Source of the DNA: Adhaeribacter aquaticus DSM 16391
Lineage (GTDB): Bacteria; Bacteroidota; Bacteroidia; Cytophagales; Hymenobacteraceae
Reading direction: 5' to 3'
Length of the DNA stretch: 64,000 nucleotides
NCBI RefSeq assembly: GCF_000473365.1
Contig: NZ_KI421517.1
Span: 3,180,634 to 3,244,633, forward strand
The position numbers and the translations under genes are program-made. How positions within the stretch are numbered: the first letter of the stretch is position 1; each line of letters begins with the position of its first letter. Below the pieces are notes generated by a model. It did not search any database. It saw only the letters and a program-made list of their open reading frames with translations, and was not told where the DNA came from. Below, piece by piece: positions 1-64,000 of the stretch.

Positions 1-1041
1 TACTGGCTATTGCCCCGCATATTCCAGACCAAATTATACTCTAAAAGATTAGCGAATACGCACTTCTGGTTAGGCACGCTGGGTATTTTATTCTATGCCA
101 TACCTATGTACTGGGCCGGCTTTACCCAAGGCCTGATGTGGAAACAGTTTAACGACCAGGGGGTACTGCAATACGCTAACTTCTTGGAAACTGTGATGCA
201 AATTGTACCGATGTATTACCTGCGCGGTATTGGCGGGGTGCTGTACTTAGCTGGCGTGTTTGTGATGATTTACAATGTGGTGAAAACCGTAAAAACCGGT
301 ACTTTATTAGCCGACGAAAAAGCTCAAGCCGCTCCGCTGTTACCTGCCATCCAAGAAGGGCACGAAGGCGGTCACTGGCATCGCTGGATTGAGCGCCGCC
401 CGATACAACTAGCCGTTTGGGCTACCGTAGCCATCTTAATTGGTGGTATTGTAGAAATGATGCCTACCTTCCTGATTGATTCTAACGTGCCGACAATTGC
501 TGCCGTGAAACCTTACACCTCACTGGAATTACAGGGCCGCGATATCTACATCAAAGAGGGCTGCGTGAACTGCCATACCCAAATGATCCGGCCGTTCCGT
601 TCCGAAACTGAGCGTTACGGCGAATATTCCAAAGCGGGTGAATTTGTGTACGACCGTCCTTTTCTGTGGGGCTCTAAACGTACCGGACCCGATTTACACC
701 GGGTAGGCGGGAAGTATCCGCACAGCTGGCACTACCACCACATGCTAGACCCAACCAGTATGTCGCCGGGTTCCATTATGCCAAGTTACCCCTGGTTATT
801 CGAAAACCAACTGGATGTAACGGATACCGAAGCCAAAATAGAGGCGCTGCAAAAGCTAGGTACACCTTACCCTGCTGGTTACGCCCAAAGAGCCAACGCC
901 GATCTGCAAAAACAAGCAACTCAAATTTCGGCGGAGCTAGCCAAAGAAGGCATTGAGGTAAAACCAGATAAAGAAATTGTAGCCCTGATTGCTTATCTGC
1001 AACGCCTGGGTACCGACATTAAAGTGAAGGAGGCAGAATAA
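1..1041 (+). CDS. ccoNO: cbb3-type cytochrome c oxidase, fused subunit I/II (CcoNO), 5'-truncated by window
   Basis: The reading frame is open from base 1, so the window cuts the gene. The first ~100 residues are the last membrane spans of the catalytic subunit CcoN (YWAGFTQG, LRGIGGVLYLAGVF). A linker and one membrane anchor (about residues 130-155) lead into the CcoO mono-heme cytochrome c domain, whose CVNCH heme site is at bases 562-576, followed by the CcoO signature HTQMIRP. CcoN and CcoO are separate in Proteobacteria but commonly fused in Bacteroidota. The enzyme is a high-affinity, proton-pumping terminal oxidase of the inner membrane. Methionine axial ligands are plausible in SPGSIMPSYPW. 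Confidence 0.95.
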   Translation, partial: YWLLPRIFQTKLYSKRLANTHFWLGTLGILFYAIPMYWAGFTQGLMWKQFNDQGVLQYANFLETVMQIVPMYYLRGIGGVLYLAGVFVMIYNVVKTVKTGTLLADEKAQAAPLLPAIQEGHEGGHWHRWIERRPIQLAVWATVAILIGGIVEMMPTFLIDSNVPTIAAVKPYTSLELQGRDIYIKEGCVNCHTQMIRPFRSETERYGEYSKAGEFVYDRPFLWGSKRTGPDLHRVGGKYPHSWHYHHMLDPTSMSPGSIMPSYPWLFENQLDVTDTEAKIEALQKLGTPYPAGYAQRANADLQKQATQISAELAKEGIEVKPDKEIVALIAYLQRLGTDIKVKEAE

Positions 1042-1056
1042 AATAAAGCCAAGGAT

Positions 1057-1097
1057 CTACTGCTTATGGAGTCTAGTCCATGCTCCATAAGCAGTAG
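1057..1097 (+). terminator. 15-bp perfect hairpin after ccoNO
   Basis: The arms 1057-1071 and 1083-1097 (ctactgcttatggag and its exact complement) enclose an 11-nt loop 15 bases after the ccoNO stop. There is only a short A-rich tail and no T-run, so it may be an mRNA-stabilising or processing hairpin between ccoNO and ccoQ rather than a strong terminator. Confidence 0.5.
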
Positions 1098-1112
1098 TCA
1101 AAAACTTAGGGT

Positions 1113-1230
1113 TGTCATTCCGAGCCTGTCGAGGAATCTAATACTTCCTCTTATGGCTGGCGAGCGGTGCTAGCTAAGACTAAGACAAAAGCAATATTAT
1201 TTAGATCCTTCGACTACGCTCAGGATGACC
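1113..1230. repeat. Dispersed intergenic inverted repeat (gtcattc...ggatct type)
   Basis: Two imperfect inverted arms (about 1113-1139 and 1203-1230) begin tgtcattc and end ggatgacc; a third solo arm is found at 15312-15338. All three share the pattern gtcat-(t/c)c-gagc...tcgaaggatct in one orientation. This is the look of a multicopy palindromic intergenic element. The rest of the 1042-1395 gap holds no convincing gene. Confidence 0.55.
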
Positions 1231-1395
1231 GAAAGTCGGGAGCGGAGGCTTAGAAAGCTTCACCAGTTTGGCCAGTCAGGGTCTTCTAAAATATCTTTTG
1301 TGAGGAGGTTCATTCCTAGTTTAGTAAGTACCCTCCCGGCAGCAAATGAAAATAAAAAGTTAAGAAATATAGCTACTCACTAACAGCTAGAAATC

Positions 1396-1590
1396 ATGTA
1401 TAAAAACGTATTACAAGCAATAGACGGCATCCAGATTTATCCTTTAATATCTTTCGCCATCTTCTTTATCTTCTTTATTGGGCTTATCTTATTCGTGATT
1501 TTTTCCGATAAGAAGCACATCTTATCTATGAGCGAGATGCCCCTGCAAAATGAAAATAAAACCCCACTTTTAGAAGAATTACAGTCATGA
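1396..1590 (+). CDS. ccoQ: CcoQ-like small cbb3 oxidase subunit
   Basis: This 64-residue protein has one membrane span (about residues 16-38, ISFAIFFIFFIGLILFVIF) followed by a charged cytoplasmic tail, the usual layout of CcoQ/subunit IV. Its stop overlaps the ccoP start by four bases (ATGA), so the two are translationally coupled. Function follows from position between ccoNO and ccoP; the sequence alone is too short to prove it. Confidence 0.8.
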   Translation: MYKNVLQAIDGIQIYPLISFAIFFIFFIGLILFVIFSDKKHILSMSEMPLQNENKTPLLEELQS

Positions 1591-2456
1591 AAAAGAATAT
1601 ATCAACCTTATTAGCGTGGGGGGGCGGTAGTTTATTAGCAGTACCTGCTTTAGCCCAAGAGGCCGCCAGTGAAGTACCCAAAGCAGCCGATAGCGGATTA
1701 GCTGATTTGCCGGTAACTTTAATTTTGGGAGGAACTATAGCAGCTTTTATATTGCTGCTGCTGCTGATATTTTTGTTAATTAATTTTATAATGGCTTTGC
1801 CATTTCTGTTTAAATTTTACGGGCATCCGACTCGTCAGAATTCGGCCATGGCTCGCTTTATATTCCTTTTCCGCGGCGATACTACCACCTTTACGGGTAA
1901 AGCAGCCGATATTTTAATGGAAGATCATTCCTACGATGGCATTCATGAGTTCGATAATGATTTACCGCCCTGGTGGAAAGCTTTGTTTTATGTAACCGCA
2001 GTTTTTGCTGTAATTTACTTAGTAAACTTCCACGTGATGGGAGGCAAACTGCAAACAGCAGAATATGAAGCTGAAATGCAGCAGGCTGCTTTACTTAAAC
2101 CAAAAAACAATAATAATGCTAATGAAAAAACCGATTACAAACCATTAACCGAAGCACCTAAACTGGAAGCCGGCCATAGCTCCTTTACCCAAAATTGTGC
2201 GGCTTGCCACGGCCAAAATGGCGAAGGAATGGTGGGGCCAAACTTAACTGATGAATTCTGGTTACACGGTGGTGATGTAAATGATATTTTCAAAACTATT
2301 AAATATGGTGTAACCAGCAAAGGAATGGTGGCATGGCAAAGTAAGTTGTCTGACGATCAGATTTTAGAGGTATCCAGCTATATTTTAAGCATTCATGGTA
2401 GCAATCCGGCTAATGCAAAAGCCCCACAAGGTGAGAAGTATGTAGCAAAAAAGTAG
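1587..2456 (+). CDS. ccoP: cbb3-type cytochrome c oxidase subunit CcoP, mono-heme
   Basis: The 289-residue protein starts with a signal-like segment ending in ALAQ. It then has a long leucine-rich membrane span (about 45-75), a conserved middle segment (YDGIHEFDNDLPPWWKALFY), a second span (about 130-152) and a cytochrome c domain with a single CAACH site at bases 2196-2210. KGMVAWQ supplies the likely axial methionine. Proteobacterial CcoP carries two heme c domains; only one is visible here. It overlaps ccoQ by four bases and passes electrons to CcoO. Confidence 0.93.
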   Translation: MKKNISTLLAWGGGSLLAVPALAQEAASEVPKAADSGLADLPVTLILGGTIAAFILLLLLIFLLINFIMALPFLFKFYGHPTRQNSAMARFIFLFRGDTTTFTGKAADILMEDHSYDGIHEFDNDLPPWWKALFYVTAVFAVIYLVNFHVMGGKLQTAEYEAEMQQAALLKPKNNNNANEKTDYKPLTEAPKLEAGHSSFTQNCAACHGQNGEGMVGPNLTDEFWLHGGDVNDIFKTIKYGVTSKGMVAWQSKLSDDQILEVSSYILSIHGSNPANAKAPQGEKYVAKK

Positions 2457-2601
2457 TAAATAGTGTTTGGTGATTTAGAAAAATCAGCCATTTCAGTATC
2501 TAAATAGGAAAGCTTTTACCTGATTTTCGCTTTCTTCTTTAAGGCTGAATGGTTGATTTTCTTTTTTCTTTGGTTTATTTATTTCCGGCGTGAGCCCTAT
2601 T

Positions 2602-2920
2602 GCCTCATGGCCGGCAGGCCCGAGTGTCAAACTGGTGAAGTTTTTCTATAGCTTTTTCTGCATTTCTATTTCTTTATTCTCTTTTTCTAAATCCAAATCT
2701 TTCCACTGATCCTAATTAATTCGGAATGACTTTTTATTTAGATTTTTCCTGAATGACATAAAGTTTTGATGGTCCTTAAGATAATAAAACCAAGAGAAAA
2801 CTAATACTAGTCTATGCGATGAGGGCCTTTGAGCTTTCCGGTGCGAAGCATTCCGACGAAAGGAGGAAAGGGAAGATCAGCAGCCCGAATCGGATGGACG
2901 AGGCCTGCCGGCCATGAGGC
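2602..2920. repeat. 19-bp perfect inverted repeat, arms 280 bp apart
   Basis: The left arm at 2602-2620 reads gcctcatggccggcaggcc and the exact reverse complement is at 2902-2920. Matches continue imperfectly on both sides. The right half (about 2815-2950) is far more GC-rich than the flanking AT-rich DNA, suggesting a mobile or structured repetitive element. Confidence 0.6.
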
Positions 2921-3085
2921 CACGGGGACCTGAGCGCATTATCAGCACCAGAGTTAAGAAAGATGCAATCTTTCGATAGACAAACCCTAACGGCCAAAAG
3001 CAAGACAGTAAAAATTACTAGAGAGAACGCTGCCAATAGGAATAGAAACTTACCTTACTATTACCAATAACAATCATCCTATACC

Positions 3086-3129
3086 ATGACGCCCGTCATC
3101 TTTTTCTGCATGGTAAATAATGAATTTTG
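3086..3129 (+). promoter_or_regulatory. FNR/CRP-type box and -7 element before ccoG
   Basis: ATGAC-GCCC-GTCAT (3086-3099) is a perfect palindrome with the half-site spacing of FNR-family regulators (five bases, four-base spacer). GAATTTTG at 3122-3129 matches the Bacteroidota -7 consensus TAnnTTTG except for its first base. A start near 3136 would place the box centre about 43 bases upstream, the class II activator position. The same box type precedes the CoA-transferase/hemN pair (7843-7856). Confidence 0.55.
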
Positions 3130-3204
3130 TACAGGAGAAAGGCAAATGTTACTAACTCCAGCCAATCACAAATTTTAAAGCGCACATTTAAAATTTATAA
3201 AACC

Positions 3205-4602
3205 ATGGGACAGGTAGTTGTGGACAAAGAAGCCTTCCGGGACTCGATTGCCACCGTAGATAAAGAAGGAAAACGGGTTTGGCTTTACCCGAAAAAGCCG
3301 GCGGGAAAATTTTACAACTACCGCAAACTGGTAAGTTATGGCTTTTTAATATTATTATTTGCCGGTCCATTTATCAAGATAAATAACCTGCCAATTTTAA
3401 TGCTTAATCTGCCGGAACGCAAGTTTATCATCTTCGGCATGATCTTCTGGCCCCAGGATTTCTTTATTCTGCTGCTGGGTTTTTTGGCTTTTGTGGTATT
3501 TATCATCTTGTTTACTATTGTATACGGTCGAGTTTTCTGCGGATGGGTTTGTCCTCAGACCATATTTATGGAAATGGTTTTCCGGCGCATTGAGTACTGG
3601 ATTGAAGGCGACCACATGAAGCAAAAAGCTTTAGATCGTGCCGAATGGAATGTAGATAAAATCCTGAAAAGAACCGCTAAACACGGGTTGTTCCTCCTGA
3701 TTTCCTTTCTTATTGCCCATACTTTTTTGGCCTACATAATTGGGGTAGATGCTTTAAAGGAAATTGTATTGGATTCACCGTCTAATCATTTAGCTGGGTT
3801 GACTTCCCTAATAATTTTTACCGGAATTTTTTATGGGGTATTTACCTGGTTTCGGGAGCAGGTTTGCACTATTGTTTGCCCTTACGGCCGTCTGCAGGGA
3901 GTGATGATGGATCAGAAAACTACTGTGATTGCTTACGATTACAAACGTGGTGAGCCCCGGGAAAAGCTTCATAAAAATCAAGTTAGAACGCAAGGGGATT
4001 GTATTGATTGCTACCAGTGCGTGCAGGTTTGCCCTACCGGAATTGATATCCGCAATGGAACTCAATTAGAATGCATAAACTGTACGGCCTGTATGGATGC
4101 CTGCAACAACATTATGAACATGATAGGCAAACCAGAAAACCTGATAAAATATGCCTCTGAAGAGGCCATTGCCGAAGGGAGGAGCGGCCGGTTTACTTGG
4201 CGCATGAAAAGTTATACTACGGTTTTATTTCTTTTAACGGTTGGTTTTGTCACCCTACTAGCTACCCGCAACAATGTAGATGCCACTATTTTGCGAACGC
4301 CAGGTATGTTGTACCAGCACAAAGGCAATAACCAGATCAGTAACTTGTACAACATTCATATTATTAACAAAACCATGGATGCCATGCCGATTACTTTAAA
4401 ATTACTGGAACCTCAGGGAAATATTCAGTTGGTGAAGGAAAACCTGGTATTACCAGAGCAAGGCATAATTGAAGGCGTTTTCTTCGTTGAAATTCCAAAA
4501 AATGAATTGAAAAAGACCAGCACCGAAATAAAAATTGGCGTGTACAGTGGCGAGAAATTAATCACCACCGAAAAAACCAAATTCCTGGGCTCTGGAATAT
4601 AA
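3205..4602 (+). CDS. ccoG: CcoG/FixG, cbb3 oxidase assembly iron-sulfur membrane protein
   Basis: The ATG at 3205 (MGQVVVDKEAFRDSIATVD) gives 465 residues. An upstream in-frame TTG at 3127 falls inside the predicted -7 element and is rejected. Membrane spans alternate with polyferredoxin-type motifs: CGWVCPQTIFMEM, CTIVCPYGRLQGVMMD, and a 2x[4Fe-4S] segment (CIDCYQCVQVCPTGID and CINCTACMDACN). The C-terminal ~120 residues form the Ig-like FixG_C domain. CcoG acts in copper reduction/delivery for cbb3 maturation. ccoH follows 54 bases downstream. Confidence 0.95.
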   Translation: MGQVVVDKEAFRDSIATVDKEGKRVWLYPKKPAGKFYNYRKLVSYGFLILLFAGPFIKINNLPILMLNLPERKFIIFGMIFWPQDFFILLLGFLAFVVFIILFTIVYGRVFCGWVCPQTIFMEMVFRRIEYWIEGDHMKQKALDRAEWNVDKILKRTAKHGLFLLISFLIAHTFLAYIIGVDALKEIVLDSPSNHLAGLTSLIIFTGIFYGVFTWFREQVCTIVCPYGRLQGVMMDQKTTVIAYDYKRGEPREKLHKNQVRTQGDCIDCYQCVQVCPTGIDIRNGTQLECINCTACMDACNNIMNMIGKPENLIKYASEEAIAEGRSGRFTWRMKSYTTVLFLLTVGFVTLLATRNNVDATILRTPGMLYQHKGNNQISNLYNIHIINKTMDAMPITLKLLEPQGNIQLVKENLVLPEQGIIEGVFFVEIPKNELKKTSTEIKIGVYSGEKLITTEKTKFLGSGI

Positions 4603-4656
4603 AAAGATAATAAAGTTTGGCTAGTGTTAGCGCCAGTGCCTTTAAATAAAATTATT

Positions 4657-5130
4657 ATGGAAACTAAATTACAAAACAATTATTCATCCTGGTGGCCTAA
4701 GGCCATTATAGGAACCTTTGTCTTCTTTGCACTTTTCATCGGTAATATGGTGCGGCAAGCTATGAAATCGGATGTGGATTTGGTAAGCAAAGATTACTAC
4801 AAACAAGAAATTGCTTATCAGCAACATATAAACCAGGTAACTGCCACCCAAAAAATTTCAGATCAAATTTTTATTAATCAGGCAGATGCCGCAGAGCAAC
4901 TAAGTCTGGTGTTTCCTAGCCAATATGCAGGGCAAAAAGTTACCGGACAAGTACATTTTTTTCGTCCATCCGATGCCAAACTTGATTTCGAAATGCCCTT
5001 AAATCTTAACTCTGATCAGCAACAACATATTCATACAAATGTTATGGTCAAAGGGTTGTGGCGGGTACAGCTGAATTGGAATGTGGCCGGTACAGAATAT
5101 TTTATACAAAAGGATATAACCCTTAGATAA
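4657..5130 (+). CDS. ccoH: CcoH/FixH family protein
   Basis: The protein is 157 residues from the ATG at 4657; an upstream in-frame GTG at 4624 is less likely. One membrane span (WWPKAIIGTFVFFALFIGNM, about residues 13-32) is followed by the FixH signature DVDLVSKDYYKQEIAYQQ and a beta-rich periplasmic domain ending WNVAGTEYFIQKDI. FixH-type proteins assist assembly of the cbb3 oxidase and contact the CcoG/copper delivery step. The next gene starts two bases after the stop. Confidence 0.9.
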   Translation: METKLQNNYSSWWPKAIIGTFVFFALFIGNMVRQAMKSDVDLVSKDYYKQEIAYQQHINQVTATQKISDQIFINQADAAEQLSLVFPSQYAGQKVTGQVHFFRPSDAKLDFEMPLNLNSDQQQHIHTNVMVKGLWRVQLNWNVAGTEYFIQKDITLR

Positions 5131-5132
5131 CC

Positions 5133-5912
5133 ATGATCTGGGCAGGTTTTTTATTTGGCATATTAGGCAGTTTTCATTGCATTGGGATGTGCGGCCCAAT
5201 AGCAATGGCGCTGCCGGTTGGCAGGGGCGCTGGTCTGCACTTTGTGGCAGGCCGGTTCCTGTACAATTTGGGCCGCATTATTACCTACTCCATCCTTGGC
5301 GCCCTGATAGGCCTATTTGGTCAGGGTTTACAGGTAGCGGGTTTGCAGCAAACGCTTTCCATTTTATCAGGTGTATTAATCCTTTTATTAGTGGTAGTGC
5401 CGGCCACTTTTTTGGGCAAATTCAGACAGAAGACAGGTTTAGAAAATTTATTAAATGTAATAAAGAGGACTTTGGGCCGCTACTTCCAAAAATCATCACT
5501 TTGGTCTTTAGCAGTAGTGGGGGGGCTAAATGGATTATTGCCTTGCGGTTTTGTGTACTTTGCTTTAGCCGGCGCCATTAGTATGCCTACTGTACCGGAA
5601 GCTATGCTGTATATGTCCTTATTTGGCTTAGGCACCTTCCCCCTAATGTTTATTATTTCATTATCCGGCAAGTTTATTAAATCCCGCATTCGGCACTTCT
5701 TTAACCAGGCAGTACCCTATGCCGCTACGATTATGGCAATTTTATTTATTCTGCGAGGTATAAACTTAGGCATTCCTTATGTAAGCCCGGCCCTGGCTAA
5801 AACCGGCACCGGCGGAACCACGCTTCATGCTTGCTGCCAGAAAAAGCAATTGCAAGGCCAAGTATCCAAATTCCAACACCAATTCTATCAAATAACAAGT
5901 TTACAAAAATGA
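5133..5912 (+). CDS. TauE/SafE-type (UreH-like) membrane protein of the cbb3 cluster
   Basis: This is a 259-residue polytopic protein of six to seven membrane spans. It carries the HCIGMCGPIAMALP motif near its start and GLNGLLPCGFVYFALAGA in the middle, the two proline/cysteine signatures of the sulfite exporter TauE/SafE (DsbD-like) group seen in cco clusters. The C-terminal tail has HACC. Known relatives near cbb3 genes are proposed to move copper or reductant; the sequence does not settle the substrate. It overlaps the next gene by four bases (ATGA). Confidence 0.85.
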   Translation: MIWAGFLFGILGSFHCIGMCGPIAMALPVGRGAGLHFVAGRFLYNLGRIITYSILGALIGLFGQGLQVAGLQQTLSILSGVLILLLVVVPATFLGKFRQKTGLENLLNVIKRTLGRYFQKSSLWSLAVVGGLNGLLPCGFVYFALAGAISMPTVPEAMLYMSLFGLGTFPLMFIISLSGKFIKSRIRHFFNQAVPYAATIMAILFILRGINLGIPYVSPALAKTGTGGTTLHACCQKKQLQGQVSKFQHQFYQITSLQK

Positions 5913-6778
5913 AAAATATTTTAGTACTGACCGACTTTTCTGAAAACAGTGTAAATGCTTATCGGTATGCTGTGCAACTGGCTGGTGCAGTTAAGGCAAA
6001 CCTAATGTTGGCTTTTAGCTCCAATGGAGCAATCATGACATTAGTTAGCCAGCAACAGTATTCACAAATGTTGCACAGTTTTGCTAAACGTTATAGCTGC
6101 GATTCCCAAATCCAAGTGGAATGCCTGGTTAGCAGTGATCATTGGCCGGAGGCCGTTTCGAAACTGATAAGCTTTCACAATCCCGATTTATTAGTTGCTG
6201 GTTCGGGTATGTTGCCTTTGTTAATCAAGGATGAGGAACGATCGTTAGAAAATTCGTTGGCACAATGTCCGGTATTATGGGTACCAGGGCAGGCTAATTT
6301 TAAATCACAAAAACACCTGGTATTTGGCACCGATTTTACCGACCAAGATATAGCTGTCGTTCAACAAATTAAAGAATTGGCCTCTATTTTCAATGCCCAG
6401 GTATCAGCCGTGCATTTTTATTCCCAAGCAGATAAAACCCGGACCTCAGAACTAAAAAAAGGAGGAGAAGATTTGGATTGGGCTTTGGGTGGTATTCGTT
6501 CTAAATATTTTCTGGTTGAGAATGAAAATATAGTTCAGGGATTGCAGGGCTTTGCCCGGGGCATTCAACCTTTTCCCACAGATTTATTCATTCTGGCTAC
6601 TCAGGATTTTTACCTGGCACAGCAATATTTTGGATTTACTAGTCAGGAACAGGAGAAAAATCAAGCTTTCATTCCGCTCCTAAATATTTACCAGAAAAAG
6701 AAAAAAGCCTGTTCAGGAAGTTGTGCTTTATGTCAAAAAAGAAACAAACCGGCCATAGATAAAGCTGAGGTGTTATGA
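5909..6778 (+). CDS. Universal stress protein, two UspA domains
   Basis: The start ATG at 5909 (MKNILVLTDFSENS) overlaps the previous stop; a TTG-initiated extension to 5831 would run through the TauE gene. The 289 residues hold two UspA-like halves beginning ILVLTDFS and LVFGTDFTDQD. Neither half has a clean ATP-binding G-x2-G-x9-G-S/T motif, so nucleotide binding is doubtful. The tail CSGSCALCQKRN has four cysteines and could bind a metal. The context suggests a role in low-oxygen energy state. Confidence 0.88.
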   Translation: MKNILVLTDFSENSVNAYRYAVQLAGAVKANLMLAFSSNGAIMTLVSQQQYSQMLHSFAKRYSCDSQIQVECLVSSDHWPEAVSKLISFHNPDLLVAGSGMLPLLIKDEERSLENSLAQCPVLWVPGQANFKSQKHLVFGTDFTDQDIAVVQQIKELASIFNAQVSAVHFYSQADKTRTSELKKGGEDLDWALGGIRSKYFLVENENIVQGLQGFARGIQPFPTDLFILATQDFYLAQQYFGFTSQEQEKNQAFIPLLNIYQKKKKACSGSCALCQKRNKPAIDKAEVL

Positions 6779-6849
6779 TTTACTGTTCCCAATTTTAATT
6801 ACTACAATCTAATTGTCTTCTACCTATTATCAAACATTAAATACATTAT

Positions 6850-7722
6850 ATGAAAACTATCCTTGTTCCCATCGACTTTTCTGTTAATGCTGATAAAGCA
6901 TTACAATACGCGACAACCCTGGCTGCTCATGAAAGAATAAGAATTATCTTATACCATAATGTGGCTATGCAGGTAAATTTTTCGGAGATAACGATCTGGA
7001 ATTCAGCTGATCCAGATTTAATAGAGTATTATCAGGGCAAGTTGAATAAAATTGGTGTAAAATATCGGTTAGAAAATAATTTTAAGTTTGAGGTAGAGGC
7101 GATTTGTGGGGAAGGATCTTTAACTGACAATTTGAACAAGCTGGTCAAGGAGAAAAGGGTAGATTTAGTAATTATGGGTACCAAAGGAGCAAGTTATTTT
7201 GTAGATAGATTATTAGGTACAGTGGCGGCAACTTACCTGGAAGAAGCAATTTGCCCGGTTTTAGTAGTGCCTGCTCATACGCCGGCGGTGTTGCCTAAAA
7301 AGATTGCTTATGCAACTGATTTGGAAAGGGAAGAGGCCAGTTATATAAAACAACTTTTGGCTGTAGCCACTTTCCTAAAAACTGACATTACCTTGGTAAA
7401 TATTTCTGAAGACTATGAGTTAAATGTGGTTTCTGATGAACAGGTAATTGATGAAATCGTGCAGGAGTTAGGTAACCACCCTTTTGGGTTTGAGCAGGTA
7501 AAAGCCAATGAGGTAGTAAGTGGCCTGGAAAAATATGTATTGTCTGCTAACATAGATGTTTTAGCGGTTGCTATGCGGGAACATTCTGAGTTAGAAAAAA
7601 TTTTCTTTCAAAGCACCACTGATCAATTAGCCTTTAATGCTAAAATACCCCTGTTAATAATACCCATGATGCCTTATACAGTTAACAACTCAACTAATCA
7701 CCAAACTGAAGTAAAAAATTAG
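6850..7722 (+). CDS. Universal stress protein, two UspA domains, ATP-binding type
   Basis: The 290-residue protein begins MKTILVPIDFSVNADKAL. The first domain holds MGTKGASYFVDRLLGTVA, matching the ATP-binding pattern G-x2-G-x9-G-T, followed by CPVLVVP, the typical last strand. The second half (AYATDLEREEAS onward) is a degenerate UspA domain. It lies 71 bases after the preceding universal stress gene and ends with a strong terminator, closing the ccoG-H block. Confidence 0.9.
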   Translation: MKTILVPIDFSVNADKALQYATTLAAHERIRIILYHNVAMQVNFSEITIWNSADPDLIEYYQGKLNKIGVKYRLENNFKFEVEAICGEGSLTDNLNKLVKEKRVDLVIMGTKGASYFVDRLLGTVAATYLEEAICPVLVVPAHTPAVLPKKIAYATDLEREEASYIKQLLAVATFLKTDITLVNISEDYELNVVSDEQVIDEIVQELGNHPFGFEQVKANEVVSGLEKYVLSANIDVLAVAMREHSELEKIFFQSTTDQLAFNAKIPLLIIPMMPYTVNNSTNHQTEVKN

Positions 7723-7756
7723 TCATCAAGCAAAGTCTTCCTGGTAAATAGTCTTA

Positions 7757-7789
7757 AAAATCCTGCTTTATGAAATAAAGCAGGATTTT
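7757..7789 (+). terminator. Rho-independent terminator
   Basis: The arms 7757-7771 and 7775-7789 are perfect 15-base complements (aaaatcctgctttat) around a 3-base loop, with T residues at the 3' side. It closes the ccoG/universal-stress transcript and could act on both strands. Confidence 0.85.
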
Positions 7790-7842
7790 CCCGCTTAATA
7801 AATGGTAATGTTTATACTTTTTGATTTTAAATTTAATTATAA

Positions 7843-7908
7843 CTGACCAAAGTCATTCATTTCTATGTTTGTTATCATTCCTCCCCCTTAGGCAGTCCAG
7901 TAATTTTG
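7843..7908 (+). promoter_or_regulatory. FNR/CRP-type box and candidate -7 elements before CoA-transferase/hemN
   Basis: CTGAC-CAAA-GTCAT (7843-7856) has the same TGAC-N4-GTCA core as the box before ccoG. TAATTTTG at 7901-7908 fits TAnnTTTG exactly, and its distance from the box is 22 bases (two helical turns) longer than at ccoG, as expected for a class I versus class II activator site. TATGTTTG at 7864-7871 is an alternative -7 element. Confidence 0.5.
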
Positions 7909-7933
7909 TCTTACTAATTTTAAGGCAAATACT

Positions 7934-9211
7934 ATGATAACATATACTTCCGGCGAAGATGCAGTTAAAATAATCCAGTCTGGGAACCGCGTTTTTTTAC
8001 ATGGAGGTGCGGCCACTCCTCATTGTTTAATTCAGCACCTGGTTAATCGTTTTTCTGAGTTACGGGGTGTGGAGTTAGTAAGTATTAGTTTACAGGGAGA
8101 TGCTATTTTTACACATCCCCGATATAAAAACAGTTTTTATACAAATTCCTTATTTGTTTCTTCCAATATTAGGGAGGCGGTTAATAATGGGCAAGGAGAT
8201 TATGTGCCTATTTTCTTAAGTGAAATTCCGTTACTTTTCCGCCGCAATATTTTACCATTGGATGTGGCATTGGTTCAGGTTTCGCCACCTGATAAACACG
8301 GTTATTGTTCACTTGGTCCGTCAGTAGATATTGCCAATACGGCCATAAAATGTGCTAAGTACGTTATTGCGCAGGTAAATCCGCGTATGCCCCGTACCCA
8401 GGGCGATGGTATTATTCACGTAACGGAGTTTAATGCTATGGTTTACCAGGAACAGGAATTGCCAGAAATTGGGGGTGATAAACTTCCTGGTGCCGTAGCT
8501 GCGAGAATAGGGGAATATTGCGCTACGTTGGTAGAAGATGGTGCCACTATCCAAACAGGCATTGGCCAGATTCCGGATGCAACCTTAGCGAGTCTTACCA
8601 ATCATAAAGAATTGGGTGTGCATACCGAAATGTTTTCTGATGGTATAATTAATCTGGTAGAAAAAGGAATTATTACCAACCAACATAAAAAAAGAAACCG
8701 TGGAAAAATTGTAACAGCGTTTATTTTAGGTACCCGTCGGTTGTATGACTTTGTAGACGATAATCCAATGGTTGAATTTAGGGATATTGATTATGTGAAC
8801 GATACTGCTGTAATCCGGATGAACCCTAAAGTTACGGCCATAAATAGTGCAGTAGAAGTGGATTTAACCGGGCAAGTTTGTTCTGATTCTATTGGTACTT
8901 ATCAGTTTTCCGGAGTGGGCGGTCAAATGGATTTTATCCGGGGAGCAGCCCTGTCAGAAGGAGGGAAACCCATCATTGCACTACCATCTGTTACTTCTAA
9001 TGGAATTTCTCGCATAACACCTTTTCTAAAACAAGGAGCAGGAGTTGTAACCACCCGTGCTCACGTGCATTATGTAGTAACCGAATACGGAATAGCTAAT
9101 TTGTTCGGAAAAAATTTAAGACAACGCGCCGAAGCATTAATTAAAATAGCCCATCCAGATCATCGGGACGCTTTAGAATTAGCAGTATTTAATCGGTTTA
9201 ATAAACAATAG
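7934..9211 (+). CDS. Acetyl-CoA hydrolase/transferase family protein
   Basis: The 425 residues align over their whole length with the class I CoA-transferase type that includes 4-hydroxybutyrate and acetate CoA-transferases. Visible signatures are VFLHGGAATP near the start, QTGIGQIPDATLASL, HTEMFSDGIINL, GVGGQMDFIRGA and the C-terminal TEYGIANLFGKNLRQRAEALI. These enzymes transfer CoA between acyl-CoA and acetate. Substrate is not readable from sequence. hemN follows 17 bases later, presumably in one transcript, and the FNR-like box suggests low-oxygen expression. Confidence 0.88.
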   Translation: MITYTSGEDAVKIIQSGNRVFLHGGAATPHCLIQHLVNRFSELRGVELVSISLQGDAIFTHPRYKNSFYTNSLFVSSNIREAVNNGQGDYVPIFLSEIPLLFRRNILPLDVALVQVSPPDKHGYCSLGPSVDIANTAIKCAKYVIAQVNPRMPRTQGDGIIHVTEFNAMVYQEQELPEIGGDKLPGAVAARIGEYCATLVEDGATIQTGIGQIPDATLASLTNHKELGVHTEMFSDGIINLVEKGIITNQHKKRNRGKIVTAFILGTRRLYDFVDDNPMVEFRDIDYVNDTAVIRMNPKVTAINSAVEVDLTGQVCSDSIGTYQFSGVGGQMDFIRGAALSEGGKPIIALPSVTSNGISRITPFLKQGAGVVTTRAHVHYVVTEYGIANLFGKNLRQRAEALIKIAHPDHRDALELAVFNRFNKQ

Positions 9212-9228
9212 GAAGGAGACCAGGAAAA

Positions 9229-10590
9229 GTGGAAAAGCATTTATTAATTCAAAAATATAATGTTCCAGCACCCCGATACACCAGTTATCCAACTATTCCT
9301 TTTTGGGATAAGGACGCTCCTTCGGCAGATAAATGGTTTGATGTAGTAAAAAGAACATTCGTAGAATCAAATCAGCAAAAGGGAATCAGTTTATATATTC
9401 ACTTGCCCTACTGTGAGTCGCTTTGTACTTATTGTGGTTGCAATACCCGCATAACCAAGAACCATTCAGTAGAGAAAAGTTACATAAAAACCTTATTAAA
9501 AGAATGGCAATTGTACCTGGAGCAATTTCCTGAAAAACCCATTATTAGGGAGTTACATTTAGGTGGTGGTACACCTACTTTTTTTAGTCCGGGTAACTTA
9601 CGGATGTTGCTGGATGGTATTTTTCAAGAAGCTATAATTCATCCAGAATGGGAGTTTAGTTTTGAAGGTCATCCTAATAATACAACCTCGGAACACCTCC
9701 AGACTTTATTTGATATGGGCTTTAGAAGAGTGAGTTTTGGCATTCAAGATTGTGACCCACTTGTTCAACTTACTATTAACCGAGTTCAACCCTTTGAAAA
9801 TGTAAAGTTTGTAACCGAAGAAGCACGCCGAATTGGTTATGAATCTGTGAATTTTGACTTAATTTATGGTTTGCCTTATCAAACTATTAATAGCGTAAAT
9901 GAAACCATAAACCAGGTTTCCACGCTAATGCCCGACCGAATTGCCTTTTACAGTTATGCCCATGTCCCCTGGGTTAAACCAGGTCAGCGTAGTTATACAG
10001 ATAAAGATTTACCTGATAGTTTACTTAAACGGGCTTTATATGAATTAGCTTTAGAAAAGTTTAAGACTTTAGGGTATATGGATATAGGCATGGATCATTT
10101 TGCCTTACCACGCGATCCATTATTCAATGCTATGGAAACAAAGAAGCTGCATCGGAATTTTATGGGCTATACTACTTGCCACACCGATTTATTAATTGGC
10201 TTAGGTGCATCTTCTATTAGCGATGCTAAATATGCTTACCTCCAAAATGAAAAGAAGGTAGAACTTTATACCTTAAGTTTGGAGGAAAATAAATTACCAG
10301 TTTTTAAAGGACATTTACTTACAGAGAAAGATTTAAAAATTAAAGAAGTTATCTTGGCTATTGCCTGTCGGGGAGAAATAAAGTGGGATTGTAAGCTGAT
10401 TAATTTACTGGATAATGAGGCCCATTTTGAATTAGGTAAGATGCAAAATGATGGTTTAGTACACTTGTCATCTGATTATTTAAAAGTTACGGCCATAGGC
10501 AAAGCTTTTATAAGAAATATTTGTATGGTTTTTGACTCTAAATTGAAGAAGCAACTTGCTAAAGAAGAAGTATTTAGTAAGGCCATTTGA
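9229..10590 (+). CDS. hemN: Oxygen-independent coproporphyrinogen III oxidase
   Basis: A 453-residue radical SAM enzyme starting at GTG 9229, preceded by a purine-rich aggaaggaga. The cluster motif CESLCTYCGC (CxxxCxxC plus the extra cysteine of HemN) follows YIHLPY. GGGTPTFFS, FEGHPNNT, RVSFGIQD and the C-terminal HemN domain are present. It converts coproporphyrinogen III to protoporphyrinogen IX without oxygen, supplying heme for the cbb3 oxidase under microaerobiosis. Confidence 0.95.
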   Translation: MEKHLLIQKYNVPAPRYTSYPTIPFWDKDAPSADKWFDVVKRTFVESNQQKGISLYIHLPYCESLCTYCGCNTRITKNHSVEKSYIKTLLKEWQLYLEQFPEKPIIRELHLGGGTPTFFSPGNLRMLLDGIFQEAIIHPEWEFSFEGHPNNTTSEHLQTLFDMGFRRVSFGIQDCDPLVQLTINRVQPFENVKFVTEEARRIGYESVNFDLIYGLPYQTINSVNETINQVSTLMPDRIAFYSYAHVPWVKPGQRSYTDKDLPDSLLKRALYELALEKFKTLGYMDIGMDHFALPRDPLFNAMETKKLHRNFMGYTTCHTDLLIGLGASSISDAKYAYLQNEKKVELYTLSLEENKLPVFKGHLLTEKDLKIKEVILAIACRGEIKWDCKLINLLDNEAHFELGKMQNDGLVHLSSDYLKVTAIGKAFIRNICMVFDSKLKKQLAKEEVFSKAI

Positions 10591-10980
10591 TTTTGAAACT
10601 GATAATTAAAATTCTGGAATAATTTGAAAAGATATAAAACCTTTCTTCATGTTGAAAGTGATTTAGTCCTGATTGCAGTAATTGTGATGGCATACTAAAT
10701 TTAGCTACTTCATTGCCAGCCTAGGCTAACTTACGGGTATATGCTATCGGTTAAGAATATCCAACGCCGAAAAGGTTTCCGAAAGAACTACAAGAAAATC
10801 TGACTGAGGTAATGGAACGCAGGCGGAGGAGCGGTATAATGAGCGGAAATTTAAAGTTGAGTAGGTTTCTTTGTTAATTTATAATTGAATAGTTTTTATA
10901 GATATTACTACAATATTCATTCAAAAATAAATCTCTAATTTTGATTAGTCTTATTATTTTTTAATAAACCTTCAGGTAAA
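10591..10980. other. Convergent intergenic region, possible transposase remnant
   Basis: Between hemN and the end of recD2 there is no intact gene. Around 10741-10862 broken frames read RRRKGFRKNYKKI and then RYNERKFKVE, reminiscent of the C-terminal region of IS5-like transposases, but interrupted by stops and shifts. The resemblance rests on about twenty residues and is weak. Confidence 0.25.
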
Positions 10981-13476
10981 TTAAGATTGAGTAAGTAAAA
11001 AAGCTAAAGCCGTTTGACGGGTGGCCGTATTTTGTTTGTTTACGGCCATAGCTAAGGCTTTGCGGGTTCCTACAAATACCACCAGTTTTTTAGCTCTTGT
11101 AATTCCGGTATAAACCAGGTTCCGGAACAACATACCAAAGTGTTGGGTTACCAATGGAATAATGATAGTCTCAAACTCACTTCCCTGTGACTTATGAATG
11201 GTAATGGCATAAGCTAAATCCAGTTCCAGTAAATGTTCTTTCAGGAAGGTAACTTCTTTAACTTCCTTACCAGCCTTGAAACTTACCAGTAGCTCCATTT
11301 CTTCGTTATCTATCCCGGTTATTGTTCCTATATCGCCGTTAAAGACATTCAGGTCATAGTTATTTCGTTTCTGAATAACCCGGTCGCCTTCCCGGAAGAT
11401 TCTGCCACCTAACTGTATCTGGGTTTTACCCATGCTAGCCGGGTTTATCTTGTCCTGAATAACCTTATTCAGGTTGCCTGTGCCCAGACTACCCTTTGTC
11501 ATGGGAGAAAGGATTTGGATTTCTGCTTCCTTGCCAAAGTATTTAGGAATGATGGAGTCATATAATTTTTCTACCATGCCTACTGCCGAAAAGCCATAAT
11601 GCAAAGAAGACCAGGGATGAACCTGCTTAACTACTTGTTTTAATTCATCGGTGTGTTTACTGGCCTGGAGCAAAGCTTCCAGGTCCACATGGCTAAACTT
11701 GCTGGGTATAGAAAAGCTGCTGCCCTGGCTATAAGGATCCGGAGCGGGTTCCTCTAAAAAGCTTAAATCTTCTATGGTGTATTTAGCCGGTTCATTGGTC
11801 ATTTTCTTAACCTTAGAAATAAACTTAAGCTGTTCTGAAGTGGCTTCTTCCGAATCAATGAACAAACAATCTTTTTTCTCTTGCCAAACCTGGGGCTTGT
11901 TAAAAGGCGATTCTATCTTGGGTACATTTCCCTGGTTTATCTGGTGCGCATAAGAAATAATTAAAGACTCCTGTGCTTGCCGGAAAACTTTAGTCAGTCG
12001 CTGGCAGGGAACTACACCGGAGCTAATTAAATCCTTCAACACATTACCGGCTCCCACAGCAGGTAATTGATCGGCATCACCAATTAAAACTACCTGGCCG
12101 TTTACCGGTGCGGCCCGCAGTAAGGACGCTGCCAAATGAACATCCAGCATAGAGCACTCATCCACAATCAGCACAGCGGTTTGCAGCGGTTCTTCTTCTG
12201 TTCGCTTGAATCCACCTTTTGATGGGTCCCATTCTAATAACCGGTGAATCGTTTTAGCTTCTAACCCGATAACTTCACTCATGCGCTGGGCGGCTCTACC
12301 AGTAGGAGCAGCAAGCATTACCTGTTTGCCTAAAACTTGGAGTAACCCAACTAATGCCCGGGTAGTAGTGGTTTTTCCACAGCCGGGGCCACCGGTAAGG
12401 ATGGAAAGCTGATTAGTAGCTAACTCCAGCACACTTTGTCTTTGCTCCTCACTCAGGTTAACCTGGTTTAACTGGCAGAAGACTTCCAGGTGCGACAGGA
12501 GATGCTCTTTATTCAAACGGATGGGTTGAGCTACCAGTTTTTTTACTTTGGTGGCAATATACTGCTCATCAAAGTATAAGGAATGGGCATAGAAACACTT
12601 TAGAAAGCCACCCTTGCCATCCGGCAGCAACCGGATCTTTAGTTCTTCTTTTTTCTCTAATTCCAGAAGGTTAGTTTCAATGGCAATAGCATCATTAATG
12701 GCTATCAGTTCACTTACGGCCTGAATAATTTGTTCCTGGGTTAAATAGCAATGGCCTTCTTCCCGGGCGCTTTGCAACACATGGTCAATAGCCGCCTGAA
12801 TTCGTTGCGGTGAGTTCAGGGCTAATCCCATACTTAAGGCTACTTTATCAGCGGAGAAAAAACCAATGCCGTAAATATCAGCGGCTAAGCGGTAAGGGTT
12901 ATTCTGTACTATCTCAATGGCATCGTTGCCGTAGGTCTTATAAATTTTTACGGCAAATAAAGTAGAGATATTATGGGATTGCAGAAACAGCATCACATTG
13001 CTGATTTCCTGGTGCTCTACCCACGCTTTACTAATCATCTCCAGCTTAAGTTTGGCAATGCCTTCTACCTCAGTTAGCTTTTCTATGTTGTTTTCAAATA
13101 CCTCTAAAGTTTTATCGCCAAAGTGCTTTACAATCTTTTTGGCAGTGGCGGGACCAACTCCTTTAATCAGGCCAGAACCCAGGTATTTTTCCAAGGCATT
13201 GGCTGTAGCTGGTTTCCTTTCAAGTACTTTTGCAGCTTTAAACTGAAGGCCATAGCTAGGATGATTGCTCCATTCACCATAGAAGTCCATAGTTGCTCCG
13301 GCAAAGACTTTAGATTGATGAACAGTAACGGTGGTTTCCTCGTGAGGCTTTTGGAAGCTGTTTACCTTAAGTATGGTATAGCCGGTTTCCACACTATGAA
13401 AGGTAATGCGCTTAACAATACCAGACAGTTTCTCTAGCGGAGTGGAAGGTTGTGAATCGAACGGCTGCATGCACAA
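10981..13476 (-). CDS. recD2: RecD2-type ATP-dependent DNA helicase (superfamily 1B)
   Basis: The 831-residue helicase has an N-terminal OB-like region, helix-hairpin-helix segments (GSGLIKGVGPATAKKIVKHFG, about 100-120), Walker A GGPGCGKTTTT near residue 360, Walker B VDECSMLD, motif III GDADQLPAVGAG, and a C-terminal UvrD-like domain with AITIHKSQGSEF and YTGITRAKK. RecD2 is a 5'-3' helicase acting outside RecBCD in repair. About 80 extra residues lie between the FRQA motif and ILSPMTKG (roughly 550-635), making the protein longer than the usual ~740. Confidence 0.93.
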   Translation of the reverse strand: MCMQPFDSQPSTPLEKLSGIVKRITFHSVETGYTILKVNSFQKPHEETTVTVHQSKVFAGATMDFYGEWSNHPSYGLQFKAAKVLERKPATANALEKYLGSGLIKGVGPATAKKIVKHFGDKTLEVFENNIEKLTEVEGIAKLKLEMISKAWVEHQEISNVMLFLQSHNISTLFAVKIYKTYGNDAIEIVQNNPYRLAADIYGIGFFSADKVALSMGLALNSPQRIQAAIDHVLQSAREEGHCYLTQEQIIQAVSELIAINDAIAIETNLLELEKKEELKIRLLPDGKGGFLKCFYAHSLYFDEQYIATKVKKLVAQPIRLNKEHLLSHLEVFCQLNQVNLSEEQRQSVLELATNQLSILTGGPGCGKTTTTRALVGLLQVLGKQVMLAAPTGRAAQRMSEVIGLEAKTIHRLLEWDPSKGGFKRTEEEPLQTAVLIVDECSMLDVHLAASLLRAAPVNGQVVLIGDADQLPAVGAGNVLKDLISSGVVPCQRLTKVFRQAQESLIISYAHQINQGNVPKIESPFNKPQVWQEKKDCLFIDSEEATSEQLKFISKVKKMTNEPAKYTIEDLSFLEEPAPDPYSQGSSFSIPSKFSHVDLEALLQASKHTDELKQVVKQVHPWSSLHYGFSAVGMVEKLYDSIIPKYFGKEAEIQILSPMTKGSLGTGNLNKVIQDKINPASMGKTQIQLGGRIFREGDRVIQKRNNYDLNVFNGDIGTITGIDNEEMELLVSFKAGKEVKEVTFLKEHLLELDLAYAITIHKSQGSEFETIIIPLVTQHFGMLFRNLVYTGITRAKKLVVFVGTRKALAMAVNKQNTATRQTALAFLLTQS

Positions 13477-13591
13477 GGATTAAATACAAAGATATAGTTA
13501 CCGGAACAGGATTACTAAAACCTTATAGTCTTTGTTTTAAATAGGAGTTTATTTGATTCCGTTCTCATCTTTTAAGTGCTGGCTTATAACT

Positions 13592-13631
13592 AAAATTTAA
13601 AGGTGCAGAAACCCCTGCACCTTTAAATTTT
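13592..13631 (-). terminator. Strong terminator after the GH5 gene
   Basis: The arms 13592-13608 and 13615-13631 are perfect 17-base complements around a 6-base loop, A-rich on one side and T-rich on the other. It lies five bases after the stop of the minus-strand GH5 gene and separates it from recD2. Confidence 0.85.
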
Positions 13632-13635
13632 CTAA

Positions 13636-14652
13636 TTAAGAAGACTTCTGTTTTTTATTTTTATTCTCTTTTACCAGGGAGTTAGGCCGGATAGAAGTTT
13701 TTTGAATGCTGCCGGCATGTTCTTCCACTACTTCCCGGTTCCAGGCATGTTCCCAGTTTCCGTATTTGCCATCCGTTGTAATATCATAAGGGCTATTGGG
13801 CCGGCCACAGTCGCCATTATTTACAGCGCCCCACGACCAAACCAGCCAGCCAATTTCTTTTTCCTGGCACTGACTCAGAAAGCTGGTGTAAGGAAAGTCT
13901 ACGGAGCAGTTTGGCCCTACCTTGGGTTGTGGGGCCTCCCCAAAAAGGAGAGGTATTTCTTCTTTTACCACGCGGTTTATCAAGCTATTTAACCGGTCCT
14001 GCGCATTTTGAGACCAATACGTATGCACCGAAAACATACATTGTTTCTTTGGATCAGCCTGTACAATATCCTTCCAGGTAGCAAGCACACTCGTTTCATC
14101 CTGTCCCCAATTGGCTGCATCAATTAACAAAGGCACTTCGTAACCGGCGGTTCTAAGTTGTTGCACGGCATTGGTGTATTTTACCCTGAATGTATCAGCA
14201 GGTGTTTTGCCACCCACTTCGTTTGCTATATTTAACAACACCCATTTTTTATGTTTGTCCATTACGGCTTTCACATCGGCTCTTTTCCAATAATCAAGGC
14301 AAATCTGCAGTTTGCTCCAGTCTCCGGTGGCATCGTGCAGCTCTATAATCGGGATCATTTTATACCGGATACAATTCGCGATTAATCTGTCCATTTCATC
14401 AGGAGCCCCGGCAGTTGTCCAGGCTAGTCGGCAGGAATTAGCGCCTGTTTTAGCAATCTCCGGTAAAATGGTTTCTCCTGTTTTATCATTCGACCAGATA
14501 AACATTTCATTAATGCCTCGCAAAATTACTTTTTCGCCGGCGGCTGTGTACAAATGCCGTCCTTTTATGGTCATGGTTTGGGCAGATGCCAGTACAGCTA
14601 AACTCAAAAAGAGCAGGAGCAGAATAGCTTTAGAAATAGGAATAAATTTCAT
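13636..14652 (-). CDS. Secreted glycoside hydrolase family 5 protein, possible endo-mannanase
   Basis: The 338-residue protein has a cleavable signal peptide ending LASAQ (about residue 25). The catalytic domain starts IKGRHLYTAAGEKVILRGIN and IAKTGANSCRLAW, features of bacterial GH5 beta-mannanase-like subfamilies. The predicted acid/base is E145 in LLNIANEVGG and the nucleophile E239 in LLFGEA; the Trp wall is in WLVWSWGAVN. The tail is lysine-rich (NKNKKQKSS). It is monocistronic and lacks the operator of the pectin cluster, so it may not belong to it. Mannan versus other beta-glycan cannot be settled. Confidence 0.75.
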   Translation of the reverse strand: MKFIPISKAILLLLFLSLAVLASAQTMTIKGRHLYTAAGEKVILRGINEMFIWSNDKTGETILPEIAKTGANSCRLAWTTAGAPDEMDRLIANCIRYKMIPIIELHDATGDWSKLQICLDYWKRADVKAVMDKHKKWVLLNIANEVGGKTPADTFRVKYTNAVQQLRTAGYEVPLLIDAANWGQDETSVLATWKDIVQADPKKQCMFSVHTYWSQNAQDRLNSLINRVVKEEIPLLFGEAPQPKVGPNCSVDFPYTSFLSQCQEKEIGWLVWSWGAVNNGDCGRPNSPYDITTDGKYGNWEHAWNREVVEEHAGSIQKTSIRPNSLVKENKNKKQKSS

Positions 14653-15694
14653 AAGGTTGATATAAATAACGTTAAATAATTTTTTGGTAGCAGTAACTTT
14701 TAGGTTTCGAAAAGAAGAAGCTCCTAAGGATCAGTAGCAGTTTTCTTTCTTTTACAAATATGGCAAATAAGTACTTCTAAAAGTACTGGCGGTCCATGAA
14801 TCTCTGGCAGCGTAGTGCTAAGCTTAACTAATAGGGAGGAGAATAGAGAAGGTTATTCTATTGAATTGATATAATTGGAGGAGTTTTTATTTTTGTTAGC
14901 TTCATGCAATTGCCAGGAAATGATCTACAAGCAAGCTAGGAGTAGTAGGAGGATAGGAATAGGTAAAATAGTAACTAGTACTTCAAAATCCGTAATCCGG
15001 AAAGACAAATTTGGTTTTAAAATGGAGCCCAAGGCAAGTACAACTCCGGCGGCAATGATAGTCAGTGGACCGATAAAATTAAAGATGATTTTGTAAAGTG
15101 GCTGGAAAAGCCTCCGGAGCCAGGTAAAATGACCAGAGCAGAGAAAGTCATGAGCAAAAGAGCCTGGTAGTACTAGATAATAACTTAGAAAAAGAAAATA
15201 TTCAATTAAGTAATTGCTACTTAAACCAACAACAACAACAAAAGAAACCTTTTTAGTTACTGAAGCTTGCTATAGTTGTTGCTTGCCCCTCGATAAAGAT
15301 AATACATTACTTGTCATTCTGAGCTGGGCGAAGGATCTAAACATTACCATACCAGTAGTTTTCTTTAACAATAAGTAGCCAGATTATTGTAATAGATTTT
15401 TGGGGATTATTGCAGAAAACAGATACCCCTAAACCTCTAGCTCCGAAGAAGAATACTCTAATATACGGCTAACCAAAATGTGCATTAGGATTTATCCTGA
15501 AGGTAATTAGCAGTATGTCATTCTTCAAATAAATTATAAACCATCCAATAAGTGGAAGGCTGCATCCCTGAAAAGTTTTTCACTCCTTAATAGAAATAAA
15601 ATCGGGAAACAGTCTACTTTTTAAGATTAATCCACAAAACGCGGAAAAGCCGTTTGCAGGTATAGTTATAAAAATCTTTTATTAAGGTTAACTA
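14653..15694. other. Long intergenic region without convincing genes
   Basis: About 1 kb between the divergently placed start of the GH5 gene and the end of the LacI gene. It contains a short caa simple repeat (about 15227-15243), one solo copy of the tgtcattc...ggatct dispersed repeat (15312-15338) and only short frames. The longest (14875-15096, 73 codons) has a low-complexity, unconvincing composition. The GH5 promoter must lie at its left end. Confidence 0.5.
15312..15338 (+). repeat. Solo arm of the dispersed tgtcattc repeat
   Basis: The stretch begins tgtcattctgagc and ends gaaggatct, matching the arms of the inverted pair at 1113-1230 with a few differences. It supports a multicopy intergenic element in this genome. 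Confidence 0.5.
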
Positions 15695-16735
15695 TTACAA
15701 AAGCACCGCCTCCTTTTTCAGCGAATCACTTATAAAAACTTCATTGGTTAATATTTTGGTTTCGAACTGCGTGATGGGGCGTTTGGCTTCTATTAATTGA
15801 ATTAATAAGTCAGTTGCCAATCTGCCCATTTCAAAAGCAGGTTGCCTTACATAAGAAAGAGAAGGCTTAAGCAGGTTTACAAGGTCCGAATTGTTGAAAC
15901 CTGCAATACTGATTTGTTCGGCTGCCAACGGATTTAATTTCATTAAAGCCGTAAGGCAGCTAATGCTTAACCGGTCGCTCGACACAAAAATAGCATCGGG
16001 CCTGTCCGGAAGGTTTAGTAAAGTTTGAACGGCACTTTCTACTTCCTCCTTTAAACGGCCTCCGTGAAAGCAATACTGATTATATTCTTCCTTAACCTCC
16101 AGTCCATATTTCTGTAAAGCAGCCTGGTAGCCAACCTGTCTTTCTTTGGTAATAGAAAGATGGGGCGCATTTGCCAAATGAGCTATTTTTTTAAAGCCAT
16201 TTTTAATTAATAGTTCAGTGGCCGCAAACGAACCCTGAAAGTTATCTGAAATTACTTTATGCGTTTGGATTTCATCCAGTACCCGATCAAAAAATACCAT
16301 TGGAAACCCATTGGCATGTAATTGATGAATATGGTCATAGTTAGTAGTCTCGGCAGACAAAGAAATTAATAAACCATCTATAGAGCGGTTAGCTAAATGC
16401 TGGATGTTGGTAACTTCCCTTTCATAGGAATCATGGCTTTGGGAAATAATTACGTGATAGCCTTTATTGTAGGCAATGGACTCAATGCCGTTTATTGCCT
16501 GAGAAAAAAAGCTGTTGGCTACTTCGCAAACCACTACCCCAATGGAGTAACTACGTCGCTCTTTTAGGCTTAAGGCAATAGGGTTTGGTTTGTAGTTTAT
16601 TTTTTGCGCGTATTCCGACACTATACGCTTCGTTTCGTCGCTAATTTCGTAGCCACCCCGCAATGCTCTTGAAACAGTAGAAGTAGATAATCCTAAAGCT
16701 TTTGCAATATCTTTAATGGTGGTGGGTTTGTACAT
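15695..16735 (-). CDS. LacI-family transcriptional regulator, likely controller of the pectin regulon
   Basis: The 346-residue protein has the N-terminal helix-turn-helix TIKDIAKALGLSTSTVSRALRG (residues 6-27) and hinge helix KPNPIALSLKERRS. A periplasmic-binding-protein-like sensor domain follows (IGVVVCEVANSFFSQAINGI, DGLLISLS, DAIFVSSDRLSISCL, IAGFNN). It sits upstream of and divergent from the first SusC. The only LacI-like palindromes in the window lie before the three pectin clusters. Ligand is probably a uronate such as KDG or galacturonate (inference). Confidence 0.9.
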   Translation of the reverse strand: MYKPTTIKDIAKALGLSTSTVSRALRGGYEISDETKRIVSEYAQKINYKPNPIALSLKERRSYSIGVVVCEVANSFFSQAINGIESIAYNKGYHVIISQSHDSYEREVTNIQHLANRSIDGLLISLSAETTNYDHIHQLHANGFPMVFFDRVLDEIQTHKVISDNFQGSFAATELLIKNGFKKIAHLANAPHLSITKERQVGYQAALQKYGLEVKEEYNQYCFHGGRLKEEVESAVQTLLNLPDRPDAIFVSSDRLSISCLTALMKLNPLAAEQISIAGFNNSDLVNLLKPSLSYVRQPAFEMGRLATDLLIQLIEAKRPITQFETKILTNEVFISDSLKKEAVLL

Positions 16736-16968
16736 TCAGGTTGTTTCTGGCGTTATTAATGAACTAAAAATACGGAAATTACTTATTAAAACCTACGTGT
16801 TAAATTAATTTGATTTAACCGGAAAATTTATCCGGAGCTTTACCAATTAGGTCTCTATTTAAATCAGGAAGAGCTACCTGAATCAAATTTGCCCCACTTC
16901 AGAAATTTTAGCTAAAAGCTTTAAGACCGGTTTTTGTTATCCTCATACTGCAGAAAAACCTTTATTAG

Positions 16969-17030
16969 TTAAATCATAAATATTTGTGCAATCGTTTCCG
17001 GTAACGATTGCACAAATATTTATGATTTAA
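16969..17030. repeat. 62-bp palindrome enclosing the LacI operator
   Basis: The arms 16969-16996 and 17003-17030 are perfect 28-base complements around the six-base centre tccggt, which itself contains the palindrome ccgg. The inner 18 bases are the operator core. Sites 2 and 3 lack these long arms, so the extension is specific to the susC1/lacI divergent region. Confidence 0.9.
16991..17008. promoter_or_regulatory. LacI-type operator, site 1 (before first SusC, divergent from lacI)
   Basis: The core atcgtttccggtaacgat is a pseudo-palindrome with CCGG at the dyad, as expected for LacI-family dimers. Near-identical cores occur at 34283-34300 and 42545-42562. It lies about 255 bases upstream of the lacI start, so autoregulation is possible. 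Confidence 0.75.
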
Positions 17031-17033
17031 GAA

Positions 17034-17064
17034 TTTTATTTGTATATAAAAGTAATTAGACTTG
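17034..17064 (+). promoter_or_regulatory. Predicted promoter of the first SusC/SusD operon
   Basis: TTTT at 17034-17037 and TAGACTTG at 17057-17064 are separated by 19 bases, fitting the Bacteroidota TTTG / TAnnTTTG pattern with one mismatch each. The elements keep the same distance from the operator as at the other two sites, aligning without gaps. Confidence 0.5.
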
Positions 17065-17381
17065 AATTAGGTTTATAATATATTATAAGCTAACGAACTA
17101 AATATACACCACAACTAATTAAATAACTTGCAATGCTTATGACAAAGGTCTACTCCGAATCCTGATTGTTTTCATATAAAGCTTCTCTATTTACCTGATT
17201 TTTTTAGGCTAAATTTTTTCCGCTTACCAGGTTAATTAACCTGTCCTGGTTTCCTTTATTCTTTTTGTAAAGCCACCAGACAATTAAAGTTATAAGGAGT
17301 GTCTTCAGATCTCTTATAACACATATAAAAAGCGCTGAAAAAATACCAAAATATTATTCAATCATTTTTATAAAGGATTCA
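17065..17381 (+). other. Predicted ~310-nt 5' leader of the first SusC gene
   Basis: No gene is seen. A 16-bp perfect palindrome lies at 17228-17243 (caggttaattaacctg). An overlapping alternative stem pairs accagg (17226-17231) with cctggt (17245-17250), and a later 8-bp stem pairs 17290-17297 with 17313-17320. The overlapping alternatives could be an attenuator or sRNA target, but this is inference. Confidence 0.35.
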
Positions 17382-20300
17382 ATGCAAAGTACAATTAACA
17401 AGAATATGAAGTACTTACTGATACTTCCGCTGGTTCTCATGGCCCTGATAGGTGCTTTGGCACAAGGAATAAAAGTAGGCGGTAAAGTACTGGACGAAAA
17501 AGGAGCAGGCATGCCTGGAGTAACCGTGCTGGTAAAAGGAACTACCAATGGTACTTCCACGGATGTAGGGGGTAACTTTACCTTAACGGCGCCGAATGCT
17601 TCCAGTGTTTTAGTGGTTTCTTTTATTGGTTACTTAACCAAAGAAGTTCCTTTAAGCAACCGGACTAATTTTACTATTGGCCTGGTTCCGGATCAGCAGG
17701 CATTAGAGGAAGTAGTCGTAATCGGGTATCAGGCGGTTCCCAGAAGTCAATTAACCAGCTCGGTATCTTCAGTTGGCGATAAACAATTAAAAGATATACC
17801 GGTAAGTACTGCTGGTGAAGCCCTTGCTGGCCGGTTAGCCGGGGTGCAGGTTACCACTTCCGAAGGACAGCCAGGAGCAGAAATCTCAATTCGGGTAAGA
17901 GGCGGAACCTCTATAACCGGCAGTAATACGCCTCTTTATATAGTAGATGGTATTCAGGTAGATAATGCGCTTTCTTTTCTGACGCCACAGGAAATCCAAT
18001 CCATTGATGTATTAAAAGATGCAGCCTCTACGGCAATTTATGGAGCCAGAGGTGCCAATGGGGTAGTTGTAATAACTACAAAAGGTGGCAGGGAGATGAA
18101 AACTCAGGTTACTTATAATGGGTTTACCGGGGTTAGGAAAATAACAAACGAACTGGAGGTCATGAATCCCTATGATTTCGTGAAATACCAGTACCAGGTT
18201 TATAATTTGAACCAGAATGAAGAATCCCGGAATAGTTTTTTAGACCGTTATGGTCGCTATGAAGATTTAGACTTGTACAGAAATATGCCAGCTACAAACT
18301 GGCAGCAAAAGGTATTTGGGCGCAGTGCTAAAAGCCAGACGCATATTATTGGTATAACCGGAGGCACTAAAACTACTTCATTTAACTTTAATTTAAACCG
18401 GGTGAATGAAGAGGGAATTATGTTGAACTCCGGATTTGAACGCACTTTAGCTTCTTTTAAGTTTGACCACAAAATCAATGACCGGTTTAAAATAGGCTTA
18501 ACCAACCGGTTTAGCCGGCAAAAAATTGAAGGGGTTGGTACTTCCAGCTCAGGTACACAGGGAACCAACAGGTTAAGAAATTCGGTTCGTTTCCGCCCAT
18601 TTGTAGCTCCGGGGCTGGAAAATCAGGTAGATGAGTTTGATCCGAATTATTTTGCCCTGACCAACCTGACCAGCCCGGTATTATTAGCTAACCAGGAACT
18701 GCGCTATGATTACCGGAATGATATAATTGTAAACGGCTGGGCAAGTTATGAATTATTAAATGGACTTACTTTAAAAACCCAGCTTGGCGTTACCAATACC
18801 ACCCGAGACCAGGATACTTTTAACGGAGCAGTAACGGCCATTGCGCGGCAGAATAATGGGCAGCCTGTTGTGCAGCAAATAGGGGCGCAATCACTTTCTT
18901 TAACTAATTCCAATACGCTTACCTATACTAAAAAATTTGGCAAAAGCCATGCGGTTAACTTCCTGTTGGGCCAGGAAATCTGGCAAACCAATGCTAAATC
19001 CAGAAATATTACGACTAAGTGGTTACCCATAGATATTACGCCGGAACAAGCCTTTACTGGTATACAACAGGCAACACCGCCACCTACCTTAATTCAGGAT
19101 GCCCCAACTACGGGTGCTTCCGGTGAACGTTTACTTTCTTTTTTCAGCAGTGTTAATTATAGCTTGTTTGAGAAATACCGGGCTACCATAAGCGTAAGAC
19201 GCGATGCCTCTTCCTTGTTTGCGCCCGAAAATAGAATTGGTTATTTCCCATCTGTGGCCCTGGCCTGGCATGTATCTGACGAGTCTTTTATGGCAGGTAC
19301 CAAAGCCTGGTTATCGGACATGAAAGTAAGGGCCAGTTTAGGTGCGGTTGGCAATAACCGGATTGGCTTGGATTTATGGAAGACCATGTTTGCCTCTTCT
19401 TCCAATGATGGATATGCTTTTACAGAAGCTATAACACCAGGCTATACCGCTACATACCTGGCTAACCGGAATTTAAAATGGGAAACTACTATTTCGCGCA
19501 ATCTAGGGTTAGATATGTCTTTCCTGAATAACCGGCTAACCGCTAGTGTAGATGTTTATAAAAATTCAACTAACGATCTTTTACTCCGGGCTTCCATTCC
19601 TTCTACCAGTGGGTACCAGTTTCAGCAGCAAAATGTAGGCAGCACCGAAAATAAGGGTGTGGAGTTACAATTGGGCGGTATGGTGATGGAAAAAGGTGAT
19701 TTTAACTGGAATGCGAATTTTAACATTGCCTTTAACAGAAACAAAATAGTGAGTTTAGGTAAGGCCAGTAACGGGCAGGCGCTAAACTCTTATGCAGTGC
19801 CATCTGGCTGGATTACGGCCACTTATGAAGATTTCTTAGTTCAGGTGGGGCAACCGGTGGGGCAGTTTTATGGATACCTCACAGATGGGTATTATGCAGT
19901 TGAAGATTTTGAGTTAAACAACGATGGCAGTTTTAAAATGCAAGCAAATGGTAGCTATACGTTAAAAGAGGGAGTAGCTAACAGCCGGAATATTGCGCTG
20001 GGAAACCGGGATCCGCAGCCAGGCGATCTGAAATTAAAAGATATTACCAATGATGGTAATTCCATGATTAATACGAACGACCGGACCGTGCTAGGCAATG
20101 CGCAACCTAAATTTATTGGAGGTTTAAACCAACAATTCGCTTATAAAGGGTTCGATTTAAGCTTATTTATGAATTTCTCAGTTGGCAATAAAGTCTATAA
20201 TGCCAATAAAATAGAATTTACTACCCTGTACGAGCAGAAAGATAACAACATGCTGGCCCTGATGAACGACCGGTGGAAATGGTATGATGAGAATGGTGCC

Positions 20301-20660
20301 AGAGTAACCAATCCGGAACAACTGGCCCAAATGAACAAAGATACCCGATACTGGACTCCAGCCCGCGGCCAATACTTCCTGCATTCTTTTGCTATCGAAG
20401 ACGGCTCTTTCTTACGCATCAGTAACTTAACCCTGGGCTACTCATTGCCAGAAAACCTGGTGCAAAGAACCAAAGCTTTTTCCAAGGTAAGGGTTTACAC
20501 CACGGTTAATAATTTAATTACCCTGACCGGTTACTCCGGTTATGATCCGGAAGCAAATACCCGCAGAAGTGGCCAGTACGGTGCTCTTACTCCAGGGGTA
20601 GATTATGCGGCTTATCCTAGAAGCCGGTATATTTTGGGAGGGGTAAACATTACATTTTAA
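17382..20660 (+). CDS. SusC/RagA-family TonB-linked outer-membrane transporter (pectin oligosaccharides)
   Basis: The 1092-residue protein has a signal peptide (MKYLLILPLVLMALIGALAQ, from an internal Met 9, an alternative start at 17406). It contains a carboxypeptidase-D-like repeat (VGGKVLDEKGAGMPGVTVLVKGT), the plug domain (RVRGGTSITGSNTPLYIVDG; LKDAASTAIYGARGANGVVVITTK) and a long 22-strand barrel ending VNITF. There is no STN domain, so no FecI/FecR-type signalling is expected. It pairs with the SusD gene six bases downstream and imports oligogalacturonides together with it (inferred from neighbours). Confidence 0.95.
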   Translation: MQSTINKNMKYLLILPLVLMALIGALAQGIKVGGKVLDEKGAGMPGVTVLVKGTTNGTSTDVGGNFTLTAPNASSVLVVSFIGYLTKEVPLSNRTNFTIGLVPDQQALEEVVVIGYQAVPRSQLTSSVSSVGDKQLKDIPVSTAGEALAGRLAGVQVTTSEGQPGAEISIRVRGGTSITGSNTPLYIVDGIQVDNALSFLTPQEIQSIDVLKDAASTAIYGARGANGVVVITTKGGREMKTQVTYNGFTGVRKITNELEVMNPYDFVKYQYQVYNLNQNEESRNSFLDRYGRYEDLDLYRNMPATNWQQKVFGRSAKSQTHIIGITGGTKTTSFNFNLNRVNEEGIMLNSGFERTLASFKFDHKINDRFKIGLTNRFSRQKIEGVGTSSSGTQGTNRLRNSVRFRPFVAPGLENQVDEFDPNYFALTNLTSPVLLANQELRYDYRNDIIVNGWASYELLNGLTLKTQLGVTNTTRDQDTFNGAVTAIARQNNGQPVVQQIGAQSLSLTNSNTLTYTKKFGKSHAVNFLLGQEIWQTNAKSRNITTKWLPIDITPEQAFTGIQQATPPPTLIQDAPTTGASGERLLSFFSSVNYSLFEKYRATISVRRDASSLFAPENRIGYFPSVALAWHVSDESFMAGTKAWLSDMKVRASLGAVGNNRIGLDLWKTMFASSSNDGYAFTEAITPGYTATYLANRNLKWETTISRNLGLDMSFLNNRLTASVDVYKNSTNDLLLRASIPSTSGYQFQQQNVGSTENKGVELQLGGMVMEKGDFNWNANFNIAFNRNKIVSLGKASNGQALNSYAVPSGWITATYEDFLVQVGQPVGQFYGYLTDGYYAVEDFELNNDGSFKMQANGSYTLKEGVANSRNIALGNRDPQPGDLKLKDITNDGNSMINTNDRTVLGNAQPKFIGGLNQQFAYKGFDLSLFMNFSVGNKVYNANKIEFTTLYEQKDNNMLALMNDRWKWYDENGARVTNPEQLAQMNKDTRYWTPARGQYFLHSFAIEDGSFLRISNLTLGYSLPENLVQRTKAFSKVRVYTTVNNLITLTGYSGYDPEANTRRSGQYGALTPGVDYAAYPRSRYILGGVNITF

Positions 20661-20666
20661 GTTTTA

Positions 20667-22514
20667 ATGAAGATCAGCATGAAAAATAAATTTATAAAGC
20701 CTCTTGTATTTTCTTTAGTTTTCGGAGGTTTGCTTACCTTCTCTTCCTGTAAAGATTATTTAGATGTAGAAAACCCATCTACCTTATCGCAGGATGCAAT
20801 TTTCGCCAGCCTTTCTTATACGACCTCTGCTCTAACCGGGGTTTATAATCAATTACCTGGTGATAATGGTTACGGGAGCCGGATTTCTACGCTTTTTCCC
20901 AATGCTGCCGATGATTTTCGGATAAGCGGAGACCATAACCCAACTACCCGTACGGGTATAGCCCATTTTGGGGCCAGTGCCGGAAATACCGAATTAAACC
21001 TACCCTTTTTGCAGCTTTATGCCGGGGTAGAACGCGCTAACATCTGCATAAAAAATATTCCGCAATCTAATTTATACAAAAATGGAAGTGCTTCTGAACA
21101 GGCTGCCATGCGTAAAATGTTAGGGGAGGCGCTTACGCTTCGGGCACAGTTTTACCACGAGTTAATCCGCAACTGGGGCGATGTACCGGCTCAGTTTGAA
21201 CCATCATCAGAAGTTCCGGATTTGTATTTGCCTAAAACCGATCAGGACGAAATTTATGACAAATTATTAGCTGATTTGAAAATGGCCTCTGACCTGGTAC
21301 CCTGGCGTTCCGAATCAGGTGATCCGGCATCGCGGATAAGTAAAGGAGCCGTGAAAGCTTTACGGGCCAGAATAGCCTTAGCCAGAGGCGGCTATGCTTT
21401 GCGGCGGTCCAGCGGCAAAGTAGAGCGCAGGAGCAATTACCAGGAGTTTTACCAGATTGCCCGGGATGAGTGCAAACAAATTATCCAGAGCGGACAGCAT
21501 GGTTTGAACCCAAGCTTTGAGAATGTTTTTAAAAGCCTACATGGCGCCAACCGGCAAGACCCGACAAATGAATTGATTTGGGAAGTAGGCGCTTACGGCG
21601 GGAATGCCAGAACAGATACTAAATTGGGATATGCCAACGGACTACGTATAGATGCTGCTAACACCACATACGGCCAGGCAAATGGTTTAATAGAAGCAGT
21701 CCCTACTTATTTCTATGCCTTTGATTCCATTGCTGATTCTAGACGTGATGTTACGCTGGCTTATTTTTCGGTTAATGCTACCAATAACAAATTATTAACA
21801 ACGCCTTTGCTTATGCGCGAAGGTAAATTCCGGAAATACTGGACTACCATTGCCGGAACAAATCAAACATTGGGTATTAACTGGCCAATAATTCGGTATG
21901 CGGATGTGCTGTTGATGTTTGCGGAAGCAGAAAATGAATTAAACGGACCTACCGGGGAAGCCATATCGGCTTTGGAAGCTGTTAGAAAAAGAGCCTTTAT
22001 TGATGAATTGGAAACCCGCATGGGCAGTATTCCAACGAACAAAGACAGTTTTTTTAAGGCAATTGTAAACGAGCGTTACCTGGAATTTGGAGGCGAAGGC
22101 ATTCGGAAATACGATCTAATCCGATGGAATTTGTTAGGAACTAAAATTCAGGAGGTTCGAAATGCCATGCGGGCCATGCGGGAAGGTACAGGCCGCTTTG
22201 CCAATATACCGGCAACTGTTTATTACAAGCCAAGCCCATTATTAGGGCGCACGGTTGGGACCCGGGATGAAGTAGCCAATTTTGATTTGTTTGGCGGCGC
22301 CATAAATAAGGTAATGTACCAGCCAGCTACGGTTACAACTGCCCCGGCAGGCTATACGGCTGTGGCCTGGCGGACTGCCATTACGGAAGAGCATGTTACT
22401 GGTGCTAACCGAAAATTTGCAAGCCAATATATCCCCAACAAATCAGAGTTGTTTCCCATTTTCGAAGGGATTCTTAGCGCGAATTATCGCCTAACCCAGG
22501 ATTTCGGCCACTAA
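20667..22514 (+). CDS. SusD/RagB-family surface glycan-binding lipoprotein
   Basis: The 615-residue lipoprotein has a lipobox at LLTFSSC followed by KDYLDVENPS, the canonical SusD beginning. A second Met (20679) is an alternative start. TPR-type helices follow (FLQLYAGVERANICIKN, EALTLRAQFYHELIRNWGDVP) and the C-terminal RagB region (NWPIIRYADVLLMFAEAENEL, NERYLEFGGEGIRKYDLIRW). It forms the lid of the SusC channel encoded just upstream. It is longer than typical (~550) because of an extended C-terminal region after residue 500. Confidence 0.94.
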   Translation: MKISMKNKFIKPLVFSLVFGGLLTFSSCKDYLDVENPSTLSQDAIFASLSYTTSALTGVYNQLPGDNGYGSRISTLFPNAADDFRISGDHNPTTRTGIAHFGASAGNTELNLPFLQLYAGVERANICIKNIPQSNLYKNGSASEQAAMRKMLGEALTLRAQFYHELIRNWGDVPAQFEPSSEVPDLYLPKTDQDEIYDKLLADLKMASDLVPWRSESGDPASRISKGAVKALRARIALARGGYALRRSSGKVERRSNYQEFYQIARDECKQIIQSGQHGLNPSFENVFKSLHGANRQDPTNELIWEVGAYGGNARTDTKLGYANGLRIDAANTTYGQANGLIEAVPTYFYAFDSIADSRRDVTLAYFSVNATNNKLLTTPLLMREGKFRKYWTTIAGTNQTLGINWPIIRYADVLLMFAEAENELNGPTGEAISALEAVRKRAFIDELETRMGSIPTNKDSFFKAIVNERYLEFGGEGIRKYDLIRWNLLGTKIQEVRNAMRAMREGTGRFANIPATVYYKPSPLLGRTVGTRDEVANFDLFGGAINKVMYQPATVTTAPAGYTAVAWRTAITEEHVTGANRKFASQYIPNKSELFPIFEGILSANYRLTQDFGH

Positions 22515-22543
22515 TCATCCACAAGAATTAGATTGAATATAAT

Positions 22544-24139
22544 ATGAAAAAAGATAATATCCAGGTGCTAAAGTGGTTTATGTCACTTCTTCTGTTCCTG
22601 ATTTTTACTTCCTGTAAAGAAGAATTGGAGGAACAGACTTTTACACCGGAAAGGTTATTTATGCCTACCGGTGCCGTAAAATCAACGGGAGCGGTAACAG
22701 CCGTAAAACTTAGCTGGAAAGAAGCCTTGTATGTAGATACCACTAAAACTTCTTATACCATTGAAGTAGCTACTGATACGCTTTTTCAAAGTAAAGTAGT
22801 TTATACTACCACTTCTGAAACGGCTAGTGTAACCATTACCGATGAACACCTGAATGTTCGGCAACGCTATTATGCCCGGGTAAAAACCAATGCTACTGAC
22901 AAGAGTGCTGAATCCAAATGGGTGGTAAGTTCCCGGTTTGCCATTCCGGGTGAACAAATTTTTACCGCTATCCGGACTATTGATCGGGCAGCGGCTATTA
23001 ACTGGAAAGCAACCGAGGGTGTAACCAAATTAATAATTACCCGAGCCGGGGGAGATCAATTGGTAGAAATACCTTTAACAGCGGCTGATGTTGCGGCCAA
23101 TAGTAAAACAGTAGAAAATTTATTACCCAATACAGCTTACGCCGTTGAGATATTCGCTGGTACTAAATCAAAAGGATACCAGAGTTTCCGGACCAATGCC
23201 CCGTTAGCCGGTGACCTGATTGATTTAAGAGGCGTAACCAACAAAGCAACCTTATTGGCCGATACCATTCCAGATATTCCAAATGGCAGCATTATTATTC
23301 TAAAGCGTGGCGTTACCTATACCGTTAATTCTTCTATCAGTATAGGAAAGTCGCTAACCTTTATTAGTGGGGCCGATTTAAATGAACCAAGTCAGGCAAC
23401 TATTTTCTTTACCAACAACTTTAACTTTGAAGCAGGTAGTGTTATTAATAAAATCGAATTTAAAGATGTTACCATGCGGAGCGATAATTATGCTTCCCGG
23501 TATATTTTTAATACCACAAATGGTGCTACCGTAAGCAACTTTATTATTGAAAACTGCCGGGCTGGAATATTCCGGGGCCTGGTGCGGTTGAATGCTACTA
23601 CTCCTACTACCATTGAAAATTTTACCATAACCAACAGTGTACTGGATAGTCTGGCAGGTTATGGGGTACTTACCGTGGATAATGCTGCTTGTAAGGTGAA
23701 CAGCATTATTATTAAAAATTCCACTATTTATAAAGCAGAAAAAATCTTAACCAGTAAATCAAATACGGCCAATATTACGCTGGATAACCTGACGATTAAC
23801 GAAGCAGTGTTGGGGAACAACTACTTTATCGATTACAATGGAGTAGCAGTAACTAATCCGGTAAAAATAACAAACACTATATTCGGAATTGGCAAAAGTA
23901 GTGGGGGTAACCGTGCTGTTAGAGGCTATAGAGGAACCATTACTTTTGATGTAAGTAACAGTTATACTACTTCAGATTTTGCTTTAGCCGCCATAAACCC
24001 TAATCCATTACCAAACACCACAGCCTACGATAAAACCTCCTTTGATTTATTTCAAAAACCAAAAGAAGGAGATTTTACCATTAAAGATGCTGCTTTTGCC
24101 GGAAAAGCAACCGCAGGAGACCTAAGATGGCGGAAATAG
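22544..24139 (+). CDS. Surface lipoprotein with fibronectin-III-like and beta-helix (DUF4957/DUF5123-type) domains
   Basis: The 531-residue lipoprotein has the lipobox LIFTSC near residue 24. Residues about 45-220 form two fibronectin-III-like repeats (VKLSWKEALYVDTTKTSYTIEVATD; YYARVKTNA). The remainder (LIDLRGVTNKATLLADTIPDIPNG onward) is a parallel beta-helix resembling DUF4957/DUF5123 proteins that accompany pectate lyases in Bacteroidota. No catalytic lyase residues are recognisable. A role as surface glycan-binding protein of the SusCD system is likely. Confidence 0.8.
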   Translation: MKKDNIQVLKWFMSLLLFLIFTSCKEELEEQTFTPERLFMPTGAVKSTGAVTAVKLSWKEALYVDTTKTSYTIEVATDTLFQSKVVYTTTSETASVTITDEHLNVRQRYYARVKTNATDKSAESKWVVSSRFAIPGEQIFTAIRTIDRAAAINWKATEGVTKLIITRAGGDQLVEIPLTAADVAANSKTVENLLPNTAYAVEIFAGTKSKGYQSFRTNAPLAGDLIDLRGVTNKATLLADTIPDIPNGSIIILKRGVTYTVNSSISIGKSLTFISGADLNEPSQATIFFTNNFNFEAGSVINKIEFKDVTMRSDNYASRYIFNTTNGATVSNFIIENCRAGIFRGLVRLNATTPTTIENFTITNSVLDSLAGYGVLTVDNAACKVNSIIIKNSTIYKAEKILTSKSNTANITLDNLTINEAVLGNNYFIDYNGVAVTNPVKITNTIFGIGKSSGGNRAVRGYRGTITFDVSNSYTTSDFALAAINPNPLPNTTAYDKTSFDLFQKPKEGDFTIKDAAFAGKATAGDLRWRK

Positions 24140-24142
24140 GAA

Positions 24143-24178
24143 ATTTATGAATGGAGCTTAAAAGCTCCATTCATAAAT
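24143..24178 (+). terminator. 17-bp hairpin between surface lipoprotein and pectate lyase genes
   Basis: The arms 24143-24159 and 24162-24178 are perfect complements with a 2-base gap; a T7 run follows about 14 bases later. It lies directly after the stop at 24139 and could attenuate transcription from SusCD into the downstream enzyme genes. It also argues against an upstream start of the lyase gene at 24151. Confidence 0.6.
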
Positions 24179-24330
24179 GTTATCCGGTCATTTTTTTAGG
24201 CTGGGACAAAATGTTTAGTATGGATTTTAATAACGTCAAAGCTTTTATAAAAAGCCTGCCTGGGAGATACCATAACCGAAAATCAGATAAAAATAATTTT
24301 AGAAGACGGAAGAGTAGAAGGCTAAAAATC

Positions 24331-25794
24331 ATGATAGGTAAAAAAGCTTATAAAGTAAAAGTGTCGGTGTTTTACCTGGTGTTGCAGGTTGTTTTTACTG
24401 CAGCTTGTTCGCAGCAACCAGCTAAAACCAAAACCGATCCTATAGTAGTAGGTCGGGCAATTGCTTTTCCGGGAGCCGAAGGTTTTGGAAAATATACCAA
24501 GGGTGGTCGGGGCGGAAAAGTATTTGTGGTTACTAATTTAAACGATAGCGGCCCGGGTAGTTTGCGCGAAGCCGTAGAAGCCAAAACGCCCCGCATAATT
24601 GTGTTTGCCGTATCGGGTACCATTCACCTGGAGTCGGAGTTAGCCATTCGGGCCAATGTGACAATTGCAGGCCAAACTGCCCCCGGAGACGGTATTTGCC
24701 TGGCCGATTACCCAGTAAAAATAAATGCTGATAATGTTATTATCCGGTATATGCGTTTCCGGATGGGGGACCGACACCAGAATAATGGAATGTTGGCCGG
24801 CAGCGGACATGATGATGCCTTAAGTTCAACTAAAAAGAAAAATATCATAATAGACCATTGTTCTATTAGTTGGAGTACCGACGAAGTATTATCGGTTTAT
24901 GCCGGCGATAGCACCACTTTGCAGTGGAACCTTATGGCCGAACCATTAAATTATTCTTACCATTTTGAGGCAGGGGATAAAGATTTTGAACGGCATGGGT
25001 ATGGTGGCATTTTAGGCGGGCGGCATATTTCCATCCATCATAATTTATATGCGCACTGCGTGAGCCGTACCCCGCGCTTCGATGGAAACCGTAACATTAG
25101 CCCGGATGTGGAATTTGCTGATTTTCGAAATAATATCATTTATAACTGGGGCAGTAACAATGTGTATGCTGGTGAAGGCGGACAATACAACATTGTGAAC
25201 AATTATTATAAATATGGCCCAGATACGAAGAAAAATGTAAAGAACAGAGTACTGAATCCGTTTCGCGATGTCAAGACTAATGGGTACGGCAAATTTTATG
25301 TAACCGGGAATTATAGCGATGAATCGCCGGAAGTAACTCAGAATAATTGGCTAGGAGTGGTAATGGATAAAGGTACCGCTGCAGATACGACATTAGCCAA
25401 AGCGACTGAACCTTTCGTTGCCGAAAAAATAACGACCCAAGCGGCGCCGGAAGCTTATGCACTTGTGTTGCAACAGGTAGGGGCCAGTTTGCCCAAGCGA
25501 GACCCTCTGGACCAGCGCGTGCTGAATGAAGTAAAAAGCCGCACCGGGAAAATTATAGATGTACAGGGCGGTTTCCCGCACGGTACTCCTTATGCCGAAA
25601 GCCAAAAAGCCTGGCCGGAATTAAAATCAAAAGCAGCTCCTGCCGATTCGGATAAGGATGGGATGCCGGACGCCTGGGAAAAACAAAAAGGCCTGAACCC
25701 GCAGGATGCAAACGATAGCAAAGGGTTCAAGTTGGATAAATTTTACACCAATCTGGAAGTTTACCTAAATAGCATTACCTCTTCATCGCTTTAA
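24331..25794 (+). CDS. PL1-family pectate lyase, lipoprotein
   Basis: Starting at ATG 24331 the protein has 487 residues and a lipoprotein signal (VVFTAACSQQ). The mature start IAFPGAEGFGKYTKGGRGGKVFVVTNLNDSGPGSLR is the hallmark of PL1_2-like Bacteroidota pectate lyases. Calcium/catalytic segments include GHDDALSS, IIIDHCSISWSTDE and the arginine motif CVSRTPRFDGN. The C-terminus has a DSDKDGMPDAWE calcium-binding repeat, often a linker or anchor in secreted enzymes. It cleaves homogalacturonan by beta-elimination, giving unsaturated oligomers for GH105/KduD. Confidence 0.92.
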   Translation: MIGKKAYKVKVSVFYLVLQVVFTAACSQQPAKTKTDPIVVGRAIAFPGAEGFGKYTKGGRGGKVFVVTNLNDSGPGSLREAVEAKTPRIIVFAVSGTIHLESELAIRANVTIAGQTAPGDGICLADYPVKINADNVIIRYMRFRMGDRHQNNGMLAGSGHDDALSSTKKKNIIIDHCSISWSTDEVLSVYAGDSTTLQWNLMAEPLNYSYHFEAGDKDFERHGYGGILGGRHISIHHNLYAHCVSRTPRFDGNRNISPDVEFADFRNNIIYNWGSNNVYAGEGGQYNIVNNYYKYGPDTKKNVKNRVLNPFRDVKTNGYGKFYVTGNYSDESPEVTQNNWLGVVMDKGTAADTTLAKATEPFVAEKITTQAAPEAYALVLQQVGASLPKRDPLDQRVLNEVKSRTGKIIDVQGGFPHGTPYAESQKAWPELKSKAAPADSDKDGMPDAWEKQKGLNPQDANDSKGFKLDKFYTNLEVYLNSITSSSL

Positions 25795-25804
25795 AGAAAA
25801 GCAT

Positions 25805-26569
25805 ATGAAAAAGATATTTCAATATTGTTGCCTGGTAGGAATTTTACTTCTGCTGGCATTTACTTTCCCACAGGAAAAAAGGCCCATAACAGTTTATTTA
25901 ATTGGCGATTCAACCATTTCAATTAAAGACACCAAAGCTTATCCCGAAACGGGTTGGGGCATGCCTTTTGTGTATTTTTTCGATTCTTCGGTTAAAGTAG
26001 ATAACCGGGCCAAAAATGGTCGTAGCACTAAAACCTTTTTAACTGAAAATTTGTGGCAGCCAGTAGTGCAAACTTTAAAAGAAGGTGATTATGTGTTGAT
26101 TCAGTTTGGCCATAATGACGAAGTGAAAACTAAAAAAAGTTACGCTACTGAAGAAGAGTTTCAGGCTAATTTAAAGCGCTACGTAACCGAAAGCCGCAAT
26201 AAAAAAGCCGTTCCGGTTTTGATTACTCCGGCGGCCCGGCGGCAGTTTGATGAAGCCGGTAAAATTGTAGGTACGCATGAAGTGTATGCCGAGTTAGTGC
26301 GGAAAGTGGCTCGGGATCAGAAAGTGCCGCTTATTGATTTGGATAAAAAAAGTCAGGCAATATTGCAGGAGTTCGGGCCCGAAAATTCTAAAAATTTATT
26401 CCTGCAACTGGCGCCTGGCGAGCACCCCAATTATCCCGAAGGGAAAAATGATAATACCCATTTTAATGAATTCGGCGCCCGCAAAATGGCTCAACTGGTG
26501 TTGGCTTCTATTAAAGAATTAAACCTGGAGTTGGCCTCCCGCATAGTAAAACCTCTTCCTAAAAGTTAA
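25805..26569 (+). CDS. Rhamnogalacturonan acetylesterase (SGNH, CE12-like), copy 1
   Basis: The 254-residue protein has an N-terminal hydrophobic signal (CCLVGILLLLAFTF). The SGNH blocks are in order: YLIGDSTIS (Ser nucleophile), DNRAKNGRSTKTF (Gly), VLIQFGHNDE (Asn) and DNTHFNEFGA (Asp/His). It removes acetyl groups from rhamnogalacturonan or homogalacturonan. It starts 10 bases after the pectate lyase gene and is co-transcribed. The paralogue at 28741 shares the same blocks. Confidence 0.9.
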   Translation: MKKIFQYCCLVGILLLLAFTFPQEKRPITVYLIGDSTISIKDTKAYPETGWGMPFVYFFDSSVKVDNRAKNGRSTKTFLTENLWQPVVQTLKEGDYVLIQFGHNDEVKTKKSYATEEEFQANLKRYVTESRNKKAVPVLITPAARRQFDEAGKIVGTHEVYAELVRKVARDQKVPLIDLDKKSQAILQEFGPENSKNLFLQLAPGEHPNYPEGKNDNTHFNEFGARKMAQLVLASIKELNLELASRIVKPLPKS

Positions 26570-26610
26570 ACAAAAATAATTATTGATGTATTGGCTTAAA
26601 TAATAAAATA

Positions 26611-27588
26611 ATGAAAAAATACCTGTTTCCGGTTGTTTTATTCTTACTGGTTAGTTTGCAAGTTGTTGCCGACAAAAGGTACGATTTTGTGGTAGCTCAG
26701 GATGGCAGCGGCGCTTATAAAACGGTGCAGGAAGCTATCAATGCCGTACCTGATTTTCGAAAAAAAGAAACAATAATTTTAATTAAAAACGGTATTTACA
26801 AGGAAAAACTAGTACTGCCCACCTCCAAAACCATGGTTACATTTATTGGCGAAGATGTAAAGAAAACCATTCTAACATTCAATGATTTTGCTCAGAAAAA
26901 GAACCGGTTTGGCGAAGAATTAGGTACTACCGGCTCTACTAGTTTCTTTATTTTTGGAGTTGATTTTACTGCCGAAAACATCACTTTTGAAAATTCAGCC
27001 GGACCAGTTGGGCAGGCTGTTGCGGTCAGGATTGATGCCGACCGGGTATTTTTTAAAAATTGCCGCTTTTTAGGCAACCAGGATACCTTGTATACTTACG
27101 GCGAAAAAAGCCGCCAATACTATAAAAACTGTTACATCGAGGGTACTGTTGATTTTATCTTTGGCTGGTCTACCGCCTTTTTCGAAGGTTGTGAGATATT
27201 TTGTAAGCAAGAAGGTTACGTAACCGCGGCCTCTACCCCAGAAGGTGCCCAATACGGGTATGTCTTTAAAAACTGCAACATTACCGGAAGCGCCCCGGAA
27301 AATTCTTTTTACCTGGGCCGCCCGTGGCGACCAAATGCTCAAACCATATTTATTCAATGCAAATTAGGGAAGCAGATTAAACCCGAAGGCTGGCATAACT
27401 GGGGGAAACCTGAAGCTGAAAAATCAACCTTCTATGCTGAATACAAGAGCACTGGTCCGGGAGCAAACCCGAAAGCCCGGGTAAAATGGGCTAAACAATT
27501 ATCTGACGAAGAAGCTAAGGAATTTACTCTGGAAAAAGTATTAGGAGACTGGACACCCGGTACCACTTATACCGCCGCAGCCAGGTAA
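26611..27588 (+). CDS. Pectin methylesterase (CE8), copy 1
   Basis: The 325-residue secreted protein has a signal ending VVADKR. CE8 signatures are VVAQDGSGAYKTVQEAIN, ITFENSAGPVGQAVAVR (catalytic Gln region), GNQDTLYT (acid Asp), GTVDFIFGWSTAFFE (nucleophile Asp) and YLGRPWRP (Arg/Trp substrate site). It demethylates homogalacturonan so that the PL1 and GH28 enzymes can act. A second CE8 gene follows directly. Confidence 0.94.
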   Translation: MKKYLFPVVLFLLVSLQVVADKRYDFVVAQDGSGAYKTVQEAINAVPDFRKKETIILIKNGIYKEKLVLPTSKTMVTFIGEDVKKTILTFNDFAQKKNRFGEELGTTGSTSFFIFGVDFTAENITFENSAGPVGQAVAVRIDADRVFFKNCRFLGNQDTLYTYGEKSRQYYKNCYIEGTVDFIFGWSTAFFEGCEIFCKQEGYVTAASTPEGAQYGYVFKNCNITGSAPENSFYLGRPWRPNAQTIFIQCKLGKQIKPEGWHNWGKPEAEKSTFYAEYKSTGPGANPKARVKWAKQLSDEEAKEFTLEKVLGDWTPGTTYTAAAR

Positions 27589-27704
27589 CAAAAATTACTA
27601 TCACAAGCAGGCTTTGTTTATGGCGGCTTTCTTCCGGCCATTAAAAATTTAATGCTATAAAAAGTTTAGAGAAGTTGACAAGAAGCGAAAAAAATAGTGT
27701 ATTA

Positions 27705-28670
27705 ATGAAAAGTAGAATCTTCTTTTATACTTTCCTGGTTTTACTCATATTAGCTATTTCGGTACAAGGAAAAGAAAGACCTTACCAAATAATTGTAGCC
27801 CAAGACGGTACAGGTAATTACAAAACTGTAGCAGAAGCCATAGCTGCAGCGCCAGCATTATCTAAAAAACGAATTGTTATTTTTATCAAATCCGGAGTTT
27901 ACAAAGAAAAACTAGTACTGCCGGAAGATAAAATTAATATAAGTTTTCTAGGCCAGAATAAAGACAACACCATTCTTTCATTTGATGATTATTCCGGCAA
28001 AGGTAACCACAACACCTTTACTTCTTATTCAACTAAAATATTAGGGAATAATTTTCACGCGGAGAATATTACATTTCAGAACAGTGCCGGTCCGGTGGGG
28101 CAGGCTGTAGCCCTGCACGTGGAGGCAGACCGCTGCACTTTTTTGAATTGCCGCATCATCGGCGACCAGGATACTTTTTACGGTGGACCGAATTACACCC
28201 GCCAGTTTTTTAAGAACTGTTACCTGGAGGGTACCACCGACTTTATTTTTGGCCCTTCCGTTGCTGTTTTTGAAAATTGTACCATCTACAGCAAAAAGAA
28301 TTCTTATATAACGGCTGCATCCACCCCGGAAGGCAAGCCTTACGGTTATGTTTTTTTAAACTGTAAACTAACTGCTTCGCCGGAGGCAACAAAGGTGTAC
28401 TTAGGCCGTCCCTGGCGCAATTTTGCCAAAACGGTATTTATAAACACTGAAATGGGTGCCCACATTAGGCCGGAAGGTTGGCATAACTGGAAAAAGCCGG
28501 AAGCTGAAACCACTACTTTTTACGCCGAATACAACTCTACAGGTGCCGGTGGGAAAACAGGTAAAAGGGAAGGATGGACACACGTGCTCACGAAACAAGA
28601 AGCTAAAAAATATAAGGTAAAAACAATTCTCCGCGGTAACGATGACTGGACTCCTTTGAAGAATATATAG
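27705..28670 (+). CDS. Pectin methylesterase (CE8), copy 2
   Basis: The ATG at 27705 gives 321 residues; a TTG ten codons upstream is unlikely. A signal peptide (FFYTFLVLLILAISVQG) is followed by IIVAQDGTGNYKTVAEAI, ITFQNSAGPVGQAVALH, GDQDTFYGG, GTTDFIFGPSVAVFE and YLGRPWRN, so all catalytic elements are present. It is clearly paralogous to the preceding CE8 but diverged, which suggests different pattern or degree of methylation preference rather than a recent duplication. Confidence 0.94.
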   Translation: MKSRIFFYTFLVLLILAISVQGKERPYQIIVAQDGTGNYKTVAEAIAAAPALSKKRIVIFIKSGVYKEKLVLPEDKINISFLGQNKDNTILSFDDYSGKGNHNTFTSYSTKILGNNFHAENITFQNSAGPVGQAVALHVEADRCTFLNCRIIGDQDTFYGGPNYTRQFFKNCYLEGTTDFIFGPSVAVFENCTIYSKKNSYITAASTPEGKPYGYVFLNCKLTASPEATKVYLGRPWRNFAKTVFINTEMGAHIRPEGWHNWKKPEAETTTFYAEYNSTGAGGKTGKREGWTHVLTKQEAKKYKVKTILRGNDDWTPLKNI

Positions 28671-28740
28671 GTAGGTTAATTTAGGTATTGTCATTTAATA
28701 AAGACCAATAAACAGGATTTAAAGATATCAAAAGTAAAAA

Positions 28741-29532
28741 ATGAATAAAAGCGCGGGCGTTGTATTAGCATTTGTATTTTTTGCTTTAGTGGCTTTTTTG
28801 CCGGCTAAAAAGAAGGTAGTTAAAGTATACTTGATTGGTGATTCTACTGTAGCCGATTATACCTTAGAAGCCGATTATCAGGTTAAGAGACATCCATTGG
28901 CCGGCTGGGGGCAGGTATTTCAGCCGTTTATGCGCCGTGATAGTTTAGATAAAGTAAAAAATATTATTAAAGCCGATAGTGTGGTGGTGGACGACCGAGC
29001 TAAAGGCGGCCGCAGTACCCGTACTTTTTTTGAAGAAGGCCGGTGGGCGGAAGTGTATAAAGCCTTGCAGAAAAACGATGTGGTGATGATGCAGTTTGGC
29101 CACAACGATGCTTCTAAGGAAAAAACCGAACGATACGTTACCATTCAGGGCTACAAAGAATTCTTGCGGCTATATGTAAACCAAACCCGCCAAAAAGGAG
29201 CTTTGCCCATTATTTTAACCCCGGTAGCCCGCAATTATCCCTGGAAGGATGGAAAATTAACTAATGTACACGGCGATTATCCGCAGGCCGCTAAAGAAGT
29301 AGCTAAAGAATTAGAAGTGCCACTTATCGATTTAAATGAACTTTCCATGGCAGCTTTTTCGGCTAAAGGGCAGGAATATGTTACTCAAAACTATTTTATG
29401 AACTTCCCGGCCGGAACTGTTGCCGCTTATCCCGAAGGACAAAAGGATAATACCCACTTTCAGCCAGAAGGAGCAAAGGCAGTAGCCAGCTTGGTATACA
29501 AAGCTATGCAACTTTTACCGGTAGTTAAATAA
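28741..29532 (+). CDS. Rhamnogalacturonan acetylesterase (SGNH, CE12-like), copy 2
   Basis: The 263 residues include an N-terminal hydrophobic signal (VVLAFVFFALVAFLPA). SGNH blocks are YLIGDSTVADY (Ser), DDRAKGGRSTRTFFEEG, VMMQFGHNDAS (Asn) and DNTHFQPEGAKAVA (Asp/His). The spacing between the Ser block and the Gly block is longer than in copy 1. It probably deacetylates pectin side chains in the periplasm or at the surface. The next gene starts 10 bases downstream. Confidence 0.9.
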   Translation: MNKSAGVVLAFVFFALVAFLPAKKKVVKVYLIGDSTVADYTLEADYQVKRHPLAGWGQVFQPFMRRDSLDKVKNIIKADSVVVDDRAKGGRSTRTFFEEGRWAEVYKALQKNDVVMMQFGHNDASKEKTERYVTIQGYKEFLRLYVNQTRQKGALPIILTPVARNYPWKDGKLTNVHGDYPQAAKEVAKELEVPLIDLNELSMAAFSAKGQEYVTQNYFMNFPAGTVAAYPEGQKDNTHFQPEGAKAVASLVYKAMQLLPVVK

Positions 29533-29542
29533 TAAAGGAGCT

Positions 29543-30586
29543 ATGCATATGGTATCCTTTAAAATTAACAAACAAGTGAAGAACCTCCCTGGGGGGGGAG
29601 TTATAAGAGCATTATACAGCAAGCCAAAACAATTAGCCACCTGTTTTTTAATCTTATTTGTCCTGTTTGCCCAAATAGCAACCGCTCAAAAGGCTACTAT
29701 TCCACGCGATACCTCTTTTACCATTTATAGCACCTACCAAAAAGAAGTAAAAAATCGGCCTTACGTGCAAATGGCCAAACCACCTATGCCGGCAGGAGTA
29801 CTTGCTAAAAAAGAAGTTGTTTACAGCACCATCGGCGACCGGGAACTGCACTTAGATGTATTTTATCCAGCTAACAAAAGTAAGAAAAAATTACCGGCGG
29901 TTCTTTTAATTCACGGGGGTGGTTGGCGCTCGGGTAGTAAAGAAAACTTAGTGCCGATGGCGCAGCAATTAGCAGCTAAAGGTTATGTAACTGTAACGGC
30001 AGAATACCGGCTCTCCCCGGAAGCCAAATACCCGGCGGCGGTACACGATTTAAAAGCCGCAGTTCGCTGGATGCGGGCCAATGCTGAAACTTACAATCTA
30101 GATAAAAATAAAATTGCGGCTTTGGGTTGCTCGGCGGGCGGACAATTAGCCGCCTTACTGGGCACCACAAATAAAAATACTAAATTGGAAGGTACAGGCG
30201 GAAACCCGAAACAGTCCAGTGCCGTGCAAGCTGTTATTGATATGGATGGCGTTCTGGCATTTAAACATCCGGAATCCGCCGAAGGCGTGGTAGCCAGCCA
30301 GTGGTTGGGCGGTACCTACGAAGAGCAAGCCGAAAACTGGATAGAAGCATCGGCCTTAACGCATGTGGGTAAAAATGCAGTGCCTATTCTTTTTATTAAC
30401 AGCTCCACGCCCCGGTTTCATGCGGGTCGCGAAGATTTTATCCAGGTCCTGAATCAGCACAACATTTATTCTGAAGTACATACTTTTCCTGATACACCGC
30501 ATCCTTTCTGGTTATTGCATCCGTGGTTTAATCCTACGCTGGAGCTAACAGTTAATTTTTTAAATAAAAATTTTAAGCATGAGTAA
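29543..30586 (+). CDS. Secreted alpha/beta hydrolase (carboxylesterase, pectin-associated)
   Basis: The 347-residue protein has an unusually long N-region before its hydrophobic signal (CFLILFVLFAQIATAQ, about residues 34-49). The fold signatures are LLIHGGGWRSGS (oxyanion HGGG), EYRLSPEAKYPAAVHDLKAAVRW, the nucleophile elbow GCSAGG, and a C-terminal His in FPDTPHPFW. It belongs to the BD-FAE/acetyl-esterase-like group found in polysaccharide loci. A run of eight G bases (29591-29598) lies between the start codon and the signal peptide. It overlaps the next gene by eight bases. Confidence 0.85.
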   Translation: MHMVSFKINKQVKNLPGGGVIRALYSKPKQLATCFLILFVLFAQIATAQKATIPRDTSFTIYSTYQKEVKNRPYVQMAKPPMPAGVLAKKEVVYSTIGDRELHLDVFYPANKSKKKLPAVLLIHGGGWRSGSKENLVPMAQQLAAKGYVTVTAEYRLSPEAKYPAAVHDLKAAVRWMRANAETYNLDKNKIAALGCSAGGQLAALLGTTNKNTKLEGTGGNPKQSSAVQAVIDMDGVLAFKHPESAEGVVASQWLGGTYEEQAENWIEASALTHVGKNAVPILFINSSTPRFHAGREDFIQVLNQHNIYSEVHTFPDTPHPFWLLHPWFNPTLELTVNFLNKNFKHE

Positions 30587-32279
30587 AAGCAAATTATTCG
30601 GTGGAGGTTTGGTTTTAGCTGGTTTGCTGGCCGGAACAGTTTTACCGGTATTGGCTCAAACTACAAAAGAGGTAAAATCTACTGTTTCTAAGGTATGGGT
30701 TGCTGATCAGGGCAATGGTACCTATAAAAACCCTGTATTACATGCAGATTATTCCGATCCGGATGCCATACGGGTGGGGGATGATTTTTATATGGTTTCG
30801 TCTAGCTTTGAGGATGTGCCAGGCTTGCCAATTTTGCATTCCAAAGATTTGGTAAATTGGAATTTGATTGGTCACGCATTGAAGCGACAGCCTCCTTTTG
30901 AACATTTTTCTTTGCCACGCCACGGGGAAGGGGTTTGGGCTCCAGCCATACGTTACCATAAAAAAGAATTCTATTTATATTACCCCGATCCGGATTTTGG
31001 GATCTATTTAACAAAAGCTACTAACCCAGCTGGGCCCTGGAGCGATCCGGTTCTGGTAGAAGGCGGAAAAGGATTGATAGATCCGTGCCCGTTATGGGAC
31101 GAAGACGGGCAAGCCTATATGGTATATGCTTATGCCGGCAGCCGGGCAGGTATTAAAAGTGTAGTGGCCATAAAAAAACTAAATGCCGAAGGTACTAAAA
31201 CCCTGGACGAAGGTAAAATTGTGTACGACGGCCACGAGCTGGACCCTACTATAGAAGGACCTAAGCTTTACAAGCGAAACGGCTATTATTATATATTTGC
31301 TCCGGCTGGTGGTGTACCTACAGGCTGGCAACTGGTGTTGCGGTCAAAAAATGTGTATGGGCCGTACGAACGCAAAGTAGTTATGGAACAGGGCAGCACG
31401 CCTACCAATGGCCCGCACCAGGGCGCCTGGGTTACTACCCAAACTGGCGAAGACTGGTTTTTGCATTTCCAGGACAAAGAACAATACGGGCGGGTGGTGC
31501 ACTTGCAGCCCATGAAATGGGTAAACGACTGGCCAGTAATTGGCGAGGATAAAGACGGCGACGGTAAAGGCGAGCCGGTTTTGGTCTATAGGAAGCCCAA
31601 TGTAAAGAAAACTGCCCCCATACAAACGCCACCTGAAAGTGATGAATTTAACAGTACCTCTTTGGGGTTGCAATGGCAATGGCCCACTAATCCGAAAGCA
31701 ACCTGGTCATTCCTGAACTCGGCTACCGGCTCATTGCGGCTATATTCTGATAAATTACCCGAAGGAGCTAAAAATCTGTGGGATGCTCCAAATGTGCTGC
31801 AGCAAAAGTTTCCGGGCGATGAGTTTATGGTAACCACTAAGCTTAATTTTAGCCCCAACCTTACCAAAATAGAAAACGAAAAAGCGGGCCTGGTTATCAT
31901 GGGCTTCAGCTACGCTAACGTAGCCTTAAAAAGTAAGAAGAATGGAATTTACTTGGTGTATACCGAATGCAAAGAGGCGGTAAAAGGCAAATCCGAATCT
32001 GAAAAGGAGATTATGAAACTGCCTGGTTCAACGGCTTATTTGCGGGTAAAGGTTGTAAATGAAGCCAAATGCCAGTTTAGTTACAGCTTGGATGGTACTA
32101 AATTCACGGATGTAGGCGAACAGTTTCAGGCCGAAGTAGCCCGCTGGAAAGGCTCCAAAATAGGGTTATTCTGTACCCGCGATACCCAGATAAACGACTC
32201 CGGCTATGCTGATTTTGATTGGTTTAGAATAGAACCGATAGATTTAAATTCCAGTGCCAGTGTTTCGGAGGCTAAATAA
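30579..32279 (+). CDS. Glycoside hydrolase family 43 (arabinofuranosidase/xylosidase type)
   Basis: The 566-residue protein has a signal ending VLPVLAQ. The five-blade propeller domain (residues about 45-340) shows the GH43 triad: base Asp in HADYSDPDAIR, Asp in GLIDPCPLWDEDG and acid Glu in TIEGPKLYKRNG. A C-terminal beta-sandwich (about 350-555, DEFNSTSLGLQWQW; AGLVIMG) is typical of GH43_12-like enzymes. It most likely trims arabinose from pectic side chains; xylosidase activity is the alternative. Confidence 0.9.
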   Translation: MSKSKLFGGGLVLAGLLAGTVLPVLAQTTKEVKSTVSKVWVADQGNGTYKNPVLHADYSDPDAIRVGDDFYMVSSSFEDVPGLPILHSKDLVNWNLIGHALKRQPPFEHFSLPRHGEGVWAPAIRYHKKEFYLYYPDPDFGIYLTKATNPAGPWSDPVLVEGGKGLIDPCPLWDEDGQAYMVYAYAGSRAGIKSVVAIKKLNAEGTKTLDEGKIVYDGHELDPTIEGPKLYKRNGYYYIFAPAGGVPTGWQLVLRSKNVYGPYERKVVMEQGSTPTNGPHQGAWVTTQTGEDWFLHFQDKEQYGRVVHLQPMKWVNDWPVIGEDKDGDGKGEPVLVYRKPNVKKTAPIQTPPESDEFNSTSLGLQWQWPTNPKATWSFLNSATGSLRLYSDKLPEGAKNLWDAPNVLQQKFPGDEFMVTTKLNFSPNLTKIENEKAGLVIMGFSYANVALKSKKNGIYLVYTECKEAVKGKSESEKEIMKLPGSTAYLRVKVVNEAKCQFSYSLDGTKFTDVGEQFQAEVARWKGSKIGLFCTRDTQINDSGYADFDWFRIEPIDLNSSASVSEAK

Positions 32280-32316
32280 AAATTTATAGAAGAAAGAACT
32301 GTAATTAAAAATAAAC

Positions 32317-34086
32317 ATGGAAAAAAAATATGTAAGGAGTAGCCGCTTAGCTTTGTGGCTAGGCGTGGCCGGGATGGCATTTGGGGCCTGTAAACCACAA
32401 CCAGGTGCTTCTGTAGCTTATAATTCAGCAATGGTAGCAACCACAACCTCCAATGATAAACCAACTGCTTCCATCTCCAGTTTAGATGATTTGTATAAAG
32501 GCATAGAGTTTGATATGCCGCGTGTGCAGGAACCTCAGTTCCCAAATTATAGCGTTAAAGTTACTGATTTTGGCGCCGTGGGCGATGGCCTGACGCTGAA
32601 TACCGAAGCTTTTGAAAAAGCTATTGCCGCGGTTGCCGCGAAAGGTGGCGGTAGAGTAATTATTCCGCGTGGTCTGTGGTTAACCGGACCGGTAGTATTG
32701 CGCAGCAACATTAACCTGCACGCCGAAGCTGGGTCCATGGTTATTTTTAGTAAGAATTTAGACGATTACCCATTGGTAAAAACCAGTTTTGAAGGCTTGA
32801 ATACAGTTCGTTGCCAGTCGCCAATAACGGGTAAAGATCTGGAAAACGTGGCTATTACCGGGGAAGGTACATTTGATGGTTCCGGCGATGCCTGGCGCCC
32901 GGTAAAGAAAAGTAAATTAACCGAAGAGCAGTGGAAAAGACTGGTAAAATCGGGAGGGGTGTTAAGCAATGACCAAAAAGTCTGGTACCCTTCCGAAAGC
33001 TCAAAACGCGGCGATACAGCAGGGAATTTCAACGTGCCAAATTTTACCAAAATGGAAGAGTTTGCCACAGTAAAAGATTTTATGCGTCCGGTAATGGTAA
33101 GCCTGATAAACTGTAAGAAGGTTATGCTGGATGGTCCGACTTTTCAAAACTCTCCAGCCTGGAATTTACACCCGCTAATGTGCACCGATGTAACCCTCCG
33201 AAATTTAACCGTGCGTAACCCATGGTATTCGCAGAATGGAGATGGTCTGGATTTAGAATCCTGTAAAAATGCTGTGGTGTACAATAACACCTTTGATGTA
33301 GGCGACGATGCGATTTGCATTAAATCAGGTAAAGACAAAGACGGTCGGGATCGGGGCATGGCTACCGAAAATGTAATTGTCAAAAACAGTGTGGTGTATC
33401 ATGGCCACGGTGGCTTTGTGGTAGGTAGCGAAATGTCTGGCGGCGTAAAAAACGTACACGTATCCAACTGTACCTTTATGGGTACCGATATAGGCTTGCG
33501 TTTTAAGAGTACCCGCGGCAGGGGCGGAGTTGTAGAAAATATCTGGATTTCAAACATAGATATGATCGACATACCCACACAGGCCATTAGCTTTAATCTG
33601 TTTTACGGTGGTAACTCGCCGGTACTGGAAGAAGGACAAAGCGCTAAAACGGAAGCCCGCGTAGAAAAATTAGTGCCCGTAACAGAAGAAACACCTTCCT
33701 TCAAAAATATTTACATGAAGAATATTATGGTTGCCGGTGCCGATGAAGCCTTGGTGTTACAAGGTTTACCCGAAATGAACCTGAAAAACGTGCAATTGGA
33801 AAATGCTACCTTAAAAGCTAAAAAAGGAATTTCATCGGTAGATGCAGATGGGATAGTGTTGAAAAATGTAAAAGTAATAGCCGAAAAAGGTCCGGCACTA
33901 ACTATTTACAACAGCAAAAATTTTAAAGTAGAAGGTTTAACGTATCCGCAAAGCAAAGAGCCGGTGGTAAAAGTTCTTGGTCCTCTTACTCAAAATGTGA
34001 AACTGGAAAACAAAGATTTTAACAATATTTCAGCGCAAATCACCAAAGGAACTGATTTGAAAAAGTCGGCAGTTAAGGTTAACTAA
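32317..34086 (+). CDS. Polygalacturonase-type GH28, copy 1 (lipoprotein)
   Basis: The 589-residue lipoprotein has a lipobox at GMAFGAC (about residue 26). The beta-helix begins VTDFGAVGDGLTLNTEAFEKAI. The GH28 residues are N307/D309 (NGDGLDLES), D330/D331 (VGDDAICIKSG), H364 (GHGGFVVGSE) and the RFKSTRGRGG arginine/lysine site. It is about 100 residues longer than the second GH28 because of N- and C-terminal extensions. It is the last gene before a strong terminator. Confidence 0.93.
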   Translation: MEKKYVRSSRLALWLGVAGMAFGACKPQPGASVAYNSAMVATTTSNDKPTASISSLDDLYKGIEFDMPRVQEPQFPNYSVKVTDFGAVGDGLTLNTEAFEKAIAAVAAKGGGRVIIPRGLWLTGPVVLRSNINLHAEAGSMVIFSKNLDDYPLVKTSFEGLNTVRCQSPITGKDLENVAITGEGTFDGSGDAWRPVKKSKLTEEQWKRLVKSGGVLSNDQKVWYPSESSKRGDTAGNFNVPNFTKMEEFATVKDFMRPVMVSLINCKKVMLDGPTFQNSPAWNLHPLMCTDVTLRNLTVRNPWYSQNGDGLDLESCKNAVVYNNTFDVGDDAICIKSGKDKDGRDRGMATENVIVKNSVVYHGHGGFVVGSEMSGGVKNVHVSNCTFMGTDIGLRFKSTRGRGGVVENIWISNIDMIDIPTQAISFNLFYGGNSPVLEEGQSAKTEARVEKLVPVTEETPSFKNIYMKNIMVAGADEALVLQGLPEMNLKNVQLENATLKAKKGISSVDADGIVLKNVKVIAEKGPALTIYNSKNFKVEGLTYPQSKEPVVKVLGPLTQNVKLENKDFNNISAQITKGTDLKKSAVKVN

Positions 34087-34101
34087 GTAGTTAAATTACA
34101 T

Positions 34102-34144
34102 AAAAAAGGGAAGGCAAGTTTATAATACTAGCCTTCCCTTTTTT
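34102..34144 (+). terminator. Rho-independent terminator ending the first pectin operon
   Basis: The arms 34102-34115 and 34131-34144 are perfect 14-base complements (aaaaaagggaaggc) with a 15-base loop and a T6 tail. It separates the first enzyme operon from the second operator region. Confidence 0.85.
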
Positions 34145-34282
34145 ATTAATAGGAATGTAAAGCCTAAAATATGCGTACCAAATTCTCCTCCTTTCGGGCT
34201 CCTAAATAAAAGTTTAAGTAAAGTGGTAAGTCTAAGGTTTTTGCTGTTCACCCACCTTTGAAATTTCTGCAGAAAAAATGAC

Positions 34283-34300
34283 AACGTTCCCGGTAACGAT
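34283..34300. promoter_or_regulatory. LacI-type operator, site 2
   Basis: The core aacgttcccggtaacgat differs from site 3 by one base and from site 1 by two, and is followed by the shared tgcataaaaat. It lies upstream of the Gfo/Idh-SusC-SusD cluster. The rest of the 34145-34465 gap shows nothing else. Confidence 0.75.
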
Positions 34301-34325
34301 TGCATAAAAATATCTTCTAAAACCT

Positions 34326-34356
34326 TTTTAAACGATTTTAAATCTGTGTAAGATTA
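34326..34356 (+). promoter_or_regulatory. Predicted promoter of the Gfo/Idh-SusC-SusD operon
   Basis: TTTT at 34326-34329 and TAAGATTA at 34349-34356 occupy exactly the positions of the -33/-7 elements at the other two operators. The -7 is weaker than the TAGACTTG of sites 1 and 3. The motif ctgtgta just upstream is shared with site 3. Confidence 0.4.
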
Positions 34357-34504
34357 ATTCAGAATTGTATTTAGTAGCATTTAGCTATTGAATTTTGAGT
34401 TCATTCGGAAATCAAAAAAGGCTTTAAGGATTGACTTTTTCGGCTGATTAGCTGAAGATTTAATAATGATTAATACCACGCACCACAATAATTTAATCAT
34501 AGTT

Positions 34505-35869
34505 ATGGAAACCGATAAGAATGTAATGGACCGCCGCCACTTTTTGGCTACTACTGGTACTGCTTTGGCAGGTTCTTTATTTATTAATCCAATTTCTTCA
34601 GTAACTGCCAGTGTTACGGCAGGTAAAAAAATGCGGGTAGCCATGGTGGGTACCGGTTCCCGGGGTATTACCATGTGGGGCAAAACGGTAGCTAAAGATT
34701 ATGCTGATCAGGTAGAATTTGTTGGACTTTGTGATGTAAATCCGGGGCGGGTGGCTTATGCTAAAAAGTACATAGGTGTAAATTGCCCTACCTTTACTGA
34801 CTTCACCGAAATGATGAAGAAAACAAAGCCGGAAACCTTAATTGTAACAACCGTTGATGCTACGCACCACGAGTTTATTATAAAAGGCATGGAAATGGGA
34901 GCCAACATCATCACGGAAAAACCCATGACCACCGATGAACAAAAATGCCAGGCTATACTGGATGCCGAAAAAAGAACCGGTAAAAAAGTGACCGTGACAT
35001 TTAACTACCGTTACTCGCCACATCGCCAGAAAATTTATGAGTTACTTCGGAATAATGAAATAGGAAAAATTACTTCCGTTGATTTTCATTGGTACCTGGA
35101 TACTTCGCATGGGGCAGATTACTTCCGGCGTTGGCACCGGTTAAAAGAAAAAGGCGGAACCTTATTTGTTCATAAATCTACGCACCATTTTGATTTGCTA
35201 AACTGGTGGCTGGAGTCTGATCCGGAAGAAGTTTTTGCCTATGGCAATTTAGAGCATTACGGTAAAAATAATTCCTTCCGCCATACCAACTGCCGTCCTT
35301 GCCCGCACAAAGACAAATGTGATTTTTATTACGACATCACCAAAAACCAGCAATACATGGATTTGTACGTGGCTAACGAAAAACACGATGGCTACCTGCG
35401 TGATGGCTGCGTTTGGAAAGAAGATATTAATATTTACGATAAAATGGCTGCCCAGATTAAATACGCCAATGGGGTACAGGTAAGTTATTCCTTAACTACT
35501 TATTCGCCTTACGAAGGCTACCGCATTGCTTTCAACGGTACACAAGGTCGCATTGATGCCTGGATTCAGGAAGCGCAACCCTGGAAAATGGAAGATTATG
35601 ATGAGATTCGTTTAACTAAAATGTTTGGTAAAACCGAACTGATTCAGGTGCCACACGGTGGGGGCGGACACGGTGGAGGTGATATCCGGTTGAAAGATAA
35701 AATCTTCAAAAGCCCGGATATGGCCGATCCATACCGGCAATCAGCCGGGACACGCGATGGAGCCTTGTCCATTCTGGTTGGTATAGCCGCTCGTAATAGT
35801 GTAGAGTCCGGTAAACCTGTAAAAATAGCCGATCTTACCTCTTTAAAACCTTCGGCTATTCGGGTATAA
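34505..35869 (+). CDS. Tat-exported Gfo/Idh/MocA-family oxidoreductase-like protein
   Basis: The ATG at 34505 gives 454 residues; 34466 is an alternative start. The leader DRRHFLATTGTALAGSLF has the twin-arginine pattern of exported, prefolded enzymes. The Rossmann domain has VAMVGTGSRG and ITEKPMTTD; the C-terminal domain contains HKSTHHFDLLNWWL. Between them CRPCPHKDKC (C-x2-C-x5-C, about residues 263-272) looks like a metal or structural cysteine cluster. Relatives include redox-neutral NAD-dependent glycosidases (GH109-like), so a periplasmic NAD-using activity on pectin fragments is possible. The exact reaction is unknown. Confidence 0.85.
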   Translation: METDKNVMDRRHFLATTGTALAGSLFINPISSVTASVTAGKKMRVAMVGTGSRGITMWGKTVAKDYADQVEFVGLCDVNPGRVAYAKKYIGVNCPTFTDFTEMMKKTKPETLIVTTVDATHHEFIIKGMEMGANIITEKPMTTDEQKCQAILDAEKRTGKKVTVTFNYRYSPHRQKIYELLRNNEIGKITSVDFHWYLDTSHGADYFRRWHRLKEKGGTLFVHKSTHHFDLLNWWLESDPEEVFAYGNLEHYGKNNSFRHTNCRPCPHKDKCDFYYDITKNQQYMDLYVANEKHDGYLRDGCVWKEDINIYDKMAAQIKYANGVQVSYSLTTYSPYEGYRIAFNGTQGRIDAWIQEAQPWKMEDYDEIRLTKMFGKTELIQVPHGGGGHGGGDIRLKDKIFKSPDMADPYRQSAGTRDGALSILVGIAARNSVESGKPVKIADLTSLKPSAIRV

Positions 35870-35971
35870 ACAATAAGCTAATTTGTATTTTGAATGTTTA
35901 GGTTACCCTTAGTGTCGGTAGCCTGGATGTGTATTGTCTTTAAGAATCCACTAAAATTAAATCTAAGTAAA

Positions 35972-38900
35972 ATGAAAAAAAAGTTACTCCTATTATGTCT
36001 CTTGTGGGGCTATATAGTGCAGGTCATGGCCCAGGGCCAAAAAGTATCCGGGCAGGTTATAGATGCGGAAACAAATGAATCTTTACCTGGAGTAGTGGTA
36101 CTAGTAAAAGGGACTACTAACGGTACCTCTACGGATGTGGCCGGAAAGTTTTCTCTGAATTTGCCTGCTCCAGGTAATGCGGTGCTGGTTGTTAGCTACG
36201 TGGGGTACCAAACCCAAAGTATACCTGTTGGAAACCAGTCTAATATCAAAGTAAGCTTAAGACCTGATGCCAAAGCTTTGGATGAATTAGTAGTAGTAGG
36301 CTACGGCACTCAGAAAAAAGGTGATGTAACGGTAGCAGTAGCCAGTGTAGAAGGCGAAGCCATTGCCGAAAGAGGTACAGTTAATCCCTTGCAGGCGGTT
36401 CAGGGCCAGGTAGCCGGGGTCGATATTTCAGCCGGATCAGGTAGAGCCGGAAATAATTACAATATTCAGATCCGGGGGCAGAACTCGCTGGCTGGGGGCT
36501 CTCCATTATATGTGGTAGATGGCGTAATTGTGCCGGATATTAATTTCCTGAACCCACAGGATATTTCCAAAATGGATATTTTAAAAGATGCTGCTTCCAC
36601 GGCTATCTACGGTTCCAGAGGATCTAACGGGGTGGTTATTGTTACCACTAAGCAAGGTAGTACGGTAAAGGGCAGCGCTACCATTTCTTATGATGGCTAT
36701 ACTGGTGTGCGGCAAAATGTAAGAATGCCTGATTTTATGAATGGTGATGAATGGTGGCAGTTTCGGCAGAATTCTTATATCGTACCAGAACTAATTGCTG
36801 GCCGCAACCCAACTTCCATTGGTACAGCTGGATCCGATAACCCAGAAATAGCCCGGCGGGTAGCAGAAAAAGATTACACCAATTGGCGGGACCTGGTACT
36901 TAGAACCGGCACGCAAAATAACCATTGGTTAACGGTGTCTGGTACCAGCAGTAATAATATGCAATATGTTATAGGAGCTGGCTATCAGAATGAAAAAGGT
37001 ACTTTAATAAATGAAGATTTCAATCGGTATAACTTTAAAGCCAGTTTAGACCATAAACTAAATGATAAGTGGGCTGCTGGTATGGCCTTTAACTTTGCTT
37101 TATCGGAAATGGAGCGGGGCAGTGATTTAGCCATAACAAATGCTTTTCGGATGCCTCCTTTGTTTAAACCTCGGGATGCTGACGGTAATTTAATTTTTCG
37201 GCCTGGCCAAATTCCGGTGCCTGGTACTTCTGGTGTAACCAGTATTACCAGTTCAGTTAATCCTATACTGGATAACCAAAATTCTGAAAATAACACCCGA
37301 CGCAATTTTGGGGTAGGTAATTTGTACCTGCAGTATTCGCCAGTTTCCTGGATTAGTGTCCGCTCTACTTTTTCTCCCAGAATAACTACAGATAGAAATG
37401 GCCGTTTCTGGGGTTCGCAAACCGAAAACCGTGGTGGGCTGCAACCTGCTGCTGAGTTGCGCAATCAGGAAGCTTTTTCTTATATCCTAGATAACATCGT
37501 TACAGTTAATAAATCTATCAAAGACCACAACCTGACCTTTACTGGTTTACACAGTATTCAGCAGGAACGGTACGAAAGTAATTTTTCCCGGGTAACTAAC
37601 TTACCATTCAATTCTTCCTTCTACAATTTAGGTACAGCCTCCAGCCGGGAGAGAATTGAAAGTGATTTCAGTAAAGTGTCGCTTATTTCTTATATGGGTC
37701 GGGTTAACTATTCTTTCCGCGACCGCTATTTAGTAACTATTGCTACCCGTTGGGATGGTTCTTCTAAGCTGTCGCCTGGCAATAAATGGTCTTCTTTCCC
37801 GTCGGCAGCTATCGCCTGGCGGTTATCTGAAGAAGGCTTCATGAAAGATTTTAATTTTATTTCTGATTTAAAAGTTAGGTTAAGTGCCGGTATTGCTGGT
37901 AATAACAATAACATAAATGCTTATGGAACGCAAATGAACCTAAGCAGCCCAAGTTTTTATGACTTTAACGGGGCACTGGCTTTGGGTTATGCTCCTAACC
38001 GTTTACCTAATCCTAACTTAACCTGGGAACGCACCCGCGAGTACGATTTAGGCTTGGATTATGGATTTTTCTTAGGCCGCGTTTCTGGTTCTGTTGATGT
38101 GTATGATAAACTTTCCCGGGGCGTAATAATGGATCGGGATGTGGCCATGGAAAATGGTTGGGTTTCTATCAAAGACAACGTAGGATCGGTAAGTAACAAG
38201 GGCGTAGAGCTGTCTTTAAGAACGGTGAATGTGGCCACTTCTGATTTTACCTGGTCCACCACTTTTAACTTAGCCCGGAATAAAAATGCCATTGTAGAGC
38301 TTCTGGATAAAAAAGTGGATTTACCTGGAAATGCCTGGTTTATTGGCAAGCCTATTAATGTGAATTATACTTACGTTTTTGATGGCATCTGGCAGGAAAG
38401 TGAAAAAGACGAAGCTCAAAAATACAAGCAGTTACCCGGCCAGGCAAAAGTGAAAGACCTGGATAATAATGGTGTTTTAAATAATGCCGACCGGGCTATT
38501 ATTGGGCAACGTGATCCCAAATGGACCGGAGGTTTTTCTACCCAGGTAACTTACAGAAACTTTGATCTTTCTGCTTCTTTATTTGCCCGGCAAGGCCATC
38601 AGGTGTACAGCCCTTTTCATGCTGAATTTACTAATATGGCGGACCGTGGCCGTAATAAACTGGACATAGATTATTATATGCCAGCCAATAATATTACCCC
38701 TACCCGCATATCCAATTCCTACCCAATGCCGGGCCGCCCTGGTGATTACTGGGCATTAGTAGGTTACTTCCAGGATGTTTCTTTTGTGAAGGTACAAAAC
38801 ATATCTATGGGTTATAATTTACCTAAAGGCTTATTAGAAAGAGCCAAATTGAAAAGTGTGCGTGTTTACGCCAATGTGCTGAATCCTTTTGTATTTACCA

Positions 38901-39037
38901 AATTTACCGGGTTTGATCCGGAAACAGCCAGTGGTATTGATGTTGGAACGCAGGTTACCAATAGTAGCACCGGTTCGCTTAATAATACTGGGGTAAGCAC
39001 AGTTACTTATCAATTAGGAGTAAATCTTAAATTTTAA
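35972..39037 (+). CDS. SusC/RagA-family TonB-linked outer-membrane transporter, second copy
   Basis: Starting at ATG 35972 (MKKKLLLLCLLWGYIVQVMAQ) the protein has 1021 residues; an in-frame ATG at 35894 would bury the signal peptide. Domains are the carboxypeptidase-D-like repeat (VSGQVIDAETNESLPGVVVLVKGT), plug (NIQIRGQNSLAGGSPLYVVDG, LKDAASTAIYGSRGSNGVVIVTT) and the barrel ending GVNLKF. It is a distant paralogue of the first SusC and pairs with the SusD twelve bases downstream, presumably for a different pectic oligomer. Confidence 0.94.
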   Translation: MKKKLLLLCLLWGYIVQVMAQGQKVSGQVIDAETNESLPGVVVLVKGTTNGTSTDVAGKFSLNLPAPGNAVLVVSYVGYQTQSIPVGNQSNIKVSLRPDAKALDELVVVGYGTQKKGDVTVAVASVEGEAIAERGTVNPLQAVQGQVAGVDISAGSGRAGNNYNIQIRGQNSLAGGSPLYVVDGVIVPDINFLNPQDISKMDILKDAASTAIYGSRGSNGVVIVTTKQGSTVKGSATISYDGYTGVRQNVRMPDFMNGDEWWQFRQNSYIVPELIAGRNPTSIGTAGSDNPEIARRVAEKDYTNWRDLVLRTGTQNNHWLTVSGTSSNNMQYVIGAGYQNEKGTLINEDFNRYNFKASLDHKLNDKWAAGMAFNFALSEMERGSDLAITNAFRMPPLFKPRDADGNLIFRPGQIPVPGTSGVTSITSSVNPILDNQNSENNTRRNFGVGNLYLQYSPVSWISVRSTFSPRITTDRNGRFWGSQTENRGGLQPAAELRNQEAFSYILDNIVTVNKSIKDHNLTFTGLHSIQQERYESNFSRVTNLPFNSSFYNLGTASSRERIESDFSKVSLISYMGRVNYSFRDRYLVTIATRWDGSSKLSPGNKWSSFPSAAIAWRLSEEGFMKDFNFISDLKVRLSAGIAGNNNNINAYGTQMNLSSPSFYDFNGALALGYAPNRLPNPNLTWERTREYDLGLDYGFFLGRVSGSVDVYDKLSRGVIMDRDVAMENGWVSIKDNVGSVSNKGVELSLRTVNVATSDFTWSTTFNLARNKNAIVELLDKKVDLPGNAWFIGKPINVNYTYVFDGIWQESEKDEAQKYKQLPGQAKVKDLDNNGVLNNADRAIIGQRDPKWTGGFSTQVTYRNFDLSASLFARQGHQVYSPFHAEFTNMADRGRNKLDIDYYMPANNITPTRISNSYPMPGRPGDYWALVGYFQDVSFVKVQNISMGYNLPKGLLERAKLKSVRVYANVLNPFVFTKFTGFDPETASGIDVGTQVTNSSTGSLNNTGVSTVTYQLGVNLKF

Positions 39038-39048
39038 ATAGATTAAAA

Positions 39049-40716
39049 ATGAAGAAGTTACATATATTAAGTTTACTACTTGTATTGCTGGCTACCATAA
39101 CCAGTTGTAAAGATTACCTGGAAGAGGAAAACCGTTCGAATATAGAATCAGATGTGTATTATGCCACAACTGAGGGCTACGATAAACTGGTAAATGCCTC
39201 TTACGGAACGTTGCGGAATGTGTACAGCGAGCCTTGGCTTTTTGCTGCTGGGACCGATTTATTTGTGGAAGGCCGGGATCCGCAGCCAAAAGGCATCAGC
39301 GAATACCGGGATTTAACTCCGGAAGAAGCCTCCGTGGAAAATTTTTACCGGAATTCTTATGCGGCCATTCAGGTTTGTAATACGGCTTTGTATTTCAATG
39401 ATAAAACTGCGGCTTCATCCAATTTAGCTTTTCGCAAAGGAGAAATTAAATTTTTGAGAGCTTACTATTACTTTCTGCTGGTTCAGAATTTTGGAGGTGT
39501 TGCCTTAGTTACCGATCGGTTTACGCAGCCTCAGGGAAGTTTCAAGCGCAATTCAGCGGAAGAAGTATATAAATTTATACTTGATGAAATGACCGAGGCC
39601 CTAGGGTTAGTACAGGATAATCCTTCTGAATTTGGTCGGATATCCAAAAGAGCCATCCGGCATTACCTGGCAAAAGTACATCTAACCCGGGGTTACGAAC
39701 AATTCGGTAACCGCGAAGATTTTGTAAAAGCAGTTGCTTTTGCCGATGCAGCTATTGCAGGTCAGGCTTTAAATATTTCATTTGAAAACTTGTTTTTCCC
39801 GGGCAACGAAAGAAATGCAGAAGTTTTATTCTCTATTCAGTATGATCCGGCTTCCATTCAAAATCCACAAACCGGGGGCAATAATCAGAATTACTGGTTT
39901 GGCCCCTACATGGGTGGCCAGGGTGCTACGCAAGGTTACCCGCAACGGGCTTACCGCCTGGTGCCTACCATGTATCTGTTCGATACTTTTACCCAGCAGG
40001 ATGCACGGTTTGATGCAACTTTTATGATTGAATACTACAGCCGGTACTACGATTATTATGATAAAAGCAATGAGCGAAATAGCCTTAACGTTAGGTTTTA
40101 CTATGCTCCTAAATGGGCTTCCAGTGCTGCCGATATTGCTGCCTGGAGAGCAGCTAACCCAACACGGCGGAATAATACGCAGGTAATTCCATATTCAGCG
40201 GCTTGGGAAGCTTCTAATAGCACTGCCCTGGATAATGCTACCCCAGCAATAAAAAAGTTTGATGATCCGAAAGCCGTATTTGGTAATCCTACCAGCACCC
40301 GGGATATTTATTTAGCTCGCTTAGGTGAAACGTACCTTATTGCAGCGGAAGCTTATTTTAAAATGGGCGATAATAATAATGCCGCCTTACGCATCAATGA
40401 AGTACGCCGCAGAGCTACCAAGCCAGGTGTAACAGGTGGGATGGCCATTACTCCGGCTGATGTAAACATCAATTTTATTCTGGACGAAAGAGCCCGGGAA
40501 TTAGCTGGTGAGTACCACCGCTGGTTTGATTTAAAGCGGACAGGGACGCTGGTAGAAAGAACCCGCTTGTATAATCGCGATGTTCGAAATTGGTTTAACC
40601 GGGGAATTAATCCTTTTGAAGGTAATGGTGGTGCTCTTAAAATTTTAAGACCCATCCCATCCAGAGCTTTAATCCTGAATGAAGGTGAATTTGAGCAAAA
40701 TCCGGCTTATCGGTAG
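39049..40716 (+). CDS. SusD/RagB-family lipoprotein, second copy
   Basis: The 555-residue lipoprotein has the lipobox ATITSC followed by KDYLEEENRSN. TPR helices (RKGEIKFLRAYYYFLLVQNFGGVALVTD; AKVHLTRGYEQFG) and the RagB C-terminus (YLARLGETYLIAAEAYFKMGD, DERARELAGEYHRWFDLKRTGTL, PIPSRALILNEGEFEQNP) are complete. It is the ligand-binding partner of the SusC directly upstream. The operon ends at the hairpin just downstream. Confidence 0.94.
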   Translation: MKKLHILSLLLVLLATITSCKDYLEEENRSNIESDVYYATTEGYDKLVNASYGTLRNVYSEPWLFAAGTDLFVEGRDPQPKGISEYRDLTPEEASVENFYRNSYAAIQVCNTALYFNDKTAASSNLAFRKGEIKFLRAYYYFLLVQNFGGVALVTDRFTQPQGSFKRNSAEEVYKFILDEMTEALGLVQDNPSEFGRISKRAIRHYLAKVHLTRGYEQFGNREDFVKAVAFADAAIAGQALNISFENLFFPGNERNAEVLFSIQYDPASIQNPQTGGNNQNYWFGPYMGGQGATQGYPQRAYRLVPTMYLFDTFTQQDARFDATFMIEYYSRYYDYYDKSNERNSLNVRFYYAPKWASSAADIAAWRAANPTRRNNTQVIPYSAAWEASNSTALDNATPAIKKFDDPKAVFGNPTSTRDIYLARLGETYLIAAEAYFKMGDNNNAALRINEVRRRATKPGVTGGMAITPADVNINFILDERARELAGEYHRWFDLKRTGTLVERTRLYNRDVRNWFNRGINPFEGNGGALKILRPIPSRALILNEGEFEQNPAYR

Positions 40717-40735
40717 GTTAAGCCATAAGTAAAAA

Positions 40736-40783
40736 ATAAGGTCTTTTACTGGTGTAGTTATAAGCAACAGTAAAAGACCTTAT
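40736..40783 (+). terminator. 16-bp hairpin after the second SusD
   Basis: The arms 40736-40751 and 40768-40783 are perfect complements (ataaggtcttttactg) with a 16-base loop. No T-run follows, so partial read-through into the GH28 gene at 40855 is possible. Confidence 0.65.
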
Positions 40784-40854
40784 CCTTAAATGTAAGGTGG
40801 TAATAGGTAATTATGGTATAAAGGAGGTGAAGGTAAATTAAGAATATTATTAAG

Positions 40855-42312
40855 ATGATAACAAAAATAAAACCAATGGAAAGAAGCTGGCTATTCAGCT
40901 TCTTTTTTATTTGTATAGTATTATTATTTAATTCTTGTACAAAATTTGCTTCAGACGGCATGCGAATTAATGATGCTATTGGGAATACGGATCCTTGGAA
41001 AAACCTGGATAAATTGCTGGAGCAAATTAAACCCCCTGTTTTTATAAAAAAAGATTTCGCCATTACAGCCTATGGCGCTGTTGGCAACGGCTCTGCAGAT
41101 TGTTCGGCGGCCATTAAGAAAGCGATCGAGGCCTGTTCCCAGGCTGGAGGCGGACGCGTGGTAGTGCCAGCAGGGGTTTATTTGACCGGCCCTATTCATC
41201 TAAAAAGTAATGTGAATCTGAATATACAAAAAGGTGCAACCCTTTCTTTTTCTACCAAACCGGACGATTACCTGCCTTTAGTGCATACCCGTTGGGAAGG
41301 TGTGGAGTTGATGGGCTTGTCGCCGTTAATTTATGCTTTTGAACAAAAGAATATAGCCATCACCGGGGAAGGAACATTGGATGGAAGAGCAGATGCCACT
41401 AATTGGTGGCCCTGGAAAGGTCAAAAAAAATATGGTTGGAAAGACGGTATGGCTAGCCAGACAGATGCTGACAAACGGGCCGCTCTGTTTCAGATGGCTG
41501 AAGATAATATTCCCGTTCATCAGCGCAAATTTGGCAAAGAATCTTTCCTGCGGCCGCAGTTTGTACAGCCTTATCGTTGCGAGAATGTGCTTATTGAAGG
41601 GGTGACTATTATTAATTCGCCGATGTGGATTTTAAATCCGGTGCTGTGTAATAATGTTACAATTCAGAAGGTAAGAGTAGAAAGCCAGGGTCCTAACTCA
41701 GATGGTTGTGACCCGGAGTCCTGTAAAAATGTATTAATCAAGGATTGCTTTTTTAATACTGGTGACGACTGCATTGCCATTAAATCAGGCCGGAATGCGG
41801 ATGGCCGCCGAATTAATGTGCCGAGTGAAAATATTATTATTCAGGATTGCACTATGGCTAATGGTCACGGTGGCGTAGTTATCGGGAGTGAAATTTCAGG
41901 GGGTGTTCGGAATGTATTTGCCCAAAATTGCCGGATGGATAGTCCGGAATTAGACCGGGTCTTGCGTATTAAAACCAGTTCGGCTCGGGGAGGTGTAATA
42001 GAGAATATTTACCTGCGCAATATAGAAGTGGGGCAGGTAGCGGAACAAGCTATTATTGCTACCATGTTTTATGAAGATTCAGGCTCGTTTATGCCTACTG
42101 TCCGGAATATAGAGGTGCGAAACATGCAGGTTAAAAATGGCGGCAAAGTAGGTGTTTTATTAGAGGGGTATCAGGAGTCGCCGGTTCAGAATTTACGTTT
42201 AATCAATGTCAGCATGGATCAGGTTAAAGAACCTTACCGGTTTTCTCATGCGAAGAATGTGCATTTTGAGAATGTTAAAATAAATGGGCAAAAGGTAATT
42301 TTACCAGAATAA
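40855..42312 (+). CDS. Polygalacturonase-type GH28, copy 2 (lipoprotein)
   Basis: The 485-residue lipoprotein has the signal FSFFFICIVLLFNSC; the second Met at 40876 is an alternative start. The beta-helix starts ITAYGAVGNGSADCSAAIKKAI. GH28 catalytic elements are N281/D283/D286 (NSDGCDPES), D304/D305 (TGDDCIAIKSG), H338 (NGHGGVVIGSE) and LRIKTSSARGG. It resembles exo-acting Bacteroidota GH28 enzymes that release galacturonate from oligomers. It has no LacI site of its own and probably depends on read-through from the second SusCD operon. Confidence 0.92.
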   Translation: MITKIKPMERSWLFSFFFICIVLLFNSCTKFASDGMRINDAIGNTDPWKNLDKLLEQIKPPVFIKKDFAITAYGAVGNGSADCSAAIKKAIEACSQAGGGRVVVPAGVYLTGPIHLKSNVNLNIQKGATLSFSTKPDDYLPLVHTRWEGVELMGLSPLIYAFEQKNIAITGEGTLDGRADATNWWPWKGQKKYGWKDGMASQTDADKRAALFQMAEDNIPVHQRKFGKESFLRPQFVQPYRCENVLIEGVTIINSPMWILNPVLCNNVTIQKVRVESQGPNSDGCDPESCKNVLIKDCFFNTGDDCIAIKSGRNADGRRINVPSENIIIQDCTMANGHGGVVIGSEISGGVRNVFAQNCRMDSPELDRVLRIKTSSARGGVIENIYLRNIEVGQVAEQAIIATMFYEDSGSFMPTVRNIEVRNMQVKNGGKVGVLLEGYQESPVQNLRLINVSMDQVKEPYRFSHAKNVHFENVKINGQKVILPE

Positions 42313-42379
42313 ATTTTAGCTAATACTTTTTACCAATGGCCTGCTCTAAATAAATTTTATCAAGCCATCTTGCCCGGCT

Positions 42380-42425
42380 AATCAGCGCCAACCAAATGTA
42401 AATTTTGGTTGGCGCTGATTTTTTT
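42380..42425 (+). terminator. Rho-independent terminator after GH28 copy 2
   Basis: The arms 42380-42396 and 42404-42420 are perfect 17-base complements rich in GC (aatcagcgccaaccaaa), with a 7-base loop and a T-run to 42425. It isolates the uronate-catabolism operon downstream. Confidence 0.9.
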
Positions 42426-42544
42426 ATTGGTATAGGTATCTCAATAGTGGGTATTTATTCTCTTCTTCTAAGACCGGAAAGCTGCTTATTATAATTGGAA
42501 TTTTTAAGGAATAGCTAAGAAAAAATCGGTGAGTTTTTTATTAC

Positions 42545-42562
42545 ATCGTTCCCGGTAACGAT
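42545..42562. promoter_or_regulatory. LacI-type operator, site 3 (before kduD)
   Basis: The core atcgttcccggtaacgat has perfect six-base arms ATCGTT/AACGAT flanking a CCGG-containing centre. It is the most symmetric of the three sites apart from the long palindrome at site 1, and precedes the intracellular uronate genes. Confidence 0.78.
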
Positions 42563-42587
42563 TGCATAAAAATTTCTGGATTAAAGG

Positions 42588-42618
42588 TTTTATACCAATT
42601 TAAAACTGTGTAGACTTG
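42588..42618 (+). promoter_or_regulatory. Predicted promoter of the kduD-uxa operon
   Basis: TTTT (42588-42591), a 19-base spacer and TAGACTTG (42611-42618) match the elements at site 1 position for position. The predicted start near 42625 leaves a ~75-base leader before kduD. Confidence 0.5.
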
Positions 42619-42699
42619 TTAAAGATAAGGCTATTTCAGGCGGAAGAAACGGTTTTTTTAAGTCTTTTAATTCTAATAATCCGCTTGTCCTAAATAAGA

Positions 42700-43470
42700 A
42701 TGCAACTAGAAAATTTATTTAATCTTACCGGTAAAGTTGCTTTGGTAACTGGCTGTAACAAGGGTATAGGTAAAGGAATGGCCTTGGCATTGGCGGCTGC
42801 CGGAGCAGATATAATTGGCGTTTCGGCTTCCCTGGCTTTATCCGGAAGCGGGATAGAATCAGAGGTAAATGCTTTGGGGCGGAGCTTTAAAGCCTATCAG
42901 TGTGATTTAAGCAACCGAGCCGCTTTGGAAGCATTTATCAGGCAACTAACAGGAGAGAATCCGGAGATTGATATTCTGGTGAATAATGCCGGGATGATTA
43001 TGCGTCAACCAGCTGCTGAACATTCGGATGAATATTGGGATCAGGTGTTGGCAGTTAACCTGGATGCACCTTTTATCCTTGCCCGTGAAATAGGAAGGCA
43101 TATGATCAAAAAGGGGAGCGGCAAAATAATTTTTACAGCTTCTTTATTAACCTTTCAGGGCGGAATTAATGTGCCCGGTTATGCTGCTAGTAAGGGAGCC
43201 ATAGGCAGCCTGGTAAAGGCTTTAGCTAATGAATGGGCCGGCAAAGGGGTAAATGTGAATGCTATTGCTCCAGGGTATATAGCTACTGATAACACGGAGG
43301 CTTTGCGAAACGATCCGGACAGGAGTCAGAGTATTTTAGGTAGGATTCCGGCTGGGCGCTGGGGTACTCCTGAAGATTTTGCCGGGGCTACTATTTTTTT
43401 AGCTTCTCAGGCTTCTGATTATGTGCATGGTACAATATTAACCGTGGACGGGGGCTGGATGGGCCGGTGA
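42700..43470 (+). CDS. kduD: 2-dehydro-3-deoxy-D-gluconate 5-dehydrogenase (KduD-type SDR)
   Basis: The 256-residue short-chain dehydrogenase has the cofactor motif TGCNKGIG (from T17), NNAG, and catalytic Y161/K165 in GYAASKGA. The family-typical C-terminus LASQASDYVHGTILTVDGGWMGR and IMRQPAAEHSDEYWDQVLAVNLDAPF match KduD proteins. It reduces 2,5-diketo-3-deoxygluconate (from unsaturated oligogalacturonides) to KDG. Its usual partner KduI is not in the window. A general SDR role is the less likely alternative. Confidence 0.88.
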   Translation: MQLENLFNLTGKVALVTGCNKGIGKGMALALAAAGADIIGVSASLALSGSGIESEVNALGRSFKAYQCDLSNRAALEAFIRQLTGENPEIDILVNNAGMIMRQPAAEHSDEYWDQVLAVNLDAPFILAREIGRHMIKKGSGKIIFTASLLTFQGGINVPGYAASKGAIGSLVKALANEWAGKGVNVNAIAPGYIATDNTEALRNDPDRSQSILGRIPAGRWGTPEDFAGATIFLASQASDYVHGTILTVDGGWMGR

Positions 43471-43594
43471 TGCTTAGCCTTAAAAAAAGGAAAAATTTCG
43501 AGGTAAGGATAATCCAGTAAAAAGGTATTACTTCATTTATTAAAGCTGAAAAACTAGTCTGTAAATAATAATTACCACCATAGAATTATTGATC

Positions 43595-45526
43595 ATGAAA
43601 AAGTTTGTGTGTTTGTTTTTCATAGTTGCATGCAGTAGTCTGCCGGTAAAATTTTCTTATGGCCAGGACAGGGGTGGAACCTGGTCAGAGAAAATGGCAG
43701 CTACCGTTATGCACATTTGGAAAGACTCCCTGGTAATGCAACCAGGTAAGCCGGTAAAATGGGCTTACGACGAAGGCGTAGTGATGGAAGGGTTGACCAA
43801 TATCTGGAAGCGTACCGGCGATGCGCGCTACTTTAAATTTATCCAGAAAAGCATGGACCACTTTGTGCAGAAGGATGGTTCCATTCGCAGGTATAAATTA
43901 GAAGAGTATAACATTGATAACATCAAAAATGGCCGCACCCTTTTAATGCTGTATCAGGTAACGGGGCAGGAAAAATATTACAAAGCGGCCACGCTTTTAC
44001 GGGAGCAATTAAAAACCCATCCGCGCACCAACGAAGGAGGGTTCTGGCACAAAAAGATTTACCCGTACCAAATGTGGCTGGACGGCCTTTACATGGGACA
44101 ACCGTTTTATGCCGAGTATGCAGCTACCTACAACCAACCAGATGCCTTTGATGATATAGTTAACCAATTCGTGTACATGGTAAACCATGCCCGCGATGCT
44201 AAAACAGGTTTGTTGTACCACGGCTGGGACGAGTCGAAACAACAAAAATGGGCAAATAAACAAACGGGTTTATCACCGCATTTTTGGGGCCGTGCTATGG
44301 GCTGGTACGGCATGGCTTTGGTAGATGCCTTGGAAAATTTTCCGGAGAATCATGCCAGAAGAGGAGAGCTGGTAGCTATTCTGAACCGGTTTGCCTCAGC
44401 TGTAGAAACAGTACAGGATGCTAAATCTGGCGTTTGGTACCAGATTCTGGATAAACCTACCGGGAAAGGCAACTACCTGGAAGCCTCTGCATCATCTATG
44501 TTTGTTTATGCCTTAGCCAAAGGCGTACGTTTAGGTTGGTTACCACAGAAATATGAAGCTGTAGCTCAAAAAGGCTATAAAGGGTTAATTAAAGAATTTG
44601 TTAAAGCCGATGAATCTGGTCAGGTTAACTTAGATGGTACTGTTAGTGTGGCCGGATTAGGTGGCAACCCTTACCGGGATGGCAGCTACGAGTATTATTT
44701 GAGCGAAAAAGTAGTTACCAACGACCCTAAGGGAGTAGGGGCTTTTTTACTAGCTGCCAACGAAATAGAATTGCGGGCTATTCCTAAAGTAGGTTTAAAT
44801 AAAACAGTTTTATTGGATAGCTATTTTAATAACGAATTCAAGAAAGATGCCAGTGGTCAATTGGTTAGCTATCATTACAAATGGAATGAATTAGGGAATA
44901 ATGGTTTCTCTTTACTGGGAGAGCACATCCGGTATATGGGAGCAAAAACCAATGAGTTAAAAGCTGCTCCCACTGCCCAAAATCTTAAGAATGCCAGCAT
45001 TTATATTATTGTAGACCCCGATACCGAAAAAGAAACGGATAAACCAAATTTTGTACAGGAACAGCATGTTAAGGAAATTCTTTCCTGGGTAAAAGAAGGC
45101 GGCGTATTAATGCTGATGGCAAATGATGCCACCAACACGGAACTCGATCACTTTAATAATCTGGCAAAAACTTTTGGTATTGAGTTTAAGAAAGAATTAA
45201 AAAATCCGGTAACCAATAGTCAATTTGATATGGGTAAAGTTTTGGTGCCGGCCAACCACGAAATCTTCAAGAATGGCCGCCAGCTTTACCTGAAAGAAAT
45301 AAGTACTTTAAATTTAAAGGCACCGGCTAAATCAATTCTGGACCATAAAGGCGATGTAGTTATGGCGGTAGCTAAGGTAGGAAAGGGTACTGTGTTTGCT
45401 GTTGGCGATCCGTGGTTGTACAACGAATACACCGATGGACGAAAGTTACCGGCTGAATTCAAAAATTTTGAAGCAGGTAATGAATTAATGGCCTGGCTAT
45501 TAAAGCAAGCCAATACTAAAAAATAA
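43595..45526 (+). CDS. GH105 unsaturated glucuronyl/galacturonyl hydrolase with extra C-terminal domain
   Basis: From ATG 43595 the protein has 643 residues and a signal ending FSYGQ. The (alpha/alpha)6 barrel (about 25-385) carries WAYDEGVVMEGL, the catalytic Asp D163 in MWLDGLYMGQPF, HGWDESKQQKWANKQTG and FWGRAMGWYGMALVDAL, as in YteR-like GH105. The last ~250 residues (TVLLDSYFNNEF, IYIIVDPDTEKE, GGVLMLMANDATNTE, GKGTVFAVGDPWLYNEY) form a DUF4350/GATase-like domain, not needed for classic GH105 activity. It removes the unsaturated uronate left by pectate lyase. Confidence 0.88.
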   Translation: MKKFVCLFFIVACSSLPVKFSYGQDRGGTWSEKMAATVMHIWKDSLVMQPGKPVKWAYDEGVVMEGLTNIWKRTGDARYFKFIQKSMDHFVQKDGSIRRYKLEEYNIDNIKNGRTLLMLYQVTGQEKYYKAATLLREQLKTHPRTNEGGFWHKKIYPYQMWLDGLYMGQPFYAEYAATYNQPDAFDDIVNQFVYMVNHARDAKTGLLYHGWDESKQQKWANKQTGLSPHFWGRAMGWYGMALVDALENFPENHARRGELVAILNRFASAVETVQDAKSGVWYQILDKPTGKGNYLEASASSMFVYALAKGVRLGWLPQKYEAVAQKGYKGLIKEFVKADESGQVNLDGTVSVAGLGGNPYRDGSYEYYLSEKVVTNDPKGVGAFLLAANEIELRAIPKVGLNKTVLLDSYFNNEFKKDASGQLVSYHYKWNELGNNGFSLLGEHIRYMGAKTNELKAAPTAQNLKNASIYIIVDPDTEKETDKPNFVQEQHVKEILSWVKEGGVLMLMANDATNTELDHFNNLAKTFGIEFKKELKNPVTNSQFDMGKVLVPANHEIFKNGRQLYLKEISTLNLKAPAKSILDHKGDVVMAVAKVGKGTVFAVGDPWLYNEYTDGRKLPAEFKNFEAGNELMAWLLKQANTKK

Positions 45527-45577
45527 ATGGGGGTAACAGCCTCACGGTAAAAGTAAGAGTGGTTCTATTTACAAGTC

Positions 45578-47101
45578 ATGCTATTAAATCAGGAAAATTT
45601 AGGGAAAATAAAAGCGGGGAGTAATTTACTAGCGCCGTCACCCGATTTATTTGAGCTGCCAGAAAAGGTGTTGCAATTTGGCACAGGGGTATTGCTACGG
45701 GGCTTGCCTGATTATTTTATCCATAAGGCTAACCAGGAAGGGGTTTTTAATGGACGGGTAGTGGTAGTTAAATCAACCGATAAAGGTGATACCGCGGAAT
45801 TTGACCAACAAGATAACCTATATACCATTTGTGTCCGGGGTTTTGAGGATGGACAGAAGGTAGAAGCAAATATTATTTGTTCTGCTATAAGCCGGGTGCT
45901 AACCGCAGGTAATAACTGGGAAGAGATTTTAACCTTTGCCACCAGTCCGGAGCTAAGTGTGGTTATATCCAATACCACCGAAGTAGGCATCCAATTAGTA
46001 GAGGATGATGTTAATGCCCAACCCCCGGTCTCGTTTCCCGGCAAACTGCTGGCAGTTTTATTAAAGCGCTACAAAGCTTTTAATGGTGATAGAACCAAAG
46101 GTTTGGTGATAGTGCCAACTGAACTTATTTCGGAAAACGGAACGCAGTTAAAAGCCATTGTAGTAGAACTGGCTCGGCAAAATAACTTAGAAGAAGCTTT
46201 TATTCAATGGGTAACAGAGGCTAATATTTTTTGTAATACCCTAGTAGACCGCATTGTGCCTGGTAAACCCGATGCTGCTTTGTTGGCTAATTTGGAAGCA
46301 GTATTGGGTTACCAGGACGATTTACTCATTATGTCCGAAGTTTACCGGCTCTGGGCTATTGAAGGAAATGAACAGGTAAAAGAAAAGCTCTCTTTTGCGC
46401 AAACAGATGCCGGTGTTATTGTGGAACCGGATATTAACCGGTACCGCGAGCTGAAGTTGCGCTTGTTGAATGGTACCCATACCCTCAGCTGCGGGTTGGC
46501 ATTCTTAGGTGGCATCCAGACGGTAAAGGAAGCCATGGATGATAAAAATCTATCCGCTTTTATCTCGGGCTTAATGCAGGAAGACATTGCTCCGGCCATT
46601 CCGTACGAAGTGGCACCGGAAGAAGCCGCAGATTTTTCCCGTAAAGTTTTGGACCGTTTCCGGAATACGCATATCGAGCACCAGTGGCTAAGCATTACCA
46701 TGAATTATACTATGAAGCTGAAAATGCGGGTGGTTCCGGTGCTGCAGCAATATTACCATCTATTTAATCAGGCTCCTGAGCATGTAGCATTTGGATTTGC
46801 GGCTTACCTATTGTTTATGAAAGCAAAGCAGCAACAAGGGGAGAAATATTTTGGCGAATTAAACAACACAAATTACCTGATAAATGATGAGCACGCGGCC
46901 TATTTCTATCAATTATGGCAATCTGCGGACTTCGAAAATATAGCGGATGAAGTCCTTAAGAACCAGGAATTTTGGGGGGCAGATTTAACCATACTGCCGG
47001 GCTTTGCCCAAACAGTACAAAAATATTTACTCCAAATGAGTTCAGAAGGCGTTTTAGCTGCTTTAAAAAGTTTGGAATCAAGAAAGATTTCTGTTGCCTG
47101 A
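45578..47101 (+). CDS. uxaB: Tagaturonate reductase
   Basis: The 507-residue long-chain mannitol-dehydrogenase-family protein has LQFGTGVLLRGLPDYFIHKAN at its N-terminus (cofactor region), VISNTTEVGI, the catalytic-region motif FCNTLVDRIVPG, and LRLLNGTHTLSCGLAFLGG in the C-terminal domain. These match UxaB, which reduces D-tagaturonate to D-altronate. The uxaA start follows three bases after the stop and uxaC is next, so the pathway assignment is firm. Confidence 0.94.
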   Translation: MLLNQENLGKIKAGSNLLAPSPDLFELPEKVLQFGTGVLLRGLPDYFIHKANQEGVFNGRVVVVKSTDKGDTAEFDQQDNLYTICVRGFEDGQKVEANIICSAISRVLTAGNNWEEILTFATSPELSVVISNTTEVGIQLVEDDVNAQPPVSFPGKLLAVLLKRYKAFNGDRTKGLVIVPTELISENGTQLKAIVVELARQNNLEEAFIQWVTEANIFCNTLVDRIVPGKPDAALLANLEAVLGYQDDLLIMSEVYRLWAIEGNEQVKEKLSFAQTDAGVIVEPDINRYRELKLRLLNGTHTLSCGLAFLGGIQTVKEAMDDKNLSAFISGLMQEDIAPAIPYEVAPEEAADFSRKVLDRFRNTHIEHQWLSITMNYTMKLKMRVVPVLQQYYHLFNQAPEHVAFGFAAYLLFMKAKQQQGEKYFGELNNTNYLINDEHAAYFYQLWQSADFENIADEVLKNQEFWGADLTILPGFAQTVQKYLLQMSSEGVLAALKSLESRKISVA

Positions 47102-47104
47102 ATT

Positions 47105-48757
47105 ATGAAACAAATTATTTTAAAAGTTCACCCTGATGATAATGTGCTGGTAGCCTTAACTGATTTAAAAAAAGGCGAAGTAGTAACGTACCAGGATGAA
47201 CAATATACTTTATTAGACAACGTAAAAGCGAAACATAAATTTGCCGCTACTATTATTCCGCAAAATAGTGAAATAATAATGTATGGCGTTTTAGTAGGGA
47301 AGGCCCAGGTAGATCTGCAGCCTGGCAATGTGCTCACCACAAGTAATATAAAACATGCCGCCAGTGATTTTGTTACCGGCGAGCGCCAGACTAACTGGGA
47401 AAAGCCGGATGTTTCCAAGTTCCAAAACCGGACTTTTATGGGTTTCCATCGCTCGGATGGCAGTGTCGGGACGGCTAATTACTGGCTGGTAGTGCCCATG
47501 GTATTTTGTGAAAACCGGAATTTGGAAGTATTGCAGGAAGCTCTGGTAACGCCACTCGGTTATGGGCGCAAACAAAAGTACCGCAACCAGGCGCAGAAAT
47601 TAATTGATTTGTACAAAGCAGGCAACGGAGTAGATGCTCTGTTACAGGCGGATGTGTTTGTAGAAACCATTGCCGAAAAAAATGATCGCTTATTTCCGAA
47701 TGTGGATGGCATTAAATTTCTGACCCACGATGGCGGTTGCGGTGGTACCCGCTTTGATGCGGAAGCCTTGTGTGGCTTATTGGCCGGCTATATTACCCAT
47801 CCCAACGTGGCTGGTGCCACGGTATTAAGTTTAGGATGTCAGAATGCTCAGGTTACTATTTTAGAAGCCGAAATCAAAAAGCGGACGCCCAATTTTGATA
47901 AACCATTAATAGTGTTGGAGCAACAAAAAGTAGGAACAGAAGCCGATCTTTTGTCTTTAGCCATAAAACAGACTTTTGCCGGACTGGTAGAAGCTAACCA
48001 AAACGAACGCCAGCCAGCTCCGCTCAGCAAAATATGTATTGGTTTAGAATGCGGTGGATCGGATGGTTTTTCCGGAATTTCGGCTAACCCGGCTATAGGT
48101 TATACTTCTGATTTATTGGTAGCCTTAGGGGGTTCGGTAATTTTAGCTGAGTTTCCGGAGCTATGTGGGGTAGAGCAAAACCTGAGTGACCGCTGCCTGA
48201 GTGTTGATCAGGCGGAGCGTTTTTCCTCCTTAATGCGGACTTATAGTGCCCGTGCGCTGGCGGTAGGTTCAGGGTTTGATATGAATCCATCGCCAGGGAA
48301 TATAAAAGACGGCTTAATAACGGATGCTATAAAATCGGCGGGAGCCGCTAAAAAAGGAGGAACCTCGCCAGTAACGGCTGTACTGGATTACCCGGAAAAA
48401 GTAACCAAACCCGGCTTAAATTTATTGTGTACGCCGGGTAATGATGTGGAATCTACTACCGCTGAAGTAGCCTCCGGAGCTAATGTGGTTTTGTTTACGA
48501 CCGGCTTAGGTACGCCTACTGGTAACCCCATTGCACCTGTAGTAAAAATAGCTTCCAATACGACCCTTTTTACTCGCATGCGCGACATTATTGATATAAA
48601 TACCGGTACCATTATAGATGGCGAAGAAACCATAGAACAGGCTGGTGAACGGATCCTGGATTATGTAATTGGCGTGGCCAGTGGTGAAATTGAAGTTAGT
48701 GCAGTACGTCATGGACAGGATGATTTTATTCCCTGGAAGCGTGGGGTATCACTTTAA
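47105..48757 (+). CDS. uxaA: Altronate dehydratase
   Basis: The 550-residue protein has the short N-terminal SAF domain (VLVALTDLKKGEVVTYQDEQYTL) and the large UxaA domain with GFHRSDGSVGTANYWLVVP, THDGGCGGTRFDAEALC, CIGLECGGSDGFSG and LCTPGNDVESTTAE. Conserved cysteines in these motifs bind the iron centre. It dehydrates D-altronate to 2-keto-3-deoxygluconate. It is the third gene of the compact uxaB-uxaA-uxaC run. Confidence 0.95.
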   Translation: MKQIILKVHPDDNVLVALTDLKKGEVVTYQDEQYTLLDNVKAKHKFAATIIPQNSEIIMYGVLVGKAQVDLQPGNVLTTSNIKHAASDFVTGERQTNWEKPDVSKFQNRTFMGFHRSDGSVGTANYWLVVPMVFCENRNLEVLQEALVTPLGYGRKQKYRNQAQKLIDLYKAGNGVDALLQADVFVETIAEKNDRLFPNVDGIKFLTHDGGCGGTRFDAEALCGLLAGYITHPNVAGATVLSLGCQNAQVTILEAEIKKRTPNFDKPLIVLEQQKVGTEADLLSLAIKQTFAGLVEANQNERQPAPLSKICIGLECGGSDGFSGISANPAIGYTSDLLVALGGSVILAEFPELCGVEQNLSDRCLSVDQAERFSSLMRTYSARALAVGSGFDMNPSPGNIKDGLITDAIKSAGAAKKGGTSPVTAVLDYPEKVTKPGLNLLCTPGNDVESTTAEVASGANVVLFTTGLGTPTGNPIAPVVKIASNTTLFTRMRDIIDINTGTIIDGEETIEQAGERILDYVIGVASGEIEVSAVRHGQDDFIPWKRGVSL

Positions 48758-48799
48758 TATATTATATAAAAATAATCAGGAGAATAAGCAGGAATAGCC

Positions 48800-50248
48800 A
48801 TGATGAATGACGTTTTAATGCCCGCGAAAGAGAAAGCAACTAATACCAGGAAAAAGTTTTTGGACGAAAACTTTTTGTTGCAATCCAAAATTGCTCAGGA
48901 GCTTTACCACGAGTTTGCGAAGCAAATGCCCATTATCGACTACCATAACCATTTGCCTCCGGAGCAAATTGCCCAAGATGTCCAATTTCAGAATATTACG
49001 CAGGTCTGGCTCTACGGCGATCATTATAAATGGCGGGCTATGCGCACCAACGGCGTAGATGAAGCCTACTCTACTGGTAACAAAAGCGATTACGAAAAAT
49101 TTGAAAAGTGGGCGGCTACTGTACCTTATACTTTACGGAACCCGCTTTACCACTGGACCCACCTGGAGTTGCAAAGATACTTTGATGTGCACGATCTGTT
49201 ATCTGGCAAAAATGCCCGGGAGGTGTATGATATCTGTACGGAAAAACTACAGTTGCCGGAGTATTCGGTTCGTAATTTATTGCGCCGGATGAACGTAGAA
49301 ACGGTTTGCACCACCGATGATCCCATTGACTCCCTGGAGCATCACCAACAGATTAAGCAAGACGGATTTGAAATAAAAGTATTACCGGCATTTCGCCCGG
49401 ATAAAGCTATGAATCCTGATAACCTGGTGGCCCTGAATGCCTATATTCAGAAGTTAGAGGCCGTTACGGATATGACTATTGATACTTATGAAACTTACTT
49501 AACTGCCCTGAAAAAACGCCACGATTATTTTGCCGCTAATGGCTGTTCTGTTTCCGATCACGGGCTGGATGAAATTTATGCCGAAGATTATACAGAATGG
49601 GAAATTAAAAGCATTTTTATTAAAATAAGATCCAACAAAAGCCTGAGTCATTCCGAAATTTTAAAGTTTAAATCCGCTATGTTGTACCAGTTTGCTATCT
49701 GGGATCATGAAAAAGGTTGGGTACAGCAATACCATTTAGGTGCCTTGCGCAACAACAATCCGCGGATGTTAAGGCAACTTGGTCCGGATACAGGTTGGGA
49801 TTCCATTGGTGATTTTAGCCAGGCCAGAGCCTTATCTAAGTTTTTATCCAAGCTGGATGCTACCGATCAATTAACCAAAACCATTTTATATAATTTAAAC
49901 CCGGCCGACAATGAATTGATGGCTACCATGGTGGGCAACTTTAATGATGGCTCTGTTGCGGGAAAAATCCAATTTGGTTCAGGCTGGTGGTTCTTGGATC
50001 AGAAGGATGGAATGACAAAACAAATGAATGCATTATCGAATATGGGTTTGTTAAGCCGTTTTGTGGGTATGCTTACAGATTCCCGCAGCTTTTTGTCTTT
50101 CCCGCGGCATGAATATTTCAGAAGAATTCTGTGCAATTTGTTTGCAGAAGATGTAGAAAACGGGGAGTTACCAAACGATATAGAATGGATTGGTAAAGTA
50201 GTACAGGATATTAGTTACTACAATGCTAAAAACTATTTTAACTTTTAA
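48800..50248 (+). CDS. uxaC: Uronate isomerase
   Basis: The 482-residue amidohydrolase-fold protein has the metal motif DYHNHLPPEQIAQD near residue 50, WLYGDHYKWRAMRTNGVDE, VCTTDDPIDSLEHH, VLPAFRPDKAMNPD and SVSDHGLDE. It interconverts D-galacturonate and D-tagaturonate (or glucuronate and fructuronate), the first cytosolic step. The start may be either of two adjacent ATGs (48800, 48803). Confidence 0.95.
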   Translation: MMNDVLMPAKEKATNTRKKFLDENFLLQSKIAQELYHEFAKQMPIIDYHNHLPPEQIAQDVQFQNITQVWLYGDHYKWRAMRTNGVDEAYSTGNKSDYEKFEKWAATVPYTLRNPLYHWTHLELQRYFDVHDLLSGKNAREVYDICTEKLQLPEYSVRNLLRRMNVETVCTTDDPIDSLEHHQQIKQDGFEIKVLPAFRPDKAMNPDNLVALNAYIQKLEAVTDMTIDTYETYLTALKKRHDYFAANGCSVSDHGLDEIYAEDYTEWEIKSIFIKIRSNKSLSHSEILKFKSAMLYQFAIWDHEKGWVQQYHLGALRNNNPRMLRQLGPDTGWDSIGDFSQARALSKFLSKLDATDQLTKTILYNLNPADNELMATMVGNFNDGSVAGKIQFGSGWWFLDQKDGMTKQMNALSNMGLLSRFVGMLTDSRSFLSFPRHEYFRRILCNLFAEDVENGELPNDIEWIGKVVQDISYYNAKNYFNF

Positions 50249-50519
50249 GTTTAAGAAAAAAGCTTTCACCAGAATAAGTAATGACAGCGGCTTTTCTAAA
50301 TCTGAAAAGGCAATAATTATTTCGTAAACCTAAAGGATTAATCCAAATCTTAGCTAATGATTAACTAGCCTGCTGGCATTATAGGCCCAGTAGGAGGGAA
50401 TACGCATGCCCATGAAATCTGCCGTTTATTGAGCTGAAATTGGGATCAGGCGCCTGGGAGCAATGGGAATAGCTAATAAAAGTATTTTCCAAAACTGGTT
50501 AAAAGGTTTAGGATTTTGA

Positions 50520-51896
50520 ATGTATGTAAAAAAAAAGCTTATGCAAGAAGTATTATCCACTACCACTCAAAATAAAATCAAGAACCCACTCAGCAATGAT
50601 GGTAAGATAGGTAGATACAGGTGGACCATTTGTTCTCTAGTATTTTTTGCCACTACCATTAATTACCTGGATCGGGTAGTAATTTCACTGCTTAAGCCTT
50701 ACCTCACGGAACAGTTTAACTGGAGCTCCGGAGATTATGCTGACATTGAAATAGCCTTTAAGTTTTCTTATGCATTAGGCATGCTGGGGGTAGGTAGTTT
50801 AATTGATAAACTAGGAACCAAAATTGGTTATGCCATGGCCACTTTTTTGTGGAGTTTAGCCGCTATCGGGCACGCCCTGGTTACCAATACATTTGGGTTT
50901 ATTGTAGCCCGGGCAGCTTTAGGTATTTCGGAAGCCGGTAACTTTCCGGCAGCAATTAAAGCTACTGCCGAATGGTTTCCTAAAAAAGAAAGGGCTTTTG
51001 CTACTGGTATTTTTAATTCCGGTTCTAATGTGGGAGCCGTAATAGCACCCTTAACCGTTCCTTTCATAGCAGAGAACTGGGGTTGGAAATGGGCTTTTAT
51101 TATAACCGGTGCCATTGGTTTTATTTGGATAATTTTCTGGTTTTTATTGTATGAAGTGCCTGCCAGACATGCTAAATTAACCAAAGCCGAATTCGACTAT
51201 ATTCACTCGGATGTAGATGATTTAGCTGCCGCAGCAGTTCAAACGGAACCTAAAACTTCCTGGTTTAAACTTTTAACTTTTAAACAAACCTGGGCTTTCG
51301 TGCTGGGCAAATTCTTAACCGACCCGATCTGGTGGTTTTATTTATTTTGGTTGCCCGATTTCCTGGACAAGCAATACGGGGTAAAAGGTACTGCCATAGG
51401 TTTGCCGGTGGCCATGGTTTATACTATGTCTAGCTTTGGTAGTATAGGCGGCGGCTGGCTGCCCTTAAACCTTATCCGAAATGGCTGGCCAGTATTTAAG
51501 GCCCGGAAAATATCGATGTTGATTTATGCCGTATGCGTGGTGCCTATTGTTTTTGCTCAGATTTTAGGTGGGGTGAGTATGTGGCTGGCTGTTTTTATAA
51601 TTGGTATTGCAGCGGCGGCGCACCAAGCCTGGAGTGCTAATATCTTTACTACTGTTTCGGATATGTTTCCGCGACGGGCTGTGGCTTCGGTTACAGGTAT
51701 TGGCGGTATGGCTGGTGGTTTGGGCGGCATTTTATTATCAGCCTTGGTGCAAAAGCGCATGTTTGTGTACTACGAAAACCTGAACCAGATAGAAACTGCC
51801 TATTTTATTATGTTCCTGATTTGTGGCGGGGCTTATTTAGGTGCTTGGGCTATCATGCAGTTGTTGGTTCCTCGACTGAAACAAATTGAAATATAA
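50520..51896 (+). CDS. ExuT-like hexuronate transporter (MFS, anion:cation symporter group)
   Basis: The 458-residue protein has twelve predicted membrane spans and MFS signatures INYLDRVVISLLKPYL (span 1) and GVGSLIDKLGTKIGYAMATFLW (loop 2-3). ARAALGISEAGNFPAAIKATAEWFPKKERAFATGIFNSGSNVGAV is typical of the hexuronate/glucarate group. It carries galacturonate or glucuronate across the inner membrane with protons. The ATG at 50541 is an alternative start. The preceding 271-bp gap shows no gene. Confidence 0.9.
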   Translation: MYVKKKLMQEVLSTTTQNKIKNPLSNDGKIGRYRWTICSLVFFATTINYLDRVVISLLKPYLTEQFNWSSGDYADIEIAFKFSYALGMLGVGSLIDKLGTKIGYAMATFLWSLAAIGHALVTNTFGFIVARAALGISEAGNFPAAIKATAEWFPKKERAFATGIFNSGSNVGAVIAPLTVPFIAENWGWKWAFIITGAIGFIWIIFWFLLYEVPARHAKLTKAEFDYIHSDVDDLAAAAVQTEPKTSWFKLLTFKQTWAFVLGKFLTDPIWWFYLFWLPDFLDKQYGVKGTAIGLPVAMVYTMSSFGSIGGGWLPLNLIRNGWPVFKARKISMLIYAVCVVPIVFAQILGGVSMWLAVFIIGIAAAAHQAWSANIFTTVSDMFPRRAVASVTGIGGMAGGLGGILLSALVQKRMFVYYENLNQIETAYFIMFLICGGAYLGAWAIMQLLVPRLKQIEI

Positions 51897-51914
51897 AAAT
51901 CCATAAGTAAGTAT

Positions 51915-53531
51915 ATGACAACAACTGAAACCCTTTTTGTAAGGGAAGATCAAATCCCGGGTGAATTTTTACTGGATGAACAAATTCATCAGAAAGAGTA
52001 CCTGAACAATGGGGTAATGCAAAAATGGGATGGTCCCTCCACTCCGGTGTTATCACCCGTACTGGTACAAACACCCGCTGGTTTAAAAAGGAAAGAAATT
52101 GGGTCTTACCCGGTATGCACCGAAAAAGAAGCCATGGAAGCGTTGGATGCAGCTGTGGCAGCCTACAATAACGGTCGTGGATATTGGCCCAGCAGCAGCA
52201 TCCAGGACCGAATAGATTGTGTGGAAAAATTTACCCGCCGCATGATAGATAAGCGTGATCTGGTAGTGAAGCTGATCATGTGGGAAATTGGGAAACCGTT
52301 TGCTGATTCGGCAAAAGAATTTGACCGTACCGTAGAATATATTTATGCTACTATTGATGCATTAAAAGATATAGACCGGCAGTCTTCGCGGTTCGAAATA
52401 GAACAAGGTATAATTGCTCAAATTAGACGTTCGCCCTTAGGGGTGGTTTTGTGCATGGGCCCCTTTAACTACCCGCTAAACGAAACTTTTACTACCCTTA
52501 TTCCGGCTTTAATAATGGGTAATACCATTTTGTTTAAGCCACCGAAGCACGGTACTTTATTGCATTATCCGTTATTAGAAGCCTTCAAAGAATGTTTTCC
52601 AGCGGGAGTGGTTAATACTATCTATGGTCGCGGCCATACTATTGTGCCGGCCATTATGCAATCAGGTAAAGTAAATGTTCTTACCTTAATCGGATCGAGC
52701 AAAGTAGCTGACCAACTTAAAAAGCTGCACCCTAAAGTAAACCGGTTACGGGCTATTCTGGGGTTAGATGCTAAGAATGCGGCTATTATTACTCCGGCTG
52801 CCGATTTGGATCTGGCGGTTTCTGAAACAGTTTTGGGTGCTTTATCTTTTAATGGCCAGCGTTGTACGGCTATTAAAATTGTTTTTGTGCATAAGCAAAT
52901 AGCCGATGCTTTTTTGAAAAAGTTAGCTATTGCGGTTGAAAAGCTAATGGTTGGTATGCCCTGGGAAAAGGGAGTAGCCTTAACTCCTTTACCAGAACCC
53001 AATAAACCAGCTTACCTGAAAGCATGTATCGAGGATGCTCTGGCTCATGGAGCACAGGTTGTAAATGAGAGAGGGGGCAAGATGGAAGAGTCTTTTGTAT
53101 ACCCAACTGTTTTATATCCAGTAAATAAGAATATGATGCTTTATCGGGAAGAGCAGTTTGGACCTCTGGTTCCGGTAGTACCATTCGATGATTTAGAGGA
53201 ACCAATCAATTATTTAATTGAGTCTACTCATGGTCAGCAGGTAAGTTTGTTTAGCAACGATCCAGAGGAAGTTGCGTCTTTAATTGATCCGTTAGTAAAT
53301 CAGGTTAGCCGGGTAAATATAAATAGCCAATGCCAACGCGGACCAGATACGTTTCCGTTTACAGGCCGTAAAGATAGTGCCGAAGGTACTTTATCGGTAG
53401 TAGATGCGTTACGGGCCTTTTCTATTCGTACGGTAGTAGCCACTAAGCTAAATGAGAACAACAAGCAGTTAATCAACAACATTGTAAGCGATCAGAACTC
53501 AGCCTTCTTAAGTACTAAATTTATAATTTAA
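51915..53531 (+). CDS. Aldehyde dehydrogenase, GapN-like (NADP-dependent glyceraldehyde-3-phosphate type)
   Basis: The 538-residue ALDH has the Asn motif GPFNYPLNET, cofactor loop LIGSSKVADQ and nucleophile C317 in SFNGQRCTA. At the position of the usual general base (34 residues before the Cys, E in ELGGK) it has G283 within ILGLDAKNA, with D285 two residues on. The subfamily resembles bacterial GapN-like enzymes. An NADPH-yielding oxidation of glyceraldehyde 3-phosphate released by the KDPG route would fit the operon; another semialdehyde is possible. It starts 18 bases after the transporter. Confidence 0.82.
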   Translation: MTTTETLFVREDQIPGEFLLDEQIHQKEYLNNGVMQKWDGPSTPVLSPVLVQTPAGLKRKEIGSYPVCTEKEAMEALDAAVAAYNNGRGYWPSSSIQDRIDCVEKFTRRMIDKRDLVVKLIMWEIGKPFADSAKEFDRTVEYIYATIDALKDIDRQSSRFEIEQGIIAQIRRSPLGVVLCMGPFNYPLNETFTTLIPALIMGNTILFKPPKHGTLLHYPLLEAFKECFPAGVVNTIYGRGHTIVPAIMQSGKVNVLTLIGSSKVADQLKKLHPKVNRLRAILGLDAKNAAIITPAADLDLAVSETVLGALSFNGQRCTAIKIVFVHKQIADAFLKKLAIAVEKLMVGMPWEKGVALTPLPEPNKPAYLKACIEDALAHGAQVVNERGGKMEESFVYPTVLYPVNKNMMLYREEQFGPLVPVVPFDDLEEPINYLIESTHGQQVSLFSNDPEEVASLIDPLVNQVSRVNINSQCQRGPDTFPFTGRKDSAEGTLSVVDALRAFSIRTVVATKLNENNKQLINNIVSDQNSAFLSTKFII

Positions 53532-53548
53532 TAAACCTATCACAGAAC

Positions 53549-53588
53549 AAAAACAGCCCAGATACAGAGTATATCCTGGGCTGTTTTT
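53549..53588 (+). terminator. Rho-independent terminator ending the uronate operon
   Basis: The arms 53549-53561 and 53576-53588 are perfect 13-base complements (aaaaacagcccag) with a 14-base loop and a T5 tail, directly after the ALDH gene. Confidence 0.9.
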
Positions 53589-53692
53589 GTTCCGGGTCAA
53601 ACGCACTGTTACCTTATTTTTTCCGGTTTATATTTCTTAACCCGACTCAGGTATTTTAATCTTAAATAAAAATTTCACGTGCTACTCAGGGT

Positions 53693-54124
53693 ATGAAAAG
53701 AATATCGTTTTTCTTTTTAATAGTTTTATTATGGAATGCCGGACCTTTACAGGCGCAAAATAAAGCTGAAAAACAAGTTGCTGTTGCGGTAGAAAAGCTA
53801 CGACTAGGTATGATAGATGCTAATGAGCCTGCCTTAAATAAATTAGTTATGGAAGAGTTAAGTTATGGGCATTCCAGCGGTAAAGTAGAAACCAAAACTG
53901 AATTTATAAAAGCATTATCCAGCGGAAACTCGGATTTTAAAACCATTGAATTTTCGAATCAAGTAGTAAGAGTAGTTGGTAAAACTGCTTTAGTGCGCCA
54001 CCTGTTAACAGCCAGAACCAATGATAAGGGTGTGCCTGATTCGGTTAAATTAACCATTTTACTTGTTTGGCAAAAACAACATAGAGAATGGCGTTTGTTA
54101 GCCCGCCAGGCAATAAAAGCCTAA
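53693..54124 (+). CDS. Secreted NTF2-like (DUF4440-type) protein
   Basis: The 143-residue protein has a signal peptide ending GPLQAQ. The mature part matches the SnoaL/DUF4440 NTF2-like fold: ANEPALNKLVMEELSYGHSSGKVETKTEFIKAL and the C-terminal strand VWQKQHREWRLLARQA. Such proteins are often of unknown function and sometimes bind small ligands. It sits after the pectin-locus terminator, so involvement in pectin use is not implied. Confidence 0.8.
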   Translation: MKRISFFFLIVLLWNAGPLQAQNKAEKQVAVAVEKLRLGMIDANEPALNKLVMEELSYGHSSGKVETKTEFIKALSSGNSDFKTIEFSNQVVRVVGKTALVRHLLTARTNDKGVPDSVKLTILLVWQKQHREWRLLARQAIKA

Positions 54125-54959
54125 TTTAAAATTTGAAAGATCTTTAGCATTTTATAAAGCTTAGTAGCTTTTAAATTATTAAAAGCCATACCGATTATAT
54201 ACGTTTATAGATGTTGTAGGAAGTATCTTTAACCTGATCTAAAAGCAGTAAAAGTTCAGCACAGTTAGCTGGTCAATCAATGGAGTATTTCTCTGGAGCG
54301 GCATTAAGTAAAGAGGAAGAAGTTACTCCTGTACCTAAAGAATAGAAAAATTTTGTAAGGCTTCTGTCTCTCTTTGATTGTATATACTAAGAAAGTATTC
54401 GCCTCTGGCGAAAAGCCATAAGAATAGGTGTGGCTATCGTTAAAGAAGAATTCAGTGGTAAGGTACTGCGATTAGGCCTGAACCTTAAATTACTATCTGA
54501 AACTGCTGCATCAGAGTATAAATATTCTCGGTATCAGATTTGAGCCTCTTTTATCTGATCTTAAGATCATTGCCACCGTGTCTTCTTTTATTTAATTTGA
54601 TTTTATAGAGAATAAAATCTATTAATTTATATATCCCAAAAACAAGTGTCATGGATATAACAATGAAGGCTAGAATAACCTGCCAATGGGTGCCAAAGGA
54701 AATCATAATAAAAATTACCTGGATTGGGTAACTTACTACTAAACCATTCAGGAGAAGGAATGTTTAGTAAATTTTAATTTTTCTGAAAAAAATAAAAATT
54801 ATATGAGGTCTTTGTTTGCTGTTTAAAAATCAGGGATATTAAAGAAAGTTTATTTTAAAAGATAAATAATTATACTTAAGAGTATTGTGAAGTTTTGTAG
54901 GTGTAATTAGTGATAAGATTGAATATTGGATCTAAGCGTTCTAATGGTTTTTCACTCGC
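54125..54959. other. Mostly non-coding region with one small minus-strand gene
   Basis: Apart from the 51-codon frame at 54551-54706 there are only short broken frames. One plus-strand stretch around 54430-54543 (VKEEFSGKVLRLGLNLKLLS) might be the tail of a decayed gene, but it has no clear relative or start. Confidence 0.4.
54551..54706 (-). CDS. Small single-span membrane protein (51 residues)
   Basis: The uninterrupted frame starts at ATG 54706 and stops at 54551. It encodes a short polar start (MISFGTHWQ), one strongly hydrophobic span (VILAFIVISMTLVFGIYKLI) and a basic tail (KIKLNKRRHGGNDLKIR), so the tail should face the cytoplasm. No function is recognised. A protein of identical length and layout, but little sequence likeness, is at 61338-61493. 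Confidence 0.45.
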   Translation of the reverse strand: MISFGTHWQVILAFIVISMTLVFGIYKLIDFILYKIKLNKRRHGGNDLKIR

Positions 54960-55403
54960 TTAATTGTTAGGTAAGGATAAGAGCCATTCTTTGGCAGAAC
55001 GTTCATCATTAAATAAATAAATTTCAAAGTGATTATCGATACGTTCATGTAATTGATGAAAAGACATTTGGCCATATATGCCAGGGGCTAGCACCTGAGC
55101 TAAATAATGTAAGCCTAAAGCTCTTACTTTAGGTGTCCATTCCTGTGTAATCCAATCATTAGCAACATCCCAGGGACCAATTAATTCCTCATGGCTGTTT
55201 AATAATTTTTCACAAGGTAGTTTCTCCATCATTTTGGCATAATAAGAGCCCCCTTCTTTTACTGTTTCCAAAGTTTGTCGTCCTACCCAATGCGCCAGTA
55301 TGTATTCATTATCAGACATGCGCTCAATTTGCAAATAAACATCTCCATTTGGCTTTTTTAATTCTACTCTGCTTTCAAGGTTAGTACTCAGGATCCCTTC
55401 CAT
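54960..55403 (-). CDS. STAS/SpoIIAA-like small protein, paralogue A
   Basis: The 147-residue soluble protein resembles the SpoIIAA/STAS-like fold seen in many short Cytophagales proteins. Its pattern is an N-terminal beta strand pair (VYLQIERMSDNEYILAHWVG), central ITQEWTPKVRALGLHYLAQVLAP, and C-terminal FEIYLFNDERSAKEWLLSLP. The closing S/A-x-x-WL motif is shared with the proteins at 55637 and 63134. Function is unknown; related proteins often accompany two-component regulators. Confidence 0.6.
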   Translation of the reverse strand: MEGILSTNLESRVELKKPNGDVYLQIERMSDNEYILAHWVGRQTLETVKEGGSYYAKMMEKLPCEKLLNSHEELIGPWDVANDWITQEWTPKVRALGLHYLAQVLAPGIYGQMSFHQLHERIDNHFEIYLFNDERSAKEWLLSLPNN

Positions 55404-55636
55404 TTGTAAAATAACGTCTTTATGTTTTATGCCGTAATTACTTAACTTTCACCAACAGTTCAATCTTCATTTTGTTTAGCTAAAAAATTGGAGTTGGAAA
55501 TGAAACATAATAAAATAAAAAATTATATACAAATTATTATATAGACTTACGTTTACAAATTAAATGAGAGGTGGGTATGGTGGTTGGATAGGTTAACTAT
55601 ATTAAACAAGAAACCGAATATTTAGTCATAATAAAT

Positions 55637-56044
55637 ATGATCCTGCACTCCAACGGACTGATTACTTTAAATTATAATCCAGCTACTGATATTCTAGAGG
55701 TTGCATATCCGGATTTACATGGATATTTGTTAACTGAAATAAAGCAAAGTATTGATGTTATGCTGGATAATATCAGGAATTATGATATCAAGAAACTTTT
55801 ACTGGATTCTTCTAAAACTCTTATTTCTGTAACGCCCGAAGAAACAAAAGAAATTACCACTTATTTGGTTTCCGGTTTGAAAACCACCCGTATCCGCAAG
55901 TTAGCTCGTTTGCAATCACCAAGTTCCCATGTAGAACATATGGCTCAGAATAATATTCAGCATGTGAAAACTGCAGGTTTATTAACTTTTGATTTGCAAT
56001 CTTTTACTGACAAATCTGGTGCTATCGCATGGTTGTCAAACTAG
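55637..56044 (+). CDS. STAS/SpoIIAA-like small protein, paralogue B
   Basis: The 135-residue protein begins LITLNYNPATDILEVAYPDL and has VTPEETKEITTYLVSGLKTTRIRKLARLQSP in the centre and SFTDKSGAIAWLS at the end, the same architecture as its divergent neighbour at 54960-55403. No catalytic motif is visible. It lies in a 230-bp divergent arrangement with paralogue A, so the two may share promoters. Confidence 0.55.
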   Translation: MILHSNGLITLNYNPATDILEVAYPDLHGYLLTEIKQSIDVMLDNIRNYDIKKLLLDSSKTLISVTPEETKEITTYLVSGLKTTRIRKLARLQSPSSHVEHMAQNNIQHVKTAGLLTFDLQSFTDKSGAIAWLSN

Positions 56045-56125
56045 ATTGTGTTCTTTTAATCTGTTAGTTTTAGTTTCCTAGGCTTGAAATGGTTTATTTA
56101 CTATTTGCCAGAAAGTTTGGGTATT

Positions 56126-58120
56126 TTAATAGGAGCCACCAACTAAACGTTTATTTAATTTTTTATTAAAAAGTAATTTTGGTAATACTCTGGGAACAGA
56201 AGTAGTGAAGGTGGAATCGGTTAAAGATTGCATAAAAGCTATCAAATCTTCTTTTTCTGAATCTGATAGGTTTAAAGGATTGGCCGGCAAGGTCTGGTGT
56301 GGTACGTTCAGGCCCATTCCGGCACCGCCACCCCGGTCATAAAATTCTACCACTTCTAACAAAGTAGCAAAGGTTCCGTTGTGCATATAAGGAGCTGTTG
56401 CGGCTACATTTCTAACGGTAGGAGTCTTAAAAGAATATTGGTAAACATCTGCGGGTATATTGCCTGCTTTCCCGATATCGGTGTCCAGGATAGGATTGGC
56501 AAAGTCAGAAGTAGCAGTTACGCCCAAAACCTCAGATTCGCTTTCCAGAAAACGGGGAGGTACTGTGCCATTAAAAATAGGCGCAAAATGGCAGGTGCCG
56601 CAGCCAGCTTTGCCCATAAACAAGTTAAAGCCTCTTTTGGTGGCAGCAGGTAAATCAGCTGTTTCGTGACGCATGTACTGGTCGAAAGGCGAATTTAAAG
56701 CAACTAAACTTTGTAGATAGGCGGCAATAGCCCGATTAATGGTGTTGGCATTTATAGAATAATCGGCTTGGTCGGCAAAGGCTAGCTTAAAGGTGTTTTT
56801 GTAAGCCGGGCTTTGATTAAGCTTTTTTACAATATCCTCGTAGTTTCCATGCAGTTCATCTGTTTTAACAACCACGGATGGTATCTGGTCTTGTAGGTAT
56901 TGCGCCCGGCTGTCCCAGAAGTAAGCGGTACTGAATATAGTATTAAGCAAGGTAGGGGCATTACGTTTAACAGTTCCCGCGAAATCAAAAGCAACACTAA
57001 GCGGCACATTATCGGTAAAGGCTTTGGCAGGAGCGTGGCAACTGGCACACGATCTATTGTTATTTGAAGAAAGCAGGGGATCAAAAAAAAGCGTTTTGCC
57101 TAAATCAGTTAATGCGGGGTTATGGGCTTGCCGGTCTTGTTTTGCGTAATAATTAGTGAGTAAAAAATCTAAACTAAATAAACTTATAGCTTTATCATTT
57201 ACTGGTTTAAGTAGTTGGTTTATGCTTTCAGGAGCTACTTGTTGTTGTAGCCGGGTTAAGGAAGCATAAGCCGGGTCCAATAATTCCCTGATAAAATAAA
57301 TCCGGTCAAAAGCATCAAAGTCTGGATGCTGATTTAAATAGGTTATAGCCACTTTAAGTTGCTGTGCTGCTTGCAAGCCAAAATTTTCGGATTGACTCCT
57401 ATTGGTGTTACTATACAATTCCGTTGCCGACAATACAGGTTGCAATGCTATAGCGGTGTAGGCTATTTCTTTTCCCGCGGCAGGGGCATCAAAACCGGTT
57501 ATTCCCATTGTCATGGCCCTTACCAGTTGTTCCCGCATACTTTCTAATAATTGTTTAGTTGTTATGGGTTGGTTATAGAGGTTGTTCGAAAATAAGAGTA
57601 TTTTTTCCTTCAGGGAATAGGCAAGTACAAGACCATTTTTCAATTGCTCCGGAGCAATTGTTTCGCTGAATAAAAGTTCTTCCAGTACCTGCAGGCCTTG
57701 TGGCGGGAACGTGCGTACACTTGGTTTTTGAAAACCTAAGGCCAAGTAATTAGCATCTTCTATTAATACTTTTGGAAGGGGGGGGCCATTAATGCTTTTT
57801 GTTAGTTCCGGATCTAAATATTCCAGCAGGTACTCCACTTGTTTATAGGTAGCTTTTACCCGATGAAAATTGTCCTGAATTTGGGATTGCGTTAATTTGT
57901 TTTTTTGAAGGAGTTCAAGCGCTAAAGTTAGTTGGTGCGCCTGTTGTTTTAGTAGGTCAATATCTTGTACAAACTTACTTTTTACTATAACAGGTATTTT
58001 ACTTTCAGGCTCAGCAATAAAGGAGGTTAAAAAAACAACACTAAACAAGCCGACACTAAGTACTAGTAGCAGGAGTTTTAGGTTAATATTTAAATTTTTG
58101 GCAAGCTTATTATTATGCAT
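56126..58120 (-). CDS. MauG/cytochrome c peroxidase family di-heme protein with N-terminal helical domain
   Basis: The 664-residue protein has a membrane anchor or signal (LKLLLLVLSVGLFSVVFLTSF). An all-helical region of ~290 residues precedes the peroxidase domain (LGKTLFFDPLLSSNNNRSCASCHAP, about residue 340 on). Heme sites are CASCH near residue 357 and CGTCH near 507; AFTDN, ATAPYMHNGTFATLLEVVEFYDRGGG and the C-terminal AFMQSLT are family signatures. It is periplasmic and reduces peroxide or modifies a partner. It is divergent from the PhoX-like gene. Confidence 0.9.
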   Translation of the reverse strand: MHNNKLAKNLNINLKLLLLVLSVGLFSVVFLTSFIAEPESKIPVIVKSKFVQDIDLLKQQAHQLTLALELLQKNKLTQSQIQDNFHRVKATYKQVEYLLEYLDPELTKSINGPPLPKVLIEDANYLALGFQKPSVRTFPPQGLQVLEELLFSETIAPEQLKNGLVLAYSLKEKILLFSNNLYNQPITTKQLLESMREQLVRAMTMGITGFDAPAAGKEIAYTAIALQPVLSATELYSNTNRSQSENFGLQAAQQLKVAITYLNQHPDFDAFDRIYFIRELLDPAYASLTRLQQQVAPESINQLLKPVNDKAISLFSLDFLLTNYYAKQDRQAHNPALTDLGKTLFFDPLLSSNNNRSCASCHAPAKAFTDNVPLSVAFDFAGTVKRNAPTLLNTIFSTAYFWDSRAQYLQDQIPSVVVKTDELHGNYEDIVKKLNQSPAYKNTFKLAFADQADYSINANTINRAIAAYLQSLVALNSPFDQYMRHETADLPAATKRGFNLFMGKAGCGTCHFAPIFNGTVPPRFLESESEVLGVTATSDFANPILDTDIGKAGNIPADVYQYSFKTPTVRNVAATAPYMHNGTFATLLEVVEFYDRGGGAGMGLNVPHQTLPANPLNLSDSEKEDLIAFMQSLTDSTFTTSVPRVLPKLLFNKKLNKRLVGGSY

Positions 58121-58436
58121 AAACGGAATGAGAAAAAGGGGCTATAACGTATTGCTATAAATTAAAGCGGCCTTATTTAATCGGACAACCAACTTAAATA
58201 GGATAAAATAATAATGCCTTTGTTGGTATAGTTTACAAAGAAAACAGGGGGCTGTTAACTTCCCTTTATGGATAAGTTATGCTTTTGTTAAGGATAGGGT
58301 AATGCAGGAGGAAAATAGCAGGATTATTAGTTAAGCGGGTTTTAATAACAATTCCATAATATTATTCTAACTTCAAAGTAACGTCTGGAGAGTTGTTTTG
58401 GGCATTGAATTGAACCATTCAAACAAAGAAACAACA
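58121..58436. other. Divergent intergenic region between MauG-like and PhoX-like genes
   Basis: This ~315-bp AT-rich stretch must contain both divergent promoters. No convincing palindrome or gene is visible. A TTG at 58398, in frame with the downstream gene, is an unlikely start. Confidence 0.4.
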
Positions 58437-60089
58437 ATGAAAAAAATTTACGGAAGTTTTTTAGTTGCAGCGATGGTTTCTGCAGGCGTTTGTAACCAGA
58501 AAGTGGTTGCGCAGTCTCAGAAATCAGCTGTGGCGGGAGTGCCTAATAAAAACAAGATCGGCAGCTTTATTTCAGTAAAGCCAACCGGACAGACCAGCAC
58601 TACTGTTATACCTTTCGAAACCCACAGCTTTCAGTTACTGGCAAAATCTCGCTCAACTACTTATCAGGATGGCTCTCCGATGCCTATTGGTAATGACTTT
58701 ACGGCTTATGTAGGGAAGAATGGTAGCAGTAAAGAAGGATATCTTTCTATCAACCACGAAAATACTCCCGGTGGCGTTTCTATTCTGGATATTCATTTAG
58801 ACGAATCAGCTAATATTTGGGTAGTAGATGCGGTACGGAAAGTAGACTTTTCGCCACTGGTACAAACTACCCGTAACTGTTCTGGTGGTATCACGCCCTG
58901 GGGTACGGTTATTACTTCCGAAGAAACAACTAACCGGGCCGATTTAAATAAGGATGGCTATGAAGATGTGGGTTGGCAGGTAGAGATTGATCCGGTAACC
59001 GGAAAAATAATGGACTATGACGGCGATGGAAAACCAGATAAACTTTGGGCCATGGGCCGCATGAGCCACGAAAATATTGCAATTGGTTCTGACCGGAAAA
59101 CCATTTATCAGGCGGAAGACGGTGGTTCTAATGGGGTATATAAGTTTGTAGCCGATGAAGCAGGCAACCTGTCGGCAGGTAAACTTTATGTATTAAAACG
59201 GGATAGTGAAACCGCCACAACTGGAACCTGGGTGCAGGTGCCTAACACCACCAAAGCTGATCGCAATAATACTTATGTATTGGGCAGATCATTAGGTACC
59301 AACTGGCGGAATCCGGAAGATATTGAATTCGGGCCCGATGGAAAAATGTATTTTACCACCAAAGGTACCGGTGATATCTGGCGCTTTAAAGATAACGGCG
59401 AAACAGTTTCTGAAATAGAAGCTTGGGTAACCCGTCAGGAATACGAAATTGCTTATAACGGTGGTACTCAAAAAGAAGATTGGGGAACCGGGATTGATAA
59501 TTTGACCTTTGATAACGAAGGCAACTTATGGGCTTTACAAGATGGTGGCCGCGATAATGTTTGGGTTATCAGACCAGAGCATACGCCAGAAAATCCGAAA
59601 GTAGAATTATTTATGACTTCACCGGCCGGTTCTGAACCAACCGGGCTTACCTTCTCCCCGGATTTTAAATACGGATTCATTTCCTTGCAGAATGCCAGCA
59701 GTGGCAATACTACCGTAACCAAAGATGCTGCCGGTAAGGATGTCGTATTTAATACCGCTACAACCATTGTATTTTCCCGTAATCAGTTTTTAGGTAAAAA
59801 TGGCAACCAGACGCAAAGAAAAGAAGCCTTGGCTACCGTTGCTAGTTTTCCAAACCCATTCCGGAATAATACCCAGGTAAAGGTAAATATGCCAAATGAA
59901 GCAGAAGCTTTATTGGAAGTGTATGATATGCACGGCTTAAAAGTAGAAACCCTGGCTAAAGGGGTTCTTAAAAAAGGGGAACATGTATTCCAATTTAAGC
60001 CAGCAGTTATGGCAGAAAATTCTATGTACCTGGTGCGGTTAATCTTAAACGGCCAGGAAGCAACCGCTCGCTTAATGCAGGCAGAGTAA
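58437..60089 (+). CDS. PhoX-like (DUF839) secreted phosphatase-family protein with T9SS sorting domain
   Basis: The ATG at 58437 gives 550 residues with a signal ending KVVAQS. The DUF839/PhoX-type domain shows YLSINHENTPGG, GGITPWGTVITSEET, RMSHENIAI, YQAEDGGSNGVYKF and RNPEDIEFGPDGKMYFTT. The final ~80 residues (FPNPFRNNTQVKVNMP, LEVYDMHGLKVETL, YLVRLILNGQEATARL) are a type IX secretion C-terminal domain, so the protein is exported across the outer membrane. Phosphatase activity is suggested but unproven. Confidence 0.87.
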   Translation: MKKIYGSFLVAAMVSAGVCNQKVVAQSQKSAVAGVPNKNKIGSFISVKPTGQTSTTVIPFETHSFQLLAKSRSTTYQDGSPMPIGNDFTAYVGKNGSSKEGYLSINHENTPGGVSILDIHLDESANIWVVDAVRKVDFSPLVQTTRNCSGGITPWGTVITSEETTNRADLNKDGYEDVGWQVEIDPVTGKIMDYDGDGKPDKLWAMGRMSHENIAIGSDRKTIYQAEDGGSNGVYKFVADEAGNLSAGKLYVLKRDSETATTGTWVQVPNTTKADRNNTYVLGRSLGTNWRNPEDIEFGPDGKMYFTTKGTGDIWRFKDNGETVSEIEAWVTRQEYEIAYNGGTQKEDWGTGIDNLTFDNEGNLWALQDGGRDNVWVIRPEHTPENPKVELFMTSPAGSEPTGLTFSPDFKYGFISLQNASSGNTTVTKDAAGKDVVFNTATTIVFSRNQFLGKNGNQTQRKEALATVASFPNPFRNNTQVKVNMPNEAEALLEVYDMHGLKVETLAKGVLKKGEHVFQFKPAVMAENSMYLVRLILNGQEATARLMQAE

Positions 60090-60110
60090 TCTTTTGAAAA
60101 TTAATATAGG

Positions 60111-60142
60111 AAGACAACGGGCTGCAAGTCCGTTGTCTTTTA
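60111..60142 (+). terminator. Terminator after the PhoX-like gene
   Basis: The arms 60111-60120 and 60130-60139 (aagacaacgg and complement) are joined by a 9-base loop and followed by a short T-run. Confidence 0.75.
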
Positions 60143-60231
60143 TGCTTTGTAGGCTAGTCTAGTTGGTAGTTTAAGCTTATAGTGCTTTAGTCTTTACACT
60201 AAAAATATAAATTATATTAAATGCATGCAGG

Positions 60232-61176
60232 ATGATGAAAAGGGATTTAATAACAGGTATAAGTATAGCTTTTAGTTTAATAATAGCTGCTGCTCAAGTA
60301 ACCAAAGCCCAGGAATTAAAAGCAGCCGAGATAGCAGAAGCCCCCCAGCAAACTTTTTACAATGTACCGGAAGCTTTAGCGCAAAAGGATAAAGTATATC
60401 AGTTAAATATACGGCAGCAAAATTACTACAGCTTTTCTCCGGACATATGTGAACTGGTAAAGCTGGAATTTATAAATGCTATGAAGAATAAAATTTCGGA
60501 TATAGCTCCTGAAATAGCTCAGTTAAAGCAATTGCGGGAAATTAATTTAAGCGAAAATAATATAAGAGATTTGCCGCCTGCTTTTTATTCTCTTCAAAAT
60601 CTGGAACAAGTAGATTTAAGTTACAATCACCTGGCTGAGCTGGGAAATGGTTTTGGTAATTTATCCGGCTTACAAGTATTAGACCTTAATCATAATGAAA
60701 TAAGAACTGTTGATCCAGCAATAAAAAAGATGCCCAGGCTGCATACCTTAAATCTTGGGTACAATCATTTAGAGGTTATTCCTTCTGAAATAGGCAGTGT
60801 GAAAGAACTTAAAGATCTTTCCTTATCGCAGAATCAGCTAAGAGAATTACCAGCTAATCTTTTCAAGATGAAAGAATTAACTACCCTCTCGCTGGATTTT
60901 AACCAATTAATTGCTATTCCTCCGCAAGTAGGCCAAGCAAAAGCTTTACAGGTTTTATTATTGGGTCATAACCAGTTAAAATCTATTCCCAAAGAAGTAG
61001 TTAATCTGGACAACCTTGAGTTATTAGACCTTAGCCATAATCATATAACTGCTTTGCCACGTAATTTAAATAAAATGAAAAAATTACGTACGCTTTTGTT
61101 AGCGGGCAACCCAATTTCTGATTCCGAAAAAGTCCGGATAAAGCAATTGCTGCCTCAGGCTTTTATACAGTTTTAA
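60232..61176 (+). CDS. Secreted leucine-rich-repeat protein
   Basis: The 314-residue protein has a signal ending TKAQE. It has about nine 23-residue leucine-rich repeats of the bacterial/Ras-group type (LREINLSENNIRDLPPAFYS, LEQVDLSYNHLAELGNGFGN, LQVLLLGHNQLKSIPKEVVN). The consensus is LxxLdLsxNxLxxlPxxixx. There is no kinase or GTPase domain and no T9SS sorting domain. It probably mediates protein-protein contact in the periplasm or envelope; no partner is evident nearby. Confidence 0.85.
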   Translation: MMKRDLITGISIAFSLIIAAAQVTKAQELKAAEIAEAPQQTFYNVPEALAQKDKVYQLNIRQQNYYSFSPDICELVKLEFINAMKNKISDIAPEIAQLKQLREINLSENNIRDLPPAFYSLQNLEQVDLSYNHLAELGNGFGNLSGLQVLDLNHNEIRTVDPAIKKMPRLHTLNLGYNHLEVIPSEIGSVKELKDLSLSQNQLRELPANLFKMKELTTLSLDFNQLIAIPPQVGQAKALQVLLLGHNQLKSIPKEVVNLDNLELLDLSHNHITALPRNLNKMKKLRTLLLAGNPISDSEKVRIKQLLPQAFIQF

Positions 61177-61200
61177 TCGGCTGTCCTAAATATATTCTTA

Positions 61201-61263
61201 GGCTGTTGCCCAAAAAGCTGGCTAATCAAAATGGCTGGTTAAATGGGTAACAGCCATTTTTCT
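61201..61263 (+). terminator. Terminator after the leucine-rich-repeat gene
   Basis: Two stems are possible: 61228-61237 with 61251-61260 (aaaatggctg, followed by a T-rich tail) and, with one G-U pair, 61201-61212 with 61244-61255. The first has the usual terminator geometry. Confidence 0.65.
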
Positions 61264-61307
61264 TGCTCCCGCTCTAATCTGGTTGGCCTGCGTTGTAATA
61301 AAAAATG

Positions 61308-61339
61308 AATATAGAGCTCCTAAGGAGGAGCTCTATATT
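61308..61339 (-). terminator. Minus-strand terminator of the small membrane protein gene
   Basis: The arms 61308-61320 and 61327-61339 are perfect 13-base complements with a 6-base loop. On the minus strand the hairpin is followed by a T-run (tttttt, 61305 downwards). It overlaps the stop codon of the 51-codon frame, supporting that this frame is a transcribed gene. Confidence 0.7.
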
Positions 61340-61493
61340 AAAAGGATAAGCGGCGTCTACGTTTTCTGCCGTACATTAGTATTCTTCTTTCGTTTGCACT
61401 TTTTATGTATTTAGCTGCAATAGATCCTAAAGAAAAAAGGCAAAGTAAAATAGTTAAAAAACACAAAATGTCGGCTGTTGAGAAATCTTCCAT
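61338..61493 (-). CDS. Small single-span membrane protein (51 residues), second
   Basis: The frame runs from ATG 61493 to a stop at 61338. The product has an acidic start (MEDFSTAD), one hydrophobic span (ILCFLTILLCLFSLGSIAA) and a strongly basic tail (RRILMYGRKRRRRLSF), a clear N-out/C-in topology. A perfect terminator hairpin follows on the same strand. No family is recognised. Confidence 0.55.
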   Translation of the reverse strand: MEDFSTADILCFLTILLCLFSLGSIAAKYIKSANERRILMYGRKRRRRLSF

Positions 61494-61972
61494 ATATGCT
61501 ATAAATGTTTGTTTTATTATTGTAATGCAAATATAGGTACTTGAAAAGTTATAAAAAATGTAAATTTTAAGGAATCTATTTAATTGTTTAGTGATATTTA
61601 AATTAAAATAATAATATAATATTGTAAATGGATTTAAAGAAATATAAAATGTAAAATTTCCAACTTAGCAAGATTTAACAATTTTAGCGGGAAGGTTAAA
61701 CTATTGCATTACCTGGAGTGAAGTCGGTAGTTAAGATAATTTTAGTATGGAAATGGAGCTCCATTATAAATAATAATTAAAGTTTCATTAGCTTTTAAGC
61801 AGTATTAGAAGTAAAGTCAAAAGAGCATTGGGTAGGTCCACCTGTAGGCTAAAGGAGGTTGATTTTTGATAATTATCCGTCCCATTTTTGGTCTTTCCGT
61901 AAAGTATTATGAAACCATAATCCCAAGCAGGATAGAATAATAAAATCTTTTAACTTATTTCAGATTTAGCTT

Positions 61973-62998
61973 ATGCAAGAGCGCCAGGTATACCGAATGC
62001 CCAAAGCAGGTTCTATTAAAAAATTACAACTGGTAACGGAAAGGTTGGTACCCATTTCAGCTTATGAGGTCTGCGTACGGGTTAAAGCCATAGGATTAAA
62101 CTTTGCTGATATTTTTGCTATGCAGGGGCTTTATAGTGCCACGCCAGGTGGTTCCTTTATTCCAGGGCTGGAATTCTCGGGGGAAATAATAGCCGTAGGC
62201 GAAGCAGTAACTGAATGGCAGGTAGGAGATCAGGTAATGGGCGTTACTAAATTTGGTGGCTATGCATCACACATTAATATACACCATCGGTATGTGGTTC
62301 GGCTTCCGCACAATTGGACTTTTGAGGAAGGCGCAGGTTTCCTGGTGCAGGGGCTAACGGCTTATTATGCCCTGACCGAATTAGGAAATTTGCAGGAGAA
62401 GATGACGGTTTTAATACATAGTGCAGCTGGAGGCGTGGGAATTTTAGCTAACCGGATTTGTAAAAAGTACCAGGCTTATACCATTGGTAGTGTAGGTCAG
62501 GTAAATAAAGTTAACTTCTTACGGGAGAATGAAGGTTATGATGAGGTAATACTGCGGGATAAAAATTTCTATGATAAACTAAGACTTGCTCTTGGCGACC
62601 GGCCACTAAAGCTGATTATGGAGTGCATTGGCGGAAAAGTTCTGGAACAAGGCTGGAAGGCATTGGCACCTACGGGGCGCATGGTTGTATATGGTAATGC
62701 TAGTTTTACCAGCCATAGCGCAAAGCCAAATTTCCCCCAACTTTACTGGAAATATCTTAAGCGCCCAAAGATAGACCCGCTTCGCCTGCCTACCGAAAAT
62801 AAGTCTTTAATGGGGTTTAACCTTATTTACCTTTACGAACAAACAGATATGATGCACCAGTTACTTTATAAATTGCAGGAACTCCAGATTGAGCCTCAGT
62901 ATATTGGGCAGGTGTATAAGTTTAACCAAATGCAAGAGGCGATTTTTGATTTTCAGCGGGGAAGAACTATGGGCAAGGTGGTGGTAAAAGTTGATTAG
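61973..62998 (+). CDS. Quinone-oxidoreductase-like MDR protein (VAT1/QOR type)
   Basis: The 341-residue medium-chain reductase has an N-terminal GroES-like domain (VRVKAIGLNFADIFAMQGLYSATPG, PGLEFSGEIIAVGEAV) and a Rossmann domain with HSAAGGVGILANRICKKY. Zinc-ligand cysteines are absent, as in quinone reductases. The segment MECIGGKVLEQGWKALAPTGRMVVYGNASF recalls the VAT1-like group. It reduces quinones or enones with NADPH; the substrate is unknown. Confidence 0.88.
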   Translation: MQERQVYRMPKAGSIKKLQLVTERLVPISAYEVCVRVKAIGLNFADIFAMQGLYSATPGGSFIPGLEFSGEIIAVGEAVTEWQVGDQVMGVTKFGGYASHINIHHRYVVRLPHNWTFEEGAGFLVQGLTAYYALTELGNLQEKMTVLIHSAAGGVGILANRICKKYQAYTIGSVGQVNKVNFLRENEGYDEVILRDKNFYDKLRLALGDRPLKLIMECIGGKVLEQGWKALAPTGRMVVYGNASFTSHSAKPNFPQLYWKYLKRPKIDPLRLPTENKSLMGFNLIYLYEQTDMMHQLLYKLQELQIEPQYIGQVYKFNQMQEAIFDFQRGRTMGKVVVKVD

Positions 62999-63133
62999 AA
63001 TTAATTTACTTTTGTTAAACCAGAAAGTACTGCTTTGAAAGAAAAGAGTATTCCGGAACTAGGTTTGATTTTAAAGCCCAACTTCTGTAAACCATTACGT
63101 CTACTTATCGTGCCGAGCAATTTATTACACTAA

Positions 63134-63592
63134 TTAGCTGTATGCTTCATCTGGTTTCGGCAGAAGCCAATTTAAAGCAGTGGTATAATCAATAAAAACC
63201 TCATGTTGAATAACACTGATAGATTGATAAAGGGTTTTACAAGCTTGGGTAAAATCGGTATTTGCGAGTAGGGCCGGATAATATTCCGTTGTAACAACTC
63301 CCAGCTTTAAAATAGGTGACGTGGAAGCCAGATAAATCCATTCCTTTATTATCCAATCTTTTTCTTCAGGAGATAAATAAGAAAGCTGCAGATCGTCAAT
63401 CAGCCAATAATGAATAAGAAGTTCTTTGGTTAGGGAAAAGGCTTTTAAGGTGCCTTCCTTGCGCTCTGTTAAGGTAATTTGCCGCTTCCAAATCAGGTTA
63501 AATAATGATTTATCTTTTGCCCAAAGAATGGTAATAAAATCATTTTCAAAAACTTGTTCCAGAATGATTTCAGAAATTATTTGATCTTCCAT
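63134..63592 (-). CDS. STAS/SpoIIAA-like small protein, paralogue C
   Basis: The 152-residue protein has the same layout as those at 54960 and 55637. The N-terminal strand segment is FITILWAKDKSLFNLIWKRQ, the centre LSPEEKDWIIKEWIYLASTSPILKLGVVTTEY, and the end VFIDYTTALNWLLPKP. It lies about 160 bases upstream (in transcription direction, downstream) of a response-regulator gene on the same strand, consistent with a signalling context. Function is unknown. Confidence 0.55.
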   Translation of the reverse strand: MEDQIISEIILEQVFENDFITILWAKDKSLFNLIWKRQITLTERKEGTLKAFSLTKELLIHYWLIDDLQLSYLSPEEKDWIIKEWIYLASTSPILKLGVVTTEYYPALLANTDFTQACKTLYQSISVIQHEVFIDYTTALNWLLPKPDEAYS

Positions 63593-63750
63593 CTATTTTA
63601 AATTAAGCGACAAACATAATTGTTATTTGTATTGAAAATAGTTAGAATCAAGAAAATAAACACCTGTAGGTGAAGAAAATTTCTGAAGGATTTGATAGGT
63701 TTAGTAAAGTTAAAGATTGGGCTATTAATTATTAATGGAAAATCAACCTT

Positions 63751-64000
63751 TTAAAAGGAGGTTTGCAACCTCGTATTTACTTTTAATTTTGATAAAGTTT
63801 CTTCCGTTAAAGGTTTTCCAATAAAATCAATCACAAAGTTATAAAGCTTAGCCCGGTTATAATCTTCCGGATCAATAGAAGAGGAAAGTATTACCACTTT
63901 GGTTTGAGGAATTAGTGAAGCAAATTGTTGGGAAAACATTTCCAGAAAGTCCCAACCATTCATAACAGGCATGTCCAGGTCCAGGAATATTAAATCAGGA
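63751..64000 (-). CDS. Response regulator receiver-domain protein, truncated by window end
   Basis: The minus-strand frame is open to the window edge. It contains the phospho-acceptor region PDLIFLDLDMPVMNGWDFL, strand 4 KVVILSSSID and the conserved lysine in DFIGKPLTEETL. It ends shortly after the receiver domain, so it is a stand-alone CheY-like regulator, perhaps partner of a histidine kinase outside the window. The ATG at 63972 is internal and not the start. Confidence 0.85.
   Translation of the reverse strand, partial: PDLIFLDLDMPVMNGWDFLEMFSQQFASLIPQTKVVILSSSIDPEDYNRAKLYNFVIDFIGKPLTEETLSKLKVNTRLQTSF

Follow-up and report, generated by a model that had tools for sequence, protein, structure and literature searches.

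How might a single LacI-family protein coordinate the capture of pectin with the catabolism of uronates, and would it do so as a repressor or as an activator? The question is raised by a locus in the window (the whole 64,000-nucleotide stretch of DNA that was analysed), in which three gene modules each lie behind a similar operator-like site:

15695..16735, minus strand: LacI/GalR-family regulator, 346 aa (PF00356, PF00532), the proposed pectin regulator, adjoining site 1
17382..34086, plus strand: module 1, behind site 1, with SusC1, SusD1, a DUF5123/DUF4957 protein, a PelZ-like pectate lyase, two GDSL esterases, two pectinesterases, BD-FAE, GH43 and GH28
34466..42312, plus strand: module 2, behind site 2, with a Gfo/Idh oxidoreductase, SusC2, SusD2 and GH28
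42700..53531, plus strand: module 3, behind site 3, with a KduD-like SDR, GH88, tagaturonate reductase (UxaB), altronate dehydratase (UxaA), UxaC, an MFS transporter and an aldehyde dehydrogenase

The hallmarks of a Bacteroidota polysaccharide utilisation locus are present (two SusCD pairs, GH28, pectinesterases, the PelZ-like lyase and GH88), and the genes for catabolism of galacturonate and 2-keto-3-deoxygluconate (KDG), encoding the KduD-like protein, UxaA, UxaB and UxaC, are those behind site 3. Each site precedes its module and lacI adjoins the first, as the initial annotation of this DNA had described.

Several assignments within the modules deserve comment. The PelZ-like pectate lyase (547 aa, 24151-25794) has no Pfam match at 1e-5, and matches NCBIfam NF041900 with an E-value of 1.4e-41 and 142.8 bits, far below that model's cut-off of 840. 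The KduD-like reductase scores 336.2 bits and just misses its model cut-off of 338.85. No kduI lies between kduD and GH88 (42700-43589); several relatives have a predicted frame of 272-276 aa after kduD that may well encode KduI, and the sole PF04962 match in the window genome is about 1 Mb away (G000:C1:4237216-4237791).

Three exact sites in the genome

The features of the three sites are as follows, with starts predicted from the box search and a Flavobacterium start map:

16969..17030, no strand assigned: 62-bp inverted repeat centred on site 1, with 31-bp arms and one mismatch (from the sequence)
16993..17006, plus strand: operator core of site 1 (core search in window and genome)
17007..17020, plus strand: extension ATTGCACAAATATT of site 1, mirrored on the left too (from the sequence)
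17057..17064, plus strand: -7 box TAGACTTG of site 1, predicted start about 17069
34285..34298, plus strand: operator core of site 2 (core search in window and genome)
34299..34312, plus strand: one-sided extension of site 2 (from the sequence)
34349..34356, plus strand: -7 box TAAGATTA of site 2, predicted start about 34361
42547..42560, plus strand: operator core of site 3 (core search in window and genome)
42561..42574, plus strand: one-sided extension of site 3 (from the sequence)
42611..42618, plus strand: -7 box TAGACTTG of site 3, predicted start about 42623

Within the 5.17-Mb genome, exact CGTTNCCGGNAACG occurs at three places, all inside the window (backwards control, 0), and these are the three sites first named, standing ahead of SusCD1 and the pectinases, Gfo/Idh and SusCD2, and kduD and the uxa genes. 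At up to two mismatches the core search gives five matches in the window against 1.46 expected, the named three being the only exact ones. Looser matches to the 18-base core are at chance level in the genome, since at up to three mismatches there are 22 rows (six of them the three named sites) and the backwards control yields 35.

The three 18-base cores, said to agree in at least 16 positions, are identical pairwise at 16, 17 and 17 of 18, and the 55-nt blocks behind them do align without gaps, with 30, 38 and 39 identities of 55. Leaving out the first 11 bases, 21, 29 and 28 of 44 positions are identical, with about 28% expected from local base composition. The landmarks assigned to these blocks are present but lie one base later than given, with TTTT at 26-29 and the -7 box at 49-56, and the description of that box as TAnACTTG-like fails at site 2, which reads TAAGATTA.

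Architecture of the operator

The core CGTTNCCGGNAACG is a palindrome centred between C and G, of the kind used by the LacI family, with a left half that is degenerate in some relatives. The operator as a whole is one-sided, consisting of the core and WTTGCRYAAAWAAA directed at the target. Flanks were examined for 26 distinct cores, selected by program from 65 core places in nine genomes, the extension being no selection criterion. The extension, counted where at least 8 of 10 bases agree with WTTGCRYAAA, accompanies 21 of the 26, on one side only in 20 and on both sides at site 1 of the window, which the inverted repeat makes two-sided (the sole case among these cores). Five cores lack it; one of these belongs, as its outer unit, to a tandem site of genome G149, and in our reading the other four are chance matches.

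The inverted repeat was absent from the initial annotation. On the lacI-facing side of site 1, no -7 box is found at the usual distance. A further site, L202 in the set of named genomes described below, also appears two-sided. The tandem site (L113, G149:C1 ~1332841) has three abutting 12-bp LacI-type units followed by the usual extension.

Covariation among sites places pair 3-12 (motif numbering) above shuffles, consistent with a dyad at 7.5; the largest mutual information belongs to pair 5-10, which is non-complementary (alternative dyads, 1.5 and 13.5), and relatedness confounds both signals. The operator may perhaps consist of abutting 12-bp LacI-type units (GNNAWCGWTNNC), usually two and at one site three, with neighbouring dimers or registers sharing DNA.

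Linkage of the operator to lacI orthologues

The regulator exceeds the cut-offs for PF00356 (1.1e-12) and PF00532 (6.9e-24), giving an N-terminal helix-turn-helix and a periplasmic-binding-protein-like sensor, and its top-scoring solved structure by sequence is CcpA. The protein was searched against 59 genomes, its own counted; several LacI-family genes per genome are common among the relatives searched. The operator type stands ahead of the lacI match in all 14 relatives with the closest lacI (48-71% identity), at a distance of 113-142 bp, and is spelled CGATRCCGGYATCG in three of them; the recognition helix is largely invariant when 12 orthologues of 48-71% identity are aligned with the window LacI (13 sequences). 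The lacI match of one relative (L018 in G032) contains two stop codons.

A single regular expression allowing up to two mismatches matches 15 of 15 orthologue-clade loci (the window and 14 relatives), against 0 of 15 loci of LacI paralogues. In named genomes the same expression matches 56 of the best 80 lacI orthologue loci listed, which are 54-73% identical and come from Pedobacter, Mucilaginibacter, Chitinophaga, Niastella and others. At 51 of these best listed 80 (L166 among them repeats L007) the operator is no more than 300 bp upstream of lacI and directed away from that gene, while the remaining matches are 1.1-2.6 kb from lacI or on the other strand. Among the 24 misses, a looser expression recovers the right half and the start of the extension in 12; at the other 12 of these best listed 80, no site is found even by that expression.

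The paralogue loci have palindromes of their own. A scan of the 15 found CpG-centred palindromes near five, PurR-like and near the start of the gene in two, L025 (GCAAACGTTTGC) and L032 (GTAATCGATTGC). The TAnnnTTG box is absent from both of these stretches. An extension of the operator-spacing rule set out below to other LacI subfamilies was dropped, given the 0 of 15 paralogue loci and the boxless L025 and L032.

Target genes in related genomes

A 24-base asymmetric pattern with at most one mismatch is found in 104 of 200 family genomes, with two hits for the backwards control in that table. Twenty stretches from 13 genomes were inspected, 18 of them about 20 kb long and the other two 10.6 and 12 kb, and their sites precede kduD, GH28, SusCD, GDSL/pectinesterase and uxa genes; relative G003, with three sites before SusC2, kduD and a GDSL/pectinesterase group, resembles the window. 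Across 108 non-redundant sites, four of them the window's own, the first frame is kduD in 19, GH28 in 16, PelZ-like in 15, SusC in 11, pectinesterase in 9, GDSL in 8, Gfo/Idh in 4, LacI in 2, and GH88 and MFS in 1 each; 19 first frames have no match in the window cluster and three sites are frameless. A non-LacI protein of the window cluster thus follows 84 of the 108 sites, although SusC and Gfo/Idh are not specific to pectin, and KduD, GH28, a PelZ-like protein, a pectinesterase or GH88 follows 60. The loci were gathered partly via the LacI protein and partly via the motif alone, making the tally a biased census. In the relatives, the genes that follow these sites are mostly those of pectin and uronate use.

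In class-wide samples, a strict pattern (too strict at positions 6 and 10) was found in 8 of 395 genomes and a broader one in 7 of 247. Few genomes of the class, as sampled, therefore have an exact motif match, and we make no claim of presence throughout the phylum. The operator type occurs in Cytophagales and, among the named genomes, in Sphingobacteriaceae and Chitinophagaceae.

Could the sites serve another regulator, with lacI merely adjacent? Many sites in Hymenobacteraceae genomes are far from this lacI, and the extension beyond the LacI-like core could belong to another factor. This explanation is nevertheless highly improbable in view of the operators linked to orthologues in 15 of 15 clade loci and, within 300 bp, in 51 of the best 80 listed, the absence of matches at the paralogue loci, and a CpG-centred palindromic core typical of the LacI family. 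On sequence grounds, the three-site LacI regulon is well supported, because the operators are linked to orthologues, the paralogues are negative and the sites of relatives precede pectin and uronate genes. The regulon joining pectin capture to uronate catabolism that the initial annotation proposed is thus upheld by genome uniqueness, orthologue linkage and conserved targets, with LacI binding to the three operators the predicted element.

Spacing between operator and -7 box

The promoter geometry was recorded in the initial annotation and left uninterpreted there. Of 174 non-redundant pooled sites, 84 have a TAnnnTT box that begins 51 or 52 nt beyond the core (shuffle mean 2.7, maximum 9); about half of the sites fail this strict test. 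A smaller excess occurs one helical turn farther, at 61-63, in 15 of the 174 (shuffle mean 4.0, maximum 9). The linker from operator to box is almost unconserved, at 0.08 bit per base.

In the set of 108 sites examined first, TAnnnT was at offset 51 in 35, at 52 in 23 and at 62 in 10. Shuffling that set 500 times also gave a maximum of 10 at any one offset, so the second peak at 62 is at most suggestive there. When the 58 sites at 51/52 were used to train a matrix, five of the remaining 50 scored above 10 with it, each at 61-62. GH28 genes follow four of the five, and those four promoters may be orthologous.

The spacing recurs in named genomes: 41 of their 55 non-redundant sites have TAnnnTTG at 51/52, and at no offset do shuffles exceed 3 of 55. 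Among the lacI-adjacent sites new to the analysis, from Pedobacter, Chitinophaga and similar loci and with L166 left out, the figure is 37 of 45. The length of the linker is kept although its sequence varies freely, and the spacing is common to promoters of different genes, which makes descent from a single ancestral promoter a poor account of it.

The portion of the Flavobacterium start map used here places the -7 box at -12 to -5 (PMC9723704). With the box so set, the operator is centred at -69.5/-70.5, or at -80.5. The starts predicted in the initial annotation (17070, 34362 and 42625) agree with those obtained here (17069, 34361 and 42623). An upstream site at a fixed, helix-phased distance, as in class I-type activation, is found at 51/52; the evidence at 62 is weaker and may come partly from orthologous promoters.

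Most characterised LacI-family members are repressors, and the protein might likewise be an ordinary steric repressor, with the true promoter elsewhere and the -7 match incidental. A box at 51/52 in 84 of 174 sites, where shuffles reach at most 9, and in 37 of 45 sites of the named set argues against an incidental match and makes this reading very unlikely. The operator also lies so far upstream that a steric block would be unlikely, and a phased spacing would point to contact with polymerase. Its position suggests a class I activator register, unlike that of a blocking repressor.

Activation or repression through polymerase contact

A polymerase-touching LacI could also repress. By this main rival, LacI at -70 would keep RNA polymerase inactive until a uronate signal freed the complex. 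GalR at -60.5 acts in this way on gal P1 (PMC4693257, as far as that source is drawn on here), and fixed, phased spacing suits any polymerase-touching mechanism. Repression from upstream, however, would need an intrinsically good promoter, and a TTTG -33 element is unseen (a weak argument, as detailed next); moreover, column profiles show no second operator downstream. We regard contact repression as rather unlikely.

At -33, TTTG occurs in 3 of 105 sites against 2.1 expected by shuffling, and TTG alone is mildly in excess (13 of 105, against 7.2 +/- 2.6). Genome-wide, TTTG-N17-22-TAnnTTTG shows no excess over the backwards control in the window genome or in G001, G003 and G040. The G046 genome has 574 against 317 backwards, an excess of about 1.8-fold, which may point to a -33 element that differs between lineages. 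The missing -33, which would fit a promoter that depends on an activator, was dropped as proof of activation, the genome-wide control being flat in four of five genomes and TTG mildly in excess.

We prefer activation for the reasons that one operator per promoter suffices, that the A/T-rich extension lies by the promoter and, more weakly, that TTTG at -33 is unseen. In the proposed mechanism, the LacI-family protein (15695-16735) would bind the three operators and so link pectin capture, depolymerisation and uronate catabolism. A LacI dimer centred about 70 bp upstream of the start (about 80 bp in some relatives) would touch RNA polymerase, probably through the alpha C-terminal domain lying over the A/T-rich extension, and the -7 box would be the main feature by which the promoter is recognised. 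The inducer would probably be an intermediate common to both degradation routes, such as KDG, or galacturonate; KDG is a guess, proposed because the lyase and hydrolase routes meet there. We infer activation over contact repression, the polymerase contact and the identity of the inducer from these features, and regulation may work differently from one species to another.

With moderate confidence, we thus consider the regulon to be under a ligand-dependent LacI-family activator that coordinates the homogalacturonan pathway. The chances are about even for the wider proposal of a conserved Bacteroidota LacI-family pectin activator whose asymmetric operator sets direction, at class I positions of -69.5/-70.5 or near -80.5 and possibly built of 12-bp units.

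Comparison with known systems

In Bacteroides, the LacI-family regulators KdgR (BT0487), UxaR (BT0824) and UxuR (BT1434) are predicted for glucuronate/galacturonate use, whereas in B. thetaiotaomicron control of the rhamnogalacturonan/pectin capture loci is attributed to hybrid two-component systems (Ravcheev et al. 2013, PMC3878776, in the parts drawn on here). The system proposed here resembles KdgR, UxaR and UxuR in family, phylum and predicted control of uronate catabolism. It differs in that one LacI-type site type precedes capture and catabolism alike, and in its fixed upstream promoter geometry, which does not figure in the parts of that description drawn on here. The initial annotation had found a single cytosolic regulator linking import and catabolism noteworthy. 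That feature has a precedent in ManR and AraR of B. thetaiotaomicron, each joining SusCD capture to monosaccharide catabolism (PMC3878776, same parts), although these belong to the GntR and NrtR families and serve other sugars; the promoter geometry is the more notable part. A pectin locus of Gramella flava is treated in PMC5306329, and the Vibrio AraC-type xylose regulator with a LacI-like ligand domain (PMC12125979) was set aside as a comparison, each source being drawn on in part.

Upstream action has parallels within the family. E. coli GalR at OE (-60.5) represses gal P1 and activates gal P2 (PMC4693257), and the proposed regulator would share with it a LacI/GalR-family dimer acting upstream by polymerase contact. 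GalR also uses a second operator and a loop, whereas here there is one one-sided operator per promoter, centred at about -70 or -80. CcpA, a LacI-family member, also activates some genes. Cra/FruR, of the same family, does so as well (PMC4052901, in the part drawn on here). Both are global regulators of central metabolism, unlike the pathway regulon proposed here.

In the open-access literature searched, we found no description of such a LacI pectin regulon, of a one-sided operator or of activator-like spacing, and LacI-family action at the unusual promoters of this phylum is little described there. As far as that literature goes, a LacI regulon joining pectin capture and catabolism from three sites, with a one-sided operator and conserved activator-like spacing, is new. 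For Cytophagales, Sphingobacteriales and Chitinophagales, the rule of an operator followed after 51-52 nt by a -7 box predicts targets and starts. With its one-sidedness and helix-phased spacing, such an operator would allow contact between activator and polymerase to be tested directly in Bacteroidota.
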